From the NCBI RefSeq assembly GCF_014854695.1, contig NZ_CP027557.1:620001-684000 (forward strand): a stretch of 64,000 nt of DNA, in the 5' to 3' direction. This DNA comes from Rhodococcus rhodochrous. GTDB taxonomy: Bacteria; Actinomycetota; Actinomycetes; Mycobacteriales; Mycobacteriaceae. Position numbers and translations under genes: made by a program. Below are positions 1 through 64,000 of this stretch, in pieces. The first letter of the stretch is position 1, and each line of letters begins with the position of its first letter. A model generated the notes under the pieces. That model was not told where the DNA came from. It made no database searches and saw only the letters and a list, made by a program, of their open reading frames with translations.

Positions 1-506
1 AGGACCGACGCCAGCCAGGACGACGACAGGTCGGTGCGGAACGTCCCTTCGGCGCGACCGCGCTCGATGAGGGCGGTCGCGCGGGCGAGCAGGCCGTCGT
101 GTGCGGCGCGGACGTCCTCGGCGGGGAGTGCTTGTTCGGCGGCCGCGAGCAGTGCCCCCGCGTCGGCGGTCAGCGACCACGAACCCGCGATGAGGCGGTG
201 CAGGGCGTCGCGGGGGTCGCCCGTGAGGTCGATCCGGTCCACGGTCTCCTCCGCCTCGGCGAGCGCGCGCTGCACCACGGCGGTGACGAGTTCTGCGCGA
301 GTGGGGAAGTGGCCGTAGAGCGTGACACGCCCGACGCCGGCGGCCTTGGCGATCTCCCCGATGCTCGCGTCGGGATCACGGCTCAGTGCGACGCGCCCGG
401 CGTCGAGGATCGCCTCGATGTTCCGCTCGGCATCCGCACGTTTCCTGGCACGGGGGGATTCCGGGCGGGGGGATTCGGGACGGGGGGATGCGTCGTGGGC
501 GGTCAC
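1..506 (-). CDS. TetR-family transcriptional regulator, 3' end cut by window edge
   Basis: The protein starts at a GTG (506) preceded by GGAGG and runs off the left edge, so the ligand-binding domain is incomplete. Residues about 29-77 form a typical TetR helix-turn-helix, including the GRVTLYGHF recognition region. The first 20 residues are low-complexity: a Pro/Arg/Glu/Ser unit (SPRPE) is repeated, reflecting short tandem repeats in the DNA at about 455-500. It is divergent from the membrane protein gene at 590, with two palindromes between the starts, so it probably represses itself and that neighbour. The inducer is unknown. Assignment to TetR is secure; the regulon is inferred from layout. 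Confidence 0.88.
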   Translation of the reverse strand, partial: MTAHDASPRPESPRPESPRARKRADAERNIEAILDAGRVALSRDPDASIGEIAKAAGVGRVTLYGHFPTRAELVTAVVQRALAEAEETVDRIDLTGDPRDALHRLIAGSWSLTADAGALLAAAEQALPAEDVRAAHDGLLARATALIERGRAEGTFRTDLSSSWLASV

Positions 507-522
507 GGATCCTCCTCTTGTC

Positions 523-536
523 GAACACTGATGTTC
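523..536. promoter_or_regulatory. Palindromic operator candidate 1 (TetR-type)
   Basis: GAACA-CTGA-TGTTC is a perfect 5-bp inverted repeat with a 4-nt spacer, lying 17 bp upstream of the TetR start. A second copy with the same arms lies 36 bp away centre to centre. Two identical half-site pairs in a short divergent promoter are what autoregulating TetR proteins usually bind. Confidence 0.65.
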
Positions 537-558
537 AGGTTACGCTGATCGCCAACTC

Positions 559-572
559 GAACATCACTGTTC
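559..572. promoter_or_regulatory. Palindromic operator candidate 2 (TetR-type)
   Basis: GAACA-TCAC-TGTTC repeats the arms of the site at 523-536 with a different spacer sequence. It lies 18 bp upstream of the ATG of the membrane protein gene, where bound repressor would block that promoter. Confidence 0.65.
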
Positions 573-589
573 AACTTAGGCGGATCCTC

Positions 590-1213
590 ATGACGAGCTC
601 CGACATCACCACCCTCCCCGTCGATCGACCTGCGACCGGTATCGACCCGAAGGCGCTGCTACGAGGGGTGCTGTGCCGGTGGCCGAGCCTCGTCGCAGTC
701 GCCCTCGCCGCGTTCATCCTTGCGGACGGGGGCACCGACTTCCCTGCGATCCTCACCGGCGCGGCGCTCGTCTATCTCGGTGCGGCCGTACTGGGACGTC
801 GCAGCGCGGCCTGGCCGTTGTTCCTCGGCGCCGTCGCGCTGATCGGCATCGGCAAGGTCGCCGTCGTCGCGTTCGGAGTGGCGGTCGAGGTCGCCGTCGT
901 GATGGTCGCTCTCGGTGCCGCCGGCGCCGTCTACGGACTCGCGCGCACCCCGGCCGGTCGGGCGATGCTCGTCGGGCCGTCGGCCGTGGCCATGCTCGGT
1001 TTCGGTGCCGTCGCGGTGGCTGCGGTGACGGTCACCCCCGTCCCGGCGGGTGTGATCGTCGGGCTCGGACTGCTCGGTCACGCCGCCTGGGACTACGTCC
1101 ACTTCCGCCGGAACACCGTGGTCGCCCGCTCGCTCGCGGAGTTCTGCGGTGTGCTCGACACCCTGCTCGGTGTCGCGGTGATCGTCCTCGCCGTCTCGGG
1201 CGCGCTCTCCTGA
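590..1213 (+). CDS. Conserved hypothetical multi-pass membrane protein (207 aa)
   Basis: The protein has a soluble N-terminus of about 25 residues followed by six or seven hydrophobic segments rich in Ala, Val, Gly and Leu, beginning near residue 30 and ending at the C-terminus. No transporter signature, catalytic motif or ligand-binding motif is visible, so no function is assigned. The ATG at 590 is chosen because it follows the second operator and the hydrophobic core starts just after it; longer in-frame readings would run through the operators. It is probably the target of the divergent TetR regulator. A small-molecule exporter or stress protein is possible, but nothing in the sequence decides this. 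Confidence 0.75.
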   Translation: MTSSDITTLPVDRPATGIDPKALLRGVLCRWPSLVAVALAAFILADGGTDFPAILTGAALVYLGAAVLGRRSAAWPLFLGAVALIGIGKVAVVAFGVAVEVAVVMVALGAAGAVYGLARTPAGRAMLVGPSAVAMLGFGAVAVAAVTVTPVPAGVIVGLGLLGHAAWDYVHFRRNTVVARSLAEFCGVLDTLLGVAVIVLAVSGALS

Positions 1214-1226
1214 GTCCTGGGGATCG

Positions 1227-1964
1227 TCAGACGACGGTCGCGTCGCCGAAGGTCATCCGCAGATCGGGGATCGACGACGAGGCCAGTGCGCGTCGCGGCA
1301 GACCGAGCGACCGCAGTTCGTCGGCGATCGGATGCGTCCCCAACCGCAGGGTCGCGCCGCCGAGCCGGGTGCGCACGCCGCTCGGATTCATCTCCCAGGT
1401 CGTGCAGCGGGTGACGTCGTCGATGTGCGAGTAGGCGGCGAGCGAGGCCGCGAGACCCTTGCCCGGAACCGGAAGTCCGGGCGCCACGGTCAGTTCGGCG
1501 ATCAGCGCTCCGTCGGCGGAGACCGAACCACGTTTGGTGCTGCTGTCGTGGTCGGCGTCGAAGTCGGCGAGGGTCTTCGGGAAACCCCAGATGCCGCGTC
1601 CCGCCGCGAGAGTGAAGTCGCCGTCGACGGGCAGGTGGTGGATGAGCGCACCGGCCTGCCCGCCGACCAGGCTCCGCCAGTCGTCGACGATGCCGTCGCC
1701 GCGGTTGCGGTGGTTGCGGACGAGGAAGCACACCCCGAACTCGTTGTACGGGCCGAGATCCCCGTCGACGTAGTCCACGAAGACGATCGTGCAGATCCCG
1801 TGGCCCGGCCGGTACTGCAGGATCTCGAGCCCGGTGTGGGCGACGAGTTCCTGCGCGGGGCGCACGGGAACCGAGAACATCCCCATGAACGCCGTGGCCG
1901 TTCGGACCTGCACGGGCATCGTGACCGGTTTGCCCAGCACCAGATGCGTCGTCGTCTCGCTCAT
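1227..1964 (-). CDS. Acetoacetate decarboxylase family protein
   Basis: This 245-aa protein has the acetoacetate decarboxylase (ADC) fold signature. The segment around residues 124-136 contains GFPK, where Lys130 corresponds to the Schiff-base lysine of the family; the second lysine of the classical PKK pair is Thr here, so ordinary acetoacetate decarboxylation is uncertain. M. tuberculosis has an ADC-like gene, Rv3519, in the KstR-controlled cholesterol locus, and this gene also carries a KstR-like box about 40 bp upstream of its ATG. A role in steroid catabolism is therefore plausible but inferred; the reaction is unknown. The aldo/keto reductase gene lies upstream on the same strand. Confidence 0.78.
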   Translation of the reverse strand: MSETTTHLVLGKPVTMPVQVRTATAFMGMFSVPVRPAQELVAHTGLEILQYRPGHGICTIVFVDYVDGDLGPYNEFGVCFLVRNHRNRGDGIVDDWRSLVGGQAGALIHHLPVDGDFTLAAGRGIWGFPKTLADFDADHDSSTKRGSVSADGALIAELTVAPGLPVPGKGLAASLAAYSHIDDVTRCTTWEMNPSGVRTRLGGATLRLGTHPIADELRSLGLPRRALASSSIPDLRMTFGDATVV

Positions 1965-2003
1965 CGCTGCCTTCCGGAAGTCGGACGTGCGTACCCCGAC
2001 AAT

Positions 2004-2017
2004 GAGAACACGTTCCA
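2004..2017. promoter_or_regulatory. KstR-like operator upstream of the ADC-family gene
   Basis: GAGAACACGTTCCA matches the published KstR consensus TnnAACnnGTTnnA at every fixed position except the first (G for T). It lies 40 bp upstream of the start at 1964, where a repressor site is expected. Binding is inferred. Confidence 0.5.
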
Positions 2018-2034
2018 GTTCCGGAGGGAAGGGA

Positions 2035-2910
2035 TCAGGAGGGGGCGCCGATGTTCATCTCGTCGGGATGCGCGCCCACCCGCGTGCCGTCGTCGAGCGT
2101 GTCGAGTTCGCTGAGGTCGAGCTCGTCGAGCTCGAAGTCGAAGACGTCGATGTTCTGGGAGATGCGCTGCTCGTGCACCGACTTCGGGATGACGATCAGT
2201 CCGTTCTGCAGATGCCAGCGGATCAGCACCTGCGCGGCCGACTTGCTGTGACGGTCGGCGATGCGGGTGACGATCGGGTCGACGAGCAGGGTGTTCGGCT
2301 TCGAGTTCGGACCCCAGCCCGAGTTGCTCGTGCCCCCGAGCGGGCTCCACGACTCGACCGCGATGCCGTGCTCGGACGCGAATCGTCGGATCTCGGTCTG
2401 GGGGAGATGCGGGTGCAGTTCCACCTGATCCACCGCGGGCAGCAGCCCACCACGATCGACGAGCAGCTGCAGGTGATGCGGTTCGAAGTTGCACACCCCG
2501 ACGGCCTTCGCGCGTCCCGACTCGGCGATCTTCTCGAGCGCATCCCAGGTCCGCAGCAGACGCTCGCGGTCCTGCAACGGCCAGTGGATCAGGTACAGGT
2601 CGACGTACTCGGTGCCCAGCTTCTTCAGGCTCGTGTCGAAGGCCTTCAGCGCCGGCTCGTAACCCTGATCGGAGTTCCACAGCTTCGTGGTGACGAAGAT
2701 GTCCTCGCGCGGCACCGACGACGCGGCGAGCGCGCGGCCGACGCCTTCCTCGTTGCCGTAGGCCGCGGCCGTGTCGATGTGCCGGTAACCGGCTTCGTCG
2801 ATCGCGTATCGGACCGCGTGTTCGGTCTCGTCGTTGGTGGCCTGCCAGACTCCCAGGCCCAGCTGCGGGATCGTCGTTCCGGAATTCAGCGTGATCGTGG
2901 GAGGTGTCAT
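2035..2910 (-). CDS. Aldo/keto reductase
   Basis: This is a 291-aa NADPH-dependent aldo/keto reductase of full family length, cytosolic, reducing aldehydes or ketones. The catalytic tetrad is complete: Asp46 and Tyr51 in HIDTAAAYGNE, Lys76 in VTTKLWN and His109 in YLIHWPL. The C-terminal nucleotide-binding segment (IPKSVHEQRISQN) is also present. It resembles the 2,5-diketo-gluconate reductase/prostaglandin F synthase-like group common in actinobacteria; the physiological substrate cannot be read from sequence. It lies 70 bp upstream of the ADC-family gene on the same strand, but a KstR-like box sits between them, so the two may be transcribed separately. Confidence 0.9.
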   Translation of the reverse strand: MTPPTITLNSGTTIPQLGLGVWQATNDETEHAVRYAIDEAGYRHIDTAAAYGNEEGVGRALAASSVPREDIFVTTKLWNSDQGYEPALKAFDTSLKKLGTEYVDLYLIHWPLQDRERLLRTWDALEKIAESGRAKAVGVCNFEPHHLQLLVDRGGLLPAVDQVELHPHLPQTEIRRFASEHGIAVESWSPLGGTSNSGWGPNSKPNTLLVDPIVTRIADRHSKSAAQVLIRWHLQNGLIVIPKSVHEQRISQNIDVFDFELDELDLSELDTLDDGTRVGAHPDEMNIGAPS

Positions 2911-2960
2911 CTATCCGACGTTAGCGAGCCGCCGCGGCGGGCGCGAGGAATCCCGGACGA

Positions 2961-3563
2961 TCAGGTGTCCTCCGGCCCGTGGGTATCGACCTCACCCGTC
3001 GGGGGACGGGAGGCGAGCAGCGCCGCCCACGCATCGACCTCGCGGCGGCTCGTCAGCCGCACGACCGGCAGATCGAGGCGCTCGGCGAGCGCGGTGAGGA
3101 CGCGGTCGCGATACCCGCTATGGGTGCGCCACGCCCAGCGCACGATGTGGTCGCGATCGCGGAAGAAGGTGTGCAGGGGCGGTTCGACGTTGCCGTTCCA
3201 CAACTCCTCCCGGCGCACTCTGCGTCGCAGCGTCCGCCACACCACTTGGCGCATCACCGTGCTCCGCGGCAGGTCGAGCCACACCATCAGGTCGGCGCGC
3301 TCGACGAGCAGCGGCCGCACCGCCGTGTACTGCCACTCCGTCACCCAGCGAGGCTGTGCCGTGAATTCCTCGACGTCCTCACGGAAGGACGGACGCGGCG
3401 TCCAATTCGGACCGTGATGGAGCCCGTCGATCTCGACGTGCGGAAGGTCGAGGATCTCCCCGATCCTCGCGGCGAGGGTCGTCTTGCCGGAACCGGACGT
3501 CCCCGCCACGAGGACGCGGCGGGGACGCACGGGGAGCGGAACCGAGGAATCGAGGAGGCGCAT
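2961..3563 (-). CDS. P-loop NTPase, adenylate kinase/topology-modulation (FlaR)-like
   Basis: The 200-aa protein carries a Walker A loop, GTSGSGKTT, at residues 21-29. The following layout (EIDGLHHGPNWTPR, then LMVWLDLP for the Walker B strand, then an arginine-rich lid RRRVRREELW) is that of small kinases annotated as adenylate kinase-like or DNA topology modulation proteins. The substrate is unknown. The ATG at 3563 was chosen because the P-loop then lies about 20 residues in, as usual for the family; the same frame stays open upstream, antisense to fadE33, without kinase-like sequence. It follows fadE33 on the same strand after a 38-bp gap but need not belong to that operon. Confidence 0.8.
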   Translation of the reverse strand: MRLLDSSVPLPVRPRRVLVAGTSGSGKTTLAARIGEILDLPHVEIDGLHHGPNWTPRPSFREDVEEFTAQPRWVTEWQYTAVRPLLVERADLMVWLDLPRSTVMRQVVWRTLRRRVRREELWNGNVEPPLHTFFRDRDHIVRWAWRTHSGYRDRVLTALAERLDLPVVRLTSRREVDAWAALLASRPPTGEVDTHGPEDT

Positions 3564-3601
3564 CACCGATCTTTCGCAGGGATCGCCGCCGACGATATTG
3601 C

Positions 3602-4651
3602 TCAGGCGGATACTGCGCTCAGGTATTCGCGCGGTTGCCCGAACAACTGGGCGCTGCCGTGCGCCCGCTTGAAGAACAACTGCGCGTCGTGCTCCCAGGT
3701 GATCGCGATCCCGCCGTGCAGCTGCACGGCCTCCGACGCGACCTGCTGGAAGGCCTCCGAACAGTAGATCTTCGCCGCGTACGCGTCCTGCGGATCCTGC
3801 GACAAGGCAGCCGCATACGACATCGATCGTGCCGTCTCCACGAGCGCGTACATGTCGGCCATGCGGTGCTTGAGTGCCTGGAACGACCCGATCGCGCGAC
3901 CGAACTGCTTGCGGTTCTTCGCGTAGTCGACGGTCAGGTCGAGCACGGCCTGCGCGGCGCCCACCTGCTCGGCCGACAGGGCGATCGCCGCGGCCGCCCG
4001 CAACCGGTCGGCGAGATCGTCGGACGACGACAGGCGACGACCGGTCACCGCCGAGAACGAGACTTCCGCGAGGGAACGCGTGGGATCCATCGTGGGCACG
4101 CGGCGCCGCGACACCCCGTCGGTCTCCGGGTCGACCTCGAACAGGCCGACCGTGTCGCCGTCGGCGGCGAGCACGAGCAGGGTGGACGCGATGTCGCCGC
4201 CGAGCACGTAGTGCGCGGTTCCGGTCAGCACGTCGCCCTCGGCATTCACGCCGGGACGTTGCCAGCCGGCGGCCGACGCCCAGCACACCGCGACGATCTC
4301 CCCGGCGGCGATGCCGGGGAGCAGACGCGCCGCCGCGTCGGCATCACCGGACAGCAGCACGGTCTGCGCCGCGAGCACCGCCGACCCCAGGAACGGCGAG
4401 GGCGTGAGCGTGCGGCCGAGTTCCTCGAGGACCACGTGGGTCTCGACCCACGAGGCGCCCACACCGTCGTATTCCTCCGGAACGGCGAGGGCCGCGACCC
4501 CGACCTGTTCGACGAGCATCGTCCACAGTTCGTCGTCGTACCCGCTGTCGGTGGTGATCGCGCGCCGGACGGCAGCCGAATCGGAATGCTTGGCGAGCAG
4601 GGTTCGCACCGAGTCCCGCAGTGCGGCGCGCTCTTCCGTCTCGAACGTCAC
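3602..4651 (-). CDS. fadE33: Acyl-CoA dehydrogenase FadE33
   Basis: This FAD-dependent acyl-CoA dehydrogenase subunit (349 aa) is the last gene of the fadD3-echA-fadE31-fadE32-fadE33 operon. Its order relative to fadE31 and fadE32 matches Rv3562-Rv3564. The C-terminal domain contains the KNRKQFGRAIGSFQALKHRMADM helix and the LHGGIAITWEHDAQLFFKRA segment typical of the short FadE partners that form heterotetramers. The GTG at 4651 overlaps the fadE32 stop by 4 nt (GTGA), implying translational coupling. The operon is assigned to KstR2-controlled degradation of the steroid C/D-ring remnant; the exact dehydrogenation step is not settled by sequence. Confidence 0.86.
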   Translation of the reverse strand: MTFETEERAALRDSVRTLLAKHSDSAAVRRAITTDSGYDDELWTMLVEQVGVAALAVPEEYDGVGASWVETHVVLEELGRTLTPSPFLGSAVLAAQTVLLSGDADAAARLLPGIAAGEIVAVCWASAAGWQRPGVNAEGDVLTGTAHYVLGGDIASTLLVLAADGDTVGLFEVDPETDGVSRRRVPTMDPTRSLAEVSFSAVTGRRLSSSDDLADRLRAAAAIALSAEQVGAAQAVLDLTVDYAKNRKQFGRAIGSFQALKHRMADMYALVETARSMSYAAALSQDPQDAYAAKIYCSEAFQQVASEAVQLHGGIAITWEHDAQLFFKRAHGSAQLFGQPREYLSAVSA

Positions 4652-5619
4652 GACGCCTCGCTCTCGAGTGCCGCGACCACGCGGGCCCGGTGCTCGTCGG
4701 GGGTGCCCCACGCGGTGACGAGCGCACGGACCTTCGTGATCCACAGCGACAGATCGTATTCCTGGGTGTAGCCGATGGCGCCGTGCACCTGCAGGGCCGT
4801 ACGTGCGGCGAGATAGGCGGCGTCGCCGCACGCGATCTTCGCGGCCGAGACGTCCCGGGACACGGTGGGCAGCCCGTCGCGGACGGCGATGGCCGCGCCG
4901 TGCAGCAGCGGACGTGCCATCTCCAGCGCGATCGCCACCTCGGCGAGGTGGTGCTTGACCGCCTGGAAGGAGCCGATCGCGCGACCGAACTGCTTGCGCT
5001 GCTGCGCGTACTCGACGGTGGTGTCGAGAAGAGTCCGGCCCAGGCCCTGGAGCTGAGCGGCCGACGCGAGGACACCGATATCGAAAGCCGCAGCGGTATC
5101 GGAGGATCCGAGCGACTCGCCGGCAGTGAGCGAGGCGAGCGTGCGCGACCGGTCGACCGACTCGCGCGTCTCACCCGGAGTGCCCACCGAGACGGTGCCG
5201 TCGGCCACGTGCAGCGCGAGGCCGGCGACATGCGCGTCGACCGCGTACGGCGCGTGGGGGAGCATCGCGACGGTGGCGAGCGAGCCGGCGGCAAGAGGAC
5301 CGAGACGCTCGGGTGCCACGGTGGCGAGCAGAACCGGTGCCACCGCGACGGTTTCGACCACCGGGCCGGGTACGGCGTGGCGACCGAGCTGTTCGACAGC
5401 GACGACGAGGTCGACCGCGTCGGCCCCGAGGCCGTCGTGCTCCTCCGCGACGAGCAAACCGTTGACACCGGTCTCGGCCAGTCGCTCCCACACCTGCAGA
5501 CCCGGTGCCGTGTCGCCGCTGTTCCACGCACGGATCACCTGCGGCATGTCCGACTTGGTGAGCAGGGCGTCGATACTGGACGCGAAGTCCTCATGGGACT
5601 CGTCGAGTGCGAATCTCAT
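4648..5619 (-). CDS. fadE32: Acyl-CoA dehydrogenase FadE32
   Basis: A 323-aa acyl-CoA dehydrogenase subunit, shorter than canonical homotetrameric FadE enzymes (about 380-400 aa), as expected for one half of an alpha2-beta2 pair. The C-terminal region has QQRKQFGRAIGSFQAVKHHLAEV and LQVHGAIGYTQEYDLSLWITK. It overlaps fadE31 upstream (ATGA) and fadE33 downstream (GTGA), so the three are translated as a coupled block. Conserved order with Rv3562-Rv3564 supports the name. FadE31-33 are thought to act on CoA thioesters formed after opening of the last steroid rings; which subunit pairs with which is not decided here. Confidence 0.86.
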   Translation of the reverse strand: MRFALDESHEDFASSIDALLTKSDMPQVIRAWNSGDTAPGLQVWERLAETGVNGLLVAEEHDGLGADAVDLVVAVEQLGRHAVPGPVVETVAVAPVLLATVAPERLGPLAAGSLATVAMLPHAPYAVDAHVAGLALHVADGTVSVGTPGETRESVDRSRTLASLTAGESLGSSDTAAAFDIGVLASAAQLQGLGRTLLDTTVEYAQQRKQFGRAIGSFQAVKHHLAEVAIALEMARPLLHGAAIAVRDGLPTVSRDVSAAKIACGDAAYLAARTALQVHGAIGYTQEYDLSLWITKVRALVTAWGTPDEHRARVVAALESEAS

Positions 5620-6776
5620 CGATCACCCCTCGGAAGGCCGAGCAGCCGCTCGGCGATGACGTTCTTCTGGATTTCGTTGGTACCGGCGTAGATCGGTCCC
5701 GACAGCGAGAACAGATAACCGTCGGTCCAGCCGTCGACGAGCTCGGCGTCCGCTCCCTGCAGGTCGAGCGCCGTCTCGTGCGCGGCGATGTCCCATTCGG
5801 ACCAGAACACCTTGTTGATCGACGATTCGGCGCCGAGCTGCCCGCCCGCGGTCAGGCGCGTGACGGTCGCCCAGGTCGACAGTTCGTAGGCGCGGGCACC
5901 GATCCATGCGTCGGCGACGCGGTTGCGCAGCGCGGTGTCGCCGTGGAGGCCGGACTCGCCGTAGGCGCGCAGTAGCCGATCGGTGGTCGCCAGGAAGCGG
6001 CCCGGTGCGCGCAGCGACAGGCCGCGCTCGTTGGAGGCGGTGCTCATCGCGACCCGCCATCCCTCGTTCACCGCGCCGATCACACCGGACTCGCCGGGAC
6101 GCTCCGGATCGTCGGGGACGAAGACGTCCTCGAGGAAGATCTCCGCGAAGCCCGGCTCACCGTCGAGCTGCGGGATCGGTCGCACGGTGACGCCCTCGGC
6201 CCTCAGGTCGAACATGAAGTAGGTGATGCCCTTGTGCCGCTGGGCCTCCGGGTCGGAGCGGAACAGGCCGAAGCCCATGTCGGCGTAGGACGCCCGCGAG
6301 CTCCACGTCTTCTGCCCGTTGAGCAGCCAGCCTCCGTCGACCTTCGTGGCGGTGGAGCGCAGCGACGCGAGGTCGGAGCCGGACTCGGGTTCCGACCAGG
6401 CCTGGGCCCAGATGTCGTCGGCCCGGGCCATGCGCGGCATGATGCGGGCGAGCTGCTCGGGATGAGCGTGCTCGAAGAGGGTGGGGGCGAGCAGGAAGAT
6501 GCCGTTCTGGCTCACGCGTCCCGGGGCGCCCGCACGGTAGTACTCTTCTTCGAAGACCACCCACTGTTCGAGCGTCGCGTCGCGTCCGCCCAGTTCTTCG
6601 GGCCAGGAGACGACCGACAGTCGTGCGTCGGCCAGGCGCCGTTCCCACTCCCGGTGCTGTTCGAAGCCCTCCGCGGTGTCCATCGACTTCAGCGGTGTGC
6701 TCGGAACGTTCGCCTCGAGGAAGGCACGCACTTCGTCGCGGAACGCGACGGTGGCGTCGTCGAGTTCGAGATTCAC
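5616..6776 (-). CDS. fadE31: Acyl-CoA dehydrogenase FadE31
   Basis: A full-length acyl-CoA dehydrogenase (386 aa). Visible landmarks are WSEPESGSDLASL for flavin/substrate binding, NGQKTWSSRA, and the C-terminal GTNEIQKNVIAERLLGLPR signature shared by many steroid FadE proteins. The start is a GTG at 6776 whose first base is the last base of the preceding echA stop codon, giving a 1-nt overlap; the same frame is open further upstream but reads as antisense-like sequence over echA. Together with fadE32 and fadE33 it matches the M. tuberculosis order Rv3562-Rv3564. Expected role: alpha,beta-dehydrogenation in the KstR2-controlled HIP pathway. Confidence 0.87.
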   Translation of the reverse strand: MNLELDDATVAFRDEVRAFLEANVPSTPLKSMDTAEGFEQHREWERRLADARLSVVSWPEELGGRDATLEQWVVFEEEYYRAGAPGRVSQNGIFLLAPTLFEHAHPEQLARIMPRMARADDIWAQAWSEPESGSDLASLRSTATKVDGGWLLNGQKTWSSRASYADMGFGLFRSDPEAQRHKGITYFMFDLRAEGVTVRPIPQLDGEPGFAEIFLEDVFVPDDPERPGESGVIGAVNEGWRVAMSTASNERGLSLRAPGRFLATTDRLLRAYGESGLHGDTALRNRVADAWIGARAYELSTWATVTRLTAGGQLGAESSINKVFWSEWDIAAHETALDLQGADAELVDGWTDGYLFSLSGPIYAGTNEIQKNVIAERLLGLPRGDR

Positions 6777-7648
6777 TACTTGGACCCTTCCTGGACCGGG
6801 CGCGCGCTCGCGGCCATCGACTTGGCGTTCATGCCGCCGAGGGAGTCGGTGCCGACCTCGGCGTTGTAGGAGTGGGCGAAGTGGTGCAGGCCGAACACCG
6901 AGTCCATGCCGTTGCGCATGCCCATCTGGTCCTCGCACTGGTTGACCGCACGCTTGGTGAGCGCGAGCCCGAAGCGCGGCATCTCCGCGATGCGGGCGGC
7001 GAGGGCGAGGGTCTCGGACTCGAGCTCCTCACGCGGGACGACCCGGTTGACCATGCCCACCTCGTACGCGCGCTGCGCCGAGAACCGGTCGCCGGTGTAG
7101 AGGATCTCCTTGGCGAAACGAGTGCCGAGAACCCAGGGATGGGCGAAGTACTCGACACCGGGGATACCCATGCGCACCACGGGATCGGAGAAGAACGCGT
7201 CGTCGGAGGCGACGATGAGGTCGCACACCCACGCGAGCATCAGACCGCCGGCGATGCAGGCGCCCTGGACGGACGCGATGGTGGGCTTGGGGATCTCGCG
7301 CCAGCGACGGCACATCCCCAGGTACACCTCCATCTCACGGGCGTAACGCTGGTCGCCGCCTTCCTTGTCGACGTGGTCCCACCACATGACGGCCTTGTTG
7401 TCGTAGTGCACGTGGTGATCGCGTCCGGGGGTGCCCAGATCGTGACCGGCCGAGAAGTGCTTGCCGTTGCCGGCCAGCACGATCACCTTGACCTCGTCGT
7501 CCTCGACGGCCTTCTCGAACGCCGCGTCGAGCGCGTAGGTCATGACCGAGTTCTGGGCATTGCGATAGTCGGGGCGATTCAGGGTGACGATCGCGACGCC
7601 GTCACGCACCTCGTAGGTGACGACATCGGGCTCGAACGGGACGGTCAT
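6776..7648 (-). CDS. Enoyl-CoA hydratase/isomerase family protein (EchA13-like)
   Basis: A 290-aa crotonase-fold protein. The oxyanion-hole segments are GNGKHFSAGHDLG near residue 60 and QGACIAGGLMLAWVCDLIVAS near residue 130. An unusual stretch of about 40 residues rich in His, Asp and Trp (HHVHYDNKAVMWWDHVD) is inserted between them, as in actinobacterial EchA13-type proteins. It lies inside the operon between fadD3 (4-nt overlap) and fadE31 (1-nt overlap). The corresponding M. tuberculosis operon goes directly from fadD3 to fadE31, so this is an extra gene here. Hydration or hydrolysis of a C/D-ring CoA intermediate is inferred from context only. Confidence 0.83.
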   Translation of the reverse strand: MTVPFEPDVVTYEVRDGVAIVTLNRPDYRNAQNSVMTYALDAAFEKAVEDDEVKVIVLAGNGKHFSAGHDLGTPGRDHHVHYDNKAVMWWDHVDKEGGDQRYAREMEVYLGMCRRWREIPKPTIASVQGACIAGGLMLAWVCDLIVASDDAFFSDPVVRMGIPGVEYFAHPWVLGTRFAKEILYTGDRFSAQRAYEVGMVNRVVPREELESETLALAARIAEMPRFGLALTKRAVNQCEDQMGMRNGMDSVFGLHHFAHSYNAEVGTDSLGGMNAKSMAASARPVQEGSK

Positions 7649-9192
7649 GACTTCTCCTCACGCAGAACGTTCTTCAGTACCTTGCCGGACGGATTTCGGG
7701 GCAGCGCGTCGACGAACCGAACCGAGCGCGGCGCCTTGAAGTTGGCGAGTTTGTCTCTGGCATACGCGATCACGTCGTCCTCGGTGAGCGGATGTCCGTC
7801 CAGCGGGACGACGAACGCCCTGCCGACCTCACCCATGCGCTCGTCGGGAACGCCGATCACGGCGACCTCGTGGACCCCCGGCAGGCGCAACAGCGCCGCC
7901 TCGACCTCGGCGGGATAGACGTTGAAACCGCCGCTGATGTACATGTCCTTGAGGCGGTCGGTGATGTCGAGATAGCCGCGGTCGTCGAGGACGCCCACGT
8001 CGCCGGTGTGGAGCCAGCCGTCCTCGTCGATCGTCTGCGCGGTGGCCTCGGGATCGTCGAGATAGCCCAGCATCACGTTGGGGCCGCGCAGCAGGATCTC
8101 GCCCTTGTCGCCGATACGCACCTCGAAGTCGGCCGTGGCGCGGCCCGACGAGTTCGACACGGTCACGGGGTCGTCGTCGATGCGGCACATCGTGGCGACC
8201 ACGGCCTCGGTCTGTCCGTAGGCGGTGAGCACGGCGTCGAAGCTCAGTTCGTTCTGCATGCGTTCGACGAGCGAGACGGGAACCGGTGCGGCACCCGTGA
8301 CGGCCACGCGCAGATTCGACATGTCGTAGTCGCCGCGGCGCGGGTGGTCGAGGATGCTCTGATAGATCGTCGGTGCGCCGGGCAGCACGCTGATGTTCTC
8401 CTGCGCGACGATCGCCATGACCTTCTCGGTGTCGAAGACGGCCATCGGGACGACGGTGGAGCCGGCGAGCAGTGCGGCGACGAAGCCCGCCTTGTAGCCG
8501 AAGCTGTGGAAGAACGGGTTGATGATCAGATAATTGTCGTCGGGGGTCAGCGCGGCGCAGTCGGCCCAGGCCTGTGCGACTCCGATGAGCTGGCGGTGTG
8601 CGCTCAGCACGCCTTTGCTGCGACCGGTCGTGCCGGAAGTGAAGAGGATGTCGGAGACGTCGTCGGGCTGCACCGATCGCGCACGCTCGTCCGCCTGCGC
8701 GAGCAACGGCTCGGTGGCGAGACCGAGGAAGTCGTCCCATCCGATCACGTCGTCGCTCGGGTTGTCGTTGCCGCCCAGAGGGATCCGCACCACTGTCGGA
8801 ACGACGAGATCGGGCGCGGCTTCGCGCAGCGCGGCGTATCTGTCGGTGCCGAGGAAATCGCCGGCGACGACGAGCGCGGTGGCGTGGACCCGTTCGACGA
8901 TGTCGGCGGCCTCGGTGCCGGTGTAGCGGGTGTTGACGGGGACGAGGACCCCGCCCGCCCAGTGCACGCCCAGGGCGGCGATCTCCCAGTGGAACGTATT
9001 GGGTGACCAGACCGCGACGCGGTCGCCGTTCTTCAGGCCTCGTGCCACGAGCGCCGCAGCGAAGACCCGGACGCGTTCGTGCAGTTCGGTGAAAGTCAGC
9101 CGGGTGTCGCCGTCGACGAGGGCGAGCCGGTCCGCGTGGTCGCGAGCGGCACGGATGAGGGCGGCCGGCGTGGTTCCGGGTGTTGTGTTCAC
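7645..9192 (-). CDS. fadD3: HIP-CoA synthetase FadD3
   Basis: AMP-forming acyl-CoA synthetase of 515 aa. It contains the phosphate-binding signature ILFTSGTTGRSKG, the adenine motif TAYGQTEAVV, the hinge DITDRLKDMYISGGFNVYP and the C-terminal catalytic-lysine region NPSGKVLKNVLREE. FadD3 activates 3aα-H-4α(3'-propanoate)-7aβ-methylhexahydro-1,5-indanedione (HIP), the product left after rings A and B are removed, and so opens the KstR2 pathway. Placement at the head of the minus-strand operon, divergent from fadE30 across a KstR2 box, is exactly as in M. tuberculosis (Rv3561/Rv3560c). The start is a GTG at 9192; the operator begins 10 bp further out. Confidence 0.92.
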   Translation of the reverse strand: MNTTPGTTPAALIRAARDHADRLALVDGDTRLTFTELHERVRVFAAALVARGLKNGDRVAVWSPNTFHWEIAALGVHWAGGVLVPVNTRYTGTEAADIVERVHATALVVAGDFLGTDRYAALREAAPDLVVPTVVRIPLGGNDNPSDDVIGWDDFLGLATEPLLAQADERARSVQPDDVSDILFTSGTTGRSKGVLSAHRQLIGVAQAWADCAALTPDDNYLIINPFFHSFGYKAGFVAALLAGSTVVPMAVFDTEKVMAIVAQENISVLPGAPTIYQSILDHPRRGDYDMSNLRVAVTGAAPVPVSLVERMQNELSFDAVLTAYGQTEAVVATMCRIDDDPVTVSNSSGRATADFEVRIGDKGEILLRGPNVMLGYLDDPEATAQTIDEDGWLHTGDVGVLDDRGYLDITDRLKDMYISGGFNVYPAEVEAALLRLPGVHEVAVIGVPDERMGEVGRAFVVPLDGHPLTEDDVIAYARDKLANFKAPRSVRFVDALPRNPSGKVLKNVLREEKS

Positions 9193-9201
9193 GTAGCTCC
9201 C

Positions 9202-9221
9202 TACCTAGCAATTGCTTGGTA
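9202..9221. promoter_or_regulatory. KstR2 operator between fadD3 and fadE30
   Basis: TACCTAGCAATTGCTTGGTA is a near-perfect 20-bp palindrome (8-bp arms with one mismatch around AATT). It fits the CAAG/CTTG-type inverted repeat described for KstR2 and lies in the 44-bp divergent spacer of fadD3 and fadE30, controlling both operons. It shares GCTTGGTA with the boxes at 29089-29106 and 55235-55252 but differs from them in the left arm and flanks. Confidence 0.82.
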
Positions 9222-9236
9222 GGTTATCGTACAGAC

Positions 9237-10445
9237 GTGCACCAGAGCGAGAGCCAGGACAATGCGGAGTTCGCGGCCACCGTACGACAGTGGCTCGAAG
9301 ACAATCTGACCGGCGAATTCGCCGAGCTCAGAGGCAAGGGCGGACCCGGCAGCGAACACGAATTCTTCGAACAGCGACTCGCGTGGGATCGTCACCTGGC
9401 AGAGTCCGGATGGACCTGCATCGGATGGCCCACCGAGTACGGCGGACGCGGCGCGACGATGGATCAGCGCGTGATCTTCCACGAGGAGTACGCGAAGGCG
9501 AATGCCCCTGCGCGCGTCAACCACCTCGGTGAAGAACTGCTCGGCCCCACCCTCATCGCCTTCGGGACCGAGGAGCAGAAGAAGCGCTTCCTGCCCGGAA
9601 TCCGCAACGTCACCGAACTGTGGGCGCAGGGCTACTCCGAGCCCGGAGCGGGCTCCGACCTCGCCAACGTCTCCACCACTGCCCGTCTCGAAGGCGACAA
9701 GTGGGTGATCAACGGCCAGAAGGTCTGGACGTCGCTCGCACACGTCGCGCAGTGGGCCTTCGTCGTGGCCCGCACCGAACCGGGCTCGACGCGGCATCAC
9801 GGACTGAGCTTCCTGCTCGTCCCGCTCGACCAGCCCGGCGTGACGGTCCGGCCCATCCAGCAGCTCACCGGCACCTCCGAGTTCAACGAGGTCTTCTTCG
9901 ACGACGCCGTCACCGACGCCGACCTCGTCGTCGGTGCCCCGGGTGACGGGTGGAAGGTCGCGATGGGACTGCTGACCTTCGAACGTGGCGTCTCGACGCT
10001 CGGCCAGCAGATCGGCTTCGCCCGCGAACTCGACGGCATCGTCGAGATCGCCCGCGAAAACGGCGCGTTCGACGACCCGCACATCCGTGAGCGGATCGCC
10101 CGGGCCCGGATCGGGTTGCGCGTCATGCGCGCTCACGCCCTGCGCACCCTGGGCGACGCCGATCCCGGCCAGGCCTCGGTGGCCAAGCTGCTGTGGGCCA
10201 ACTGGCATCGCGACCTCGGTGAGCTGGCGATGGACGTGCAGGGCGCGTCCTCGCTCGTCGGACCCGACCACGACCATGCCGGGAATCCCTCCGACATCAC
10301 CGATCCCGAACATCTCGAACTCGCGCAGTGGCAGCGACTGTTCCTGTTCACCCGCGCCGACACCATCTACGGCGGATCCAACGAGGTCCAGCGCAATATC
10401 ATCGCCGAGCGCGTGCTCGGCCTTCCCCGGGAGGCACGTCCGTGA
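9237..10445 (+). CDS. fadE30: Acyl-CoA dehydrogenase FadE30
   Basis: This 402-aa flavoenzyme catalyses alpha,beta-dehydrogenation of the propionyl-CoA side chain of reduced HIP-CoA, an early step in C/D-ring breakdown. Landmarks are YSEPGAGSDLANV (substrate/FAD loop), NGQKVWTSLAHVAQWAF and the C-terminal GGSNEVQRNIIAERVLGLPRE. The start is the GTG at 9237: the coding profile begins there and a KstR2 box ends at 9221. No Shine-Dalgarno sequence lies in between, so the mRNA may be leaderless. It is first in the plus-strand operon fadE30-ipdF-kstR2-fadA6, and its stop overlaps the ipdF start by 4 nt. Confidence 0.91.
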   Translation: MHQSESQDNAEFAATVRQWLEDNLTGEFAELRGKGGPGSEHEFFEQRLAWDRHLAESGWTCIGWPTEYGGRGATMDQRVIFHEEYAKANAPARVNHLGEELLGPTLIAFGTEEQKKRFLPGIRNVTELWAQGYSEPGAGSDLANVSTTARLEGDKWVINGQKVWTSLAHVAQWAFVVARTEPGSTRHHGLSFLLVPLDQPGVTVRPIQQLTGTSEFNEVFFDDAVTDADLVVGAPGDGWKVAMGLLTFERGVSTLGQQIGFARELDGIVEIARENGAFDDPHIRERIARARIGLRVMRAHALRTLGDADPGQASVAKLLWANWHRDLGELAMDVQGASSLVGPDHDHAGNPSDITDPEHLELAQWQRLFLFTRADTIYGGSNEVQRNIIAERVLGLPREARP

Positions 10446-11257
10446 CCGCTACACCCCAGACCACCTCGCCCCTCGCGACCCCGCCCGTCGAGACCCCTGG
10501 CCACGGCCTCCTCGCAGGCAAGAAGGTCGTCGTCACCGCCGCCGCGGGCACCGGGATCGGGTTCTCGTCCGCACGACGAGCACTGCTCGAGGGCGCCGAC
10601 GTGCTGATCTCGGACTTCCACGAGCGTCGTCTCGGAGAAGCCGCGGACAAGCTCGCCGCCGAGTTCCCGGAGCAGCAGGTCGCGTCGATCGTGTGCGACG
10701 TCTCGTCCACCGAGCAGGTCGACGCGCTCATCACCGGGGCGGCCGAACAGCTCGGCCGCATCGACGTCCTCATCAACAATGCGGGCCTCGGCGGTGAGAC
10801 GCCCGTCGTGGACATGACCGACGACCAGTGGGATCGCGTCCTCGACATCACCCTCACCAGCACATTTCGCGCAACCCGCGCTGCGCTGCGGTACTTCCGA
10901 TCGGTCGACCACGGCGGTGTCCTCGTCAACAACGCCTCGGTCCTCGGCTGGCGCGCGCAGCACTCGCAGGCGCACTACGCCGCCGCGAAGGCCGGCGTCA
11001 TGGCCCTGACCCGCTGCTCGGCGATCGAGGCCGCCGAGTACGGCGTGCGGATCAACGCGGTAGCCCCGTCCATCGCGCGTCACGCCTTCCTCGCGAAGGT
11101 CACCAGTGAGGAACTGCTCGATCGGCTCGCCTCCGACGAAGCGTTCGGGCGCGCAGCCGAGGTGTGGGAGGTCGCGGCGACGATCGCGATGCTCGCCAGC
11201 GACTACACCACCTATCTGACCGGCGAGGTCGTATCGGTCTCCTCCCAGCGCGCATGA
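10442..11257 (+). CDS. ipdF: Short-chain dehydrogenase IpdF
   Basis: An SDR of 271 aa. The NAD(P)-binding loop is AAGTGIGFSSARRALLEGAD near residues 33-52, the NNAG motif is NNAGLGG, and the catalytic Tyr/Lys pair is in AHYAAAKAG. IpdF oxidises the 5-hydroxyl of the HIP-CoA-derived intermediate. The gene starts at a GTG overlapping the fadE30 stop (GTGA) and is followed after 34 bp by kstR2. The order fadE30-ipdF-kstR2-fadA6 matches Rv3560c-Rv3559c-Rv3557c-Rv3556c with the mycobacterial PPE gene absent. The roughly 20-residue Thr/Pro-rich N-terminal extension before the Rossmann fold is common in rhodococcal homologues. Confidence 0.89.
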   Translation: MTATPQTTSPLATPPVETPGHGLLAGKKVVVTAAAGTGIGFSSARRALLEGADVLISDFHERRLGEAADKLAAEFPEQQVASIVCDVSSTEQVDALITGAAEQLGRIDVLINNAGLGGETPVVDMTDDQWDRVLDITLTSTFRATRAALRYFRSVDHGGVLVNNASVLGWRAQHSQAHYAAAKAGVMALTRCSAIEAAEYGVRINAVAPSIARHAFLAKVTSEELLDRLASDEAFGRAAEVWEVAATIAMLASDYTTYLTGEVVSVSSQRA

Positions 11258-11291
11258 TCTCGCCCTCCTGTCGGCTTGAAAGGATGTCCGT

Positions 11292-11915
11292 ATGACTCCT
11301 GCTCGTGACGACAACAGCGGCAAGTCCGGGCGCCGCGCGGAACTGCTCGACATCGCTGCCGAGCTGTTCGCCTCGCGAGGCGTCCGGGCGACGACCGTAC
11401 GCGATATCGCCGATGCCGCCGGCATCCTTTCCGGCAGCCTCTACCACCATTTCGATTCGAAGGAGTCGATGGTCGACGAGATCCTGCGCGCGTTCCTCGG
11501 CGACCTGTTCGACAGCTACCGCAAGATCGTCGCGTCCGACCTGCCGTCGCGTGACACGCTCGCAGCGCTGGTGACGACCTCCTACGAGGCGATCGACCGG
11601 TCGCACGCCGCCGTCGCCATCTACCAGGGTGAGGCCAAGCATCTCGAAGGCGACCGCTTCGCCTACATCGGTGAACTCAACATCGAGTTCCGCGACCTGT
11701 GGGTGGGCGTGATCGAACGCGGCGTCGCCGACGGTTCCTTCCGTCCGGATCTCGACGTCGAACTCGTCTTCCGATTCCTGCGCGACACGGTCTGGGTCGC
11801 GGTCCGCTGGTACCGCCCGGGGGGTGCGCTCAGCATCGACCAGGTTGCCCAGCAATACCTTTCCATCGTTCTCGACGGACTGTCGAATCAGAACTTCCCT
11901 AAGGAGCAGCAATGA
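11292..11915 (+). CDS. kstR2: TetR-family repressor KstR2
   Basis: A 207-aa TetR repressor of the C/D-ring steroid genes, derepressed by HIP-CoA. The helix-turn-helix spans about residues 20-60 (LFASRGVRATTVRDIADAAG, then SGSLYHHFDSKE), very close to mycobacterial KstR2. The C-terminal domain is of normal length. A good ribosome site (GAAAGGA) precedes the ATG. The gene is inside the operon it represses (fadE30-ipdF-kstR2-fadA6) and overlaps fadA6 by 4 nt, giving negative autoregulation through the box at 9202-9221. Two further KstR2-type boxes occur at 29.1 and 55.2 kb. Confidence 0.92.
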   Translation: MTPARDDNSGKSGRRAELLDIAAELFASRGVRATTVRDIADAAGILSGSLYHHFDSKESMVDEILRAFLGDLFDSYRKIVASDLPSRDTLAALVTTSYEAIDRSHAAVAIYQGEAKHLEGDRFAYIGELNIEFRDLWVGVIERGVADGSFRPDLDVELVFRFLRDTVWVAVRWYRPGGALSIDQVAQQYLSIVLDGLSNQNFPKEQQ

Positions 11916-13060
11916 CCGAGGCCTACATCGTCGACGCGGTGCGCACCCCCATCGGCAAGAAGAAGGGCGGGCTGGCGGACGTGCACCCGGCCGACCTGGG
12001 CGCGCACGTCATCAAGGCGGTCGTCGAGCGCACGGGCATCGACCCGGCCGACGTCGACGACGTGGTCTTCGGCTGCGTCGACGCCATCGGTGGGCAGGCC
12101 GGCAACATCGCTCGCACGTCGTGGCTGGCCGCCGGCTACCCGCAGCACGTGCCCGGCGTGACCGTCGACCGTCAGTGCGGGTCGAGCCAGCAGGCGCTGC
12201 ACTTCGGCGCGCAGGCGATCCTGAGCAACACCGCCGATCTCATCATCGCCGGCGGTGTCCAGAACATGTCGCAGATCCCGATCTCCGCGGCCATGATCGT
12301 CGGACAGCAGTACGGCTTCGACACCCCCTTCGGCGGGTCGACCGGCTGGACCGAGCGCTACGGCAGCGACGAGGTCTCGCAGTTCAAGGGCGCCGAGATG
12401 ATCGCCGAGAAGTGGGACCTCAGCCGCGAGGAACTCGAGAAGTGGGCGCTGCAGAGCCACGAGCGCGCCAAGGCTGCCATCGCCGAGGGACGCTTCGAGA
12501 ACGAGATCGTGCCGCTCGGTGATGCGGCCGTCGACGAGGGCCCGCGCGAGACCAGCCTCGAGAAGATGGCGTCGCTGCAGCCGCTCGTCGAGGGTGGTCG
12601 TCTCACCGCCGCCGTCGCCAGCCAGATCTCCGACGGTGCGTCCGCGGTGCTGCTCGCCTCCGACGAGGCCGTGAAGAAGTACGGATTGAAGCCCCGCGCG
12701 CGCATCCACCACCTCAGCGCCCGCGGCGACGACCCGATCTTCATGCTCACCGCTCCCATCCCGGCGACGCAGTACGCCCTCGAGAAGACCGGTCTGACGA
12801 TCGACGACATCGACCTCATCGAGATCAACGAGGCCTTCGCGCCGGTCGTCCTGGCGTGGATCAAGGAGATCGGCGCCGACCCGTCGAAGGTCAACGTCAA
12901 CGGGGGCGCGATCGCCCTCGGTCACCCGCTCGGCGCGACCGGCACCAAGCTCATGTCGACGCTGCTCAACGAACTCGAGCGCACCGGTGGCCGCTACGGC
13001 CTGCTCACCATCTGCGAGGGTGGCGGCACCGCCAACGTGACCATCATCGAACGCATCTGA
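11912..13060 (+). CDS. fadA6: Acetyl-CoA acetyltransferase (thiolase) FadA6
   Basis: A degradative thiolase of 382 aa. Cys89 in DRQCGSSQQ is the acyl-acceptor nucleophile, His338 in GHPLGATG and Cys368 in ICEGGG complete the site, and NEAFAP is conserved. It closely resembles Rv3556c, assigned to thiolysis of the acyclic CoA intermediates produced from the last steroid ring. It is the final gene of the fadE30 operon and starts on an ATGA overlap with kstR2. A long hairpin follows about 10 bp after the stop and probably ends the transcript. Confidence 0.92.
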   Translation: MTEAYIVDAVRTPIGKKKGGLADVHPADLGAHVIKAVVERTGIDPADVDDVVFGCVDAIGGQAGNIARTSWLAAGYPQHVPGVTVDRQCGSSQQALHFGAQAILSNTADLIIAGGVQNMSQIPISAAMIVGQQYGFDTPFGGSTGWTERYGSDEVSQFKGAEMIAEKWDLSREELEKWALQSHERAKAAIAEGRFENEIVPLGDAAVDEGPRETSLEKMASLQPLVEGGRLTAAVASQISDGASAVLLASDEAVKKYGLKPRARIHHLSARGDDPIFMLTAPIPATQYALEKTGLTIDDIDLIEINEAFAPVVLAWIKEIGADPSKVNVNGGAIALGHPLGATGTKLMSTLLNELERTGGRYGLLTICEGGGTANVTIIERI

Positions 13061-13071
13061 CCTGCTCCTTC

Positions 13072-13141
13072 ACATTCGCGCGCCCGTTCGTCATCCGCTG
13101 CAGCAATTGCCGTAGCGGATCGACAGCGGGCGCGCGAATGT
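13072..13141. terminator. Long inverted repeat downstream of fadA6
   Basis: A 15-bp perfect stem (13072-13086 with 13127-13141) encloses a second 7-bp pairing (ATCCGCT with AGCGGAT). There is no T-run, as is usual for intrinsic terminators in high-GC actinobacteria. It sits just after the fadE30-fadA6 operon and before a separately read small gene. Confidence 0.6.
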
Positions 13142-13177
13142 TCGGTTCGGCACTCGAGTGGCGTCTACCCTCGAAGC

Positions 13178-13447
13178 ATGTGCCGGAACATCACGGAGCT
13201 GCGCGGGCTCGAGCCGGCTGCGACCGCCGAGGAGATCGAAGCGGCCGCGCGGCAGTACGTCCGTAAGGTCAGCGGGATCCACAAACTCTCCGATGCCACG
13301 CGCGAGCCTTTCGAGCAGGCCGTCGCCGAGGTCACCGCAACGACCACGCGCCTACTCGAAGCCCTTCCCGATCGTCGGCACCCACCGCCGACGGTTCCGC
13401 CGCTGCGCCGGCCCGAAGTGCGCGCGAGGATCGCAGCGCAGAGCTGA
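13178..13447 (+). CDS. DUF2277 family small protein
   Basis: An 89-aa soluble protein beginning MCRNIT. The family features are the N-terminal CRNI motif followed by a helical segment (AATAEEIEAAARQYVRKVSG) and a Pro-rich tail with paired arginines. The domain is widespread in actinobacteria but has no assigned biochemical function; the conserved N-terminal Cys is the only obviously reactive residue. It lies about 35 bp after the fadA6 hairpin, is convergent with the next gene and is not evidently part of the KstR2 regulon. Confidence 0.82.
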   Translation: MCRNITELRGLEPAATAEEIEAAARQYVRKVSGIHKLSDATREPFEQAVAEVTATTTRLLEALPDRRHPPPTVPPLRRPEVRARIAAQS

Positions 13448-13458
13448 CGCGGCCGGGA

Positions 13459-13971
13459 TCAGATAGCTGCGAGCCCGAGCGGCCGCCCGCTCGCATCCGC
13501 GCGCTGCCCACCCGCAGCGAGATACGCCTCTTCGACGATCGCCGAGCAGACGGCGAACTCGTCCTCGTCGCGCGGACCGTAGAGCATGACGACGATCGGT
13601 GGGAGGACACCACGGCCGACCAGGCTGTGGTACTCGACCCAGCCCGCGTCGATCAGTTTCTCGGCGAGACGCGTCGGGAGGTTGACATGAAGGCTGCCGT
13701 CGGAGTGCGGATGGATGTGTCCCCACTCGCCGCCCAGAATGTCGGGAATCGACGGCGGTTCCGGTGGCGTGTGAAGGAAGAACGCAACAGTGCCGGGCAC
13801 GGACACCCCACTGGCGCCGCGCGTGACGCCCGGCAGTGCCAGCGCATGGTCGCGCAACCTGTTCTGCCATTCGACCGGAGCGTTCTGGTCGAGTTGCATG
13901 TGAGGATTGGTGGGAGTCGTCGTCGGCCGGTCACCGCGACGAATCGGTATGTCGAGTTCTGCGTGAGTCAT
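13459..13971 (-). CDS. DUF5519 (luciferase-domain) family protein
   Basis: A 170-aa soluble protein. The central region (HIHPHSDGSLHVNLP, then AEKLIDAGWVEYHSLV) is that of the DUF5519/luciferase-like family, in which a compact beta/alpha domain carries a conserved His-rich strand. No catalytic assignment is possible. The ATG at 13971 faces cstA across about 207 bp. Its neighbours on either side are unrelated, so it is best treated as a standalone gene; it shows no membrane or export signal. Confidence 0.75.
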   Translation of the reverse strand: MTHAELDIPIRRGDRPTTTPTNPHMQLDQNAPVEWQNRLRDHALALPGVTRGASGVSVPGTVAFFLHTPPEPPSIPDILGGEWGHIHPHSDGSLHVNLPTRLAEKLIDAGWVEYHSLVGRGVLPPIVVMLYGPRDEDEFAVCSAIVEEAYLAAGGQRADASGRPLGLAAI

Positions 13972-14178
13972 TCGTGCTCCTGTCGGTGGCGCTTTTCACT
14001 CCAGTGTGGTCGATCCGATCGGGCGACAGGCGTCCGGGACCGTTCCGCACCAGGCGCCCGAACTGCCGTCGGAGAGAGGGTCCGGTCCGGTAGCGTCACG
14101 CACGTCAGCAGCGTGCACGTTGTCGAGGTCCGTCGCCGACACTCCGCGGATTCGCGACGGTCCTGGTGAGGAGCAGCC
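13972..14178. promoter_or_regulatory. Divergent promoter region between the DUF5519 gene and cstA
   Basis: This 207-bp non-coding stretch separates two divergent starts and must hold both promoters. No strong palindrome or recognisable operator was seen. A likely ribosome site (GTGAGGAG) for cstA lies at about 14166-14173. Confidence 0.45.
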
Positions 14179-16515
14179 ATGCCCCCGGAACCGGTGTCGG
14201 ACATCGCGTCGCAGTCCCTCCCGGAGGAACGTCCGGACGTCGAATATCTTCGGACCGATCCCGATCTGCCACCCGTCGGTGTCGTCGACCGCACTCCCAT
14301 CTCGCCGACCGCACGCATCGTCTTCCTCGTCCTCGCAGTTCTGGGCGCGTTCGCGTGGTCGATGATCGCGTTGGTGCGCGGCGAGGAGATCAACGCCGTC
14401 TGGTTCGTCATCGCCGCCGTCTGCACCTATCTCGTCGCCTATCGCTTCTACGCGAAGTTCATCGAACGCAAGATCGTGCAGCCGCGCGACGACCGTGCGA
14501 CACCTGCGGAGGAACTCGAGAACGGCAAGGACTACATGCCGACGGACCGTCGGGTGTTGTTCGGCCACCACTTCGCCGCCATCGCCGGCGCGGGCCCACT
14601 CGTCGGCCCGGTGCTCGCCGCGCAGATGGGTTATCTGCCCGGCACGATCTGGATCATCGTCGGTGTCGTCTTCGCCGGTGCGGTCCAGGACTTCCTCGTC
14701 CTGTGGATCTCGTCGCGCCGCCGCGGGCGCAGCCTCGGCCAGATGGCCCGCGAGGAACTCGGACCGATCGGTGGCGTCGCGGCGCTCATCGCGGTCTTCG
14801 TCATCATGATCATCCTGATCGCGGTGCTGGCATTGGTGGTCGTGAACGCGCTCGCCGACAGTCCGTGGGGCCTGTTCTCCATCGCCATGACGATCCCCAT
14901 CGCGCTGTTCATGGGCGTCTATCTGCGCTACCTGCGACCCGGCAAGGTCGCGGAGGTGTCACTGATCGGCGTCGTCCTGCTGCTCGTCGCGATCATCGCG
15001 GGTGGCTGGGTCGCCGAGACCGACTGGGGCGCCGATTGGTTCACCCTCTCCCCGGTGACGATCTCGTGGCTGATGATCGCCTACGGATTCGCCGCGTCGG
15101 TACTGCCGGTGTGGTTGCTGCTCGCCCCGCGCGACTATCTGTCGACCTTCATGAAGGTCGGCACCATCGTGCTGCTGGCCATCGGCATCCTCGTCGCGCG
15201 TCCGGCCCTGGAGATGCCCGACGTCACGTCGTTCGCCATCGACGGTGACGGCCCGGCCTTCGCGGGGTCGCTGTTCCCGTTCCTGTTCATCACCATCGCA
15301 TGTGGCGCACTGTCGGGATTCCACGCGCTCATCTCCTCGGGCACCACCCCGAAACTGCTGGAGAAGGAGAAGCAGACGCGGCTGATCGGCTACGGCGGCA
15401 TGCTCACCGAGTCGTTCGTCGCGATCATGGCCCTGGTCACCGCGTGCATCATCGACCAGCACCTGTACTTCACGCTCAACGCACCGGCCGCCCTCACCGG
15501 CGGCACCCCGGAGACCGCCGCCGCCTACGTCAACGGACTCGGCCTGGGATCGCCGGACATCACTCCCGAGCAGATCTCCGCCGCCGCGGAGGGCGTGGGG
15601 GAGGAGTCGATCATCTCCCGTACCGGTGGTGCCCCGACGCTCGCGTTCGGCATGTCGCAGGTGCTCAGCGATCTGTTCGGCGGCGACAGCCTCAAATCGT
15701 TCTGGTACCACTTCGCGATCATGTTCGAGGCGTTGTTCATCCTCACGACCGTCGACGCGGGAACGCGTGTCGCGCGGTTCATGCTCTCGGATTCGCTCGG
15801 CAACTTCGGTGGCCCGGCCCGTCGCTTCAAGGATCCGTCCTGGCGTCCCGGTGCGTGGCTGTGCTCCGCAGTGGTCGTCGGCCTGTGGGGTGCGATCCTG
15901 CTGATGGGCGTCACCGACCCGCTCGGTGGCATCAACACTCTGTTCCCGCTGTTCGGCATCGCCAACCAGTTGCTCGCCGCGATCGCCCTGACGGTCGTGC
16001 TCACCATCGTCGTGAAGAAGGGACTGGTGAAGTGGGCCTGGATCCCCGGTGTGCCGTTGGTGTGGGACCTGATCGTGACCATGACGGCGTCGTGGCAGAA
16101 GATCTTCTCCGGCGACCGCGCGGTGGGGTACTGGGCCCAGCACCGCGCTTTCGTCGACGCGAAGAACTCCGGCGCAACCACATTCGGTTCGGCGAGGACG
16201 GTCGACGAGATCGACGCCGTCATCCGCAACACGTTCATTCAGGGCACCCTGTCGATCGTGTTCGCGAGCCTCGTGCTGATCGTCGTCGCGGCCGGGGTGG
16301 TGGTGTGCATCAGATCGATCCGCGCCGGAGGTATGCCCACCACCGAGACACCTGACGTCCCGTCGAAGATCTTCGCGCCCGCCGGTTTCGTGCCCACACC
16401 GGCCGAACGGGAACTGCAGAAGGAGTGGGACGAGTTGATCGCCTCGGGCAAGGTCCGGGCCCCGGGAGCCGCGCACACCCATGCCTCGCATCACAAGGAC
16501 GGAGACGGGTCGTGA
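14179..16515 (+). CDS. cstA: Carbon starvation protein A (pyruvate/peptide transporter)
   Basis: A 778-aa inner-membrane protein with about 16-18 hydrophobic segments. CstA family signatures include NGKDYMPTDRRVLFGHHFAAIAGAGPLVGPVLAA near residue 115, AGAVQDFLVLW, CGALSGFHALISSGTTPK and TTVDAGTRVARFML. In other bacteria CstA imports pyruvate and has been linked to peptide use during carbon starvation. A hydrophilic tail of about 60 residues ending in a His-rich segment extends the C-terminus. The stop overlaps the ybdD-like start by 4 nt, the usual CstA-YbdD pairing. Confidence 0.92.
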   Translation: MPPEPVSDIASQSLPEERPDVEYLRTDPDLPPVGVVDRTPISPTARIVFLVLAVLGAFAWSMIALVRGEEINAVWFVIAAVCTYLVAYRFYAKFIERKIVQPRDDRATPAEELENGKDYMPTDRRVLFGHHFAAIAGAGPLVGPVLAAQMGYLPGTIWIIVGVVFAGAVQDFLVLWISSRRRGRSLGQMAREELGPIGGVAALIAVFVIMIILIAVLALVVVNALADSPWGLFSIAMTIPIALFMGVYLRYLRPGKVAEVSLIGVVLLLVAIIAGGWVAETDWGADWFTLSPVTISWLMIAYGFAASVLPVWLLLAPRDYLSTFMKVGTIVLLAIGILVARPALEMPDVTSFAIDGDGPAFAGSLFPFLFITIACGALSGFHALISSGTTPKLLEKEKQTRLIGYGGMLTESFVAIMALVTACIIDQHLYFTLNAPAALTGGTPETAAAYVNGLGLGSPDITPEQISAAAEGVGEESIISRTGGAPTLAFGMSQVLSDLFGGDSLKSFWYHFAIMFEALFILTTVDAGTRVARFMLSDSLGNFGGPARRFKDPSWRPGAWLCSAVVVGLWGAILLMGVTDPLGGINTLFPLFGIANQLLAAIALTVVLTIVVKKGLVKWAWIPGVPLVWDLIVTMTASWQKIFSGDRAVGYWAQHRAFVDAKNSGATTFGSARTVDEIDAVIRNTFIQGTLSIVFASLVLIVVAAGVVVCIRSIRAGGMPTTETPDVPSKIFAPAGFVPTPAERELQKEWDELIASGKVRAPGAAHTHASHHKDGDGS

Positions 16516-16694
16516 TCGCCGTACTGCGTCGTGCGTGGTGGTGGATCGGTGCCGTCATGGGCGACCACGACTACGCGCGGTACGTCGATCTGCACCGCCG
16601 CCAGCATCCGGATCGACCACCGCTGAGCGAACGCGACTACTGGCGTGAGCGGCACGCCGCAGCGGATGCGAACCCGGGAAGCCGATGCTGTTGA
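16512..16694 (+). CDS. YbdD/YjiX family small protein, CstA partner
   Basis: A 60-aa protein beginning at a GTG overlapping the cstA stop (GTGA). It carries the family pattern: a short hydrophobic N-terminus, the MGDHDYARYVDLHRRQHPD core and the SERDYWRERH motif. In enterobacteria YbdD is required for, or assists, CstA-type pyruvate uptake. Position, overlap and length all support that role. It is too small for most gene callers to start correctly; longer in-frame readings run inside cstA. Confidence 0.87.
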   Translation: MIAVLRRAWWWIGAVMGDHDYARYVDLHRRQHPDRPPLSERDYWRERHAAADANPGSRCC

Positions 16695-16710
16695 GCGGGG
16701 GAGGGCGGGC

Positions 16711-17484
16711 ATGACGAAGTACGAATCGATCCGCGTCGAGACGCGCGATCGGGTGACGACCGTGGTCATGGCCCGTCCCGAGCGCCGGAACGCGGTCGAC
16801 GGTCCGATGGCCGCCGAACTGGCCGACGTGTTCAGGGCATTCGACGCCGACCCTGCCGCCGATGTCGCTGTCCTCCACGGAGACGGTGGAAACTTCTGTG
16901 CAGGAGCGGATCTCACATCGATCGGTACCGACCGGCAGAACGTTCTCGGTGCGGACGGCGACGGCCCGATGGGACCGACGCGCCTCGTGCTTTCCAAACC
17001 GGTGATCGCGGCGGTGGAAGGCTACGCGGTTGCCGGTGGACTCGAACTGGCGATCTGGTGTGATCTGCGCGTCGTCTCCTCCGACGCGGTGTTCGGTGTC
17101 TTCTGCCGCCGGTGGGGGGTGCCGTTGATCGACGGCGGCACCGTTCGGCTGCCGCGCCTGATCGGCACGAGTCGGGCCATGGACATGATCCTGACGGGCC
17201 GGCCCGTCGGTGCGGCGGAAGCACGCGAATTCGGCCTGGCCAACCGCGTGGTCGAACCCGGAACGACGCGCGACGCCGCCGAACGCATGGCCAGGGAGAT
17301 CACAGTCTTCCCACAGACCTGCATGCGCAACGACCGCCGCTCGGTCTACGAACAGTTCGGCCGCTCCGAATCCGAGGCGCTCGGATTCGAATTCGCCCTC
17401 GGCACGGAGTCCGTTGGAAGCGACACGGTCGGAGGGGCAGCGCGGTTCGCGTCCGGGGAGGGCAGACACGGTTCGTTCTCCTGA
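16711..17484 (+). CDS. Enoyl-CoA hydratase/isomerase family protein
   Basis: A 257-aa crotonase-fold protein. The oxyanion-hole segments are GDGGNFCAGADLTSI (about residues 60-75) and EGYAVAGGLELAIWCDLRV (about 110-128). The position of the first catalytic glutamate in classical hydratases is occupied by Asp/Gly residues in DGGTVRLPRLIG, so isomerase or hydrolase chemistry is possible. The ATG at 16711 has a GGGGGAGGG ribosome site. It lies 16 bp after the cstA partner on the same strand; co-transcription is possible but the functional link is unclear. Confidence 0.82.
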   Translation: MTKYESIRVETRDRVTTVVMARPERRNAVDGPMAAELADVFRAFDADPAADVAVLHGDGGNFCAGADLTSIGTDRQNVLGADGDGPMGPTRLVLSKPVIAAVEGYAVAGGLELAIWCDLRVVSSDAVFGVFCRRWGVPLIDGGTVRLPRLIGTSRAMDMILTGRPVGAAEAREFGLANRVVEPGTTRDAAERMAREITVFPQTCMRNDRRSVYEQFGRSESEALGFEFALGTESVGSDTVGGAARFASGEGRHGSFS

Positions 17485-17502
17485 CCCGATCCTCGACACC
17501 GA

Positions 17503-18129
17503 TCACGCGATCAGGCCCCGCTCGCGCGCCGCGACCACTGCGGCGGTGCGATTATCCACGTCCAATTTGGTGAACGCGTGCACCAGATGGGATTTCACGG
17601 TTGCCTCGCTGACGAAGAGCTGTTTGGCGATCGCGCGATTGGACAACCCTTCGGCGACCAGCGACAGCACTTCGATTTCGCGGGCGCTGAGGTCGGCGCG
17701 GGGCTGCTGCATGCGGCGGTAAAGGCGCTGGGCCACGTCTGGGTCCAGGACGGTCTCCCCACGGGCCGCCGCGAACACCGATTCGATCAGCACTTTCGGG
17801 TCGGTGTCCTTGAGGAGGTAGCCCGCCGCACCGGCTTCGACCGCGCGCAGAATGTCCGCGTCCGTGTCGTAAGTGGTGAGTACGACGACCCTCGGCGGAT
17901 CGGCCGCAGTCAGGATCCGGGCGGTCGCCTGCGCCCCGTCGATCCCCGATCCCAGACGCAGATCCATCAGCACCACATCGGGTTTCGCGGCCGACGCCGA
18001 AGCCACGGCTTCCTCACCCGACGATGCTTCGGCCACCACCACGATGTCATCGTGCGACGCCAGCAACGCGCGTAGTCCCGCCCGTACCACCGGGTGATCG
18101 TCGACGAGCAGTACACGTACCGCACTCAT
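17503..18129 (-). CDS. NarL/LuxR-family response regulator
   Basis: A 208-aa response regulator. The receiver domain (1-120) has the acidic pair at residues 10-11, phospho-acceptor Asp56 in VLMDLRLG and the conserved Lys in YLLKDT. The C-terminal LuxR helix-turn-helix is LSAREIEVLSLVAEGLSNRAIAKQLFVSE. Its ATG overlaps the histidine kinase stop by 4 nt, so the pair is one transcriptional and translational unit. Divergent ABC transporter genes begin about 120 bp beyond the kinase start, and the system probably controls them. Confidence 0.92.
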   Translation of the reverse strand: MSAVRVLLVDDHPVVRAGLRALLASHDDIVVVAEASSGEEAVASASAAKPDVVLMDLRLGSGIDGAQATARILTAADPPRVVVLTTYDTDADILRAVEAGAAGYLLKDTDPKVLIESVFAAARGETVLDPDVAQRLYRRMQQPRADLSAREIEVLSLVAEGLSNRAIAKQLFVSEATVKSHLVHAFTKLDVDNRTAAVVAARERGLIA

Positions 18130-19340
18130 GCGACCCGCCCGATCGGAAGGGTTGCGGCAACCGCGGTTCCGTCTCCGGGTGCCGATTCCACGACGAGTGT
18201 GCCACCCAGTTCGGCCAGTCGTTCCCGCATCGACCGTAAGCCGAATCCACCGTCCTGACGTTGATCGAAGCCGATACCGTCGTCGACGATATCGAGCCGT
18301 ACTTCGTCGGATGCGTAGCTCAATGTCATCCGTACCCGACGCGCCCGCGAATGCAACCGCACGTTGGCGAGAGCACTCTGGGCGACGCGGAGCAAGGCGA
18401 CGTCGAAGTCCGTCACCAGCGGGATCGGATCGCTGTCGGTGAGCAGGTCACCGGTGATCCCGGTCTGCTGCTCGAGTTGGTCGAGCAGGCGCCGCAACGC
18501 GGATTCGAGCGGTGCGGACTCGAGCGCAACCGGCGCGAGCGCGTCGACCACCCGGCGGGCCTCGATCAGATTCTGCTGCGCGGTGTCCGCGATCTGCGCG
18601 AAGATCGCCGCGGAATTGTCGGGAGCGCGCTGCCCGGCTCGAGAGAGCAGCAGAATGGACGAAAATCCTTGCGCCAGAGTGTCGTGGATGTCACGCGCGA
18701 GGCGGGAACGTTCGGTCAGTGCGCCCGCTTCCCGTTGCAGCGCGACCAATTCGTCCTGCGCCCCGAGCAGCTCTCGGTGCGCCTCGGTGAGTTCGTCCAC
18801 CAACTGCTGTCGCTGCGCGGACTGCCGCACCAACTGCTGGTAGACGACGGCCATTCCGGCGGCAGCTGCCGCCCCGAACACCGGTCCGAGAATCGAGGCA
18901 ACCGTGTTCGTGGTGCCGTGCCACAGCGTCGCTGCGATCGCTATCGCGGTCAGCATGGTCGTCACCGTCAACGCGACCGGAGTGGAGAACAGGGGAAAGC
19001 ACAGGAAAAACAGGGCGAACGCCAGCCAGACGAAGTTGACATCCGCCACCACGAGAGCCAACCAGCCCAGCCCGAGCGCCGCGAACCAGATCTGCCCCGA
19101 TCGGCGCTGTACCGGCTCCCCGTTCTCGAAGCCCTCACGCCGCGCGAACCAGATCCCGAAGAGATACCACCCCGCCACCACGACAGCGAGCGCGACGATC
19201 GGAACGGGATGAGCACTGTCGGTAACCGTGCGCACGACACCCACCGCGAGGAGCAGGAAGAACAGCAGATGGGCGCCGAATTGCATGGCGCGTAGCACCG
19301 GCACGGCCCCGCCCGAGTGAGACCCATCGGAATTCCGCAT
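18126..19340 (-). CDS. Sensor histidine kinase (HisKA_3 / NarX-type)
   Basis: A membrane-bound sensor kinase of about 404 aa. Five or six transmembrane segments occupy residues 15-180 with little extracellular loop, so it probably senses within or near the membrane. A coiled segment (QLVDELTEAHRELLGAQDELVALQ) follows, then the HisKA_3 phospho-acceptor in RLARDIHDTLAQG and an HATPase domain with NVRLHSRARRVRM, DDGIGFDQ and GGFGLRSMRERLAELGG. The ATG at 19340 is preferred (GGG ribosome site); a GTG at 19349 would add three residues. The layout resembles kinases that control ABC exporters for envelope or antibiotic stress. Confidence 0.88.
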   Translation of the reverse strand: MRNSDGSHSGGAVPVLRAMQFGAHLLFFLLLAVGVVRTVTDSAHPVPIVALAVVVAGWYLFGIWFARREGFENGEPVQRRSGQIWFAALGLGWLALVVADVNFVWLAFALFFLCFPLFSTPVALTVTTMLTAIAIAATLWHGTTNTVASILGPVFGAAAAAGMAVVYQQLVRQSAQRQQLVDELTEAHRELLGAQDELVALQREAGALTERSRLARDIHDTLAQGFSSILLLSRAGQRAPDNSAAIFAQIADTAQQNLIEARRVVDALAPVALESAPLESALRRLLDQLEQQTGITGDLLTDSDPIPLVTDFDVALLRVAQSALANVRLHSRARRVRMTLSYASDEVRLDIVDDGIGFDQRQDGGFGLRSMRERLAELGGTLVVESAPGDGTAVAATLPIGRVA

Positions 19341-19466
19341 TTCGCCCACTCTAATACCGCACTATGCCGTCGACCGCACCGATCGAAGATCTCCAACTTT
19401 CGATGGATCAGCGAACCCAACCAATGCGCGATGCCGGGAATGTTTCCTTGCACGACGCTGAGATGC

Positions 19467-20534
19467 ATGTTCCTCGCTTTCCGTGATCTCCGGTTCGCCA
19501 AAGGTCGCTTTACGCTGATGACCTCGGCCCTGTTCCTCATTTCGCTGATGGTGGTCACGCTGTCGGGGCTGACCTCCGGACTGGGTAATCGGTCCATCGC
19601 TGCGATCGAGAACATCGGCGCCGACCACTTCGCATTCGGTGCTCCCCCCGATGGCCGCTCGGTCTCGTTCGCCGAGTCGACCGTGACGACGCGGCAGTAT
19701 GCGGAACTTGCGGAGGCCGACGGTGTCGATGCTGCGTCGATCATCGGGGTGGCACCCGCTCGGATCAGCGTCGACGGTCGAGAAGTTGCCGCTTCTGCGT
19801 TCGGCGTCGACGGGCATTCTTTCGCCGCTCCGGTCGTGCTCGGTGCCGGCTCGGTAGCCGTGGACGCCGACCTCGCCAATGACAACGGATGGACGAACGG
19901 AACACGGATTTCGATGAGCGGAAAGGTATTCACCATCACCGCTCTGGTCGACGACTCGTTCTACAGTCATCAGCCCGTGGTCTGGATGGACCACGACGCA
20001 TGGATGTCACTGCCGTCGGCCGGTGGCAGTGACGGCACCGTCGTTGCATTGCGGACCTCCGCAGGGTTCGACGCCGATTCTGTCGGTGAGGCGACCGGGA
20101 CGGCCGTCACCGACGGCCGCGGCGCGCTGAACGCGATCGGGTCGTACACCTCCGAGCGTGGATCGCTGCTGTTGATGCAGACGATGCTGATGATCGTCAG
20201 CGCCTTGGTCGTCGGAGCCTTCTTCACGGTATGGACCATCCAGCGCGGCCAGGACCTCGCTGTGCTCAAGGCTGTCGGTGCCTCTACCCGCTACCTGCTC
20301 CAGGACGCACTCGGGCAGAGCTCGATCGTGTTGGTACTCGGATCCGGACTTGGAACCCTGGCCGCAGCCGGTCTCGGAACGGCAGCCTCGCAGTCGGTTC
20401 CGTTCTCGCTCACGATGTCCACCACCGTGGTTCCGTTCCTCGCCCTCGTTGCGACGGGCATGATCGGCGCGGCCGCTTCCCTGGTCCGTATCGCCAAGGT
20501 CGACCCGCTCGCTGCCCTTGCAGCCGCTCGATGA
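19467..20534 (+). CDS. ABC transporter permease, FtsX/MacB-type
   Basis: A 355-aa permease. It has one N-terminal transmembrane helix (residues 15-40), a large extracellular domain (about 45-230) and three C-terminal helices (about 240-350), the MacB/FtsX (DevC-like) topology. Such proteins couple ATP hydrolysis to mechanical work on substrates outside the membrane rather than forming a classic channel. The ATG at 19467 places the first membrane helix conventionally; the frame is open further upstream without a good ribosome site. The ATPase gene follows 29 bp later. Substrate unknown; the adjacent two-component system suggests envelope stress or drug export. Confidence 0.85.
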   Translation: MFLAFRDLRFAKGRFTLMTSALFLISLMVVTLSGLTSGLGNRSIAAIENIGADHFAFGAPPDGRSVSFAESTVTTRQYAELAEADGVDAASIIGVAPARISVDGREVAASAFGVDGHSFAAPVVLGAGSVAVDADLANDNGWTNGTRISMSGKVFTITALVDDSFYSHQPVVWMDHDAWMSLPSAGGSDGTVVALRTSAGFDADSVGEATGTAVTDGRGALNAIGSYTSERGSLLLMQTMLMIVSALVVGAFFTVWTIQRGQDLAVLKAVGASTRYLLQDALGQSSIVLVLGSGLGTLAAAGLGTAASQSVPFSLTMSTTVVPFLALVATGMIGAAASLVRIAKVDPLAALAAAR

Positions 20535-20563
20535 GTCATCTACCGAGAACGAAGGACTTCGAC

Positions 20564-21262
20564 ATGAGTATCTGCTTACGCAACATCGTCCTCAGCTATC
20601 CCGACGGTGACGGGCATCGACGCGTCCTCGACGACGTGGATTTCGAGGTCCGACGCGGTGAATTCGTGGCTGTGACCGGTCCGTCCGGGTCCGGCAAATC
20701 GAGCCTGCTCGCTGTCGCCGGCCTGCTCATCACCCCCGATTCGGGTCGTGTCGTTATCGACGGCAGCGACATGACGGGACTGGACCGTGACGAGCGCACG
20801 ACCATGCGACGCGAGAAGCTCGGATTCGTGTTCCAGCAGTCGAACCTGCTGCCCTCGTTGACCGCAGTCGAACAACTGCAGATGATGTCCCATCTCGCCG
20901 GCGGCTCGGTCCGCGAGAGTCGTGCCCGTGCCACGGACCTGTTGTGTTCATTGGGTCTCGACGGGCACGTGGACCGGCGTCCCCACCAACTGTCGGGAGG
21001 TCAACGGCAACGGGTTGCCATCGCGCGAGGCCTGATGAACGACCCCTCGGTGTTGCTCGTCGACGAGCCCACCTCGGCCCTCGACGAGAACCGCAGCCGC
21101 GAGGTCGTGGCCCTGCTCGCCGATCTGAGCCGGGATCGGGATGTGGCGATCGTGATGGTCACTCACGACCTGAGCCGGCTGACTCTCGTCGACCGCGCCT
21201 GTGCCGTACGCAACGGGACACTGATACCCCTGCCTGGCTCCGTGCCGAGCGCAATTCGCTGA
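20564..21262 (+). CDS. ABC transporter ATP-binding protein (LolD/MacB type)
   Basis: A 232-aa ABC ATPase complete in all motifs: Walker A GPSGSGKSS near residue 45, Q-loop FVFQQSNLLPSLTA, signature LSGGQRQRVAIARGL, Walker B VLLVDEPTSALDE and the H-loop VTHD. It groups by sequence with the LolD/MacB ATPases that partner FtsX-like permeases, matching the preceding gene. GACATG with an upstream GAACGAAGGA ribosome site defines the start. It forms a two-gene exporter unit with the permease, probably controlled by the divergent kinase/regulator pair. Confidence 0.92.
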   Translation: MSICLRNIVLSYPDGDGHRRVLDDVDFEVRRGEFVAVTGPSGSGKSSLLAVAGLLITPDSGRVVIDGSDMTGLDRDERTTMRREKLGFVFQQSNLLPSLTAVEQLQMMSHLAGGSVRESRARATDLLCSLGLDGHVDRRPHQLSGGQRQRVAIARGLMNDPSVLLVDEPTSALDENRSREVVALLADLSRDRDVAIVMVTHDLSRLTLVDRACAVRNGTLIPLPGSVPSAIR

Positions 21263-21365
21263 AACAGCGGCGAACTGTTGTCACGCGGTATCGGGAATCT
21301 TCCTGACCGGGCCATGGCCCGGGCTTCGGCGGAGTAGGGTCGATTTCCGGACCGCGGGAGGCATC

Positions 21366-22295
21366 GTGAACGACCCAGCACCTGTGTCCGGTGACGCGTG
21401 GCCGAGTCTGCGCACAGCGGAATGGACCGATACCCGGGACACCCTTCACATGTGGTTGCAGATCGTCGGCAAGATCCGCATGGCCCATACACCGATGGTC
21501 AACCACTGGTGGCAGACGACGCTGTACGTCACGCCGCGTGGGCTGGGCACCTCGTCGATTCCCTATGGGCATGCCGTCTTCGACATGGAGTTCGACTTCT
21601 TCGAGCACCGCCTGCACATCCGTGCGAGCGACGGTCGCAGCCGTTCGGTGCCTCTCATCACACAACCGGTGGCGGAGTTCTACACCCGCACTTTCGGAGC
21701 TCTGGACGAGCTGGGTATCACGACCCGGATCCAGGGCACACCCAACGAGGTGGATCCGGCGATCCCCTTCGCACAGGACCGTGAACATGATTCGTACGAC
21801 TCCGAGGCGGCTCATCTCTTCTGGCGGCAACTCGTGCAGGCGCACCGTGTCCTGCTCCGGTTCCGAGCAGACTTCCTCGGCAAGGTCAGTCCGGTGCACT
21901 TCTTCTGGGGTGCGATGGACCTTGCATGCACCCGATTCTCCGGACGCGCTGCTCCGCCCCATCCCGGGGGAATCCCGAACTGCCCCGACGAAGTGATGAC
22001 GGAGGCATACTCTCACGAGCTCAGCAGCTGTGGATTCTGGCCGGGCGGTGGGGACGAGGGGGCGTTCTATTCGTACGTCTACCCCGCACTCGAAGGCTTC
22101 GCCCAGTCTCCGGTGCGCCCGGACGCCGCCCTCTATGTCGCTGAGCTGGGAGAGTTCGTGCTGCCTTACGAGGCGGTGCGGACCGCGGCCGATCCCGACG
22201 CGGAACTGCTCCAGTTCCTGCGCAGCACCTACGACGCGGCCGCCCGGCTCGGTGCGTGGGATCGGGGCAATCTGGAGCGATCCGGCGCCGGCTGA
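21366..22295 (+). CDS. DUF5996 family protein
   Basis: A 309-aa soluble protein. The beginning (WPSLRTAEWTDTRDTLHMWLQIVGKIRM) and the segments HWWQTTLYVTPRGLGTSSIP, PVHFFWGAMDLACTRFSGR and FWPGGGDEGAFYSYVYP are hallmarks of the DUF5996 family. The family is frequent in actinobacteria and proteobacteria, is rich in conserved Trp, His and Pro, and has no known activity. It starts at a GTG (21366) about 100 bp after the ABC ATPase and ends facing the CocE-type hydrolase. No link to either neighbour is apparent. Confidence 0.85.
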   Translation: MNDPAPVSGDAWPSLRTAEWTDTRDTLHMWLQIVGKIRMAHTPMVNHWWQTTLYVTPRGLGTSSIPYGHAVFDMEFDFFEHRLHIRASDGRSRSVPLITQPVAEFYTRTFGALDELGITTRIQGTPNEVDPAIPFAQDREHDSYDSEAAHLFWRQLVQAHRVLLRFRADFLGKVSPVHFFWGAMDLACTRFSGRAAPPHPGGIPNCPDEVMTEAYSHELSSCGFWPGGGDEGAFYSYVYPALEGFAQSPVRPDAALYVAELGEFVLPYEAVRTAADPDAELLQFLRSTYDAAARLGAWDRGNLERSGAG

Positions 22296-22303
22296 CGTGA
22301 CAC

Positions 22304-24307
22304 CTACCGCACCACGGGGATCGTCACGAAACTCGGTGCGGTGGAGTTGAGTTCGAGGTGCTGCGGTCTCAGTCCGCTCTCGACCAGCATCGGGCCGAGC
22401 GGCAACGAGCGCGGGACGCTCGCGGCGTAGACGTCCACCCGGATGCGGTGGCCCGGTTGCAGCACCGCCTCGGTCGGCAGCGTGCTGATGTCGAGGGCCG
22501 TCGGTTGCCCCGGGACGATCGGCTGCCGGGACTCGAGGGTCAGCACCGGATGTGCCTGCGCGTAGTCGCCGTCGGCGGTGAACGTGCTCTTCGAATCGTC
22601 GATCGCCCGCAGCGACGAGACGAGGGAACCGGTGGTGAGCACGGTGGACCGTCCGTCCGGAGCCACGTCGTTCACGGAAACCGACCAGAATCCGTCGGTG
22701 GCGTCGAGGACGGTCTCGAGGTGCACGTTGACCGGTCCCGAGAGCACGGTCGGTTCGGTGACCGGCCCGCTGGTGAAGGTGAGGCCCTCGGCCTCGTTGA
22801 ACCGGGCGTCCTTCGTGCATCCCGCGCCCAGCAGCACCGCGATGCCGGCGGTGCCCTGTGCGGCCTCACGGGAACAGAAGCCGCGCAGTCCCGGGGCGAC
22901 GGTGAGTCGTTGCGCGGTTTCGGGCGCCGACGTCGCGAGCGTGCCGTCGTGGAGAGCGTGCCCGGCCGTACCGCTCGGAGCCGCCGACAGGAAGAGCTTC
23001 TCGTGGTCGACGGGGCTGCGTGGGAACTCGTCGTTCGTGACCCAACCGCCGCCCTGCTGCAGCAGGGTGACCGGGCCGTACTCGTCGATGCCGTTGTCGA
23101 TGTCCTTGAGCCAGCGGTCGAACCAGGCGTGCTGGAGCGCCGTGATGTTCGGCGGATGTCCCGGGGTGCCGAATCCGGTCCCGAGGATCGCGTGGTAGCC
23201 GTCGCCCATCACCAGTTGCTTGCGGCCGGGTTCGACGGGAATCCGGTTGTAGATGTCGGGCTCGCTGTTGGCGAAGATGTCGTGCCAGTTCCCGAACACG
23301 AAGGTGGGCACCTCGATCGACTCGAGCCGGGCCTGCCGTTCCTGGTAGAACGGGCCGTCCTGAGCGACCGAGAGGGCATCGGGGGAGACACCGTCGATGC
23401 TCGGCGCGGTGAGGACCTCGAAGAGTTCGGGGATCTTCGTGGCGGGGTCGGCGAGCCTGTCGCGCAACCACTGCGCGTCGAACCGGCCCTGGAGGAGGGC
23501 TTCCATATCGGGAACCCACTTGAGCCCGTTGACGAGCCCGAGCCAGGCGGGCATGAAGCCCACGCCCACGGCGCCGCCGGTGCCCACGATGTCGCGCAGC
23601 AGGTCGTTGCCGGGTTCGACGGCGAAGACCGCGTCGAGTGCCTCAGGTCGTAGGCCGGCGGCCTGGATCTGGTTGATCGCCGAATAGGACACGCCGGTCG
23701 TTCCGACGCGTCCGTTCGACCACGGTTGCTTCGCCGCCCAGTCGATGACCTCGACGGTGTCCTGCTGCTCGCGCGGACCGAGAACGTCCCACTGTCCGTG
23801 GGAGAAACCGGTGCCCCGCACGTCGACGATCACCTGCGTGTACCCGTTCTGCACGAGATCGCGGTTGAGTCCGAAGGCGCGGCCGAGTTGGGATGCCGGG
23901 GCGGCGAGTTCGGTGATGCCGTCGAAGGGGGCACCGAAGTTCAGGACGGATCCGAGTTCGTCCACGAGTGGGGCGAACTGCGGGTCCTCCATCGCCACCG
24001 ACGCCAGCGTCGACAACAGTTTCGTGTACGGCGTGAGACCGAGGACGACCGGTGTGGGTTCGTCGATCGGCGTGCCGTCGGCGTGTGCGGGACGGAAGAC
24101 GTTGGCGCGGAGCACCGTCCCGTCGCTCAATGTGATGGGTACGTCCCACTCGACGGCGGTGTCGGGATAGGCGTCGGGGGCATCGACGAGGCTCTGCCAG
24201 GATGCGCCGGAGGCGCCACCGCTGGGATCGGCGGTCGCCGGTGCTGTGGATGTGATGGTGCAAGCGGTCATTGCCGCCACGACGAATGCGACCGTGCGTG
24301 ATCTCAC
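22304..24307 (-). CDS. Secreted CocE/NonD-family serine hydrolase (X-Pro dipeptidyl-peptidase-like)
   Basis: A 667-aa exported hydrolase. The N-terminus has arginines, a hydrophobic stretch (TVAFVVAAMTACTI) and a likely signal peptidase site after ATA. A Cys in that stretch could make it a lipoprotein, but the lipobox is poor. The alpha/beta-hydrolase domain has the nucleophile in TTGVSYSAIN, the acid loop near NWHDIF and a candidate histidine in GDGYHAILGTGF. The C-terminal third is the PepX_C jelly-roll typical of cocaine esterase, acylase and X-Pro peptidases. The GTG at 24307 has a GGGGG ribosome site; another GTG at 24343 lacks one. The substrate is unknown; ester or amide hydrolysis is expected. 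Confidence 0.85.
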   Translation of the reverse strand: MRSRTVAFVVAAMTACTITSTAPATADPSGGASGASWQSLVDAPDAYPDTAVEWDVPITLSDGTVLRANVFRPAHADGTPIDEPTPVVLGLTPYTKLLSTLASVAMEDPQFAPLVDELGSVLNFGAPFDGITELAAPASQLGRAFGLNRDLVQNGYTQVIVDVRGTGFSHGQWDVLGPREQQDTVEVIDWAAKQPWSNGRVGTTGVSYSAINQIQAAGLRPEALDAVFAVEPGNDLLRDIVGTGGAVGVGFMPAWLGLVNGLKWVPDMEALLQGRFDAQWLRDRLADPATKIPELFEVLTAPSIDGVSPDALSVAQDGPFYQERQARLESIEVPTFVFGNWHDIFANSEPDIYNRIPVEPGRKQLVMGDGYHAILGTGFGTPGHPPNITALQHAWFDRWLKDIDNGIDEYGPVTLLQQGGGWVTNDEFPRSPVDHEKLFLSAAPSGTAGHALHDGTLATSAPETAQRLTVAPGLRGFCSREAAQGTAGIAVLLGAGCTKDARFNEAEGLTFTSGPVTEPTVLSGPVNVHLETVLDATDGFWSVSVNDVAPDGRSTVLTTGSLVSSLRAIDDSKSTFTADGDYAQAHPVLTLESRQPIVPGQPTALDISTLPTEAVLQPGHRIRVDVYAASVPRSLPLGPMLVESGLRPQHLELNSTAPSFVTIPVVR

Positions 24308-24387
24308 CGGGCCCCCATGCCTGCGGTAAACAGTTCCGCGCACGGTAACGCGAGCTCGGCGGATCCGTCAACGACCGTAGTCAGTCG

Positions 24388-24450
24388 GATCGGAACCGAT
24401 GTTGTTGTCGTTGATCCCGGGAAGGATCGACAACAACGTCGGTTCCGATC
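24388..24450. repeat. Long inverted repeat, left member of a related pair
   Basis: The arms 24388-24410 and 24428-24450 are 23 nt long and pair fully apart from one T·G wobble, around a loop of about 17 nt. The core GTTGTTGTCG/CGACAACAAC and flanking AACCG are shared with the inverted repeat at 25501-25548, on the other side of the LLM gene. It could terminate transcription between the hydrolase and LLM genes or be a short repeated element; no T-tract is present. Confidence 0.7.
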
Positions 24451-24561
24451 GTGGGAACTATCCGGACTCGGCCATCCACAGTTTCCGCCGGGAATCCATA
24501 CTCTCTTTGTTTGAGAGTACTGTTCTCACCATCGAATGGGGACGCGATCACGGAGGTGTCG

Positions 24562-25479
24562 ATGCGAATCGGGCTCACGGGCGGAGCGTCGTCCACGGAC
24601 AGGATCGTGAAGCAGGCACAGCAGGCGGAGGCCGAGGGATTCACGTCCCTGTGGTTCGCGAGCACCGTCGCGGGCGACCCGCTGGCAGCTCTCGCGGTGG
24701 CCGGTCGGGAGACAGGATCGATCGAGCTCGGCACCGCCGTGCTCCAGACCTACCCGTGCCACCCGCTGCTGCAGGCGAACCGCGCCGCGGGCGTCGCCGA
24801 GGCCATGGGCCGGCCGGGATTCACGCTCGGATTGGGACCGTCGCACGAGAGCCTGGTCCGGGACGTCTACGGACTGTCGTACGACACCCCGGGGCAGAAC
24901 ACCGAGGAGTACATCCGGATCGTCACCGCACTCCTGCGCGGTGAGGAGGTGGACTTCCGGGGAGAGGCATGGTCCACCCGCAGCGCGGGACGGATGGTCG
25001 CCGTCGCGCACGAGGTGCCCGTCCTGCTGTCCGCCATGTCGCCGCGGATGCTGCGGGTCGCGGGGGAGTGGGCCGACGGCACGGTCCTGTGGATGGCGGC
25101 GCCGAAGGTGATCGAATCGCGGATCGCCCCCTCGATCCACACGGCCGCCGCGCGGGCGGGCCGGCCGGAGCCGCGCATCGTGGCGGGACTGCCCGTCGCG
25201 GTCCACGACGACGCGGACGCGGCGCGGGATGCGGTCGCCGCGACCGCCACGTCCTACGCGGGAATGCCCAGCTACCGGCGGGTCCTGGAGGAGGCGGGCG
25301 CGAGTACCCCGGCGGACATCGCCATAGTCGGCGACGAGGAGTCGGTGCGCCGGCAGCTGCAGGGACTGCTCGATGCGGGTGTCACCGACGTCTGGGCGGC
25401 AATCCTCCCTGTCGGCGACGATCCGCGTGCGTCGCTCCACCGCACCCGCACTCTCCTGAGTGCGCTCACCACCGAATAA
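24562..25479 (+). CDS. LLM-class (F420-dependent-like) flavin oxidoreductase
   Basis: A 305-aa luciferase-like monooxygenase-fold protein, probably using F420 or FMN as in most actinobacterial relatives. Features are the N-terminal strand MRIGLTGG, the GFTSLWFAST segment, the conserved GLGPSHESLV loop, FRGEAW, and APVL-type strand PVLLSAMSPRMLRVAGEWADG near residue 155. The ATG at 24562 follows a GGAGG ribosome site. The gene stands alone, convergent with ipdC, and is bracketed by two related inverted repeats. M. tuberculosis has Rv3520c of this class in the cholesterol locus, but a steroid role for this copy is unproven. Confidence 0.83.
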   Translation: MRIGLTGGASSTDRIVKQAQQAEAEGFTSLWFASTVAGDPLAALAVAGRETGSIELGTAVLQTYPCHPLLQANRAAGVAEAMGRPGFTLGLGPSHESLVRDVYGLSYDTPGQNTEEYIRIVTALLRGEEVDFRGEAWSTRSAGRMVAVAHEVPVLLSAMSPRMLRVAGEWADGTVLWMAAPKVIESRIAPSIHTAAARAGRPEPRIVAGLPVAVHDDADAARDAVAATATSYAGMPSYRRVLEEAGASTPADIAIVGDEESVRRQLQGLLDAGVTDVWAAILPVGDDPRASLHRTRTLLSALTTE

Positions 25480-25500
25480 TGATTGCTGGAAACGAACGAA

Positions 25501-25548
25501 ACCGGTGTTGTTGTCGATTCTTCGCGAGAAATCGACAACAACACCGGT
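25501..25548. repeat. Long inverted repeat, right member of a related pair
   Basis: The perfect 18-bp arms (25501-25518 and 25531-25548) surround a 12-nt loop that can pair further. The left arm matches the 24392-24410 arm at nearly all positions. It lies between the convergent LLM gene and ipdC, 21 bp after the LLM stop, and could act as a bidirectional terminator. Confidence 0.7.
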
Positions 25549-25564
25549 CTCGATTCGGAGGGAA

Positions 25565-26641
25565 CTAGGCCGACGACTCCGTCCGGCGCAGGGCCGAGAG
25601 GGCGTCGATGCGCTCGACGGCCTCGGCGACGACGCGATCGATCAGCTCCTGGCAGCTCGGCAGGTCGTCGAGCATGCCGACGACCTGACCCGAGGCGAGC
25701 ACACCGGCTTCGGTGTTGCCCTCCACGAGACCGGCCTTGAGGAGCATGGGGGTGTTGGCGGCCATGATGATCTGCTGCCAGGTGCGGTCGCTCGCCTTCT
25801 TCATGGCGAGGCCGTCCTTGACGAGCGTCGACCACTTCATGCCCGTCATCGCCTTGAACTTCGTCGCGTTCCGGGCGGCCGCGAGCAGTCCCTTCGCGTA
25901 GGTGGACTTCTCGAGGCTGTTCACCAGGTCGGTGTTGAGCACCCGGTGCGGCATGCCGTCGACCTTGAGCGAGACGGTGGTGTCCTGCAGACCACGTGCG
26001 AGGTACTGCTGCTTGACCGAATCGGGAACGGCGCTGTCGCTCGTGAGCAGGAACCGCGTGCCCATCGCGACACCGGCAGCACCGTAGGACAGCGCGGCCG
26101 CGAGCCCGCGACCGTCGAAGAAGCCACCGGCCGCGATGACCGGGATGTCGACGGCGTCGAGCACGCTCGGCAGCAGCAGCGTCGTCGCGACGGGACCGGT
26201 GTGGCCACCGCCCTCGCCACCTTGCACGATCACCGCGTCGGCACCCCACGAGGCGACCTTCACGGCATGCTTGGCGGCACCGATCGACGGGATCACGACG
26301 ATGCCGTGATCCTTCAGCTTGGCGATCAGCTCCTTCTTCGGAGCGAGCGCGAATGACGCGACCTTGACCTTCTCGCGGATCAGCAGGTCGATGCGCTCGC
26401 CGGCGTCCGAAGCGTCGGCGCGCATGTTCACACCGAACGGCTTGTCGGTGAGCGACTTCGTCTTTGCCACGGCCGCTTCGAGTTCGGGGTAGGTCATCGT
26501 CGCCGAGGCGAGGATGCCGAGGCCACCGGCGTTCGACGTCGCGGCGGTCAGCCGTGGGCCGGACACCCAGCCCATGCCCGTCTGGACGATGGGGTGCTCG
26601 ATGCCCACGAGCTCCGTCAGTGCTGTGCGCAGGGTGCTCAC
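25565..26641 (-). CDS. ipdC: Flavin-dependent oxidoreductase IpdC (2-nitropropane dioxygenase-like)
   Basis: A 358-aa FMN-binding TIM-barrel protein of the nitronate monooxygenase/enoyl-reductase-like family. Landmarks are PIVQTGMGWVSGPRLTAATSNAGGLG at the N-terminus, VIPSIGAAKHAVKVASWGADAVIVQGGEGGGHTG (phosphate and flavin contacts) and PVIAAGGFFDGRGLAAALSYGAAGVAMGTRFL. IpdC acts in the HIP pathway on a ring-C/D CoA intermediate before IpdAB hydrolysis. It starts at a GTG overlapping the ipdB stop by 4 nt. The order echA20-ipdA-ipdB-ipdC matches Rv3550-Rv3553. Confidence 0.9.
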   Translation of the reverse strand: MSTLRTALTELVGIEHPIVQTGMGWVSGPRLTAATSNAGGLGILASATMTYPELEAAVAKTKSLTDKPFGVNMRADASDAGERIDLLIREKVKVASFALAPKKELIAKLKDHGIVVIPSIGAAKHAVKVASWGADAVIVQGGEGGGHTGPVATTLLLPSVLDAVDIPVIAAGGFFDGRGLAAALSYGAAGVAMGTRFLLTSDSAVPDSVKQQYLARGLQDTTVSLKVDGMPHRVLNTDLVNSLEKSTYAKGLLAAARNATKFKAMTGMKWSTLVKDGLAMKKASDRTWQQIIMAANTPMLLKAGLVEGNTEAGVLASGQVVGMLDDLPSCQELIDRVVAEAVERIDALSALRRTESSA

Positions 26642-27396
26642 AGCGCAACCTCACGGTCGCGGAGTCCCTTGGGGTCGATCACCTCTCGGATCAGACGCAG
26701 TTCCTCGGCGGTGGGTTCGCGGGTCACACCGGCCTCGTCGAGACCGGCGACCTCGAAGGACGTGTTCTCGGCGACGGTCGCGGCCTCGACACCCGGGTGC
26801 AGCGAGAGCGCCCGGAAGCTGTGGCCGGGGCCGCCGAAGTCGAAGACACCGAGATTGGTGACGACCCGCGCGATGTCCAGGAAACGGTACGCCGGGTTCT
26901 CGGGATCGACCTTGTCGTATCCGACACCCGAGACGATGTCGACCGTGTCGACGAAGACGCGCGAGGAATGCTTGCCGACCCAGTAGCTGGTCGCGTGGTT
27001 GATCGTGTTGCCGGGAGCGCCGCGCACACCGAACATCTGACGCGTCGGCTGCTGGAGCGGACCGAAGGCCGACAGGTTCTGGTTGCCGTACCGGTCGATC
27101 TGGTTGGCGCCCATCACGACGTGGCGGCGACCCGACGCCACGACGTCGAACACCTTGCGGAACGGCATCCAACCTTCGATCGGTGCCTTCGCGCCGAGGG
27201 CCGGGACCTCGGCGAGGATGAGTGCTTCACCGTCGGTGATCAACAGGTCGGGCTCGGTGGTGAGCTTGGCCAGGCGTGCGCCGATCTGCGGCAGTGTCGC
27301 CATCGGGCTCGCCATGATCTCGCCGGCACCCGAGAAGATGTCGGCGCATGCGATCGCGCAGTACTCGGCGCGGGTCACGGTCTCGGTGGTGGTCAT
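26638..27396 (-). CDS. ipdB: COCHEA-CoA hydrolase, beta subunit IpdB
   Basis: A 252-aa beta subunit of a class I CoA-transferase-fold heterodimer. IpdAB does not transfer CoA but hydrolytically opens the last carbocyclic ring (COCHEA-CoA). Visible features are EVPALGAKAPIEGWMPF, HVVMGANQIDRYGNQNLSAFG and GVRGAPGNTINHATSYWV. The ATG at 27396 overlaps the ipdA stop (ATGA), so the subunits are produced in a coupled way; the frame is open further upstream inside ipdA but that part is not family-like. It overlaps ipdC downstream by 4 nt. Confidence 0.91.
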   Translation of the reverse strand: MTTTETVTRAEYCAIACADIFSGAGEIMASPMATLPQIGARLAKLTTEPDLLITDGEALILAEVPALGAKAPIEGWMPFRKVFDVVASGRRHVVMGANQIDRYGNQNLSAFGPLQQPTRQMFGVRGAPGNTINHATSYWVGKHSSRVFVDTVDIVSGVGYDKVDPENPAYRFLDIARVVTNLGVFDFGGPGHSFRALSLHPGVEAATVAENTSFEVAGLDEAGVTREPTAEELRLIREVIDPKGLRDREVAL

Positions 27397-28271
27397 GCCT
27401 GCTCCTGTGCGAACTTCTGGACTGCGGCCTGGTAGTCGTCCTCGCTGCCCGAGAGGAAGCGGTCGACGAATGCCTGCCACGCCTCGGGGTCCTTGGCGGA
27501 CTCGGCGTAGTGGCGCTGGAACTTCTCGTCGCGGCCGTAGCTGTCGCCCGCGAGAGTGAAGTGCGCCCCGTTCGGCGCTTCGACGATCCCGTCGACCATC
27601 ATGCGGTTGAGCAGGAGTTGCTGGAGCGGAACCTCTTTCACGAGCTGCTCGGTCTCGACGATCTTCTCGACCGAGACGTAGCGCCGCTCGGCGGCCATGC
27701 AGTAGAGGTCGTCGAAGTACGGGTCGACACCCTGGTAGCCGGCGTTGCCGTGCTTGTCGCCGATGTTGAGGTGCACGAACGCAGCGTCGAGGTTCAGTGC
27801 CGGCATGGCGATGAGGGTCTCGGTGCCGTCCGGGCCGGGATACGGCGAGGTGACGGTCTTCAGTTCGCCTTCCCAGAAGTCGACGACGGCCGAGCCGAGT
27901 CCTGCGCGGATGGGCAGGAACGGCAGGCGTGCCGCGGCGGCCTCGAGGCCGCACTTGATCATGCCCTCGTCCATCTCGCGGGCGACGATCTCGCCGCCCG
28001 TGCGGGCCTTGGCGAACCACGGATCGTAGAACGGTGCCGAGTCGAGCGAGACGAATCCGTAGTAGGCCTTCTTCACCTTGCCCGCCGAGCACAGCAGGCC
28101 CAGGTCGGGGCCGCCGTAGGTGACGACGGTCAGATCCTTCACGTCCGAGCGGAGGATCGCCCGCACGAGGGCCATGGGCTTGCGGCGCGACCCCCAGCCA
28201 CCGAGGCCGATGGTCATTCCGCTGCGCAGCTCGCCGACCACGTCGTCGAGCGACATTCTCTTGTCACGCAT
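27393..28271 (-). CDS. ipdA: COCHEA-CoA hydrolase, alpha subunit IpdA
   Basis: A 292-aa alpha subunit partnering IpdB. CoA-transferase fold signatures include DGMTIGLGGWGSRRKPMALVRAI near residue 18, VTYGGPDLGLL and the ring-hydrolase segment ALNLDAAFVHLNIGDKHGNAGYQGVDPYFDDL. It hydrolyses a cyclic beta-diketone CoA thioester in the final steroid ring. It lies 30 bp after echA20 on the same strand and overlaps ipdB. This block would be transcribed from the KstR2 box at 29089-29106. Confidence 0.91.
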   Translation of the reverse strand: MRDKRMSLDDVVGELRSGMTIGLGGWGSRRKPMALVRAILRSDVKDLTVVTYGGPDLGLLCSAGKVKKAYYGFVSLDSAPFYDPWFAKARTGGEIVAREMDEGMIKCGLEAAAARLPFLPIRAGLGSAVVDFWEGELKTVTSPYPGPDGTETLIAMPALNLDAAFVHLNIGDKHGNAGYQGVDPYFDDLYCMAAERRYVSVEKIVETEQLVKEVPLQQLLLNRMMVDGIVEAPNGAHFTLAGDSYGRDEKFQRHYAESAKDPEAWQAFVDRFLSGSEDDYQAAVQKFAQEQA

Positions 28272-28301
28272 GGTGTTCCGAACTCCTGGTGGTGTGAGGC
28301 G

Positions 28302-29063
28302 TCAGCTGTTGCTGCGCGGCTTTCCTGTTGCGACGAACTCGTCGCGGTGCTCGTCGGCGATGCCGGCGAGATTCAGCTCGAAGGTGAAACCCTGCTCGAG
28401 GCGGTAGCTCGTCTTCACGTCGACGGGGTCGATGCGGTTGATGGCTTCCTTCGCGCGGCGGATGACGCGGGTGTCCTTCGCGGCGATCGTCTCGGCGACC
28501 TCGCGTGCGGTGGCGTCCAGTTCGCTGCGCGGCACGACCTTGTACACCGAACCGAAGTGCTCGAGCTGCTGCGCGGTGACGTTCTGCGCCGTGTAGTAGA
28601 GGGTGCGCATCATGTGCTGAGGGACGAGGCGCGCGAGATGCGTTGCGGCGCCGAGCGCACCGCGGTCGACCTCGGGCAGACCGAAGACGGCGTCGTCGGA
28701 GGCGACGATGACGTCCGCGTTGCCGACGAGGCCGATGCCGCCTCCGACGCAGAAGCCGTTGACGGCGACGATCACCGGTACCTCGCAGTCGTAGACGGCG
28801 GCGAATGCGGCGGCGCACCCGTGGTTGGCGGCGATCAGGGCGTCGAACCCTTCGGTGGCCTGCATTTCCTTGATGTCCACACCCGCGTTGAAGCCTCTGC
28901 CCTCGGCGCGCAGGATCACCGCGTGGGTGTCGAGACTGCGCCCGGCCGTGGTCACGGCCTCGGCCAGGTCGAACCAGGCCTGTGAGGGAAGAGCGTTCAC
29001 GGGCGGGAAGTCGACGGTGACCGTGGTGATACCGGCGCTGTCGGAGGTCGAGGTGATGCCCAT
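28302..29063 (-). CDS. echA20: Ring-hydrolysing crotonase-family enzyme EchA20
   Basis: A 253-aa crotonase superfamily enzyme that, in the published HIP pathway, hydrolyses a ring of the bicyclic CoA intermediate instead of hydrating a double bond. Signatures are EGRGFNAGVDIKEMQ (first oxyanion loop, about residue 55-70) and NGFCVGGGIGLVGNADVIVAS (second, about 100-120). Its ATG at 29063 lies 26 bp from the KstR2 palindrome. It heads the minus-strand operon echA20-ipdA-ipdB-ipdC. In M. tuberculosis echA20 (Rv3550) is divergent from Rv3549c; here a different gene occupies the divergent position and the Rv3549c-like gene is 26 kb away. Confidence 0.9.
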   Translation of the reverse strand: MGITSTSDSAGITTVTVDFPPVNALPSQAWFDLAEAVTTAGRSLDTHAVILRAEGRGFNAGVDIKEMQATEGFDALIAANHGCAAAFAAVYDCEVPVIVAVNGFCVGGGIGLVGNADVIVASDDAVFGLPEVDRGALGAATHLARLVPQHMMRTLYYTAQNVTAQQLEHFGSVYKVVPRSELDATAREVAETIAAKDTRVIRRAKEAINRIDPVDVKTSYRLEQGFTFELNLAGIADEHRDEFVATGKPRSNS

Positions 29064-29081
29064 GGCATGTTCCTAACGTCT

Positions 29082-29111
29082 GTACCGAACCAAGCGATTG
29101 CTTGGTAAGTT
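29082..29111. promoter_or_regulatory. KstR2 operator/promoter segment upstream of echA20 (left copy of a 30-bp repeat)
   Basis: Contains ACCAAGCGATTGCTTGGT (29089-29106), 7-bp arms around GATT, matching the KstR2 operator type. The whole 30-bp segment 29082-29111 is repeated identically, in the same orientation, at 55228-55257. It lies between echA20 (minus) and the FadA3-like thiolase (plus), so it can control both. Confidence 0.82.
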
Positions 29112-29187
29112 AGCACAGGATAGCCGCCGGACCCAGAGGGTCGAAGGGTCGTAGGGTCGAAGTACGACCGAACATCGAGGAGAGAAG

Positions 29188-30405
29188 ATGCCCGAAGCAG
29201 TAATCGTGTCCGCAGTACGGTCGCCGATCGGCCGAGCGCGTAAGGGCTCGCTCGCGTCGATCCGTCCGGACGACCTCGCGACGCAGATGGTCGCCGCAGC
29301 GCTCGCGAAGGTTCCCGAGCTCGATCCCGCCGAGATCGACGACCTCATGCTCGGTTGCGGCCAGCCCGCAGGCCAGTCCGGCTTCAACATCGCGCGTGTC
29401 GTGGCGGTCCAGCTCGGCTACGACTTCCTGCCGGGTGTCACCGTCAACCGCTACTGCTCGTCGTCGCTGCAGACCACCCGCATGGCGCTGCACGCCATCA
29501 AGGCCGGCGAGGGCGACGTGTTCGTCTCGGCCGGCGTCGAGTCGGTGTCGAGCTTCGTCACCGGCAACGCCGACGGACTGCCGAATACGAAGAACCCGCT
29601 GTTCGACGACGCGCAGGCGCGCAGTGCGAAGCTCGCCGAGGGTGGCGTGGCGTGGACCGACCCGCGCAACGAAGGCCTGCTTCCGGACGTCTACCTCGGC
29701 ATGGGGCAGACCGCCGAGAACGTCGCCTCGCACACCGGCATCTCCCGCGAGGACCAGGACCGCTGGGGCGTGCGTTCGCACAACCGGGCCGAGGAAGCCA
29801 TCAAGAGCGGCTTCTTCGAGCGCGAGATCACCCCGGTGACCCTCGCCGACGGCACCGTCGTGTCCACCGACGACGGTCCGCGTCCGGGCACCACCTACGA
29901 GGCGGTCAGCCAGCTGAAGCCGGTCTTCCGCCCCGACGGCACCGTGACCGCCGGCAACGCCTGCCCGCTCAACGACGGTGCGGCCGCCCTGGTGATCATG
30001 TCCGACACCAAGGCGAAAGAACTCGGGCTGACCCCGCTCGCACGTGTCGTCTCCACCGGTGTCTCGGGCCTGTCCCCGGAGATCATGGGCCTCGGACCGA
30101 TCGACGCGACCCGCAAGGCTCTGGCCAACGCGAACATGGGAATCGACGACATCGACCTGTTCGAGATCAACGAGGCCTTCGCCGTCCAGGTCCTCGGTTC
30201 CGCTCGTGAACTCGGTATCGACGAGGACAAGCTCAACGTCAACGGCGGCGCGATCGCGCTCGGTCACCCCTTCGGAATGACCGGTGCCCGCATCACCACG
30301 ACACTCATCAACAACCTGCGCACCCACGACAAGCAGTTCGGTGTCGAGACGATGTGCGTCGGTGGAGGCCAGGGCATGGCGATGGTGCTCGAGCGGTTGA
30401 GCTGA
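29188..30405 (+). CDS. Acetyl-CoA acyltransferase (FadA3-like thiolase)
   Basis: A 405-aa thiolase closest in character to mycobacterial FadA3 (Rv1074c). Cys90 in VNRYCSSSLQ is the nucleophile, GHPFGMTG supplies the histidine and TMCVGGGQG the second cysteine. It starts at an ATG with an AGGAGAG ribosome site, downstream of the left 30-bp KstR2 segment. It lies at the edge of the steroid module and could perform thiolysis of a C5-type side chain, a job FadA5 does for cholesterol; this is inference. A general beta-oxidation role is the alternative. Confidence 0.86.
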   Translation: MPEAVIVSAVRSPIGRARKGSLASIRPDDLATQMVAAALAKVPELDPAEIDDLMLGCGQPAGQSGFNIARVVAVQLGYDFLPGVTVNRYCSSSLQTTRMALHAIKAGEGDVFVSAGVESVSSFVTGNADGLPNTKNPLFDDAQARSAKLAEGGVAWTDPRNEGLLPDVYLGMGQTAENVASHTGISREDQDRWGVRSHNRAEEAIKSGFFEREITPVTLADGTVVSTDDGPRPGTTYEAVSQLKPVFRPDGTVTAGNACPLNDGAAALVIMSDTKAKELGLTPLARVVSTGVSGLSPEIMGLGPIDATRKALANANMGIDDIDLFEINEAFAVQVLGSARELGIDEDKLNVNGGAIALGHPFGMTGARITTTLINNLRTHDKQFGVETMCVGGGQGMAMVLERLS

Positions 30406-30417
30406 GCCGACCCCGTT

Positions 30418-30449
30418 CGGGTGGGCCGGGCTCCGGCCCGGTCCACCCG
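30418..30449. terminator. Hairpin between convergent thiolase and CoA-ligase genes
   Basis: CGGGTGG/CCACCCG and CGGGC/GCCCG arms form a GC-rich stem with a small tetraloop, 13 bp after the thiolase stop and 28 bp from the end of the convergent ligase gene. It is probably a bidirectional terminator. Confidence 0.6.
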
Positions 30450-30477
30450 GTGGCGCTCGTGAGGCGCAGGCGTGCGG

Positions 30478-32157
30478 TTACCAGGGTCCGGACGTGTCGC
30501 GCCATCCCTTGCGGATGATCTTCCCAGTAGCGTTGCGCGGCAACAGGGAGGACGTCAGCGTCCACTGCGTCGGCACCTTGAAGTATGCGAGATGCTCGGA
30601 AGCGAAAGTCGTCAATTCCTCGACGGTGACCGTGGAGCCTTCGACGAGCACGACCACCGCCGCCACCTCCTGACCCCATTCCGGGTGGGGAGCGCCGGTC
30701 ACCATGCATTCGCGGACCGCCGGGTGCAGGGAGAGGACGCGTTCGACCTCCGACGGGTAGACATTTTCGCCGTTCTGGTGGATGAGGTCGGCGCGCCGGC
30801 CCACCAGACGCAGCCGGCCGTTCTCCACAACTCCGAAATCACCTGTGCGCAACCAGCGGTCGGGCGTGATCGCCTCGGCTGTCGCGGCTTCGTCGTCCCA
30901 GTAGCCGAGCATGACGAAGGGGCTGCGCACACACACCTCACCCACGCGGCCGTCGGGCAGCCATGCGCCGGTCTGATCCCGGATCTCGAGGCTCACCGTG
31001 ATGATCGGCGCGCCCACCGTGCCGGGGAACTCCTCGAGTTCGGCGGCAGAGGCCACCGCGATCGACGTGCTGCACTCGGTGATGGTGTAGCTGTCGACCA
31101 TGGCGTGCTTGCCGAACGGGAGCCGCTCGCGCAGACGCTGCTTGAACTCGGGTGTCGACGGTTCCGAGGACAGGGTGAAGCGTGTCAGCGAGGTCAGGTC
31201 GTATCTGTCGAGGTCTTCGTCCTCGAGCATCCGCGCCGCCATCGACGGCACGGCCATCCAATGGGTGACCTGCTCCGCTTCGATGAGTTCGAGCACGGGA
31301 TGTACCCCGTACCATCCCTGATTCATCACCACGGTGCTGCCGGTGGCCAGGCGCGGCACGATCGTGTTGTGCAGGCTCGTGATGTGGAACAGCGAGGACG
31401 TCAGCAGATATCTGGAGTCCGACGGCACCGACCGGTCGTATGCAGCCCCGGTCCAGATCGTCGCGATCGCGTCGAGGTACCGGTGGTAGTCGACCACCGC
31501 CAGCAGATTCCGTTGCGAGTGCAACGCACCTTTGGGGTCGCCGCTCGTGCCCGAGGTGTACAGGAGAACGGCGGGATCGTCCTCGGCGACCCGCGGCGGC
31601 GGCGGTTGCGCGCCGTCGAACTCCGCGACCAGCCGCGGTAGATCCTCCTCGATCGACAACACCACGGTCTGCGCACGATCGATGCCGGCGACGGCCGCGG
31701 TACGCGGACCGTCGACGAACACCACCCGCGGTCGCGAATGGCGGATACCGAACTCCAGTTCCGGCTGGACCCACCAGGCGTTCAATCCCACCGAGATCGC
31801 GCCGAGGGCCTGTGTCGCCCAGAACGCGGTGACCCATTCGGGTCTGTTCGCCGACAGGATCGCCACGCGGTCGCCCGAGCGCACCCCGTACCGCTCGTGC
31901 AGGGCTGCGGCGAGGGCGTAGGACATGCGTGCGTTCTGGGCGAAGGTGATCCGGCGATCGGCGGTGACCAGGTACTCGCGGTCGCCCCAGACGAGGGACT
32001 GCGAGAGCAGATCCGCCACGGCGACGTCACGTTTACGCATGACGGGCATCGCGGTGCCCAGGACTTCCTGCACGACGATCTCGAACTCGCCGCCGGGGCC
32101 GGTGAGGCGCGATACCAGCTGATCGAGGAAATGGGAGGGATCGGACGGGATGGTCAT
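30478..32157 (-). CDS. AMP-dependent acyl-CoA synthetase (steroid side-chain type)
   Basis: An acyl-CoA synthetase of 559 aa. The motifs are [17 protein letters not shown] (phosphate loop), [11 protein letters not shown] (adenine motif), [33 protein letters not shown] (hinge) and [12 protein letters not shown] (catalytic Lys). The ATG at 32157 starts MTIPSDPS; an upstream in-frame extension lacks coding character. It is divergent from the hydratase gene at 32393. Rhodococcal steroid clusters contain dedicated ligases for short acyl side chains (for example the CasG/CasI group for cholate); this could be one, but the substrate is not decided by sequence. Confidence 0.84.
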
Positions 32158-32392
32158 CGCCTGTATCCCACCGGTGTCCCTGCACGCTTCACGAACGTCC
32201 CCTCCTCCATCGAGTGCGTACCGCCAGAATCTCACGACGGGTCACCCCGACCTCGAATGTACCGGTGAGTGGGACGGGCGGTGACGGTCACCACCGCTCT
32301 CCCTAGCCTGTGACCTGGGCGTCTGTGGAAAGCGAGGTCCTGTCTCCGTCGGGCCGCCGCCCGGCGCCCCCATGAGAAAGGACTGAGATCGA

Positions 32393-33202
32393 ATGACCGC
32401 AACGACGTCGACGCCCGCGCAGTGGCGAGGCCACGACCTGGGTGCCCGCACGGTCCGATACGACGAACGGGACGCGATCCTGTACGCGCTCGCGGTGGGC
32501 GCCGGTGCGACGGACCTCGACCTCGTGTTCGAAGAGCGGCTGCGGGTACTGCCGACGTTCGCTCTGACGCTGGCCCAGTGGGCACCGGATGCGCTCGGTG
32601 CGCTCGGTGCCTTCGACACGTCCACCGCGCTCCACGGCTCCCAGAGCCTCGAGGTGCTCGCACCGTTGCCGCGTTCCGGGGAGATCGCGATGTCGGCGCG
32701 CGTCGGTGAGGTCTGGGACAAGGGCCGGGCGGCGGTGTTCGAGGTCGTCGTCGAGAGCGAGTTCTTCGTCGCGACCTGGTCGTTGTTCGCACCGGGAGCG
32801 GGAGGTTTCGGCGGCGAGCGCGGACCGTCGGCGCCGGCTGCGCCGGAGGGGGAGGCCGACCTGGTCGGCACGCTCACCACCCACGCCGACCAGGCCGCGC
32901 TCTACCGGCTGACCGGCGACCGGCACCACATCCACATCGATCCCGAGGCCGCAGCGCGAATCGGACAGCCCCGCCCGATCCTGCACGGACTGTGCACGCT
33001 CGCCGCCGCGACGCTGCCCCTGGCCGACATGCTCGGAGCGCACCCGGCTGATCTGACGATGCTGTTCGGGCGGTTCGCGGCCCCCGTCTTCCCGGGCGAT
33101 GCGGCACAGGTCCGCGCCTGGGGTGACGCAGCGGATGCCCGCTTCGACGTCGTCACGGAGACCGGCGCCGTTCTGTCCGGCGGTCGCGCCGCTTTCGCTT
33201 GA
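32393..33202 (+). CDS. MaoC-type double hot-dog enoyl-CoA hydratase (ChsH3-like)
   Basis: A 269-aa (R)-specific enoyl-CoA hydratase 2 with tandem hot-dog folds. The C-terminal catalytic motif is TGDRHHIHIDPEAA, containing the Asp/His dyad of hydratase 2 enzymes. N-terminal segments RVLPTFALTLAQW, VLAPLPRSGEI and VWDKGRAAVFE resemble M. tuberculosis Rv3538 (ChsH3), the hydratase for the first cycle of steroid side-chain beta-oxidation. It is followed by the FadD17-like ligase, kshA, a small Cys protein and an SDR in one plus-strand operon, which supports a steroid function. Confidence 0.85.
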   Translation: MTATTSTPAQWRGHDLGARTVRYDERDAILYALAVGAGATDLDLVFEERLRVLPTFALTLAQWAPDALGALGAFDTSTALHGSQSLEVLAPLPRSGEIAMSARVGEVWDKGRAAVFEVVVESEFFVATWSLFAPGAGGFGGERGPSAPAAPEGEADLVGTLTTHADQAALYRLTGDRHHIHIDPEAAARIGQPRPILHGLCTLAAATLPLADMLGAHPADLTMLFGRFAAPVFPGDAAQVRAWGDAADARFDVVTETGAVLSGGRAAFA

Positions 33203-33228
33203 TCGCCACAACCGTCTGGAGGAAAGAC

Positions 33229-34908
33229 TTGGACACGTTCGCAGAAGTAGTGCGCGCTCGTCACGGTGACCCGAAGGTGGGGTTGCGTTTCGAGGACCAG
33301 CAGTGGACCTGGGGCGAGGTGGTCCAGGAAAGTGCCGATCGTGCCGCCGCGATCGTGGCGACCGTGCCCGCCCCGGCAGATCGGCAGCGTCATATCGGGA
33401 TACTTCTCGAGAACGTCCCGGATTTCGTGTTCTGGATCGGTGCGGGCGCTCTGGCCGGGGCGGCCGTGGTGGGTATCAACGCCAGCCGTAGCGGTCCGGA
33501 GATCGCCCGGGACATCCGGCACGCGGATATCGACCTCGTGGTCACCGAGTCCCGCCTCGCCCATCTCCTCGAGGGCACCGACCACGGGTTGCCCGCCGAC
33601 AGGATCTACGACATCGACGACGCGCGGTACGGGCAGTTCCTCGAGCCGTTCCGCGGCGCGGACCTGCCGGGGACCATCCCGTCCGCCGACGACATCGCGC
33701 TGCTGCTGTTCAGTTCCGGGTCCACCGGTGCCCCGAAGGCCGTCATCGTCGGTCAGGGACGATTCGCCCGACTCCTCGGGCCGCTGACCGAGCGTGTGCG
33801 CATGCGCGAGGATTCGGTGGCCTATCTGTGCATGCCGCTCTTCCACGGGAACGCGCTCATGCTCAACCTCGGCACGGCCATGCATGCCGGCGCGACCGTC
33901 TGTCTGATCCGGAAGTTCTCGGCGAGCAGATTCGCCTCCGACGTCCACCGTTACGGCGCCACCTTCGTCAATTATGTCGGACGCGCCCTGTCGTACATCC
34001 TGAGTCGGCCGGAGGACCCCCGTGACCGCGCGAGCACCCTCGAACTCGCGTTCGGCACCGAGGCGTCCGAAGCCGACGTGGCCCGCTTCTCCGAACGCTT
34101 CGGCTGCACGGTCGTCGAGGGTTACGGCATGAGCGAAGGTGTCTTCCGCATCAACCGCACCCCCGACACTCCGACCGGATCGCTCGGCGTCGCCGTCGGA
34201 GGTGTCGACGTCCGGATCCTCGACGAGGACACGGGGCAGGAGTGCCCTCGCGCCCGTTTCGACGAGACCGGTCGTCTCCTCAACAGTGACGCCGTCGGTC
34301 AGATCGTCGCGTGTGGTGCCGCCCACACCTTCGAGGGCTACTACAAGAATCCCGAGGCGATGGCCGACCGGGTCAAGGGCGACGATTTCTGGTCGGGGGA
34401 CCTCGGGTACCGCGACGAGAACGGCTTCTTCTACTTCGCCGGAAGATCCTCCGACTGGCTTCGCGTGGACAGCGAGAACTTCTCCGCCACCCCGGTCGAG
34501 CGCATCATCCTGCGGGTGCCGGGCGTTCTGTCCGCCCCGGTCTTCGCCGTGCCCGATCCCACGACCGGAGATCAGGTCATGTGCGCCGTCGAACTCGAGC
34601 CCGGTGCGGAGTTCGATCCGGTGGTCTTCGGGGCGACCCTCGCCGAGCAGCCCGACATGGGTGACAAGTGGTGGCCGCGATTCGTGCGCGTCACCGACCG
34701 GATCCCGCTGACGGGGAGCAACAAGGTGAACAAGGCTCCGTTGCGGGCGGTCGCGTGGAACACCTCCGACACGGTCTACGTGCGTGTCGGACGGACCTCC
34801 GAGTACGTGCTGCTCGACGACGCGGAACGCGCACGCATCGAGAAGGAGTTCGTCGCCAACGGCCGAGCGGCCCTGATGCCGACCGCCGAGCCTGCCCCGG
34901 TTGCGTGA
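33229..34908 (+). CDS. AMP-dependent acyl-CoA synthetase, FadD17-like
   Basis: This 559-aa ligase is most similar in character to FadD17 of the mycobacterial cholesterol locus. Shared features include LLFSSGSTGAPKAVIV, the MPLFHGNALMLNLG segment, RKFSASRFASDVHRYGATFVNYVG, VEGYGMSEG and SGDLGYRDENGFFYFAGRSSDWLRVDSEN. The start is the TTG at 33229, because a strong GGAGGAAAG ribosome site ends three bases before it; an in-frame TTG at 33199 would overlap the preceding gene without such a site. FadD17/CasI-type enzymes activate shortened steroid side chains. The second ligase at 30478 gives the module two such enzymes. Confidence 0.85.
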   Translation: MDTFAEVVRARHGDPKVGLRFEDQQWTWGEVVQESADRAAAIVATVPAPADRQRHIGILLENVPDFVFWIGAGALAGAAVVGINASRSGPEIARDIRHADIDLVVTESRLAHLLEGTDHGLPADRIYDIDDARYGQFLEPFRGADLPGTIPSADDIALLLFSSGSTGAPKAVIVGQGRFARLLGPLTERVRMREDSVAYLCMPLFHGNALMLNLGTAMHAGATVCLIRKFSASRFASDVHRYGATFVNYVGRALSYILSRPEDPRDRASTLELAFGTEASEADVARFSERFGCTVVEGYGMSEGVFRINRTPDTPTGSLGVAVGGVDVRILDEDTGQECPRARFDETGRLLNSDAVGQIVACGAAHTFEGYYKNPEAMADRVKGDDFWSGDLGYRDENGFFYFAGRSSDWLRVDSENFSATPVERIILRVPGVLSAPVFAVPDPTTGDQVMCAVELEPGAEFDPVVFGATLAEQPDMGDKWWPRFVRVTDRIPLTGSNKVNKAPLRAVAWNTSDTVYVRVGRTSEYVLLDDAERARIEKEFVANGRAALMPTAEPAPVA

Positions 34909-34970
34909 TCGCGACCCGGCGCGGTCTCAGGACGGCGGAAGGTCTCGACCAGTGAGATGTCCTCATCAGG

Positions 34971-34986
34971 GGTGATACCGATCACC
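34971..34986. promoter_or_regulatory. Palindrome upstream of kshA
   Basis: GGTGATACCGATCACC has 6-bp arms around ACCG and is followed by CTAGCG, a possible -10 element. It lies 90 bp upstream of the kshA start in an otherwise empty 167-bp gap. A regulatory role is only a suggestion. Confidence 0.35.
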
Positions 34987-35075
34987 TAGCGTTTCGGTCG
35001 TATCGCGACGGAATGCTCCAGCGGACTCCGCCGCCTGACCTCCTCAACGCTTCCCTCCCGAAAGGACGGACGACC

Positions 35076-36236
35076 GTGAGCATCGGCACTTCCGAACAAT
35101 CCGAGATCCGCGAGATCGTCGCCGGGTCGGCTCCCGCCCGCTTCGCCCGAGGCTGGCACTGCCTCGGTCTGTCGAAGGATTTCAAGGACGGCAAGCCGCA
35201 CTCGATCGAGGCCTTCGGGACCAAGCTCGTGGTGTGGGCCGACAGCAACGACGAGATCAAGATCCTCGACGCGTACTGCCGGCACATGGGTGGGGATCTC
35301 AGCCAGGGCACGGTCAAGGGCGACGAGATCGCGTGTCCGTTCCACGATTGGCGCTGGGGCGGAAACGGGCGCTGCAAGAACATCCCGTACGCGCGGCGCG
35401 TTCCTCCCATCGCCAAGACCCGTGCGTGGCACACCCTCGATCAGGACGGCATGCTCTTCGTGTGGCACGACCCTCAGGGGAACCCGCCGCCCGCCGACGT
35501 GACCATCCCGCGCATCGAAGGCGCGACGAGCGACGAGTGGACCGACTGGGTCTGGTACACCACCGAGGTCGACACCAACTGCCGGGAGATCATCGACAAC
35601 ATCGTCGACATGGCGCACTTCTTCTACGTGCACTACTCCTTCCCGGTCTACTTCAAGAACGTCTTCGAAGGCCAGGTGGCCAGCCAGTTCATGCGAGGCC
35701 AGGCCCGTGAGGACACCCGTCCGCACGCGGCAGGACAACCGAAGATGCTCGGAAGCCGCTCCGACGCAAGCTACTTCGGACCGTCCTTCATGATCGACGA
35801 TCTCGTCTACCAGTACGAGGGTTACGACGTCGAGTCGGTCCTCATCAACTGCCACTACCCGGTCTCCCAGGACAAGTTCGTCCTGATGTACGGCATGATC
35901 GTCAAGAAGTCCGACCGCCTCGAAGGCGAGCAGGCCCTGGAGACCGCCCAGCAGTTCGGGAACTTCATCGCGAAGGGCTTCGAGCAGGACATCGAGATCT
36001 GGCGGAACAAGACCCGTATCGACAACCCGCTCCTGTGCGAGGAGGACGGCCCGGTCTACCAGCTGCGACGCTGGTACGAGCAGTTCTACGTCGACGTCGA
36101 GGACGTCGAGCCGGCGATGACCGACCGCTTCGAGTTCGAGATGGACACCACCCGCCCGGTGGCCGCCTGGATGAAGGAAGTCGAGGAGAACATCGCCCGC
36201 AAGGCCCTCGAAGAGCAGTCCACCCCTGCGGGCTAG
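35076..36236 (+). CDS. kshA: 3-ketosteroid 9α-hydroxylase, oxygenase component KshA
   Basis: A 386-aa Rieske non-haem iron oxygenase. The [2Fe-2S] ligands are Cys68-X-His70 and Cys87-X2-His90. The mononuclear iron ligands are His181 and His186 in VDMAHFFYVHYSFP and Asp305 in FEQDIEIW, practically the same numbering as characterised rhodococcal KshA proteins. KshA hydroxylates C9 of 3-ketosteroids, triggering ring-B opening; electrons come from KshB (minus strand, 37545-38597). The start is GTG 35076 after AAAGGA. Rhodococci usually hold several kshA homologues with different substrate ranges; this copy lies in a module that looks specialised. Confidence 0.93.
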   Translation: MSIGTSEQSEIREIVAGSAPARFARGWHCLGLSKDFKDGKPHSIEAFGTKLVVWADSNDEIKILDAYCRHMGGDLSQGTVKGDEIACPFHDWRWGGNGRCKNIPYARRVPPIAKTRAWHTLDQDGMLFVWHDPQGNPPPADVTIPRIEGATSDEWTDWVWYTTEVDTNCREIIDNIVDMAHFFYVHYSFPVYFKNVFEGQVASQFMRGQAREDTRPHAAGQPKMLGSRSDASYFGPSFMIDDLVYQYEGYDVESVLINCHYPVSQDKFVLMYGMIVKKSDRLEGEQALETAQQFGNFIAKGFEQDIEIWRNKTRIDNPLLCEEDGPVYQLRRWYEQFYVDVEDVEPAMTDRFEFEMDTTRPVAAWMKEVEENIARKALEEQSTPAG

Positions 36237-36247
36237 GAGCGGAGAAC

Positions 36248-36517
36248 ATGCAGAACCGGATGGCGCCGTTGCGGTGCGGTGAATGCGCCGCGCAGGTGCT
36301 CGTGCAGAAGAACAGCTGGGAGCACACGTCCATCCAGTGGAACACCGACGCGCGCCGTCGTTGCCCCGTCGTCCGGGACGACGACGGGCGCGAGGGCCGC
36401 CCCGGCGCGCCCCGGATGTCGTGCTCGAACCTCGACGCCGCGATCGCGAAGGCGGCCGCCTCGGGTGTCATCGAGGTCTTCGACGACACCCCGATCCGAG
36501 CCCCCATCGTGCAGTGA
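36248..36517 (+). CDS. Small cysteine-containing protein between kshA and an SDR, function unknown
   Basis: An 89-aa protein starting 11 bp after kshA with a GGAG ribosome site. It has LRCGECAAQV (a CxxC pair), then RRRCPV and MSCSNL, four cysteines that could form a zinc or iron-sulfur site. Ferredoxin spacing is absent, so it is not a classical electron carrier. The C-terminal half is helical and ends in a short acidic/proline tail. The layout inside the operon suggests support of Ksh or a regulatory role, but this is speculation. I do not recognise a named family. Confidence 0.75.
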   Translation: MQNRMAPLRCGECAAQVLVQKNSWEHTSIQWNTDARRRCPVVRDDDGREGRPGAPRMSCSNLDAAIAKAAASGVIEVFDDTPIRAPIVQ

Positions 36518-36566
36518 CCGTTCCCTTCCGACCTTCCGCTCCCGACTACTTCTCGAAGGACCGACG

Positions 36567-37370
36567 ATGCCAGAATCCCTCGACCTCGATCGCTCGTACT
36601 ACGGCCCGTGGGCTGTCATCGCCGGCGGCTCCGAAGGCGTCGGCGCCGCGTTCGCCGACGAATTGAGCCGCGCCGGCTTCGATCTCGTGCTCATCGCGCG
36701 TAAGCCGGAACCGCTGGAGGAGACGGCGGACAAGGCGCGGAGCAACGGCGTGCAGGTGCGCACCCTCGCGCTGGATCTGCTCGACGACGACGCCGTCGAG
36801 CAGATCCGCACGGCCACCCAGGACATCGAGGTCGGCCTGTTCATCTTCAACGCCGGCGCGAACAGTTACGGCCACGAGTTCGTCACCGGCGACCTCGACG
36901 GGTTCCGCGGCGTGATCGACCTCAACGTCCACCGGCAGATCGAGTTGTCGCACCTGTTCGGTGGGCCGATGAAGGAGCGCGGCCGCGGCGGCATCATGCT
37001 GCTCGGGTCGCTCTCCGGATACATGGGTGCCGAACACCAGAGCATCTACGCGGCATCGAAGGCGTTCAGCCGCGTCTTCGCCGAGAGCCTCTGGCTCGAA
37101 CTCGCACCGCACGGTGTGCATGTGGTCGAACTCGTGCTCGGTGTCACCCGCACCCCGGCGATGGTGCGTGCGGGTCTGAACTTCGACATTCCCGGGATGC
37201 TCGTCGCCGAGCCGGAGGATGTCGCACGTGAAGGTCTCGAGCACCTGACCGACGGCCCCGTATGGGTCGCCGGCGGCAACTACGAGGCCGCGGTCAAGCG
37301 CAGCGGGTTCCCGAGGAACAAGCTCGTCGAGGGTGCAGCAGCAGCGATGCGGGCCCTGCTGAACCGCTGA
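36567..37370 (+). CDS. Short-chain dehydrogenase/reductase
   Basis: A 267-aa classical SDR. The cofactor loop is AGGSEGVGAAFADELSRAG near residues 18-36, the NAG motif is NAGANSYGH, and the catalytic Tyr/Lys are in SIYAASKAF. The RK pair after the second strand (LIARKPE) suggests NADP(H). It is the last gene of the hydratase-ligase-kshA-small protein-SDR operon and is followed by a strong 30-bp palindrome. Likely roles are oxidation of a side-chain 3-hydroxyacyl-CoA or of a ring hydroxyl (for example a bile-acid 3-, 7- or 12-OH); sequence alone does not choose. Confidence 0.84.
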   Translation: MPESLDLDRSYYGPWAVIAGGSEGVGAAFADELSRAGFDLVLIARKPEPLEETADKARSNGVQVRTLALDLLDDDAVEQIRTATQDIEVGLFIFNAGANSYGHEFVTGDLDGFRGVIDLNVHRQIELSHLFGGPMKERGRGGIMLLGSLSGYMGAEHQSIYAASKAFSRVFAESLWLELAPHGVHVVELVLGVTRTPAMVRAGLNFDIPGMLVAEPEDVAREGLEHLTDGPVWVAGGNYEAAVKRSGFPRNKLVEGAAAAMRALLNR

Positions 37371-37392
37371 TCCGCGCGATCCCCACCTACTC

Positions 37393-37422
37393 GTCCCCGG
37401 GTGCCGTACGGCACCCGGGGAC
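37393..37422. terminator. Perfect 30-bp palindrome after the kshA operon
   Basis: The 13-bp arms GTCCCCGGGTGCC/GGCACCCGGGGAC around GTAC form a very stable hairpin 22 bp after the SDR stop. It is probably the terminator of the plus-strand operon. Confidence 0.7.
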
Positions 37423-37490
37423 GCTCCATTTCACGACGCTGCGTCGTACGCGGAGTGCATCCGTTCCCGCACGATCTCGCCCGGACGGAC

Positions 37491-37527
37491 GAAGGCCCCG
37501 CACCGCCAGAGGCGGTACGGGGCCTTC
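37491..37527. terminator. Hairpin downstream of kshB
   Basis: GAAGGCCCCG and ACCGCC arms pair with GGCGGT and CGGGGCCTTC around an AGA loop, with one mismatch. It lies 17 bp beyond the kshB stop on the minus strand and would end that transcript. Confidence 0.7.
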
Positions 37528-37544
37528 GGTTCGCTACGGTCGGT

Positions 37545-38597
37545 TCAGAAGTCGATGCGCACGTTCTTGCTCTTGGGCCTGGCCTGGCACGCGAGGACGT
37601 ATCCGTTGGCGATGTCCTCCTCGTCGAGGATCGCCGACGGCGGGGTGTCCACCTCTCCTTCGACGACGGTGCACGCGCACGAGCCGCACTCGCCCTCTCG
37701 GCAGGAGTAGGGCACGTCCAGGCCCTTCGACAGCATGATGTCGACCAGGGTGGCGCTGCGCGGCCACACGAGGTCGTGTTCCTCGCCGTCGAGCTGCACC
37801 GTCACGGAGGCGGCGTCGGTGTCCGACTCGTCGATCTCCACGGCGGGCACGTCGGCGAACGGATCGCCGGACAACGAGATGAAGACCTCGGCGTGGATCC
37901 GGTCCTTCGGGACGCCGGCCAGCAGCAGGCCTTCGCGGACGGTGTCCATGAACGGCCCGGGTCCGCACATGTATGCGCGGTGATCGGCGAAGGAGGAGAT
38001 CAAGGTCGCGAGCTGCTGCGGGGACGGCAGGCCCTGCACGCTCTCGAGCCAGTGGACGACGGTGAGGGCGTCGGAGTGGCGTGCGGCGAGCTCACGGAGT
38101 TCTTCGGCGAAGATGACGGATTTCTCGTCGCGATTGCCGTAGACCACCACCACATTGCGGTTTCCGCTGTGCAGTGCTGACTTGAGGATCGACATCACGG
38201 GGGTGATCCCGCTTCCGCCGGCGAACAGGACGAGCTTCTCGGTGAGGTCGACCGGGGTGAAGACTCCTGCGGGAGGCAGCACCTCGATGCTCTGACCGGC
38301 GGCGACGTTGTCGCACAGCCAGTTCGAACCGTATCCGGCCGCGGTGCGCTTGACCGTGACCTTGAGGGGTTCGTCGGCGTGCGGTGAGCTCGCCAGGGAG
38401 TAGCACCGCGCAACGGAACCCGTCATGTCGCTCGGAATGCGCAGGGTGAGGAACTGTCCCGGTTTGTAGGTGAAGTCCGCTCGGCGGTCCTCGGGTACGT
38501 CGAACACCAGTGAAACGGCGTCGGCGGTTTCCTGGACGACTGCACTGACGGTCAGCACGATGGAGCGTGAGCCGACCGGTGTCTCAACGGCTGTCAT
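37545..38597 (-). CDS. kshB: 3-ketosteroid 9α-hydroxylase reductase component KshB
   Basis: A 350-aa class IA-type Rieske oxygenase reductase. Domains in order: FAD-binding with RCYSLASSP, NAD-binding with LFAGGSGITPVMSI and MCGPGPFMD, and a C-terminal plant-type [2Fe-2S] ferredoxin domain with Cys ligands in SCREGECGSCACTV and LACQ. It passes electrons from NADH to KshA. The ATG at 38597 is chosen; an adjacent GTG one codon upstream is also possible. It is transcribed away from kshA in a separate minus-strand unit, downstream of the MFS gene. Confidence 0.92.
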   Translation of the reverse strand: MTAVETPVGSRSIVLTVSAVVQETADAVSLVFDVPEDRRADFTYKPGQFLTLRIPSDMTGSVARCYSLASSPHADEPLKVTVKRTAAGYGSNWLCDNVAAGQSIEVLPPAGVFTPVDLTEKLVLFAGGSGITPVMSILKSALHSGNRNVVVVYGNRDEKSVIFAEELRELAARHSDALTVVHWLESVQGLPSPQQLATLISSFADHRAYMCGPGPFMDTVREGLLLAGVPKDRIHAEVFISLSGDPFADVPAVEIDESDTDAASVTVQLDGEEHDLVWPRSATLVDIMLSKGLDVPYSCREGECGSCACTVVEGEVDTPPSAILDEEDIANGYVLACQARPKSKNVRIDF

Positions 38598-38714
38598 CAC
38601 AGTGGGTTCCCTTCGATACGAAAACTTCTCGATCGGACCACGGTAGAACGACGCCGACGCCGACGCCCGTCTCCTCCCGGTAATCGGGACAGCCGGAGGA
38701 GACGGGCGTTCGGA

Positions 38715-40148
38715 TCAGGCGGTGCGCGCGGTGCGCGGGATCAGCACGGTGATCCCGATGGTCACCACGGAAAGCGCGATGAGCATGCCGCCGACCATGT
38801 TGATCCCTGCGAGGGGGGTCGCAGCGAACGCGAGCAGCATTGTCGCGATCGACGTTCCGACACCCTGGCCCGCGGTGCGCAGCACGGCGTTCGTGCCGGT
38901 CGTCTCGCTGGTGTTGTGCTCGGGCACGGACTCGACGATCAGGTTCGGAATCGCCGTGTAGGCGAAGGCGGTCGCGACCGACACCACGACGACCATGGCG
39001 GTCATGGCCACCACGGAGTGGTGCGCGGTGAGCATGACGACGACGCCGACGATGAACAGGGCGGTGCCGAGCAGCATCGAGGCGCGTGAACCCACTGCGG
39101 CGGAGATCCGGCCGCTCAGCGGGGTGCAGACGAATCCGAACAAAGAACCGATGAACGAGAGCCAACCTGCGTGTGTCGCGCTCAGGCCCAGGCCGAAGTC
39201 GCCGGTGGAGGGCGTCTGCATGATGATCGGGATGATCATGGTGACCACGCCCAGCGGTCCCGCCGCGATCGCGACGGTCGCCAGCATCGTGAGCGAGAAC
39301 TTGCGGTCGGCGAACAGTCGCACGTTGATGATGGGGGAAGGGGTGCGCAGTTCCCACCGCACGAGCAGGACCAGGGCGGCGGCGCCACCCAGGATGAGAC
39401 CGAGGGTGCGCGGGTCCGACCAGCCCCATGCCTGGGACTTGTTGACACCGAGCAGGATCGCGGCGACCGCACCGGCGAAGGTGACCGCGCCGATGTAATC
39501 GATCTTCTCGGAGGTCCCGGTGGGCCGACGCCACGGCAGGACGAACCAGACGAGCAACAGAGCGAAGATCGCATATGCGGCTGCGACGACGAAGATCATG
39601 TGCCAGCTGGCGTTGTCGATCAGCAGACCGGCGACGAGCAGCGACGCGGAACCTGCTGCGACTGCGGAGCCGGAGATCAATGCGACGGCAACGGGGACGC
39701 GGGAGGCGGGAAGGTGCTCACGGGCCAGTCCGATGCACAGCGGCAGGATCGCGCCGGCCACACCTTGGATCGCGCGGCCGATGATGATGCTGGTGAGACT
39801 GTCGCCGACGGCGCTGACGATCGAGCCGAGCGCCGCGACGGCGAGCAGGACCATCAGGATCCGTTCCCGGCCGTACATGTCGCCGAGTCGTCCGCACACG
39901 GCGGCCGAGGCAGCCGAGACGAGGAGGAAGGCCGTCACCGCCCACCCGACCGTCGATGCGTCGCTGTCGAATTCGGTGATCAACGTCGGGATCGCGGCGA
40001 ACATCATCGATGTTTCGAACGCGCTGATGATCTCGACGGCGATCAGGACCGACACGATCACCCATACCGGTTGCTGCCGGTCGAACCGGCTCCGCCCCTT
40101 CGGGGTTGCGGCTTCCGGCTGGGAGAGTTCATTGGCGTAGGAAGTCAA
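38715..40148 (-). CDS. MFS transporter, DHA2-like 14-TM family
   Basis: An inner-membrane transporter of about 477 aa with 14 predicted helices. Family motif A is GRLGDMYGRERILMV between helices 2 and 3, and motif C-like GSAVAAGSASLLVAGLLI is in helix 5. R. jostii is reported to need an MFS protein (CamM) to re-import cholate metabolites; this gene is in an analogous position within a steroid module and may do so, but drug-efflux relatives are similar in sequence. The TTG at 40148 gives a conventional 26-residue N-terminus; a GTG at 40202 is the alternative. Start uncertain. Confidence 0.82.
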   Translation of the reverse strand: MTSYANELSQPEAATPKGRSRFDRQQPVWVIVSVLIAVEIISAFETSMMFAAIPTLITEFDSDASTVGWAVTAFLLVSAASAAVCGRLGDMYGRERILMVLLAVAALGSIVSAVGDSLTSIIIGRAIQGVAGAILPLCIGLAREHLPASRVPVAVALISGSAVAAGSASLLVAGLLIDNASWHMIFVVAAAYAIFALLLVWFVLPWRRPTGTSEKIDYIGAVTFAGAVAAILLGVNKSQAWGWSDPRTLGLILGGAAALVLLVRWELRTPSPIINVRLFADRKFSLTMLATVAIAAGPLGVVTMIIPIIMQTPSTGDFGLGLSATHAGWLSFIGSLFGFVCTPLSGRISAAVGSRASMLLGTALFIVGVVVMLTAHHSVVAMTAMVVVVSVATAFAYTAIPNLIVESVPEHNTSETTGTNAVLRTAGQGVGTSIATMLLAFAATPLAGINMVGGMLIALSVVTIGITVLIPRTARTA

Positions 40149-40288
40149 AGCACATTCCAGACTCTCGGCGGCCCGAGCGCGGGCCGTGTTTCCCTGCCCC
40201 ACGAATGGGAGTGGCTCGGATCACTTGGTATCGCAGGTGAGAGCTGTCACGCTGTGCTATCTCGCTGAGCGAGACCGCCTTCGGGATG

Positions 40289-41434
40289 TCAGATCAGCGC
40301 GGCCTCGTGTACCGAGCGGTCGAACTCGGGGAGTTCCGCGCCGTTGCGGAGGGTTGTCGCGAGAGAGGGGTCGGCGAGATGCAGACGTCCGATGGCGATC
40401 AGATCGAACTCGTCGTCGCCCAGCCGTCGTTCGAGTTCGGGAACGTTGTTGCGCGCGGGCGCGCTGCCCTGGAGGCGGCTCTCCCGCAACGTCGTCGCGA
40501 TTCCGACACTGCCCACGGCCATCGAATGTGCGCCGGTGACCTTCTTGGCCCAGCCCGCGAGGGTCAGGTCGCTGCCTTCGAATGCCGGAAGGTCGAAGCG
40601 GCGGATGCTCGCGTCGAACACGTCGACGCCGGCTTCCTTCAAGGGGGTGAGGACGGCCTTCAGTTCGTCGGGGGTGTGGGCGATCCGGGCCTCGTAGTTC
40701 TGCTGCTTGTGCTGCGAGAAACGGTAGAAGATCGGCAGGTCGTTGCCGATGCGCGAGCGGATGGCGGCGACCACCGTCGCGGGGAAGCGGGTGCGGCGCT
40801 CGAGGTCGCCGCCCCATTCGTCGTCGCGGAGGTTGGTGCCTTCCCAGAGGAACGCGTCGAGCAGGTAGCCGTGCCCTCCGTGGAGTGCGATGCCGTCGAA
40901 CCCGGCTTCGGCGGCAGCGGCGGCTGCGTCGGCGTAGGCAGCGACGACCTGTTCGATGTCCTCGGCGGTCATGGCTCGCGTGGGTGCGGAGGCTCGGGCG
41001 ATGTAGTCCTCGCCGTAGGACGTCACGCCGAGCTCGCCCCAGATCCCGGACGGTCGCATGGGGACGAGGTCGGGGTCGACATCCGCGCTCATTGCGCCCC
41101 AGAGGGGGCCGACGTGCCAGAGCTGGGGAACGATGCGTCCGCCCTCGGCGTGGACCGCATCGACGACGCGACGCCAGCCTTCGAGAGCTGCTTCGCCGTA
41201 CATGTGGGGCACGCGGGGGTTGTCGACTGCCGTCGGGTGCTCGATGGCGACGCCCTCGGTGACGATCAGGGCGGTGCCGCCCGCGGCGCGTCGCCGGTAG
41301 TACTCGACCACGTCCGGTCCGGGTACGCCACCCGGGGAGTGGGAGCGGGTCATCGGGGACATCACGATGCGGTTGCGGAGCTCGAGGGAGCGCACCGTCA
41401 GGGGGCGGAAGAGGGGGGACTCGGTTTCTGACAT
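40289..41434 (-). CDS. Old yellow enzyme-family NADH:flavin oxidoreductase
   Basis: A 381-aa FMN-dependent ene-reductase-like protein. TIM-barrel landmarks are LRNRIVMSPMTRSHS, RIVPQLWHVGPLW, IALHGGHGYLLDAFLWEGTNLRDDEWGG and DLIAIGRLHLADPSLATTL. The C-terminal FAD and iron-sulfur domains of BaiCD-type bile-acid reductases are absent, so it is a one-domain OYE. Location between the transporter and the IclR/ring-degradation genes suggests it reduces, or isomerises, an unsaturated steroid or ring product. The ATG at 41434 is chosen; the open frame continues upstream without family-like sequence. Confidence 0.84.
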   Translation of the reverse strand: MSETESPLFRPLTVRSLELRNRIVMSPMTRSHSPGGVPGPDVVEYYRRRAAGGTALIVTEGVAIEHPTAVDNPRVPHMYGEAALEGWRRVVDAVHAEGGRIVPQLWHVGPLWGAMSADVDPDLVPMRPSGIWGELGVTSYGEDYIARASAPTRAMTAEDIEQVVAAYADAAAAAAEAGFDGIALHGGHGYLLDAFLWEGTNLRDDEWGGDLERRTRFPATVVAAIRSRIGNDLPIFYRFSQHKQQNYEARIAHTPDELKAVLTPLKEAGVDVFDASIRRFDLPAFEGSDLTLAGWAKKVTGAHSMAVGSVGIATTLRESRLQGSAPARNNVPELERRLGDDEFDLIAIGRLHLADPSLATTLRNGAELPEFDRSVHEAALI

Positions 41435-41707
41435 CTCGGTCTCGACTCTTTCGGCTCGGCGGGCGACGGGTGCAGGCAGATTCCGCCCACATCCGAGGTT
41501 GTACCCATCGCTCGGCCCGGGGGACAGGGACCTCCTGCTCAGTGAGACGTGTCGGCGGACGGTCGGTGAGGAAGACGCGGATCGCGCAATCGGCCCGGTC
41601 CGCTGATCGGGAATTGTGCAACAGGTCACTCGCCGAGTACTCTGGCATCCGCTCACAAGAATCAATTTCAGTTTTTCTCTCGTGGGTGATCGGATTCCGG
41701 AGAAAGG
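41435..41707. promoter_or_regulatory. Divergent promoter region between the OYE and IclR genes
   Basis: This 273-bp non-coding stretch lies between divergent genes. The segment 41533-41548 (CTGCTCAGTGAGAC) weakly resembles a sequence upstream of the first hsaA gene (43615-43634). An AT-richer part near 41660-41690, with TTTCAG and TTTTTCTC, could be promoter DNA. No clear IclR palindrome was seen. Confidence 0.4.
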
Positions 41708-41713
41708 GTGGCG

Positions 41714-42601
41714 ATGTCCGAGGCGCAACGTACGCAGGTCTCCCAGGCACCGAAGCGCGAATTGCCTGCATCGATGGTCGAGAGAATGACCCTCATCCTC
41801 GATGCCTTCGACGATCTCTCATCGCGGCTCACCCTCGAGGAAGTCGCGTGCCGCACCCAACTTCCGCGTTCGACGGTCCACCGCATCCTCGACCAGATGG
41901 TGCGACTCGACTGGATCGACCATGCGTCGTTCGGCTACTGCCTCGGTCGCCGCGCAAAGGCCATGGGAGAGGGCGACAACGGACACATCCGTGTCCGCGA
42001 GGCCGCGGCACCGCTCCTCCACGAACTGCACATGACCACCGGGATGGTCGCGCACCTGTCCGTGCTCGACGGGCCCGACTGTGTCTACCTCGACAAGATC
42101 GGCGGCCAGCTCGCCGCGACGCTGCCGTCGCGGGTCGGTGGACGTGTACCCGCCTACTCCACGGCGGGCGGGAAGGCGCTGCTCGCCGGACTCGAGCCGG
42201 AACAGGTCGATGCTCTCTACCCCGGCCCGCACCTGCCGCGTCGCACCGAGCGGACCATCGCCGACCTGTCGACCCTGCACCTCGAACTCAATCGCATCCG
42301 CCGTCGTCACGGCCTGGCGTTCGAGACCGGCGAGGCCACCACCGGTATGTCCTGTGTGGGCGCCGCGATCCGCAGCCCCGCATCGCCGGTCGCCGCGATC
42401 TCCCTGTGCGGTCCCACCCGTCCCGGCCACCTCGAGCGCATCGCACCCCTGGTCGCCGGCGCGGTTCGCGACATCTCGCACACGCTGTACCCGGAGCTGA
42501 GCGCACCTCGTCGCAATCGTGCCGCGCGGAACACTGCAGACTCGTGGTCTCCGCAGGTCATGGAGCAGATGCTCGCCACGCAGTCGGACGGCTGGATGTA
42601 A
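41714..42601 (+). CDS. IclR-family transcriptional regulator
   Basis: A protein of about 295 aa with the IclR layout. An N-terminal winged helix-turn-helix occupies about residues 20-75 (LTLEEVACRTQLPRSTVHRIL), followed by the GAF-like effector domain, including the GGRVPAYSTAGGKALLAGL and PVAAISLCGP segments. IclR proteins commonly control aromatic-ring cleavage operons. It precedes hsaD-, hsaA- and hsaC-like genes on the same strand and probably responds to a ring-degradation intermediate. A GTG at 41708 is an alternative start, two codons upstream, with better-spaced GGAG. Confidence 0.88.
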   Translation: MSEAQRTQVSQAPKRELPASMVERMTLILDAFDDLSSRLTLEEVACRTQLPRSTVHRILDQMVRLDWIDHASFGYCLGRRAKAMGEGDNGHIRVREAAAPLLHELHMTTGMVAHLSVLDGPDCVYLDKIGGQLAATLPSRVGGRVPAYSTAGGKALLAGLEPEQVDALYPGPHLPRRTERTIADLSTLHLELNRIRRRHGLAFETGEATTGMSCVGAAIRSPASPVAAISLCGPTRPGHLERIAPLVAGAVRDISHTLYPELSAPRRNRAARNTADSWSPQVMEQMLATQSDGWM

Positions 42602-42697
42602 CCTGCATACGCTCACCGGCCGCCGGCACGTCCGGAACATCCCGGTGATCGGGAGCGTCCGCGCGACGTGAGGGGAATCACTGGAAGCCTCGTCGGT

Positions 42698-43564
42698 ATG
42701 ACGACGGAATTCACTTTCGAGAACACGGCGCGGGAACTCGCGACCGACCGCGGCACCCTTCGCTACCACGAAGCCGGCACGGGCGAGCCGCTTCTGCTGC
42801 TCCACGGCTCCGGACCGGGCGTCACCGGCTGGCGGAACTACCGCGGTGTGCTCGCCGACCTCGCCGAGCACTTCCGGTGCCTCGTTCTGGAGTTTCCCGG
42901 CTTCGGAGTGAGCGACCCGTGCGAAGGACACCCGATGGCCATGGCGTCGGTGGCGGTCACCGATTTCCTCGACGGTCTCGGACTCGACCGCGTCTCGATC
43001 ATCGGTAACTCGATGGGCGGCATCGTCGGAACGCAGTTCGCGATCGCGCACCCCGATCGGGTCGAAAAGCTCGTCACCATCGGGGGCGCGGGACGATCGG
43101 TCTTCGCGCCGGCACCCGGCGAGGGCATCCGGTTGCTCATGGAGTTCACCGACGATCCGACCCGCGAAAAGCTCGTTCGCTGGCTGCGTTCCATGGTGTA
43201 CGACCCCGCGGTCATCACCGACGAGCTCATCGAGGAGAGGTGGACGCTCGCCACCGAACCGAAGACCCTCGAGATCGCGCGGCGTATGTACAGCACTGCG
43301 GCCTTCGCTGCGGGGGCGAAGGCCGCCGCCGCGTCCGACGCCACTCCGTACTGGGCGCAGCTCCACAAGATCACGGCCCCGACCCTGCTCACCTGGGGTC
43401 GCGACGACCGGGTCAGCCCCGTCGACATGGCCATGCTGCCCATGCGCGAGCTGCGCCACGGCGAGCTGCACGTATTCCCCAATTGCGGCCACTGGACGAT
43501 GATCGAGGCCCGTGAGGCATGGCTCTCGGCCGTCCTCGCGTTCCTCACCCGAGAAGACTCCTAG
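42698..43564 (+). CDS. hsaD: Meta-cleavage product hydrolase, HsaD-like
   Basis: A 288-aa alpha/beta hydrolase of the C-C bond hydrolase group. The triad is Ser105 (GNSMGG), Asp237 (GRDDRV) and His265 (CGHW), and the oxyanion segment LHGSGPGVTGWRNYRG is typical for BphD/HsaD. HsaD hydrolyses DSHA, the ring-fission product of the steroid catechol, giving DOHNAA (later HIP) and a hydroxyhexadienoate. The protein is a diverged paralogue of the cholesterol-pathway HsaD. The neighbouring hsaC-like dioxygenase fits the same step. A strong hairpin follows, so it may be transcribed with iclR and end there. Confidence 0.84.
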   Translation: MTTEFTFENTARELATDRGTLRYHEAGTGEPLLLLHGSGPGVTGWRNYRGVLADLAEHFRCLVLEFPGFGVSDPCEGHPMAMASVAVTDFLDGLGLDRVSIIGNSMGGIVGTQFAIAHPDRVEKLVTIGGAGRSVFAPAPGEGIRLLMEFTDDPTREKLVRWLRSMVYDPAVITDELIEERWTLATEPKTLEIARRMYSTAAFAAGAKAAAASDATPYWAQLHKITAPTLLTWGRDDRVSPVDMAMLPMRELRHGELHVFPNCGHWTMIEAREAWLSAVLAFLTREDS

Positions 43565-43567
43565 GCA

Positions 43568-43607
43568 GCGGTCGCCGGGGGTCGGTTCCTCGACCCCCGG
43601 CGACCGC
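43568..43607. terminator. Strong hairpin after hsaD
   Basis: The 17-bp perfect arms GCGGTCGCCGGGGGTCG / CGACCCCCGGCGACCGC enclose a 6-nt loop, 3 bp after the hsaD stop. A probable terminator that separates hsaD from the following hsaA-hsaC transcript. Confidence 0.75.
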
Positions 43608-43732
43608 CAGGGTGTTCCCGCTCAGTGGAACTCCGGCAATGGAAGTGCTGTTCTCCTGCGACTGTAGGCACCAACGGAACCGACGCTCGCCACGCCGTAT
43701 CGGGGGCGTCACCCTCACAGGTGGGAGAGATC

Positions 43733-44911
43733 ATGGGACAGGTGCTCGACTCCGTTTCGGAGTTCGCAGACGAGATCCGCGCGGACGGTGCCGAAGGCGA
43801 CACACTCATGCGTCTGACCGACCGCAGCGCCAAGCGGCTTCGTGATGCCGGCGTCATCCGGCTCCTGCAACCGAAGGAATTCGGGGGTCTCGAGGCGCAC
43901 CCGCGCGAGTTCGCCGAGACCGCCATGGCCATCGGCGCGATGGACGGCGCGACGGGCTGGGTCAGCGGCATCGTCGGTGTCCACCCCTGGGAGATGGCCT
44001 TCTTCGACCCGAAGGCGCAGGAGGAGGTGTGGGGCGAGAACCCGGACACCTGGATCGCCTCCCCGTACGCGCCGATGGGTGTCGCAACTCCCGTCGACGG
44101 TGGATACATCCTCAACGGCCGCTGGTCGTTCTCCTCGGGCACGGACCACTGTGACTGGGTCATGATCGGCGCTGCCGTCGGCGACAAGGACGGCAACCGG
44201 CTGAGCCCCCCGCAGAGCCTGCACGTGCTGCTGCCGCGCTCCGACTACCGCATCGACCACGAGAGCTGGAACGTGGTCGGCCTGCGCGGCACCGGCTCGA
44301 AGGATCTGATCGTGGAGAACGCCTTCCTGCCCGAATACCGCACCCTGCGCGCCGAGCGTGTCATGGGCGGGGTGGCGTGGCAGGACGCCGGACGTGACGA
44401 GACGCTCTACAAATTCCCCTTCTCGTGCATCTTCCCGCTGGGTATCACCTCGTCGCTCATCGGCATTGCCGAAGGCGCCCTGAACTGCTACATCGAGTCG
44501 CAGCGTGAGCGGGTCACGGTCTCCGGCACCGCGATCAAGCAGGATCCGTACGTGCTCTCGGCCCTCGGCGGGGCCGCTGCGGAGATCGCCGCCTCGCGCG
44601 CCGCGATCCTCGAAACCGTCGATCGGTTCTGGGACATGACGGAGAAGGGCATCGAGGTCACCTTCGAGCAGCGCGCGATCGGTCGGCGCACGCAGACCGC
44701 CGCCGCCTGGCGGGCCGTGGCCGCGGTCGACGAGATCTTCGCCCGTGCCGGCGGCGGCGCACTGCAGTTGACCAACCCGCTGCAGCGCTTCTGGCGCGAC
44801 GCCCATGCGGGTCTGAGCCACGCCATCCACGTGCCCGGATCGATCTTCCATGCTTCCACGCTCTGCCAACTCGGCGAGGAGCCGCAAGGCATGATGCGGT
44901 CGATGATCTGA
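43733..44911 (+). CDS. HsaA-type flavin-dependent monooxygenase, copy 1
   Basis: A 392-aa member of the acyl-CoA dehydrogenase-fold group D flavin monooxygenases. HsaA-like features are VIRLLQPKEFGGLEAHPREF, ATGWVSGIVGVHPWEMAFFD, GRWSFSSGTDHCDWV, NVVGLRGTGSKDLIVENAF and QRFWRDAHAGLSHA near the C-terminus. HsaA hydroxylates 3-HSA to the catechol DHSA using reduced flavin from HsaB. This copy lacks the usual HsaA ending (FGLP...), finishing instead in EEPQGMMRSMI, so its substrate may differ. It is followed 34 bp later by the hsaC-like gene. The start is ATG 43733 after GGGAGAG. Confidence 0.82.
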   Translation: MGQVLDSVSEFADEIRADGAEGDTLMRLTDRSAKRLRDAGVIRLLQPKEFGGLEAHPREFAETAMAIGAMDGATGWVSGIVGVHPWEMAFFDPKAQEEVWGENPDTWIASPYAPMGVATPVDGGYILNGRWSFSSGTDHCDWVMIGAAVGDKDGNRLSPPQSLHVLLPRSDYRIDHESWNVVGLRGTGSKDLIVENAFLPEYRTLRAERVMGGVAWQDAGRDETLYKFPFSCIFPLGITSSLIGIAEGALNCYIESQRERVTVSGTAIKQDPYVLSALGGAAAEIAASRAAILETVDRFWDMTEKGIEVTFEQRAIGRRTQTAAAWRAVAAVDEIFARAGGGALQLTNPLQRFWRDAHAGLSHAIHVPGSIFHASTLCQLGEEPQGMMRSMI

Positions 44912-44945
44912 CACCACAACCCTTACGGCGAAGGAACTTTCGGAT

Positions 44946-45869
44946 ATGACGGACATCCGGGGCCTGGGTTATCTCAGGATCCAGACCACAGACATCGCGC
45001 GGTGGCGCGAACTCGTCGTCGACGGACTCGGTATGGCGATCGGTACCGGCCCCGAACCCTACGGCCTGTACCTGCGTGTCGACGAACGCCGGGCACGTCT
45101 GATCGTGCTTCCGGGCGAGATCGACAAGGCGCTCGCCGTCGGATGGGAGGTGCGGGACGAGTTCGCCCTGAGCCGTGTGCGCGAAGCGGTCGAGAAGGCC
45201 GGTATCGCGGTGGAGGTGCTCTCCGAGGAGGAATCGACCTACCGCGACGCCGAGCAGGTCATCGCCTTCGACGATCCGGGCGGCACCCGCACCGAGGTGT
45301 TCTTCGGTCCGGTGCTCGACCACAGTCCGGTCGTGACGCCGTTCGCCGGTGTCTTCCACACCGGCGAGGAAGGTCTCGGCCATGTCGTCCTGCCCACCGC
45401 GGCGTTCGCCGAGTCGTACGAGTTCTACACCGAGGTACTCGGTTTCCTCCCGCGCGGCGCGACACGACTCGGTGGTCTGTCGGCACCGCCGCCGGTGCGG
45501 CGGGTGCGCTTCCTGGGTGTCAACCGTCGCCACCACAGCCTCGCGCTGTGCCCGGCCCCGCCCGGAACCGAGCCCGGTCTCGTCCATCTGATGCTCGAAG
45601 TCGACACGCTCGACGCGGTCGGCCAGGCCCTGGACAGGGTGAACAAGCTCGGGTTCTCGATCTCGTCGACGCTGGGCCGCCACACCAACGACAAGATGGT
45701 CTCCTTCTACGTGCGTGCCCCGGGCGGATGGGACATCGAGTTCGGGACCGAAGGGATGCTCGTCGACGAAACCTTCTACACCGCAGAAGAGATCACGGCG
45801 GACAGTTACTGGGGACACGACTGGTCCGGTTCCGAACCTCTCGCGGCGTTCTCGCCTCCCGCGGGCTGA
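44946..45869 (+). CDS. hsaC: Extradiol catechol dioxygenase, HsaC-like
   Basis: A 307-aa type I extradiol dioxygenase with two vicinal-oxygen-chelate halves. All expected active-site residues are present: His146 (GLGHVV), His214 (VHLMLEV) and Glu265 (DIEFG) as Fe(II) ligands, plus His197 (RRHHS), His246 (GRHTND) and Tyr255 (SFY). It cleaves the steroid A-ring catechol (DHSA) in the meta position. It lies between two hsaA paralogues and downstream of hsaD, but is clearly diverged from the cholesterol-pathway HsaC, which suits a substituted (for example hydroxylated) seco-steroid; that is inference. Confidence 0.88.
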   Translation: MTDIRGLGYLRIQTTDIARWRELVVDGLGMAIGTGPEPYGLYLRVDERRARLIVLPGEIDKALAVGWEVRDEFALSRVREAVEKAGIAVEVLSEEESTYRDAEQVIAFDDPGGTRTEVFFGPVLDHSPVVTPFAGVFHTGEEGLGHVVLPTAAFAESYEFYTEVLGFLPRGATRLGGLSAPPPVRRVRFLGVNRRHHSLALCPAPPGTEPGLVHLMLEVDTLDAVGQALDRVNKLGFSISSTLGRHTNDKMVSFYVRAPGGWDIEFGTEGMLVDETFYTAEEITADSYWGHDWSGSEPLAAFSPPAG

Positions 45870-45881
45870 CCGCGACACTTC

Positions 45882-47051
45882 ATGGTCGCCGACGACGTTC
45901 CGGGCGCGGTGCGGGACCTGATTCCCGCCATCGCCGACCGCGCGGCGGACACCGACCGGCTCGGCCGCATCTCCGACGAGACGGTGCGTGATCTGGTCTC
46001 CGCCGGCGTGTTCCGCATGCTGCAGCCGCGCCGATACGGCGGGTCGGAGACCGAGCCGACGCGTTTCTACGAGGTCGTACGCACCGTTTCGAAAGCCTGT
46101 GGTTCGACGGGCTGGGTCACATCCATCGTCGGCGTCCACCCCTGGCATCTCGCACTGTTCGACGATCGAGCGCAGCAGGACGTCTGGGGTGAGGACGATT
46201 CGACACTCGTCTCGTCGGCGTATGCCCCGGTCGGCCGTCTCGTCCCGGTCGACGGGGGCTACCGGCTGTCCGGGACATGGATGTTCTCGTCCGGCTGCCG
46301 ATTCGCGTCGTGGGCACTCCTCGGCGCGGTGGTCGTCGGCTCGGAGGGCAGGCCGGTCGATTTCGTCACGGTGCTCGTACCGCGGAGCGACTACACGATC
46401 CGCGACGTGTGGAACGTCGTCGGAATGCGGGGGACGAGCAGCGACGAGATCGTCGTCGACGAGGTGTTCGTTCCCGCCCACCGTGTCAAGCGCAACTACG
46501 AGACCTCGCAGCTGCGCGGTCCCGGGCAGAAGGTCAATACCGGACCGCTGTACCGGATTCCGTTCGCTGCGTTGTTCACCACCGCCGTCGCCGTACCCAT
46601 CGTGGGGGTGGTCGCCGGCTGCTACGACGAGTACCTGTCGTCGATGCGCGAACGAGTGCGGCTGAGCCTGGGCGGAGGCCGGTTCGTGGACGACCCGTTC
46701 GCTCAGGTCGCCGTGGGACGCGCAGCATCGGACATCGACGCCGCGACACTGCAACTCGACCGCAACATCCGCGAACTGTGGGACCTGGCGCGGGCGGGCA
46801 GGGAGATTCCGTTGGACCTGCGTCTGCGCACCCGGCGCGACCAGGTACGCGCCACCGAGCGGGCGGTGGAGGCGATCGACCTGTTGTTCAAGACGGCCGG
46901 AGGCACGTCGCTGTTCCTCGGGGGAATCATCGAACGGGCCTGGCGCGACGCGCATGCCGGGAGCGTCCACGTCGCCAACGAACCCGAGCGTGCCTATGCG
47001 TTGTACGGCCGGAACGCCTTCGGCCTGCCGGTCGAGGACAACCTGATCTGA
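45882..47051 (+). CDS. hsaA: HsaA-type flavin-dependent monooxygenase, copy 2
   Basis: A 389-aa HsaA-like 3-HSA hydroxylase component, nearer to canonical HsaA than copy 1. Diagnostic pieces are GSTGWVTSIVGVHPWHLALFDDRAQQDVWGED, WMFSSGCRFASW, DVWNVVGMRGTSSDEIVVDEVFVP, RARRDQVRATERAVE-like helix, AWRDAHAGSVHVANEPERAYALYG and the C-terminal FGLPVEDNLI. The ATG lies 12 bp after the hsaC stop. Hydroxylation requires FMNH2 from HsaB, encoded nearby on the opposite strand. Two HsaA proteins around one HsaC suggests either heteromeric assembly or sequential hydroxylation of differently substituted phenols. Confidence 0.85.
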   Translation: MVADDVPGAVRDLIPAIADRAADTDRLGRISDETVRDLVSAGVFRMLQPRRYGGSETEPTRFYEVVRTVSKACGSTGWVTSIVGVHPWHLALFDDRAQQDVWGEDDSTLVSSAYAPVGRLVPVDGGYRLSGTWMFSSGCRFASWALLGAVVVGSEGRPVDFVTVLVPRSDYTIRDVWNVVGMRGTSSDEIVVDEVFVPAHRVKRNYETSQLRGPGQKVNTGPLYRIPFAALFTTAVAVPIVGVVAGCYDEYLSSMRERVRLSLGGGRFVDDPFAQVAVGRAASDIDAATLQLDRNIRELWDLARAGREIPLDLRLRTRRDQVRATERAVEAIDLLFKTAGGTSLFLGGIIERAWRDAHAGSVHVANEPERAYALYGRNAFGLPVEDNLI

Positions 47052-47209
47052 GCATCGGCGATGCCTTTTCGTAGGTGCTCGCTCCGAATTTCTCGAACAG
47101 CGGGAACTTCCCGACGTCGATCCGGAATGCCGTTTACGGTCCGGAGGGATCACCCGACCCCCGTGCGGAACAGTCTGCCGCGCATCGCTATCGGAAGGAA
47201 CTTCCTCCC

Positions 47210-48676
47210 ATGAGCACTTCCCCGGTCCGTCCCGTCCCCGTCCGCGACATCGGAAGCTGGGACCTCGAAGCCGATGTCGTGGTCGCCGGTTTCGGTATCG
47301 CCGGTGTCTCCGCCGCGATCGGTGCGGCCGAGAGCGGAGCGGACGTGCTGGTGCTCGAACGCACCGGCGGTGGCGGGGGAGCAGCCGCCCTGTCGGGCGG
47401 GATCGTCTATCTCGGCGGCGGCACCCGGTTGCAGAAGGCCTGCGGGTTCGACGACACCCCGGAGAACATGAAGACCTTCCTCGCCGCGGCTCTCGGACCG
47501 GGTGTCGACGAGGACAAGCTCGACGTCTACTGCCAGGGCAGCGTCGACCACTTCGACTGGCTCGAAGCGTGCGGGGTGCCCTACAAGGAGAGCTTCTGGT
47601 CGCAGCCCGGCTGGGAGTGCCCTGTCGACGATTCGCTGATGTACAGCGGTGGAGAGAACGCTGCGCCGTTCCACACGCTCGTCGAACCCGCTCCGCGCGG
47701 ACATCTCGCCCAGGTGACCATGCCGCGCAACGGAGAGCAGGCCGCCGGCTACGTGCTCATGACCACCCTCATCGCCAAGGCGGCCGAGGTCGGCGTCCGC
47801 GTCGAATCCGACGTCCGGGTGCAGCGACTCGTCGTCGACGAAACCGGGCGGGTCGTGGGCATCGTCGCCACGCGGTTCGGTGGGACCATCGCGGTCCGGG
47901 CGCGCGGCGGCGTCGTGCTCGCCACCGGATCGTTCGCCTACAACGACGAGATGATGCAGGCGTACGCGCCGCGGCTCTACCAGCGTCCTGCGGCGACCGT
48001 CGAGGAACACGACGGTCGCGGCATCCTGATGGCCCAGGCTCTCGGCGCACGACTGGCACACATGGACGCGTGCGAGGTCGCCTTCTTCTGCGATCCCCAG
48101 CTGATCGCACGCGGCATCCTCGTCAACGGTCGCGGTCAGCGTTACGTCGCCGAGGACACCTATCCCGGCCGCGTCGGTCAGCTCACCATGTACCAGAACG
48201 ACAACCAGGCGTTCCTCGTCCTCGACGAACAGGCCTACGAGGAGGGCATGGCGGCGCCGAGTTCGAGTCCGCAGCTGCGTCACCGGCCCACCTGGGTGTG
48301 TGAGACGGTCGCCGAACTCGAATCCGAGATGGGACTGCCCGCGGGTGCACTGACCGCGACGGTGGAGTTGTACAACAAGCACGCCGAGCAGAGGACGGAT
48401 CCGGTCCTCGGGAAGAAGCCCGAGTGGGTGCGGCCGATCGGTTCCCCGATCGCGGCGATCGACCTGCGGAACATGACCGGCGGTTTCACCCTGGGCGGCC
48501 TGCAGACCTCGGTCGACTCGGAGGTCCTGCACGTGGACGGCGATCCGATCCCCGGCCTGTATGCGGCGGGTCGCTGCACGTCCGGTCTGTCGGCCTGGGG
48601 TTACTGCAGCGGTATCTCGCTCGGCGACGGCAGCTTCTTCGGGCGGCGGGCCGGCATCCGCGCAGCCGCCTCGTAG
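47210..48676 (+). CDS. kst4D: FAD-dependent 3-ketosteroid Δ4-dehydrogenase (Kst4D-like)
   Basis: A 488-aa flavoprotein. The N-terminal Rossmann motif is VVVAGFGIAGVSAAIGAAESGADVLVLER, and the C-terminal segment is GLYAAGRCTSGLSAWGYCSGISLGDG. Residues Tyr318, Tyr465 and Ser467 line up, with an offset of one, with the catalytic Tyr319, Tyr466 and Ser468 reported for R. jostii Kst4D (489 aa), which introduces a Δ4 double bond into 3-keto-5α-steroids. In a bile-acid type pathway an equivalent enzyme would act on 3-keto steroids of the 5β series. It starts at ATG 47210 after GGAAGGAA, about 158 bp after hsaA copy 2. Δ1-dehydrogenation is the alternative activity. Confidence 0.82.
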   Translation: MSTSPVRPVPVRDIGSWDLEADVVVAGFGIAGVSAAIGAAESGADVLVLERTGGGGGAAALSGGIVYLGGGTRLQKACGFDDTPENMKTFLAAALGPGVDEDKLDVYCQGSVDHFDWLEACGVPYKESFWSQPGWECPVDDSLMYSGGENAAPFHTLVEPAPRGHLAQVTMPRNGEQAAGYVLMTTLIAKAAEVGVRVESDVRVQRLVVDETGRVVGIVATRFGGTIAVRARGGVVLATGSFAYNDEMMQAYAPRLYQRPAATVEEHDGRGILMAQALGARLAHMDACEVAFFCDPQLIARGILVNGRGQRYVAEDTYPGRVGQLTMYQNDNQAFLVLDEQAYEEGMAAPSSSPQLRHRPTWVCETVAELESEMGLPAGALTATVELYNKHAEQRTDPVLGKKPEWVRPIGSPIAAIDLRNMTGGFTLGGLQTSVDSEVLHVDGDPIPGLYAAGRCTSGLSAWGYCSGISLGDGSFFGRRAGIRAAAS

Positions 48677-48726
48677 ACGACGGGATGTGCGTGCGGTGCT
48701 CGTCCATCGCACGCACACCTTCCCCG

Positions 48727-49247
48727 TCAGCGGCCGAGGTCGAACCCGCCGCGGTAGAACACCATCGGGCTCTCGTCGCCGAGGCATTCGAGTTCGGCGA
48801 CGCGGCCGATGACGACATCGTGATCACCTGCTACGTGCACGTCCTCGATCGAGGCGTGCACCCGCATGAGCACACCCGGTAGGGACGGGGTGCCCCAGCG
48901 GGAGAGCTCCCAGTCGAGGCCGTCGAACTTGAGACCGCGGCTCGAACCGAACCGGGAGCACAGATCGGTCTGGTTCGCACCGAGCACGTTGACGGTGAAC
49001 CGGCCGGTGCGGCGAAGTCGCGGCCAAGCTCGTCCGCGGTGATCGGCGCAGAACAGCACGAGGGGCGGCTCGAGCGAGACCGACGCGAACGACTGGCACG
49101 CGAAGCCGGTGGGGCCGTCCTCGTCGAGGCCGGTCACGACGGTGACGCCGCTCGCGAAGCGCCCCATGGCGCGGCGCATCTCGTCCGGGCCGGGCCGGGC
49201 ACGTCGACGTCGAACTCGGCTTCGTAGGTCGGTATCCGGGTCTGCAT
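48727..49247 (-). CDS. hsaB: HsaB-type flavin reductase, with apparent N-terminal frameshift
   Basis: A short-chain flavin reductase that supplies FMNH2 to HsaA. The body (MRRAMGRFASGVTVVTG, FACQSFASVSLEPPLVLFCAD, GRFTVNVLGANQTDLCSRFG, then DHDVVIGRVAEL and PMVFYRGG) is typical HsaB/NADH:FMN oxidoreductase and is open from 49179 to the stop at 48727 (150 aa). However, an ATG at 49247 with GGAG eight bases before it begins a codon-biased, HsaB-like N-terminus (MQTRIPTYEAEFDVD) in another frame. The frames join only if one base is missing in the CCCGG repeat near 49190-49205. This could be a sequencing error or a real frameshift with restart at 49179. Confidence 0.72.
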
Positions 49248-49485
49248 GTGACTCACTCCGATTCGCTCTGGTCGCTGCCTCCGGCGACGTCCTTCGAATC
49301 GAGCGTATGGGTGACGCGTGACACCTCGGAACGGCTTCTCGCTGAGTGGACTTCCTGCCGGAACGACCCGGGTCGGCGAGGCCCCGAGCTCCCACCGTTC
49401 GGGACCGCAGAAAAACCGCGATGCGACAATCTGCCCGACGGCGCGGGACAGAAACGACGGGCCGTCATCGTGGAAAGGGGAACCG
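49248..49485. promoter_or_regulatory. Divergent promoter region between hsaB and the kstR-like gene
   Basis: This 238-bp region lies between two divergent starts. No KstR consensus was found in it. The segment 49336-49355 resembles 43615-43634 (upstream of hsaA copy 1) at 16 of 20 positions, and more loosely 47090-47111 (upstream of the Kst4D-like gene), so it may hold an operator of the module. Confidence 0.4.
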
Positions 49486-50091
49486 GTGCCCAGAATCGGT
49501 AAGGCGCGGGACGGAGCCGAGCCGACCTCGGCCGAGCAGCGGCGACGGCAGGTGCGGATCCTCGAGGCCGCAGCACGGCTGGGATCCGAACACGAACTGG
49601 CCCGCGTGCAGATGACCGAGGTCGCGAAGAGTGCCGGGGTGGCGATCGGGACCCTCTACCGGTACTTCCCGTCGAAGACGCACCTGTTCGTGGCGGTGCT
49701 GCTCCACCGGCTCGAACTCGGCGCGGATCGGTTGCCGGCGCGGAAACCGGGTATGAGTGCCCGGGATGCGATCACCGAGGTGCTGATCGAGATGACCAGG
49801 CGGTTCGTCGACCGGCCTCTCCTGGCCTCCGCGATGTTGCTGTCCAACAGCACCGCCCCCGCGGCGGTGGTGCCGGATTCCGAAGAGGTGAGGCGGACGT
49901 TCCACCGCATCCTGTTCGACAAGGCGGGCCTCGACGACCCGACCGAACAGGATCGGAACGCCGTGCGGCTGCTGTCGATGATGTGGTCCGGTCTGCTGGT
50001 CGCGTATCTCAACGGTGCAGCGACGCTCGAGGAGACCGAGGCGGACGTGCGGAGCAGCTGCGAGCTGTTGCTCGTCCATCTGACGGAATAG
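49486..50091 (+). CDS. TetR-family regulator related to KstR
   Basis: A 201-aa TetR protein starting at a GTG after GGAAAGGGG. The DNA-binding domain (QRRRQVRILEAAARLGS, VQMTEVAKSAGVAIGTLYRYFPSKTHLF) strongly resembles KstR, the repressor of cholesterol uptake and ring genes, but the ligand domain is diverged and the gene is embedded in the module, divergent from hsaB. Rhodococci carry KstR paralogues (KstR3-type) beside secondary steroid clusters. A repressor specific for this module is likely; its operator is not identified, though a candidate shared sequence lies at 49336-49355 upstream. Confidence 0.85.
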   Translation: MPRIGKARDGAEPTSAEQRRRQVRILEAAARLGSEHELARVQMTEVAKSAGVAIGTLYRYFPSKTHLFVAVLLHRLELGADRLPARKPGMSARDAITEVLIEMTRRFVDRPLLASAMLLSNSTAPAAVVPDSEEVRRTFHRILFDKAGLDDPTEQDRNAVRLLSMMWSGLLVAYLNGAATLEETEADVRSSCELLLVHLTE

Positions 50092-50105
50092 CGACAGGTC
50101 CGGAT

Positions 50106-50149
50106 ACGACGCGAGTCCCTCTCCCGTGTGGAAAAGGGACTCGCGTCGT
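50106..50149. terminator. Hairpin between convergent kstR-like and chsE1 genes
   Basis: Perfect 15-bp arms (ACGACGCGAGTCCCT and its complement) flank a 14-nt loop, 15 bp after the regulator stop and 14 bp before the end of the convergent chsE1. A probable bidirectional terminator. Confidence 0.72.
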
Positions 50150-50162
50150 GAGTGCGGGCCGG

Positions 50163-51293
50163 CTATCCGGCGGCGCCGATCGAGGGTGCGGTGTCGAGGA
50201 CGTCCCCGAGCGCAGCGGCGGTCGCGTCCGCCCCGCCGAAGGTGAACGCCAACTGCCGTCCCCACAGGAAGTAGCGGTGGATCGGGTAGTCGATGTCGGC
50301 GCCGATACCACCGTGCAGGTGCTGGCCGGTCAGACCGACCCGCACACCGCCGCGGGATGCCCACCACTTGGCGACCAGGGCCGCGGACTCGGCTTCGTCC
50401 TCGCGTCCGACGTCGATCAACCATGCCGCCTTGCGCACCGTGAGCCGGATCGCTTCGGTGTCGAGGTAGGCGTCGGCCGCGCGCACCGCGACAGCCTGAT
50501 TCGTGGACAACGGGCGGCCGAACTGCACGCGTTCGGAGGTGTACTTGGCCGTCGCCCGCAGCGTCTCCTCGCACACCCCGAGCTGAACGGCAGCAAGAGC
50601 GATGCGGATACGACGACGGGTCCAGGCCGCGATCTCCTCACCGTCACCGGGCAGGACGTCCTCGGCTCCGATGTGCACGTCCGTGAAGCGCACCGCCGCT
50701 TCGGCGCCACGTCCGGTCACGGCGACCGGGACAGCCTCGACGCCGGTCGCGTCCACCGGCGCCACCACCACGGCGACCGAGTCGTCGTCACAGCGGACCG
50801 GGACGACGACGCCGGCGATGATGGGAGCCCACGGAACGGACGGAATCTCACCGCTGATGACGAGGTCGTCGCCCTTGCGGATCGCGGTCACGGTGGGGCT
50901 CGCGCCCGGAGTGTCGTCGAACGCGCCGGTCAGGACGACCGACCCGTCGATGAGCTTCGGAACGTAACGCTCGACCTGGGTTTCCGTGCCGAACTGTGCG
51001 AGCGGAAGAGCCGCACCGGCCACAGTGGACCACACGGGAACGGGGGCGACGCGACGGCCCTGCTGCTGCAGGATCGTCGTGAGCCCGAGCATGCCCATGC
51101 CGGCGCCGCCGACGGACTCGGGTAGAGCGAGTCCGAGGAGCCCGGCGTCGGCGAGTGCCTGCCACAGGGTGGCGTCGAAGCCGCCTTCCTTGCGCTCCAC
51201 CTCGACCACACGCTCGACCTTGGCCAGCGAACCGAAGACCTGCGACGCGAGGTCCTCGACCGCGATCAGGTCGTCATCGAGTTCGAATTCCAT
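50163..51293 (-). CDS. chsE1: Acyl-CoA dehydrogenase subunit, ChsE1/FadE28-like
   Basis: A 376-aa acyl-CoA dehydrogenase subunit of the heterotetrameric steroid type. The helix YTSERVQFGRPLSTNQAVAVRAAD and the C-terminal GQHLHGGIGADIDYPIHRYFLW resemble FadE28 (Rv3544c). In M. tuberculosis FadE28-FadE29 dehydrogenates 3-oxo-4-pregnene-20-carboxyl-CoA, the three-carbon side-chain step. Only one nucleotide separates it from the ChsE2-like gene, and its GAGGAG ribosome site lies inside that gene. It is the last gene of the six-gene minus-strand side-chain operon starting at 55113. Confidence 0.86.
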   Translation of the reverse strand: MEFELDDDLIAVEDLASQVFGSLAKVERVVEVERKEGGFDATLWQALADAGLLGLALPESVGGAGMGMLGLTTILQQQGRRVAPVPVWSTVAGAALPLAQFGTETQVERYVPKLIDGSVVLTGAFDDTPGASPTVTAIRKGDDLVISGEIPSVPWAPIIAGVVVPVRCDDDSVAVVVAPVDATGVEAVPVAVTGRGAEAAVRFTDVHIGAEDVLPGDGEEIAAWTRRRIRIALAAVQLGVCEETLRATAKYTSERVQFGRPLSTNQAVAVRAADAYLDTEAIRLTVRKAAWLIDVGREDEAESAALVAKWWASRGGVRVGLTGQHLHGGIGADIDYPIHRYFLWGRQLAFTFGGADATAAALGDVLDTAPSIGAAG

Positions 51294-51294
51294 G

Positions 51295-52527
51295 TCAGCT
51301 CCTCGTCTCGGCCGGCGTCTTCACCGCAGCCTGTGCCGTCGCGTCGGGGCGCCTACGGGCGCCCAGGGTCATTCCGAGGGTCTTCGCCGCCACGATCTCG
51401 CGCATCACCTCGTTGCTGCCACCACCGAAGGTGTTGTTCTGCGCGCGTCGGCCGAGCGCTTCGACGCGGCCTTCGATCACGGCGCCGTGGCTACCGGGAC
51501 GCAGCAGACCGCGGGCGCCGAGCACCTCCTGCAACATGCCGTAGGCCGCGACCACGCCCTCGGTTCCGAACACCTTCGCCGCGGCGGAGTCGCCACCGTC
51601 GAGGGTGTTGGCCGCGATGTCCGACACCAGACGCAGGTTCACCAGGTCGGCGGCCGACAACAGCGCGTAGACCTCGGCCAGAGTCGAACGGACCCACGGG
51701 ACGTCGAACAGCACGCCGGGGCCGAAGGGCTCCTGCTTCGCCCAGGCGAGCACCTCGTCGTACATCTCGTTGGCGATGCCACCGCGGGCGGCCAGCGCGA
51801 CACGCTCGTGGTTGAGCTGGCTCGTGATCAGGGTCCAGCCGCCGTTGAGCTCGCCGACGACGTTGCTCAGCGGAACGCGGATGTTCTCGTAGTACGTGAC
51901 CGCCGTGCTGATTCCGCCGACGGTCTGGATCTCGGTGGCGGAGAAGCCCGGCGACGAGGTCGGCACGAGCACGACCGAGATCCCCTTGTGGCGGGGCGCG
52001 TCCGGATCGGTGCGCACGGCGAGCCAGATCCAGTCGGCGAAGATGGCCGAACTCGTGAACAGCTTGTTGCCGTCGATGACGAGTTCGTCACCGTCGATGC
52101 GGGCCCGCGTCTGGAGCGCGGCGAGGTCGGTGCCGGCGCCGGGCTCGGTGTACCCGATCGCGAACTTCAGTTCACCCGTGAGGATCTTGGGAAGGAAGAA
52201 GTCCTTCTGCTCCTGCGTGCCGTACTTCATCAGTGCCGGGGCGACGGTGTTGAGCGTGACCAACGAGACCGGCGCGCCGGCGCGGATCGTCTCGTCGTAG
52301 AAGACGTAGAGCGCCTCAGGGTCCTCACCACGTCCGCCGTACTCCTCGGGCCATCCCAGGCCGAGCCAGCCGTCGGCGCCCATCTGCCGGTAGATCTTGT
52401 CGAAGACCGGTCCACCCTCGGTCTGATCGACCAGGGCGCGTCGATCGTCGTCGTCGATGATGCGGGCGAAGTACTCCCGCAGTTCGGTGCGCAGCCGCCG
52501 TGACTTGTCGGACAGCTCGGGATGCAT
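51295..52527 (-). CDS. chsE2: Acyl-CoA dehydrogenase subunit, ChsE2/FadE29-like
   Basis: A 410-aa partner of the preceding FadE subunit. FadE29-like stretches include LRTELREYFARII, GWLGLGWPEEYGGRG, KFAIGYTEPGAGTDLAALQTRA, the TYYENIRVP segment and FGGGSNEVMREIVAAKTLGM near the C-terminus. With ChsE1 it forms an alpha2-beta2 dehydrogenase whose FAD sites are split between subunits; the product is a Δ17(20)- or Δ20-type enoyl-CoA hydrated by ChsH1-ChsH2. The C-terminal tail (about 25 residues, Arg/Ala/Thr-rich) is longer than in M. tuberculosis. Its gene lies 39 bp downstream of ltp2. Confidence 0.87.
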   Translation of the reverse strand: MHPELSDKSRRLRTELREYFARIIDDDDRRALVDQTEGGPVFDKIYRQMGADGWLGLGWPEEYGGRGEDPEALYVFYDETIRAGAPVSLVTLNTVAPALMKYGTQEQKDFFLPKILTGELKFAIGYTEPGAGTDLAALQTRARIDGDELVIDGNKLFTSSAIFADWIWLAVRTDPDAPRHKGISVVLVPTSSPGFSATEIQTVGGISTAVTYYENIRVPLSNVVGELNGGWTLITSQLNHERVALAARGGIANEMYDEVLAWAKQEPFGPGVLFDVPWVRSTLAEVYALLSAADLVNLRLVSDIAANTLDGGDSAAAKVFGTEGVVAAYGMLQEVLGARGLLRPGSHGAVIEGRVEALGRRAQNNTFGGGSNEVMREIVAAKTLGMTLGARRRPDATAQAAVKTPAETRS

Positions 52528-52566
52528 GTGGTCTCCTGAGAGGTGGTCGGGGCCCGGGTTGCGGGC

Positions 52567-53751
52567 CTAACGGTCGGCCGAGAGGACGATCGCGCTGTGC
52601 GGCACCGGCGATCCGCCTGTGACGAGCACGTTGTCGAGTGTCTTCGCCGGCTGGTTCACGGAGGTGCCGCGGATGAGCCGGACGCCTTCGGCGATGCCGT
52701 TGACGCCGTGGATGTAGCCTTCACCGAGCTGACCGCCGTGGGTGTTGATCGGCAGTCGCCCGTCCACCTCGAGGTTGCCGTCGGCGATGAAGTCCTTCGC
52801 CTCACCGCGACCGCAGAAGCCGTACTCCTCGAGCTGGAGCAGGACCATGGGGGTGAACGCGTCGTACAGGATCGCGGCGTCGATACCTTCGGGGCCGAAA
52901 CCGGCCTGTGCCCACATCTGCCGGGCGACGAGCTCCACCTCGGGCATCGCGTCGATGTCCTTGCGGTAGTAGCTGCTCATCGAGATCTGCTGAGGGCCGA
53001 CACCCTGCGCTGCAGCGGTGATGATCGCCGGCGGGTGCGGAAGATCCCGTGCGCGTTCGGCACTCACGATGACCAGTGCCTGGCCGCCGTCGCTCTCCTG
53101 GCAGCAGTCCAGCAGACGCAGCGGGTCGGCGAGCATCCGCGAGTTCTGGTGGTCGTCGAGGGTGATGGGCCGCTCGTAGAACCAGGCCTTGGGATTGTTC
53201 GCCGCGTGCTTGCGCGAGAGCACCGAGATCTGCCCGAAGTCCGCGCTGGTCGCCCCGTACTTGTGCATGTAGGTGCGGGCCAGGAAGGCTTCCTGCTGAG
53301 CGGGAGTGAGCAGACCGTACGGGTTGATCCAGTTCCGGTATTCCTGGTCGGTGCTGGAGTTGTACGCGAAGGGCGGCGGCCCGGCGCCGAAACGATGGCC
53401 CGAGCGCTCGTTGAAGGCGCGATAGACGACCACGACGTCGGCGACACCGCTCGAGACGGCGAGGGCGGCCTGCTGCACGGGCGCGCAGGCGCCGCCACCG
53501 CCGTGCGGGATCCGGCTGAAGAACTTCAGTTCCGGGATGCCGAGCGCGCGGGCGACGGCGATCTCGGGGTTGGTCTCCATGGTGAACAGCGCGAAGCCGT
53601 CGACCTCTTCGACGCCGATCTGCGCGTCCTCGAGAGCGGCGAGGACCGACTCGCACGCGAGTTGCCATTCGCTGCGGCCGGAGTTCTTGGAGAATTCGGT
53701 GGCTCCGATACCGGCGATAGCGGCGGCTCCGGAGAAGCCCTTGACGGTCAT
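52567..53751 (-). CDS. ltp2: Steroid side-chain aldolase Ltp2 (thiolase superfamily)
   Basis: A 394-aa SCP-X/thiolase-fold protein. In characterised Ltp2, which with the DUF35 domain of ChsH2 performs retro-aldol cleavage of the 17-hydroxy-C3 side chain giving propionyl-CoA, the catalytic residues are Tyr294 and Tyr344. The corresponding residues here are Tyr296 (ILYDAFT) and Tyr346 (GEGYIHGVNG), an offset of two at both. The canonical thiolase catalytic motifs GHP and CxGG are missing. The ATG overlaps the chsH1 stop by 4 nt, and the separate DUF35 gene lies one gene upstream. Confidence 0.89.
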   Translation of the reverse strand: MTVKGFSGAAAIAGIGATEFSKNSGRSEWQLACESVLAALEDAQIGVEEVDGFALFTMETNPEIAVARALGIPELKFFSRIPHGGGGACAPVQQAALAVSSGVADVVVVYRAFNERSGHRFGAGPPPFAYNSSTDQEYRNWINPYGLLTPAQQEAFLARTYMHKYGATSADFGQISVLSRKHAANNPKAWFYERPITLDDHQNSRMLADPLRLLDCCQESDGGQALVIVSAERARDLPHPPAIITAAAQGVGPQQISMSSYYRKDIDAMPEVELVARQMWAQAGFGPEGIDAAILYDAFTPMVLLQLEEYGFCGRGEAKDFIADGNLEVDGRLPINTHGGQLGEGYIHGVNGIAEGVRLIRGTSVNQPAKTLDNVLVTGGSPVPHSAIVLSADR

Positions 53752-54158
53752 CGGCTCTTCCTCTCGTAGGGCTCCACCACGACCTCGGCGGTGACGTGGA
53801 CGCCTCTGCTGTTGCGGCCCTGCACCTTCAGGGTGACGGCCGCGCCGTCGACTGCGGTCACCTCACCGTTCATGTGCATGGGGTCGCCGGGGAAGCAGGG
53901 CACGCCCAGGCGCAGCGACGCGCGGCGTACACGCGCCGACGGCCCGGTCCAGTCGGTGACGTACCGGTCGACGAAACCGTTGGTGGCGTTGATGCTCATG
54001 AACACGTCCGGGGTGCCGCGTCCGAGTGCGGCAGCCGGGTCGTGATGCACGTCCTCGAAATCCTGTGACGCGATCGCGGTGGCCACGATGGTCGTGCGAT
54101 CCATCGGCAGGACGAGCTCGGGAAGCGACTGTCCGACAGTGCATTCGGTGAGATTCAT
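53748..54158 (-). CDS. chsH1: MaoC-type enoyl-CoA hydratase subunit ChsH1
   Basis: A 136-aa single hot-dog MaoC-like subunit. Asp33 and His38 in SQDFEDVHHDP have the D-X4-H spacing of the catalytic pair assigned to ChsH1 (Asp29, His34 in M. tuberculosis). With ChsH2 it hydrates the C17 side-chain enoyl-CoA to the tertiary alcohol cleaved by Ltp2. The start MNLTECTVGQ at 54158 overlaps the stop of the DUF35 gene (ATGA), and its own stop overlaps ltp2. The frame is open further upstream inside the DUF35 gene but without hot-dog sequence. Confidence 0.88.
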   Translation of the reverse strand: MNLTECTVGQSLPELVLPMDRTTIVATAIASQDFEDVHHDPAAALGRGTPDVFMSINATNGFVDRYVTDWTGPSARVRRASLRLGVPCFPGDPMHMNGEVTAVDGAAVTLKVQGRNSRGVHVTAEVVVEPYERKSR

Positions 54159-54562
54159 GCTTCTCCTCCGGGCTTGCGCAGCTGGGGCAGGATCTCGCCG
54201 TGCGCGTGCTCGGAGAATCCCACCTCGAGTTCCATGCCGATCTCGAGGGTGTCGTGGTCGACGCCCGCGATGTCGGCGACGATGCGGATTCCTTCGTCGA
54301 GGTCGATCAGCCCGACGGCGAGCGGGTACTCGAAGGCCGGATCCTGCGGGTGGTGGATGATCGTCCAGCTGTGAAGCGTTCCGCGCCGCGAGGATTCGAC
54401 GGTCTTCCACTCGAACGAGCGGCACGCGGGGCAGGCCGGGCCCGGGGGATGGCGCAGAGTGCCGCAGTCGCTGCACTGCTGGATCTCGAGTCGGCCCTCA
54501 CGGACGGCGTCGAACCAGAACTGGTTGTCCTGGGTGATGGTGAGCCGGGGGACGGCGGTCAT
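54155..54562 (-). CDS. DUF35 zinc-ribbon/OB-fold protein, equivalent to ChsH2 C-terminal domain
   Basis: A 135-aa protein with the DUF35 layout: a helical hairpin (NQFWFDAVREGRLEIQ), a rubredoxin-like zinc ribbon with CSDCGTLRHPPGPACPAC (two CxxC pairs), then an OB-fold with FEYPLAVGLIDLDEGIRIVADI. In M. tuberculosis this domain is fused behind the MaoC domain in ChsH2 (Rv3542c) and forms the aldolase with Ltp2; here it is a free-standing gene overlapping the MaoC gene (4 nt) and chsH1 (4 nt). The tight coupling suggests a complex of all four proteins. Confidence 0.88.
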   Translation of the reverse strand: MTAVPRLTITQDNQFWFDAVREGRLEIQQCSDCGTLRHPPGPACPACRSFEWKTVESSRRGTLHSWTIIHHPQDPAFEYPLAVGLIDLDEGIRIVADIAGVDHDTLEIGMELEVGFSEHAHGEILPQLRKPGGEA

Positions 54563-55113
54563 CGCGTCTCCTTGTCGGTGTTCGGGTTGAACCGGAGCAT
54601 CCGGAAGCGTTCCTCAGCGACGACTTCGCCGTTCTGGTCCTCGTAGCGCTTGTACAGCGTGAAGAATCGGCCGTCGCCGAGACCCGTTCGCTTGATCTCC
54701 GATACGGACTCGATCGTGTAGTGGGCGGTGATGTGATCGCCCGGGACGAGTTCGCGGTGGTAGTCCTGCTCGACGTTCGTCGCCACGACGGAGGTGAAAC
54801 CCTCGCGATCGAGGTCGGCGAGCATCCGGGAGTACGCGAAATCCTCCACGACGCCCTCGGCCCGCTTGCGCTGCACATCACGCCAGCGGCGGTAGCCGGC
54901 CATGATCCAGGTGGAGATCATGGCGGGCGGGCAGACGATGGAGTCGCGCCCGGTTTCGCGGGCGGCCTCGGCGTCGACGTAGATCGGGTTGAAGTCGTCG
55001 TGGGCCTCGACCCAGTTGCGGATCATGGCGTCGTTGACGGCGTACCGGGCCACGCGGGGTGGTTCGGCCACCTGCCCGACGTATTTCTCGTAATCCTGCT
55101 CGACGGTCTGCAT
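54559..55113 (-). CDS. chsH2: MaoC-like subunit, equivalent to ChsH2 N-terminal domain
   Basis: A 184-aa hot-dog protein matching the MaoC half of ChsH2. Instead of the catalytic hydratase motif it has AHDDFNPIYVD, lacking the histidine, as expected for the non-catalytic partner that shapes the site with ChsH1. It heads the operon chsH2(MaoC)-DUF35-chsH1-ltp2-chsE2-chsE1. The ATG at 55113 has AGGAG about 10 bases upstream; a GTG at 55137 would add eight residues. The right-hand copy of the 30-bp KstR2 segment lies about 115 bp upstream and is shared with the divergent SDR. Confidence 0.86.
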   Translation of the reverse strand: MQTVEQDYEKYVGQVAEPPRVARYAVNDAMIRNWVEAHDDFNPIYVDAEAARETGRDSIVCPPAMISTWIMAGYRRWRDVQRKRAEGVVEDFAYSRMLADLDREGFTSVVATNVEQDYHRELVPGDHITAHYTIESVSEIKRTGLGDGRFFTLYKRYEDQNGEVVAEERFRMLRFNPNTDKETR

Positions 55114-55227
55114 GGCCCAGTCACTCCTCTTCGACACGCGCGTTCGTCGTCACGCTAAGTGGGGCCGACAAGCAAGTTCCCGTGATTCCCACTGAGCAGG
55201 AGCAGTGGCGGAGGACGAGGGGGAGCA

Positions 55228-55257
55228 GTACCGAACCAAGCGATTGCTTGGTAAGTT
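55228..55257. promoter_or_regulatory. KstR2 operator/promoter segment upstream of the Rv3549c-like SDR (right copy of a 30-bp repeat)
   Basis: Contains ACCAAGCGATTGCTTGGT at 55235-55252 and is identical over 30 bp, same orientation, to 29082-29111. It lies between the chsH2 (MaoC) gene on the minus strand and the SDR at 55309 on the plus strand. Confidence 0.82.
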
Positions 55258-55308
55258 GTCGGCGTGAGACCCGCGCATTCTGCGGGGTGAACGACGTGGA
55301 GGCAGCGA

Positions 55309-56085
55309 ATGGATCTGGGACTCGGCGGTGCGGTCGTGCTCGTCACCGGGGGGATACGAGGAGTCGGTGCGGGCATCACCAGGGTGTTCCTGCGCGCCGG
55401 AGCGACCGTCGTGACATGCGCACGCAACGAACCCGAACAGCCTGTCGAAGTGGACGGGCGGACCGCGGAGTTCCTGAAGTGCGACGTTCGCGACGCCGAT
55501 CAGGTCGGCACGTTGATCGAGACCATCGTGGAGCGTCACGGTCGGCTCGACGCCGTGGTGAACAACGCCGGCGGGTCGCCGTACGCACTGGCGGCCGATG
55601 CCAGCCCGAAGTTCCACGCCAAGATCGTGGAACTGAACCTGCTGTCCCCGCTGCTGGTCGCGCAGGCTGCCAACGCGGTGATGCAGAAGCAGGACACCGG
55701 CGGCTCGATCGTCAACATCTCGAGCGTGAGCGGATCGCGCCCCTCGCCGGGAACCGCGGCTTACGGTGCGGCCAAGGCGGGCGTCGACAGTCTCGCACAG
55801 TCGCTCGCCGTCGAGTGGGCACCGAAGGTACGGGTGAACTCGGTGGTGGTCGGGCTCGTCGAAACCGAACAGTCGCATCTGTTCTACGGCGACAAGGCAG
55901 GCGTCGCCGCAGTCGGCGAGACCGTTCCGCTGGGGCGGCTGGCCCAACCCGAGGACATCGGCCACTGCGCCGCATTCCTGGCCTCTCCGCTGTCGGCCTA
56001 CGTCAGCGGATCGACATTGACCGTCCACGGCGGCGGTGAACGCCCTGCCTACATGGCAGCGGCCGAAACGAAGGAGACGAAGTGA
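55309..56085 (+). CDS. Short-chain dehydrogenase, Rv3549c-like
   Basis: A 258-aa SDR. The cofactor loop is VTGGIRGVGAGITRVFLRAGA, NNAGG is present, and the catalytic residues are in TAAYGAAKAG. In M. tuberculosis Rv3549c is divergent from echA20 (Rv3550) with a KstR2 site between; here the SDR keeps a KstR2 box but echA20 is 26 kb to the left. It overlaps the next SDR gene by 4 nt, as do Rv3549c/Rv3548c. It is assumed to oxidise a hydroxyacyl or ring alcohol in C/D-ring degradation. The start has GTGGAGGC six bases upstream. Confidence 0.87.
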   Translation: MDLGLGGAVVLVTGGIRGVGAGITRVFLRAGATVVTCARNEPEQPVEVDGRTAEFLKCDVRDADQVGTLIETIVERHGRLDAVVNNAGGSPYALAADASPKFHAKIVELNLLSPLLVAQAANAVMQKQDTGGSIVNISSVSGSRPSPGTAAYGAAKAGVDSLAQSLAVEWAPKVRVNSVVVGLVETEQSHLFYGDKAGVAAVGETVPLGRLAQPEDIGHCAAFLASPLSAYVSGSTLTVHGGGERPAYMAAAETKETK

Positions 56086-56996
56086 GTGGACTGCTGGACG
56101 GGCGCGTCGTCATCGTGACCGGCGCCGGGCGAGGACTGGGCCGTGCCCACGCCCTCGCCTTCGCCGCGGAGGGTGCGAAGGTCGTCGTCAACGACATCGG
56201 TGTCGGCAGTGACGGAACGGCGACGGGGGAGAGCCCCGGCGAACTGGTGGTCGAGGAGATCCGGGCTGCCGGCGGCGAAGCCGTCGTCAACGGTGACGAC
56301 GTCGCCGACTGGGCCGGTGCCGAGAACCTCGTGAAGACGGCGCTGGACAACTTCGGCCGCCTCGACGTGCTCGTCAACAACGCGGGTTTCCTGCGCGACC
56401 GCATGCTCGCCAACATGAGCGAAGAGGAATGGGACGCGGTCATCCGTGTGCACCTCAAGGGACACTTCGCGCCGATGCGTCACGCCATGACCTACTGGCG
56501 CGCCGAGTCCAAGGCCGGCAACCCCGTCGACGCCCGCATCATCAACACCAGCTCGGGCGCCGGACTGATGGGCAGCATCGGTCAGGGCAACTACGCCGCC
56601 GCCAAGGCCGGCATCGCGACGCTCACGATCCAGGCCGCAGCCGAATTCGGCCGCTACGGCGTGACCGTCAACGCGATCGCACCCTCGGCGCGCACCCGCA
56701 TGACCGTCGGTGCCGGTGGCGCGATGGCCGAGATGATGGCCGCGCCCGAAGAGGGTTTCGACGCCATGGCGCCGGAGAACGTCTCGCCGCTCGTCGTATG
56801 GCTCGGCAGTGCCGAAGCGAAGGACGTGACCGGGCGCGTGTTCGAGGCCGAAGGTGGCAAGGTGTCGCTGGCCGACGGATGGCGCCACGGTGAGGCGATC
56901 GACAAGGGCGACCGCTGGGATCCGAAGGAACTCGGTCCCGTCGTCGAGAAGCTGATCGCAGCGTCGCAGCCGCCGACGCCGGTCTACGGAGCGTGA
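56082..56996 (+). CDS. Short-chain dehydrogenase, Rv3548c-like
   Basis: A 304-aa SDR of the peroxisomal multifunctional enzyme-like subgroup. Features are VTGAGRGLGRAHALAFAAEGAKVVVNDIG, LVNNAGFLRDRMLANMSEEEWD and the active site in GQGNYAAAKAGIATLT. Length and order match Rv3548c, and the GTG start overlaps the upstream SDR stop (GTGA). A likely role is 3-hydroxyacyl-CoA dehydrogenation in the KstR2 pathway. A 19-bp perfect hairpin follows immediately. Confidence 0.87.
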   Translation: MSGLLDGRVVIVTGAGRGLGRAHALAFAAEGAKVVVNDIGVGSDGTATGESPGELVVEEIRAAGGEAVVNGDDVADWAGAENLVKTALDNFGRLDVLVNNAGFLRDRMLANMSEEEWDAVIRVHLKGHFAPMRHAMTYWRAESKAGNPVDARIINTSSGAGLMGSIGQGNYAAAKAGIATLTIQAAAEFGRYGVTVNAIAPSARTRMTVGAGGAMAEMMAAPEEGFDAMAPENVSPLVVWLGSAEAKDVTGRVFEAEGGKVSLADGWRHGEAIDKGDRWDPKELGPVVEKLIAASQPPTPVYGA

Positions 56997-57001
56997 TGTC
57001 C

Positions 57002-57042
57002 CCGTGCGCGTTTCCGGTGATCGTCACCGGAAACGCGCACGG
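57002..57042. terminator. 19-bp perfect hairpin after the SDR pair
   Basis: The arms 57002-57020 and 57024-57042 pair completely around a 3-nt loop, 5 bp after the SDR stop and just before the end of the convergent GNAT gene. A probable bidirectional terminator. Confidence 0.75.
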
Positions 57043-57056
57043 ACGGCGTCGTCGAT

Positions 57057-57716
57057 CTAGGCGGGCGTACGGACGATGAGGGTGGAGCCGGGGAAGTAGG
57101 CGGCGAGTTCGGAACGCGCCTGCTTGAGCGTGGCGGTGCCGTAACCCTGCTTGCGGAACTCGGGATGCACCCAGATCCGCACGTCGACCTCGTTGCCGGT
57201 CAGCTCGCCGAACGCGAACCCGATGGCCTTCGGCTCGTCGCCTGAAAGGTCTTCGGCCACAAGCCACATCCCGGATTCGTCGTCCATCAGCTCGGTGCCG
57301 CGTTGCCGCTCGGACTCGACCCGCTCGTCGCTGTCGTCACCCAACTGGTCGGCGCAGCGCTGCTTGAACAGCGCGGTGTCGGCGGCGCTGTGGGAGATGG
57401 GCCGCAACCGGAAATGCGCGCCGGTCGCGTACGGACGCGCCGCCGTCGTCCACTGCAGCACCGCATCGAGATCGTCGAGTTCTTCACGGATCTTCTTCCG
57501 CTCCGCCTGCGTCAGGCGGCGGAACGGAAGGTTCAGCACGGCCTCCGCGCAGAACTCGTCGGTGTCGAGCAGCGAGGCGAGCTTCGCGACCGCGTCGCCC
57601 CGATCCTTGCTCTCGACGATCACGTCGAGCACCTCGTGGCGTCGTTCGAGCGCCCGGAGCAGCGCGGCCGCGATCTCCCGCCGGTCGAGCACCTTGTCGT
57701 GATTGGTGGTTGCCAT
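57057..57716 (-). CDS. GNAT acetyltransferase with GyrA/ParC-like N-terminal helical segment
   Basis: A 219-aa protein in two parts. Residues about 1-80 form a helical segment (RALERRHEVLDVIVESKDRGDAVAKL, then VLNLPFRRLTQAERKKIREELDDLDAVLQ) closely resembling the coiled-coil/DNA-gate end of topoisomerase II A subunits. Residues about 100-219 are a GNAT domain with FAFGELTGNEVDVRIWVHPEFRKQGYGTATL containing the acetyl-CoA pyrophosphate loop. The activity and the reason for the fusion are unknown. It interrupts the otherwise Rv3548c-Rv3547-like order and is probably not a steroid enzyme. Confidence 0.82.
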   Translation of the reverse strand: MATTNHDKVLDRREIAAALLRALERRHEVLDVIVESKDRGDAVAKLASLLDTDEFCAEAVLNLPFRRLTQAERKKIREELDDLDAVLQWTTAARPYATGAHFRLRPISHSAADTALFKQRCADQLGDDSDERVESERQRGTELMDDESGMWLVAEDLSGDEPKAIGFAFGELTGNEVDVRIWVHPEFRKQGYGTATLKQARSELAAYFPGSTLIVRTPA

Positions 57717-57806
57717 CGTGCGACATCCCTTCGTCGAGAACCTGGACGTACGAGACTCAGTATTCCCGCACGGGACCGTCCCGGCGAACCGTGCCGGCCG
57801 GGACGC

Positions 57807-59622
<1,816 letters not shown>

Positions 59623-59625
59623 TCA

Positions 59626-60879
59626 GTGGCGCAGCCGAACATCCCCGAAGACATCGACTTCACCGATCCCGATCTGTACGCAGACCGTATGCCGTTCGAA
59701 GAGTTCGCGGAACTGCGCAAGACGGCACCGGTGTGGTGGAACAAGAAGTCTCCCGACGTCGGTGGTTTCCACGACGAGGGTTTCTGGGTTGTCTCCCGGC
59801 ACGAGGAGGTCCGTGAGGTCTCCCGCCGGAGCGACGTGTTCTCCAATTGGGAGAACACTGCGATTCCGCGGTTCAACGACGACATTCCGCGCGAGGCCAT
59901 CGAACTGCAGCGTCACGTCCTGCTCAACAAGGACGCCCCCGAGCACACCAAGCTGCGCAAACTCGTCGCCCGCGGTTTCACGCCCCGTGCGATCAACGGC
60001 CTGCGCGACGAGCTCGACCGTCGCTCCAAGATGATCGTCCAGGAGGCCTGCCAGGCCGGTCAGGGTGACTTCGTCACGCAGATCGCCGCGGAACTGCCGC
60101 TGCAGGCGATCGCCGATCTCATCGGCGTCCCGCAGGAGGACCGCGCGAAGATCTTCGAGTGGTCCAACCAGATGACGGGCTACGACGATCCGGACAACAC
60201 CGCCGATCCGGCGGCCGCCTCCATGGAGGTGCTGGGCTACGCCTACCAGATGGCCGCCGCCCGCAAGGAGAACCCGGCCGACGACATCGTCACCACCCTC
60301 ATCGAGGCCGACATCGACGGCGACGAGCTCGCTCCCGAGGAGTTCGGCTTCTTCTTCATCGTCCTCGCGGTGGCCGGCAACGAGACCACCCGCAACGCCA
60401 TCACCCATGGCATGGCGGCCTTCCTCGACAACCCCGAGCAGTGGGAGATCTTCAAGCGCGACCGGCCGAAGACCGCCGCCGACGAGATCATCCGCTGGGC
60501 CACTCCGGTCACCTCGTTCCAGCGCACGGCGCTCGAGGACACCGAACTCGGCGGACAGACGATCCGCAAGGGCGAGCGTGTCGTCATGCTGTACGCCTCG
60601 GCCAACAACGACGAAGAGGTGTTCGAGAACCCCCGCGAGTTCGATATTCTCCGGGATCCCAACCCGCACCTCGCCTTCGGTGGCACCGGTGCGCACTACT
60701 GCCTCGGCGCGAACCTCGCCCGCATGGAGATCGACCTGATCTTCAACGCCATCGCCGACCACATCCCCGACATCACCAAGATCGGCGACCCGCACCGTCT
60801 GCGGTCGGGCTGGCTCAACGGCATCAAGGAGTTCCAGGTCGACTACAAGACCTCGGGAGGATGCCCGGTCAAGCACTGA
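59626..60879 (+). CDS. cyp125: Steroid C26/C27 monooxygenase cytochrome P450 CYP125
   Basis: A 417-aa cytochrome P450. The haem-binding motif FGGTGAHYCLGANLARME contains the proximal Cys (residue 359), the I-helix has AVAGNETTRNA and the K-helix DEIIRWATPV. It oxidises the terminal carbon of the cholesterol (3-ketosteroid) side chain to the acid, starting side-chain degradation. Position divergent from fadA5 matches Rv3546/Rv3545c. The GTG at 59626 has AGGAGAG upstream; the same frame extends to 59578 but across the operator. A hairpin follows at 60894. Confidence 0.93.
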   Translation: MAQPNIPEDIDFTDPDLYADRMPFEEFAELRKTAPVWWNKKSPDVGGFHDEGFWVVSRHEEVREVSRRSDVFSNWENTAIPRFNDDIPREAIELQRHVLLNKDAPEHTKLRKLVARGFTPRAINGLRDELDRRSKMIVQEACQAGQGDFVTQIAAELPLQAIADLIGVPQEDRAKIFEWSNQMTGYDDPDNTADPAAASMEVLGYAYQMAAARKENPADDIVTTLIEADIDGDELAPEEFGFFFIVLAVAGNETTRNAITHGMAAFLDNPEQWEIFKRDRPKTAADEIIRWATPVTSFQRTALEDTELGGQTIRKGERVVMLYASANNDEEVFENPREFDILRDPNPHLAFGGTGAHYCLGANLARMEIDLIFNAIADHIPDITKIGDPHRLRSGWLNGIKEFQVDYKTSGGCPVKH

Positions 60880-60893
60880 TCGGACCACAGCGC

Positions 60894-60927
60894 AGGTTCC
60901 CGGACGCCGTCAGGTGTCCGGGAACCT
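60894..60927. terminator. Hairpin downstream of cyp125
   Basis: Perfect 12-bp arms AGGTTCCCGGAC/GTCCGGGAACCT flank a 10-nt loop, 14 bp after the cyp125 stop, and just before the end of the convergent membrane-protein gene. Confidence 0.7.
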
Positions 60928-60961
60928 CGTCGTTTTCGTACCCCACTGCCGGGAGGGAGAT

Positions 60962-61641
60962 CTACGCCAGGAGGCGGTACTCCTGGTGATGCCCCCGGTC
61001 GCGTACGACGACGCCGAGTTCCTGCAGTTGCTCGTGCAGTGCGGTGGCAAGATGTGTGTTCTTGCCGGACAGCGCTTCCCGTCGCTCCCGCAACAGGGTG
61101 TGGGTCTGCTCGTCCAGGCCGGGGTGCCCCTCGATCCACCGGGTGAACGATTCCTCGTGGGTGTTCTTCTCGCTCCACGGATAACCGTGCGCCGTGAATG
61201 CGTCGGCGACGGCTCGGTCGTTCAGGTCGTCGGCCTTGCGTCGCGCGAGTTCTCGCTCCGCAGAATCGAGCAGGACGAGATCGCGGCCTTCGCGGAACAC
61301 CGACCCGACCTTCGCGCGCGGCACGTACAAATCGCGCTCGTCCTGGGTCAGCAGCACTCCTTCGGAATCCACGGTCAGTGCCAGGGACTCGTGGATCGCC
61401 GTCGAGGCGAGGAAGAGTCCTGCGCCGATGCCGACGACGGTGAGGAGCGGGATCGTCCACGCCGTGGTGAGACCGGCCAAGAGTTCGAGCGGGCCGGGAA
61501 CCGCCGGAAGGGTGTCGACCGCCCACGTCGACACGGCCGGCGCGACGAAGCCGAGTCCGAGACCGGCGAGAGCGCACAGGATCCCCAGCGCCCCCGGAAC
61601 GACGGGGGAGACGGTTACGCGAGTGGCATCGTCGTGCATCC

Positions 61642-61645
<4 letters not shown>
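60962..61645 (-). CDS. YqeB-like membrane protein of unknown function
   Basis: A 227-aa protein. Two hydrophobic regions near residues 17-37 (GALGILCALAGLGLGFVAPA) and 58-85 make two or more membrane helices; the rest is a cytosolic domain with TVDSEGVLLTQDERDLYVPRAKVGSVFREGRDLVLLD. This layout is seen in small actinobacterial and Bacillus proteins named YqeB. No enzymatic motif is visible. The ATG overlaps the stop of the TetR gene by 4 nt, so both are co-transcribed from the promoter at about 62250. It may be a target of, or work with, the TetR-sensed compound. Confidence 0.72.
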
Positions 61646-62244
<599 letters not shown>

Positions 62245-62256
62245 GACTCCAATGTA

Positions 62257-62284
62257 TTAATTGATCAACTCGTCAGTCAATTAA
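62257..62284. promoter_or_regulatory. Palindromic operator candidate upstream of the TetR gene
   Basis: TTAATTGA and TCAATTAA (8 bp, perfect) are separated by 12 nt, and the outer bases CCAAT/ATTGG extend the symmetry. It is strikingly AT-rich for this genome and immediately precedes the TetR start at 62244. Confidence 0.65.
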
Positions 62285-62323
62285 TTGGCCAAAGCCGAGC
62301 GGGCTCGGTGTCGCGAGGCGGCC

Positions 62324-62896
62324 TCAGCGCAGGCGCCGAAGATCCTCGGGCGTATCCACGTCGCCGGCCTCGGCGAGGTCGCTGCAGTCCACCCGGCGTA
62401 CCCGATCCCGGTTGCGGGCGAGGAACGACCGCGCACCTTCGTCGCCGGTGGCCTCGTCGGCCGCAGTCAGCGCGTCGGCGTGGTCGAACACCACCGGGTG
62501 ACCGGGACGATCCTCGAAGACGGGGAGCGTGACCGTGCCCGGCCGGTGCTCTGCCAGGACGTGACGCACCAGATCGGCCGTGATGCCGGGAAAGTCGACG
62601 ACGGTGAGCGCGACCCGGTCGTGGGTGCGCGCAGCGTCGACCCCACGGCGCAGGGAGGTCGACATGCCGTCGGGCCAGTCGGGATTGTGCACTGCGGTGA
62701 CGCCGGCCGGGCAGGCTGCGGCCACCTCGTCGCCGAACGCACCGACCACCACCACGACCTCGTCGCAACCACCGCCGAGCAGCGCATCGACGACGGTATG
62801 CAGCAGGGGACGGCCACGGTGGGGGAGCAACGCCTTCGCGCGTCCACCCATCCGCGAGCCGTCCCCTGCTGCGAGAACGATTCCGGCGGTCGGCAT
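62324..62896 (-). CDS. MocA-like molybdenum cofactor/nucleotidyltransferase family protein
   Basis: A 190-aa nucleotidyltransferase of the MobA/MocA type. The N-terminal nucleotide-binding loop is GIVLAAGDGSRMGGRAKALLPHRGRPLL, the base-binding segment is HNPDWPDGMSTSLRRGVDAA, and the metal-binding Asp is in VVDFPGI. MocA proteins transfer CMP to molybdopterin for xanthine-dehydrogenase type enzymes. No molybdoenzyme genes are visible in the window, so the target cannot be named. It lies 10 bp downstream of the SnoaL-like gene on the same strand. Confidence 0.84.
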   Translation of the reverse strand: MPTAGIVLAAGDGSRMGGRAKALLPHRGRPLLHTVVDALLGGGCDEVVVVVGAFGDEVAAACPAGVTAVHNPDWPDGMSTSLRRGVDAARTHDRVALTVVDFPGITADLVRHVLAEHRPGTVTLPVFEDRPGHPVVFDHADALTAADEATGDEGARSFLARNRDRVRRVDCSDLAEAGDVDTPEDLRRLR

Positions 62897-62906
62897 ACCG
62901 CCGATG

Positions 62907-63320
62907 CTACGAGACCGGTCGCACAGTCTTCATCGCGCGATCCACTTCCCAGAACGCACGCAGCGACACGATCTTCCCGTCGTCGTCGACCCGGTAGACG
63001 AACACGCCCTCCGCGTCGATGAGATTGCCCGCCATCGTGGTGCGGATCGTGCCGATGTTGACGCACTCGCTGCCGCATACCAGCACGTCGTCGACGAGGA
63101 ACTCGAGCTTGTCGGTGTTCGCGATGGTCATGTCGTAGAACTTCGCGATCGCCTCGTGGCCGTGGTGTCCCTTGCCCTCGGGGTCGAAACCGGACGGGCC
63201 GACGGGATCTTCGACGCACGCATCCTCGGCGAACAGCGCGAGCCACTCGTCCTTGCATTTCCCGCTCGCCGCCGTCTGCGACGCCCGGGCCGCCACGCGC
63301 GCCGGATGTTCCTCGCTCAT
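62907..63320 (-). CDS. SnoaL-like / nuclear transport factor 2 fold protein (possible ketosteroid isomerase-like)
   Basis: A 137-aa cone-shaped alpha+beta barrel protein. NTF2/SnoaL features include ASGKCKDEWLALFAEDACVEDPVGP and HEAIAKFYDMTIANTD, followed by strands with RVDDDGKIVSLRAFW. The family includes Δ5-3-ketosteroid isomerases, limonene epoxide hydrolases and dehydratases. The location beside the steroid genes makes isomerase/hydratase chemistry thinkable, but the classical KSI catalytic Tyr/Asp arrangement is not evident. It starts at ATG 63320, overlapping the stop of the LLM oxidoreductase by 4 nt. Confidence 0.8.
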   Translation of the reverse strand: MSEEHPARVAARASQTAASGKCKDEWLALFAEDACVEDPVGPSGFDPEGKGHHGHEAIAKFYDMTIANTDKLEFLVDDVLVCGSECVNIGTIRTTMAGNLIDAEGVFVYRVDDDGKIVSLRAFWEVDRAMKTVRPVS

Positions 63321-64000
63321 GCCGCGTCCTTTCCGTGGATGTACTTGTCGGCGAACTTCCGCAGCGATTCCTGCTTCGCCTCGAGCGGCGAGTCGAATCC
63401 GTGCCCGTCGAAGATCCACGGCACCACGATGATGTCGGTGACCCCGGCGTCGGCGAGTTCGGCATAACCGGAGCTGCCGAACCTGTCGACGCACACGGCC
63501 TGGATCTCGAACGGCTCGTCGCTGCGGCCGTACTCGGCACGCAACTCGCGCAGGCGCGTGATGACCTCGACGAGATCGTCGTACTTGATCATCGCCGACG
63601 TCCAACCATCCCCGACCCGGGCCGCGCGCCGCAGCGCCACATCGGTGTGCCCACCGACGTAGAACGGCACCGGCTCGGTGGGGGCGGGGCTCATCTGGAG
63701 CCGGTCGAAATCGTAGAACTCGCCGTGGTGCTCGACCATGCCACCGCCGAGGATCAGCTTCAGCACGTCGATCATCTCGTCCACGCGCTTGCCGCGCTTG
63801 GCGTACGGGACGCCGCACCACTCGAATTCCTCCGGCGCCCATCCGATCCCGACACCGAGACCGAACCGGTTGCCGGTGAGATTGGCGACCGAACCGACCT
63901 GCCGGGCCAGCAACACCGGATTGCGCGAGCCGAGTTTGAGCACCTGCGTGTAGAACCGGATCGTCGACGTGGCGGCCGCCATGGACGCCGCGGCGATGAG
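63317..64000 (-). CDS. LLM-class F420-dependent oxidoreductase, 5' end cut by window edge
   Basis: A luciferase-like protein of at least 228 residues whose start lies beyond the right edge; the frame stays open to position 64000. Conserved parts are AAATSTIRFYTQVLKLGSRNPVLLARQVGSV, GNRFGLGVGIGWAPEEFEWCGV, KRVDEMIDVLKLILGGGMVEHHGEFYDFD and PFYVGGHTDVALRRAARVGDGW, typical for TIGR03619-type F420 enzymes. M. tuberculosis Rv3520c, in the cholesterol locus, is of this type. It is coupled to the SnoaL-like gene by a 4-nt overlap. Confidence 0.85.
   Translation of the reverse strand, partial: LIAAASMAAATSTIRFYTQVLKLGSRNPVLLARQVGSVANLTGNRFGLGVGIGWAPEEFEWCGVPYAKRGKRVDEMIDVLKLILGGGMVEHHGEFYDFDRLQMSPAPTEPVPFYVGGHTDVALRRAARVGDGWTSAMIKYDDLVEVITRLRELRAEYGRSDEPFEIQAVCVDRFGSSGYAELADAGVTDIIVVPWIFDGHGFDSPLEAKQESLRKFADKYIHGKDAA

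Follow-up and report, generated by a model that had tools for sequence, protein, structure and literature searches.

The window, the whole 64,000-nucleotide stretch of Rhodococcus rhodochrous DNA analysed here, contains a block of steroid genes bounded by two identical 30-bp sequences in the same orientation, their starts 26,146 bp apart (Table 1). Divergent genes flank each copy, the outer one being a member of the regulon: echA20 on the left, heading an operon whose other members we take to be ipdA, ipdB and ipdC from their position and the M. tuberculosis gene order, and a pair of SDR genes on the right. An earlier, sequence-only reading of this DNA had reported both the 30-bp identity, which an exact match confirms, and the genes that adjoin it, and its gene calls hold (EchA20 and a thiolase at the left box; the run of HadA-like, ChsH2, Ltp2 and acyl-CoA dehydrogenase genes and the SDR pair at the right). 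Both operators are predicted to be bound by KstR2, and each copy would, through such binding and the use of its promoters, still serve its outer operon, echA20-ipdABC on the left and the SDR pair on the right.

Table 1. Features of the doubled operator locus, in window positions.
Feature	Position	Strand	Remarks
Third KstR2-type box	9203-9220	.	between fadD3 and fadE30-type gene; outside the duplication
KstR2, presumed binder of the operators	11292..11915	+	236 bits to KstR2 of PDB 4w1u
Old flanking operon echA20-ipdA-ipdB-ipdC	25565..29063	-	left of left operator
EchA20	28302-29063	-	at left box
Left operator, 30-bp copy 1; original echA20 operator, judged by its flanks	29082..29111; 18-bp box 29089-29106	.	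outer flank and AGCACA match single-site relatives
FadA3-type thiolase	29188..30405	+	behind left operator; native fadA3, apparently placed there in the long-form clade
Core island	30478..50091	.	CasG-type CoA synthetase, MaoC hydratase, CasI-like synthetase, KshA, SDR, KshB-like reductase, MFS, FMN oxidoreductase, IclR, HsaD, two HsaA types, HsaC, KstD4-like, HsaB, KstR-like TetR
Long-form operon: HadA-like (likely ATG 55113), ChsH2, unnamed ORF, Ltp2, two acyl-CoA dehydrogenases	50163..55137	-	adjoins right operator
Conserved upstream block of HadA operon (GCTCCTGCTCAGTGGGAA ... TAGCGTG)	55151..55203	-	likely the operon's own promoter region
Right operator, 30-bp copy 2	55228..55257; 18-bp box 55235-55252	.	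core unchanged in 13 right copies; flanks at chance level
Old flanking operon, two SDR genes (Rv3549c and Rv3548c types)	55309..56996	+	at right box

The 18-bp box within the repeat, ACCAAGCGATTGCTTGGT, occurs exactly at 29089 and 55235 only in a scan of the window; allowing up to three mismatches adds one place, the site between fadD3 and the fadE30-type gene, with two mismatches (chance expectation in the window, a mean of 0.04), and the whole 6.09-Mb genome holds the same three close KstR2-type places and none further. A weight matrix built from the 59 distinct boxes of 80 named echA20 loci, four of them from the window's genus, gives all three sites scores of at least 28; elsewhere in the window only overlapping registers of these sites reach 4, and maxima in five shuffles ran from 3.7 to 8.3. 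The operator pair is also the window's longest exact direct repeat, the three other exact repeats of at least 20 bp all lying within pairs of related genes. As had been claimed, the third box differs from the pair, being a weaker site with 77% identity to it over 30 bp, and the 30-mer is not common to the KstR2 boxes of the genome.

Around a single box, the Rv3549c-type SDR gene adjoins echA20 in 73 of the best 80 (of 554) named loci, an adjacency that spans Mycobacterium, Gordonia, Williamsia, Dietzia, Nocardia and other Rhodococcus. All five outgroup genomes read at length have the single-operator arrangement, and among 12 loci outside the genus this SDR gene stands beside echA20 in 11, the exception (G030) having the second SDR only. 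Across a sample of 401 family genomes the extended operator was found twice in 15, once in 49 and below threshold in 337; all 15 double-operator genomes belong to the window's genus, and wherever the position of echA20 is known among the 49 single-copy genomes (eight cases) the operator is at that gene. The sister pair G003 and G015 has one operator copy, no island and no first SDR gene beside the box; in the tree the remaining 15 members of the genus group to its exclusion (99 with proteins; 99/98 with nucleotides). A tree of rpoB by itself does not settle how the genus first divided, and the tree that does includes genes next to the site. G004, in which rpoB is broken across frames, was excluded from the trees, and in the tree of the Rv3549c-type SDR the island genomes group beside other Rhodococcus. 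These comparisons support echA20 and the SDR gene around one box as the ancestral arrangement, as the sequence-only reading had supposed from M. tuberculosis. They also bear out its proposal that a steroid block came to lie between the two genes in one lineage: loci with one box and no island exist, G003 and G015 among them, and the extended operator is doubled in that lineage alone, in 15 of the 401 genomes, so the arrangement is not general in relatives.

The two copies were compared in 13 genomes using boxes that fit ACCAAGC....GCTTGGT, a pattern found at the right box of every genome with the SDR gene on its stretch; G004, G009 and G013, with edges on different contigs or unread, were set aside (the G004 right box has one core change, and the left box of G009, whose right edge is unread, is altered). 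Ten outer-flank bases of the left copies are identical to G003 at 122 of 130 positions, against 33 of 130 in the same comparison for the right copies, and the ancestral AGCACA is present beside the left copy at 78 of 78 positions and at the right copy at 12 of 78. The left copy is thus, by its ancestral outer flank and six inner bases, the original operator. With it the right copy has no more than the 30-bp core in common; that core is changed at none of 234 positions in the 13 genomes whose stretch reaches the right edge, and the flanks of the right copy match at chance level. We infer selection as the reason for keeping this second copy. Past AGCACA the left copy's inner flank resembles single-site relatives no more than shuffled sequence does (mean 8.1-8.3 against 6.8-7.0), and since this flank is uninformative and the right copy lacks AGCACA, the sequence does not tell how long a piece was copied. 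Separately, AAGTT is kept in 13 of 13 right copies and, among left copies, in 9 of 9 from long and remnant islands and 3 of 7 from short ones, a pattern that is suggestive only, the rows being related.

That the two boxes are independent, and alike because KstR2 demands such a sequence, would accord with the strong conservation of the core at echA20 across genera. We consider it very unlikely, as in this genome the fadD3/fadE30 box departs from the pair in both core and flanks and the two copies have in common the asymmetric CGATTG centre, orientation and AAGTT of the echA20 operator, with identity over the full 30 bp in 6 of the 13 genomes. How the second copy arose is a narrower matter. The sequence-only reading held that insertion had duplicated the operator; the doubling at the island's edges stands, but a plain site duplication would put AGCACA to the right of the right box, where it is found at 12 of 78 positions, although drift could explain this. 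Among the island genes scanned (a subset of the ORFs) there was no transposase or integrase. Alternatively, the copy arrived at the right end of the incoming DNA, having come, for instance, from another species' echA20 locus or through a single crossover with a circle carrying one operator, and nothing was duplicated on the spot, a scheme compatible with the rest of our explanation. A left copy with ancestral sequence outside and AGCACA inside, paired with a right copy whose flanks are both unrelated, fits such an added element at least as well as target-site duplication, and KstR2-like boxes with one mismatch do occur in or near related clusters elsewhere (G026 C7, G040 C9, G003 C4, G015 C194). 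None of these has echA20-type sequence, however, the extended operator is single in 49 of its 64 carriers and at echA20 in the eight of those with known position, and no CasG listed from beyond the genus exceeds 67% identity, so that importation seems to us the less probable origin, though a serious one.

The island grew in steps. Its size ranges from 9.6 to 34.1 kb in the 13 genomes; the islands of G006, G008 and G012 have no KshB, second HsaA or KstD4 matches, the MFS gene is missing or inverted in short islands, and FadA3L and the HadA-ChsE operon are restricted to a later, long-form clade, where the thiolase and the ChsE/Ltp2 operon were added. Five short islands could be read at their right edge; in all of these the 3' end of CasG faces the left box and that of the last gene the right box, and because of this orientation the early form had no new gene under either. 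Insertion and capture as a single event, as first proposed, is contradicted by these islands, in which no gene faces inward from either box. Nor did we find any case of the suggested loss of the module by recombination between the repeats: neither box is missing from any of the 13 islands that could be read at both edges. This holds for an island shrunken to 9.6 kb and for the internally deleted G011. This retention, together with the single-box adjacency from Mycobacterium to other Rhodococcus in the best 80 of 554 loci, makes it extremely improbable that the island is ancestral and was lost elsewhere, for instance by box-to-box recombination, even if direct repeats could recombine and the missing first SDR gene of G003 and G015 is what a deletion might leave.

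As to source, GC content is equal in the island (0.6745) and its flanks (0.6743 and 0.6748) and therefore uninformative on foreign origin. Related clusters lie elsewhere in the genomes of G003, G015, G026, G027 and G040, but a one-piece move of a known cholate-type cluster was rejected, for trees of HsaC, HsaA2, SDR36, HsaD and CasG put the island proteins in their own clade; the KshA tree alone places G003 and G015 among the islands. A donor search by CasG in the 401 family genomes gave, among the matches listed, none above 67% outside the genus, and the plasmid collection yielded one Nocardia record at 53%.

The sequence-only reading placed both outermost new genes under KstR2, and the two sides differ. 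Elsewhere fadA3 is preceded by a dehydrogenase gene in all six relatives with readable upstream sequence (six of seven were read; the G040 stretch ended at the gene). Of the two placements, G016 has both, and G000, G002, G011 and G017 only the copy behind the box; searches for fadA3 copies and HadA-operon homologues covered 17 of 23 genomes, leaving out G004, G005, G007, G009, G013 and G014. The fadA3 copies at the box do not form a single clade (p-AU 0.019), which gene conversion or repeated placement may explain. Capture of fadA3 by the left box is plausible. On the right, the HadA-ChsE operon has close homologues elsewhere in the genomes of the island-less pair, and the block upstream of HadA is conserved in all eight long-form genomes and aligns with the upstream region in G003 and G015, so that the operon probably brought its own promoter; with this block between HadA and the box, KstR2 control of the operon is doubtful and capture of both inner operons is weakened. 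The likely HadA start is 121 bp from the box, and TACC, on the inner side of the right box, persists in all 8 right copies from long or remnant islands and in 3 of the 5 from short islands, a weak signal in related rows; against this, the regulated genes in Kendall et al. 2010 (PMC3068626) lie 22-82 bp from the motif, one at 285 bp being unregulated. We think it rather unlikely that the right box now places the ChsE/Ltp2 operon under genuine KstR2 control.

The explanation we favour, and consider probable, builds on what the sequences show: the gene orders, the number of operator copies in each genome, the sequence of events along the tree, and a right core conserved between randomised flanks. 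In the ancestor, echA20 and the SDR operon would have diverged from a single KstR2 operator. An A/B-ring and side-chain steroid block was presumably inserted just on the SDR side of it, in the Rhodococcus branch holding this genome, with a further copy of the operator core, whether formed in place or imported, at the island's far edge and the old operator as the left copy. Each copy would have kept serving its outer operon, sparing one of the two the loss of KstR2 control that the insertion would otherwise have caused. In the left operator the half that points rightward, geneless at first, may later have been reused by native fadA3 placed behind it, and the ChsE/Ltp2 operon would likewise have been added later beside the right operator. 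More tentatively, the doubled operator may act as a stable slot, in which the outer C/D-ring operons stay controlled, the interior turns over (9.6 to 34.1 kb in the 13 genomes) and the inward half-promoter recruits new genes such as fadA3. If so, operator doubling is a route by which a regulon can accept large inserts, keep its old members and gain new ones. The locus offers a stepwise case of a divergent regulatory site surviving a large insertion, with the empty site and the first, enlarged and shrunken islands all in sequenced species, and, for a group that serves steroid biotechnology, it predicts fadA3, perhaps together with the ChsE/Ltp2 operon, as a new KstR2 target.

No title or abstract found describes this arrangement, in a literature coverage mostly outside subscription journals; the R. 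ruber steroid-cluster figure (Fig. 5c, PMC6498646) might show part of a comparable island. Transposition with target-site duplication likewise leaves direct repeats at both edges of an insertion, but here the repeat is an operator core, the flanks misfit a plain duplication and the scanned island genes include no transposase. The island resembles cholate (cas) clusters in its CasG-type synthetase, KshA, Hsa and ChsE/Ltp2-type genes. The CasG-type synthetase scores 850.4 bits, above the curated cut-off of 750, and the CasI-like synthetase 629.4 bits, below its cut-off of 900, as are the HsaB, HsaC and HsaD types below theirs; in the tree, island CasG forms a clade separate from the CasG of other clusters. 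According to Bergstrand 2016 (PMC4810484), Rhodococcus cholate genes are remote from the cholesterol cluster and without C/D-ring genes, R. equi being an exception. The window's block departs from that published picture, lying within the C/D-ring (KstR2) locus with echA20 on one side and the SDR pair on the other. The closest counterparts of its operators, in Kendall et al. 2010 (PMC3068626), are the KstR2 site between Rv3549c and Rv3550 (echA20) and that between ro04652 and ro04653 of R. jostii; EMSA is given there for three M. tuberculosis sites and marked as not done for the R. jostii one. The 14-bp motif of that paper, AnCAAGnnCTTGnT, matches ACCAAGCGATTGCT at 9 of 10 fixed positions, and its R. 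jostii instance is this same sequence. Over 24 of 24 bases the R. jostii site, ACCGAACCAAGCGATTGCTTGGTA, is identical to both window copies, with divergent flanking genes of the same regulon. In these known cases one site lies between adjacent genes, whereas the window has two, 26 kb apart, with a gene island between them.

Among the named echA20 loci compared (the best 80 of 554), the first recognisable gene opposite echA20 was a divergent Rv3549c-type SDR in 73/80, the second SDR (Rv3548c type) in two (R. erythropolis and Rhodococcus sp. P-2), a FadA3-type thiolase in two (R. coprophilus and Rhodococcus sp. 105337) and CasG in two (Rhodococcus sp. JCM 9791 and R. zopfii); in one, a Mycobacterium MAG (L138), the Rv3549c-type SDR lay 1.7 kb from echA20. 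The sequence-only reading had taken the divergence of echA20 and the Rv3549c-type gene around one box as the ancestral state, and the 73 loci bear this out. Locus L138, with a single box at echA20, represents an insertion at this position with no doubling of the operator. Island genes adjoin echA20 in 16 of the 18 genomes of the window's genus in the search set; in the other two, the sister pair G003 and G015, echA20 is accompanied by a single box and the second SDR, and both the first SDR and the island are missing from beside the box. R. erythropolis types (L088, L089), G003, G015 and G030 (L027) showed no first SDR (Rv3549c type) next to the box.

The window is G000:C1:620001-684000, and the two identical 30-mers are present in it as that reading had described them. 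Together with the site at 9203, they are the only close boxes in the whole 6.09-Mb genome, and a weight matrix scan of the window returned the same three sites. Genes flanking both boxes were named by NCBIfam and Pfam scans.

Features of the operator pair and the island (positions in the window)
Feature	Position	Remark
KstR2 gene	11292-11915	
Left operator	29082-29111	echA20 side
Right operator	55228-55257	SDR side
Synthetase and hydratase genes		CasG-type synthetase (above cut-off), CasI-like synthetase, MaoC hydratase
Other enzyme genes		KshA, KshB-like reductase, HsaA/B/C/D types, KstD4-like enzyme
Regulator genes		IclR and KstR-like

The 30 bp common to both copies come close to the KstR2 operator region of 29 nucleotides (PMC8228715, in the part available). 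In the accessible portion of Kendall 2010 (PMC3068626), the same operator is placed between ro04652 and ro04653 of R. jostii, and binding is demonstrated for the M. tuberculosis counterpart. The same portion gives a separate kstR2 box for R. jostii, unlike the window, where kstR2 stands within the run fadE30-ipdF-kstR2-fadA6 (9203-13060) and the weight matrix found no separate box for it. In echA20 operators of Williamsia, Dietzia and one Mycobacterium (L099, L100, L102-L105, L114, L126), two box-like matches overlap, offset by 4 bp.

When 401 family genomes, sampled from a larger group, were searched with a 28-mer of the extended operator (at most three mismatches), it was found in 64, twice in 15 and once in 49. 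The 15 are all genus members carrying the island; the sixteenth island genome, G009, has an altered left box and gave no extended operator at this threshold. The identical 30-mer also occurs in G040, a member of another genus, as a single copy at echA20.

In the 13 genomes compared, the ancestral outer flank is preserved at left copies (122/130 against G003 over the ten bases beside the 30-mer), and so is the inner-side AGCACA (78/78 positions), beyond which likeness to single-site relatives is no better than in shuffles. Right copies keep neither (33/130 and 12/78), and their 18-bp core is unchanged at 234/234 positions; the right core of G013, on a separate contig, is likewise unchanged, and that of G004 has one change. 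Since flank retention is confined to the left and the right core is intact, the left operator is the original and the right an added copy with its core apparently under selection. The latter may be a longer copy since drifted, a copy made short, or one carried by incoming DNA. In the SDR3549 tree, island genomes cluster together, next to other Rhodococcus.

A tree of 22 genomes, built from rpoB together with seven genes near the operators, places G003 and G015 outside the other 15 genus members that it includes (support 99 from proteins; 99/98 from first and second codon positions). The nine long-form genomes form a single clade (97; 98/98), and short forms branch off before it. A tree of rpoB only does not contradict this, leaving both the first split and the long-form clade unresolved. 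Both edges are readable in five short islands (G001, G006, G008, G010, G012) and the left edge only in G004 and G009. Short islands start with the 3' end of CasG, and in 5/5 the final gene, which is KstR-like except in G001 (a different TetR-like ORF), turns its 3' end to the right box, so that no gene reads inward from either operator. Long islands carry FadA3L next to the left box and the HadA-ChsE operon next to the right one. Box-to-box distance ranges from 9,583 to 34,058 bp (13 genomes), and G011, a 9.6-kb remnant, retains both boxes. G001:C10 (L051+L052) carries a 14-kb extra segment within the island, at about 8.9-23.2 kb, including an ORF resembling what we take to be an ISL3-type transposase; G005:C2 (L038+L039) has about 7.5 kb of unrelated-looking genes between KstD4 and HsaB (membrane and CBS-type proteins by eye).

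At the left box, the operator lies 81 bp upstream of fadA3, which occupies 29188-30405 in the window. Elsewhere fadA3 sits shortly after a dehydrogenase gene in all six relatives with readable upstream sequence, a location at which it presumably has no promoter of its own. R. coprophilus (G016) has one copy at the left operator and one after a dehydrogenase gene elsewhere (L217, G016:C6), and these pair with each other in the fadA3 tree; G000, G002, G011 and G017 have fadA3 only at the box. For the partner dehydrogenase, best matches reach at most 66% in G000, G002, G005, G007, G011, G014 and G017 (long-form or remnant) and 93-100% in G010, G013 and G016. The fadA3 tree roughly mirrors the species, and box-side copies do not form one clade (p-AU 0.019).

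Close homologues of the HadA-ChsE operon occur in G003 and G015 at another location, with extra genes interspersed (Ltp2 91-92%). Upstream of HadA there (L214, G003:C4; L215, G015:C194) is a GAGCAAGCGCTTGGT site, also found in the M. tuberculosis kstR2 probe, as the available part of Kendall 2010 (PMC3068626) gives it. Beside the operon is a divergent TetR gene, 36-40% like KstR2, which may encode a KstR2 paralogue that has an operon to itself. Because of this site and this gene, a KstR2-type regulator may have controlled the operon before its move. Upstream of HadA in long islands the GAGCAAGCGCTTGGT site is not recognisable; another upstream block is kept in 8/8 and aligns with G003 and G015.

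Island KshA matched PDB 4qdf chain B, presumably KshA5 of R. rhodochrous, at 877.9 bits over 381 residues. A broad substrate range is given for KshA5 in the part of PMC8228715 available. One reading of the island's gene content is a second A/B-ring and acid-side-chain pathway. At 6496 of L221 (G040:C9) there is also a KstR2-like box with one mismatch, between SDR3549-like and KshB-like genes at the end of a cholate-type cluster.

Among the titles, abstracts and passages covered by our literature search, none describes such an island in the C/D-ring locus between two operators. The observation is real and exceeds chance, the sequence-only reading interpreted it correctly in its main point, and the intermediates of insertion, operator doubling and promoter reuse are unusually complete. 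According to the accessible text of Bergstrand 2016 (PMC4810484), Rhodococcus cholate genes form a cluster that is far from those for cholesterol and lacks C/D-ring genes, whereas the window island stands within the C/D-ring locus, flanked by two operators; its arrangement is a variant of the known processes of insertion, operator doubling and promoter reuse.
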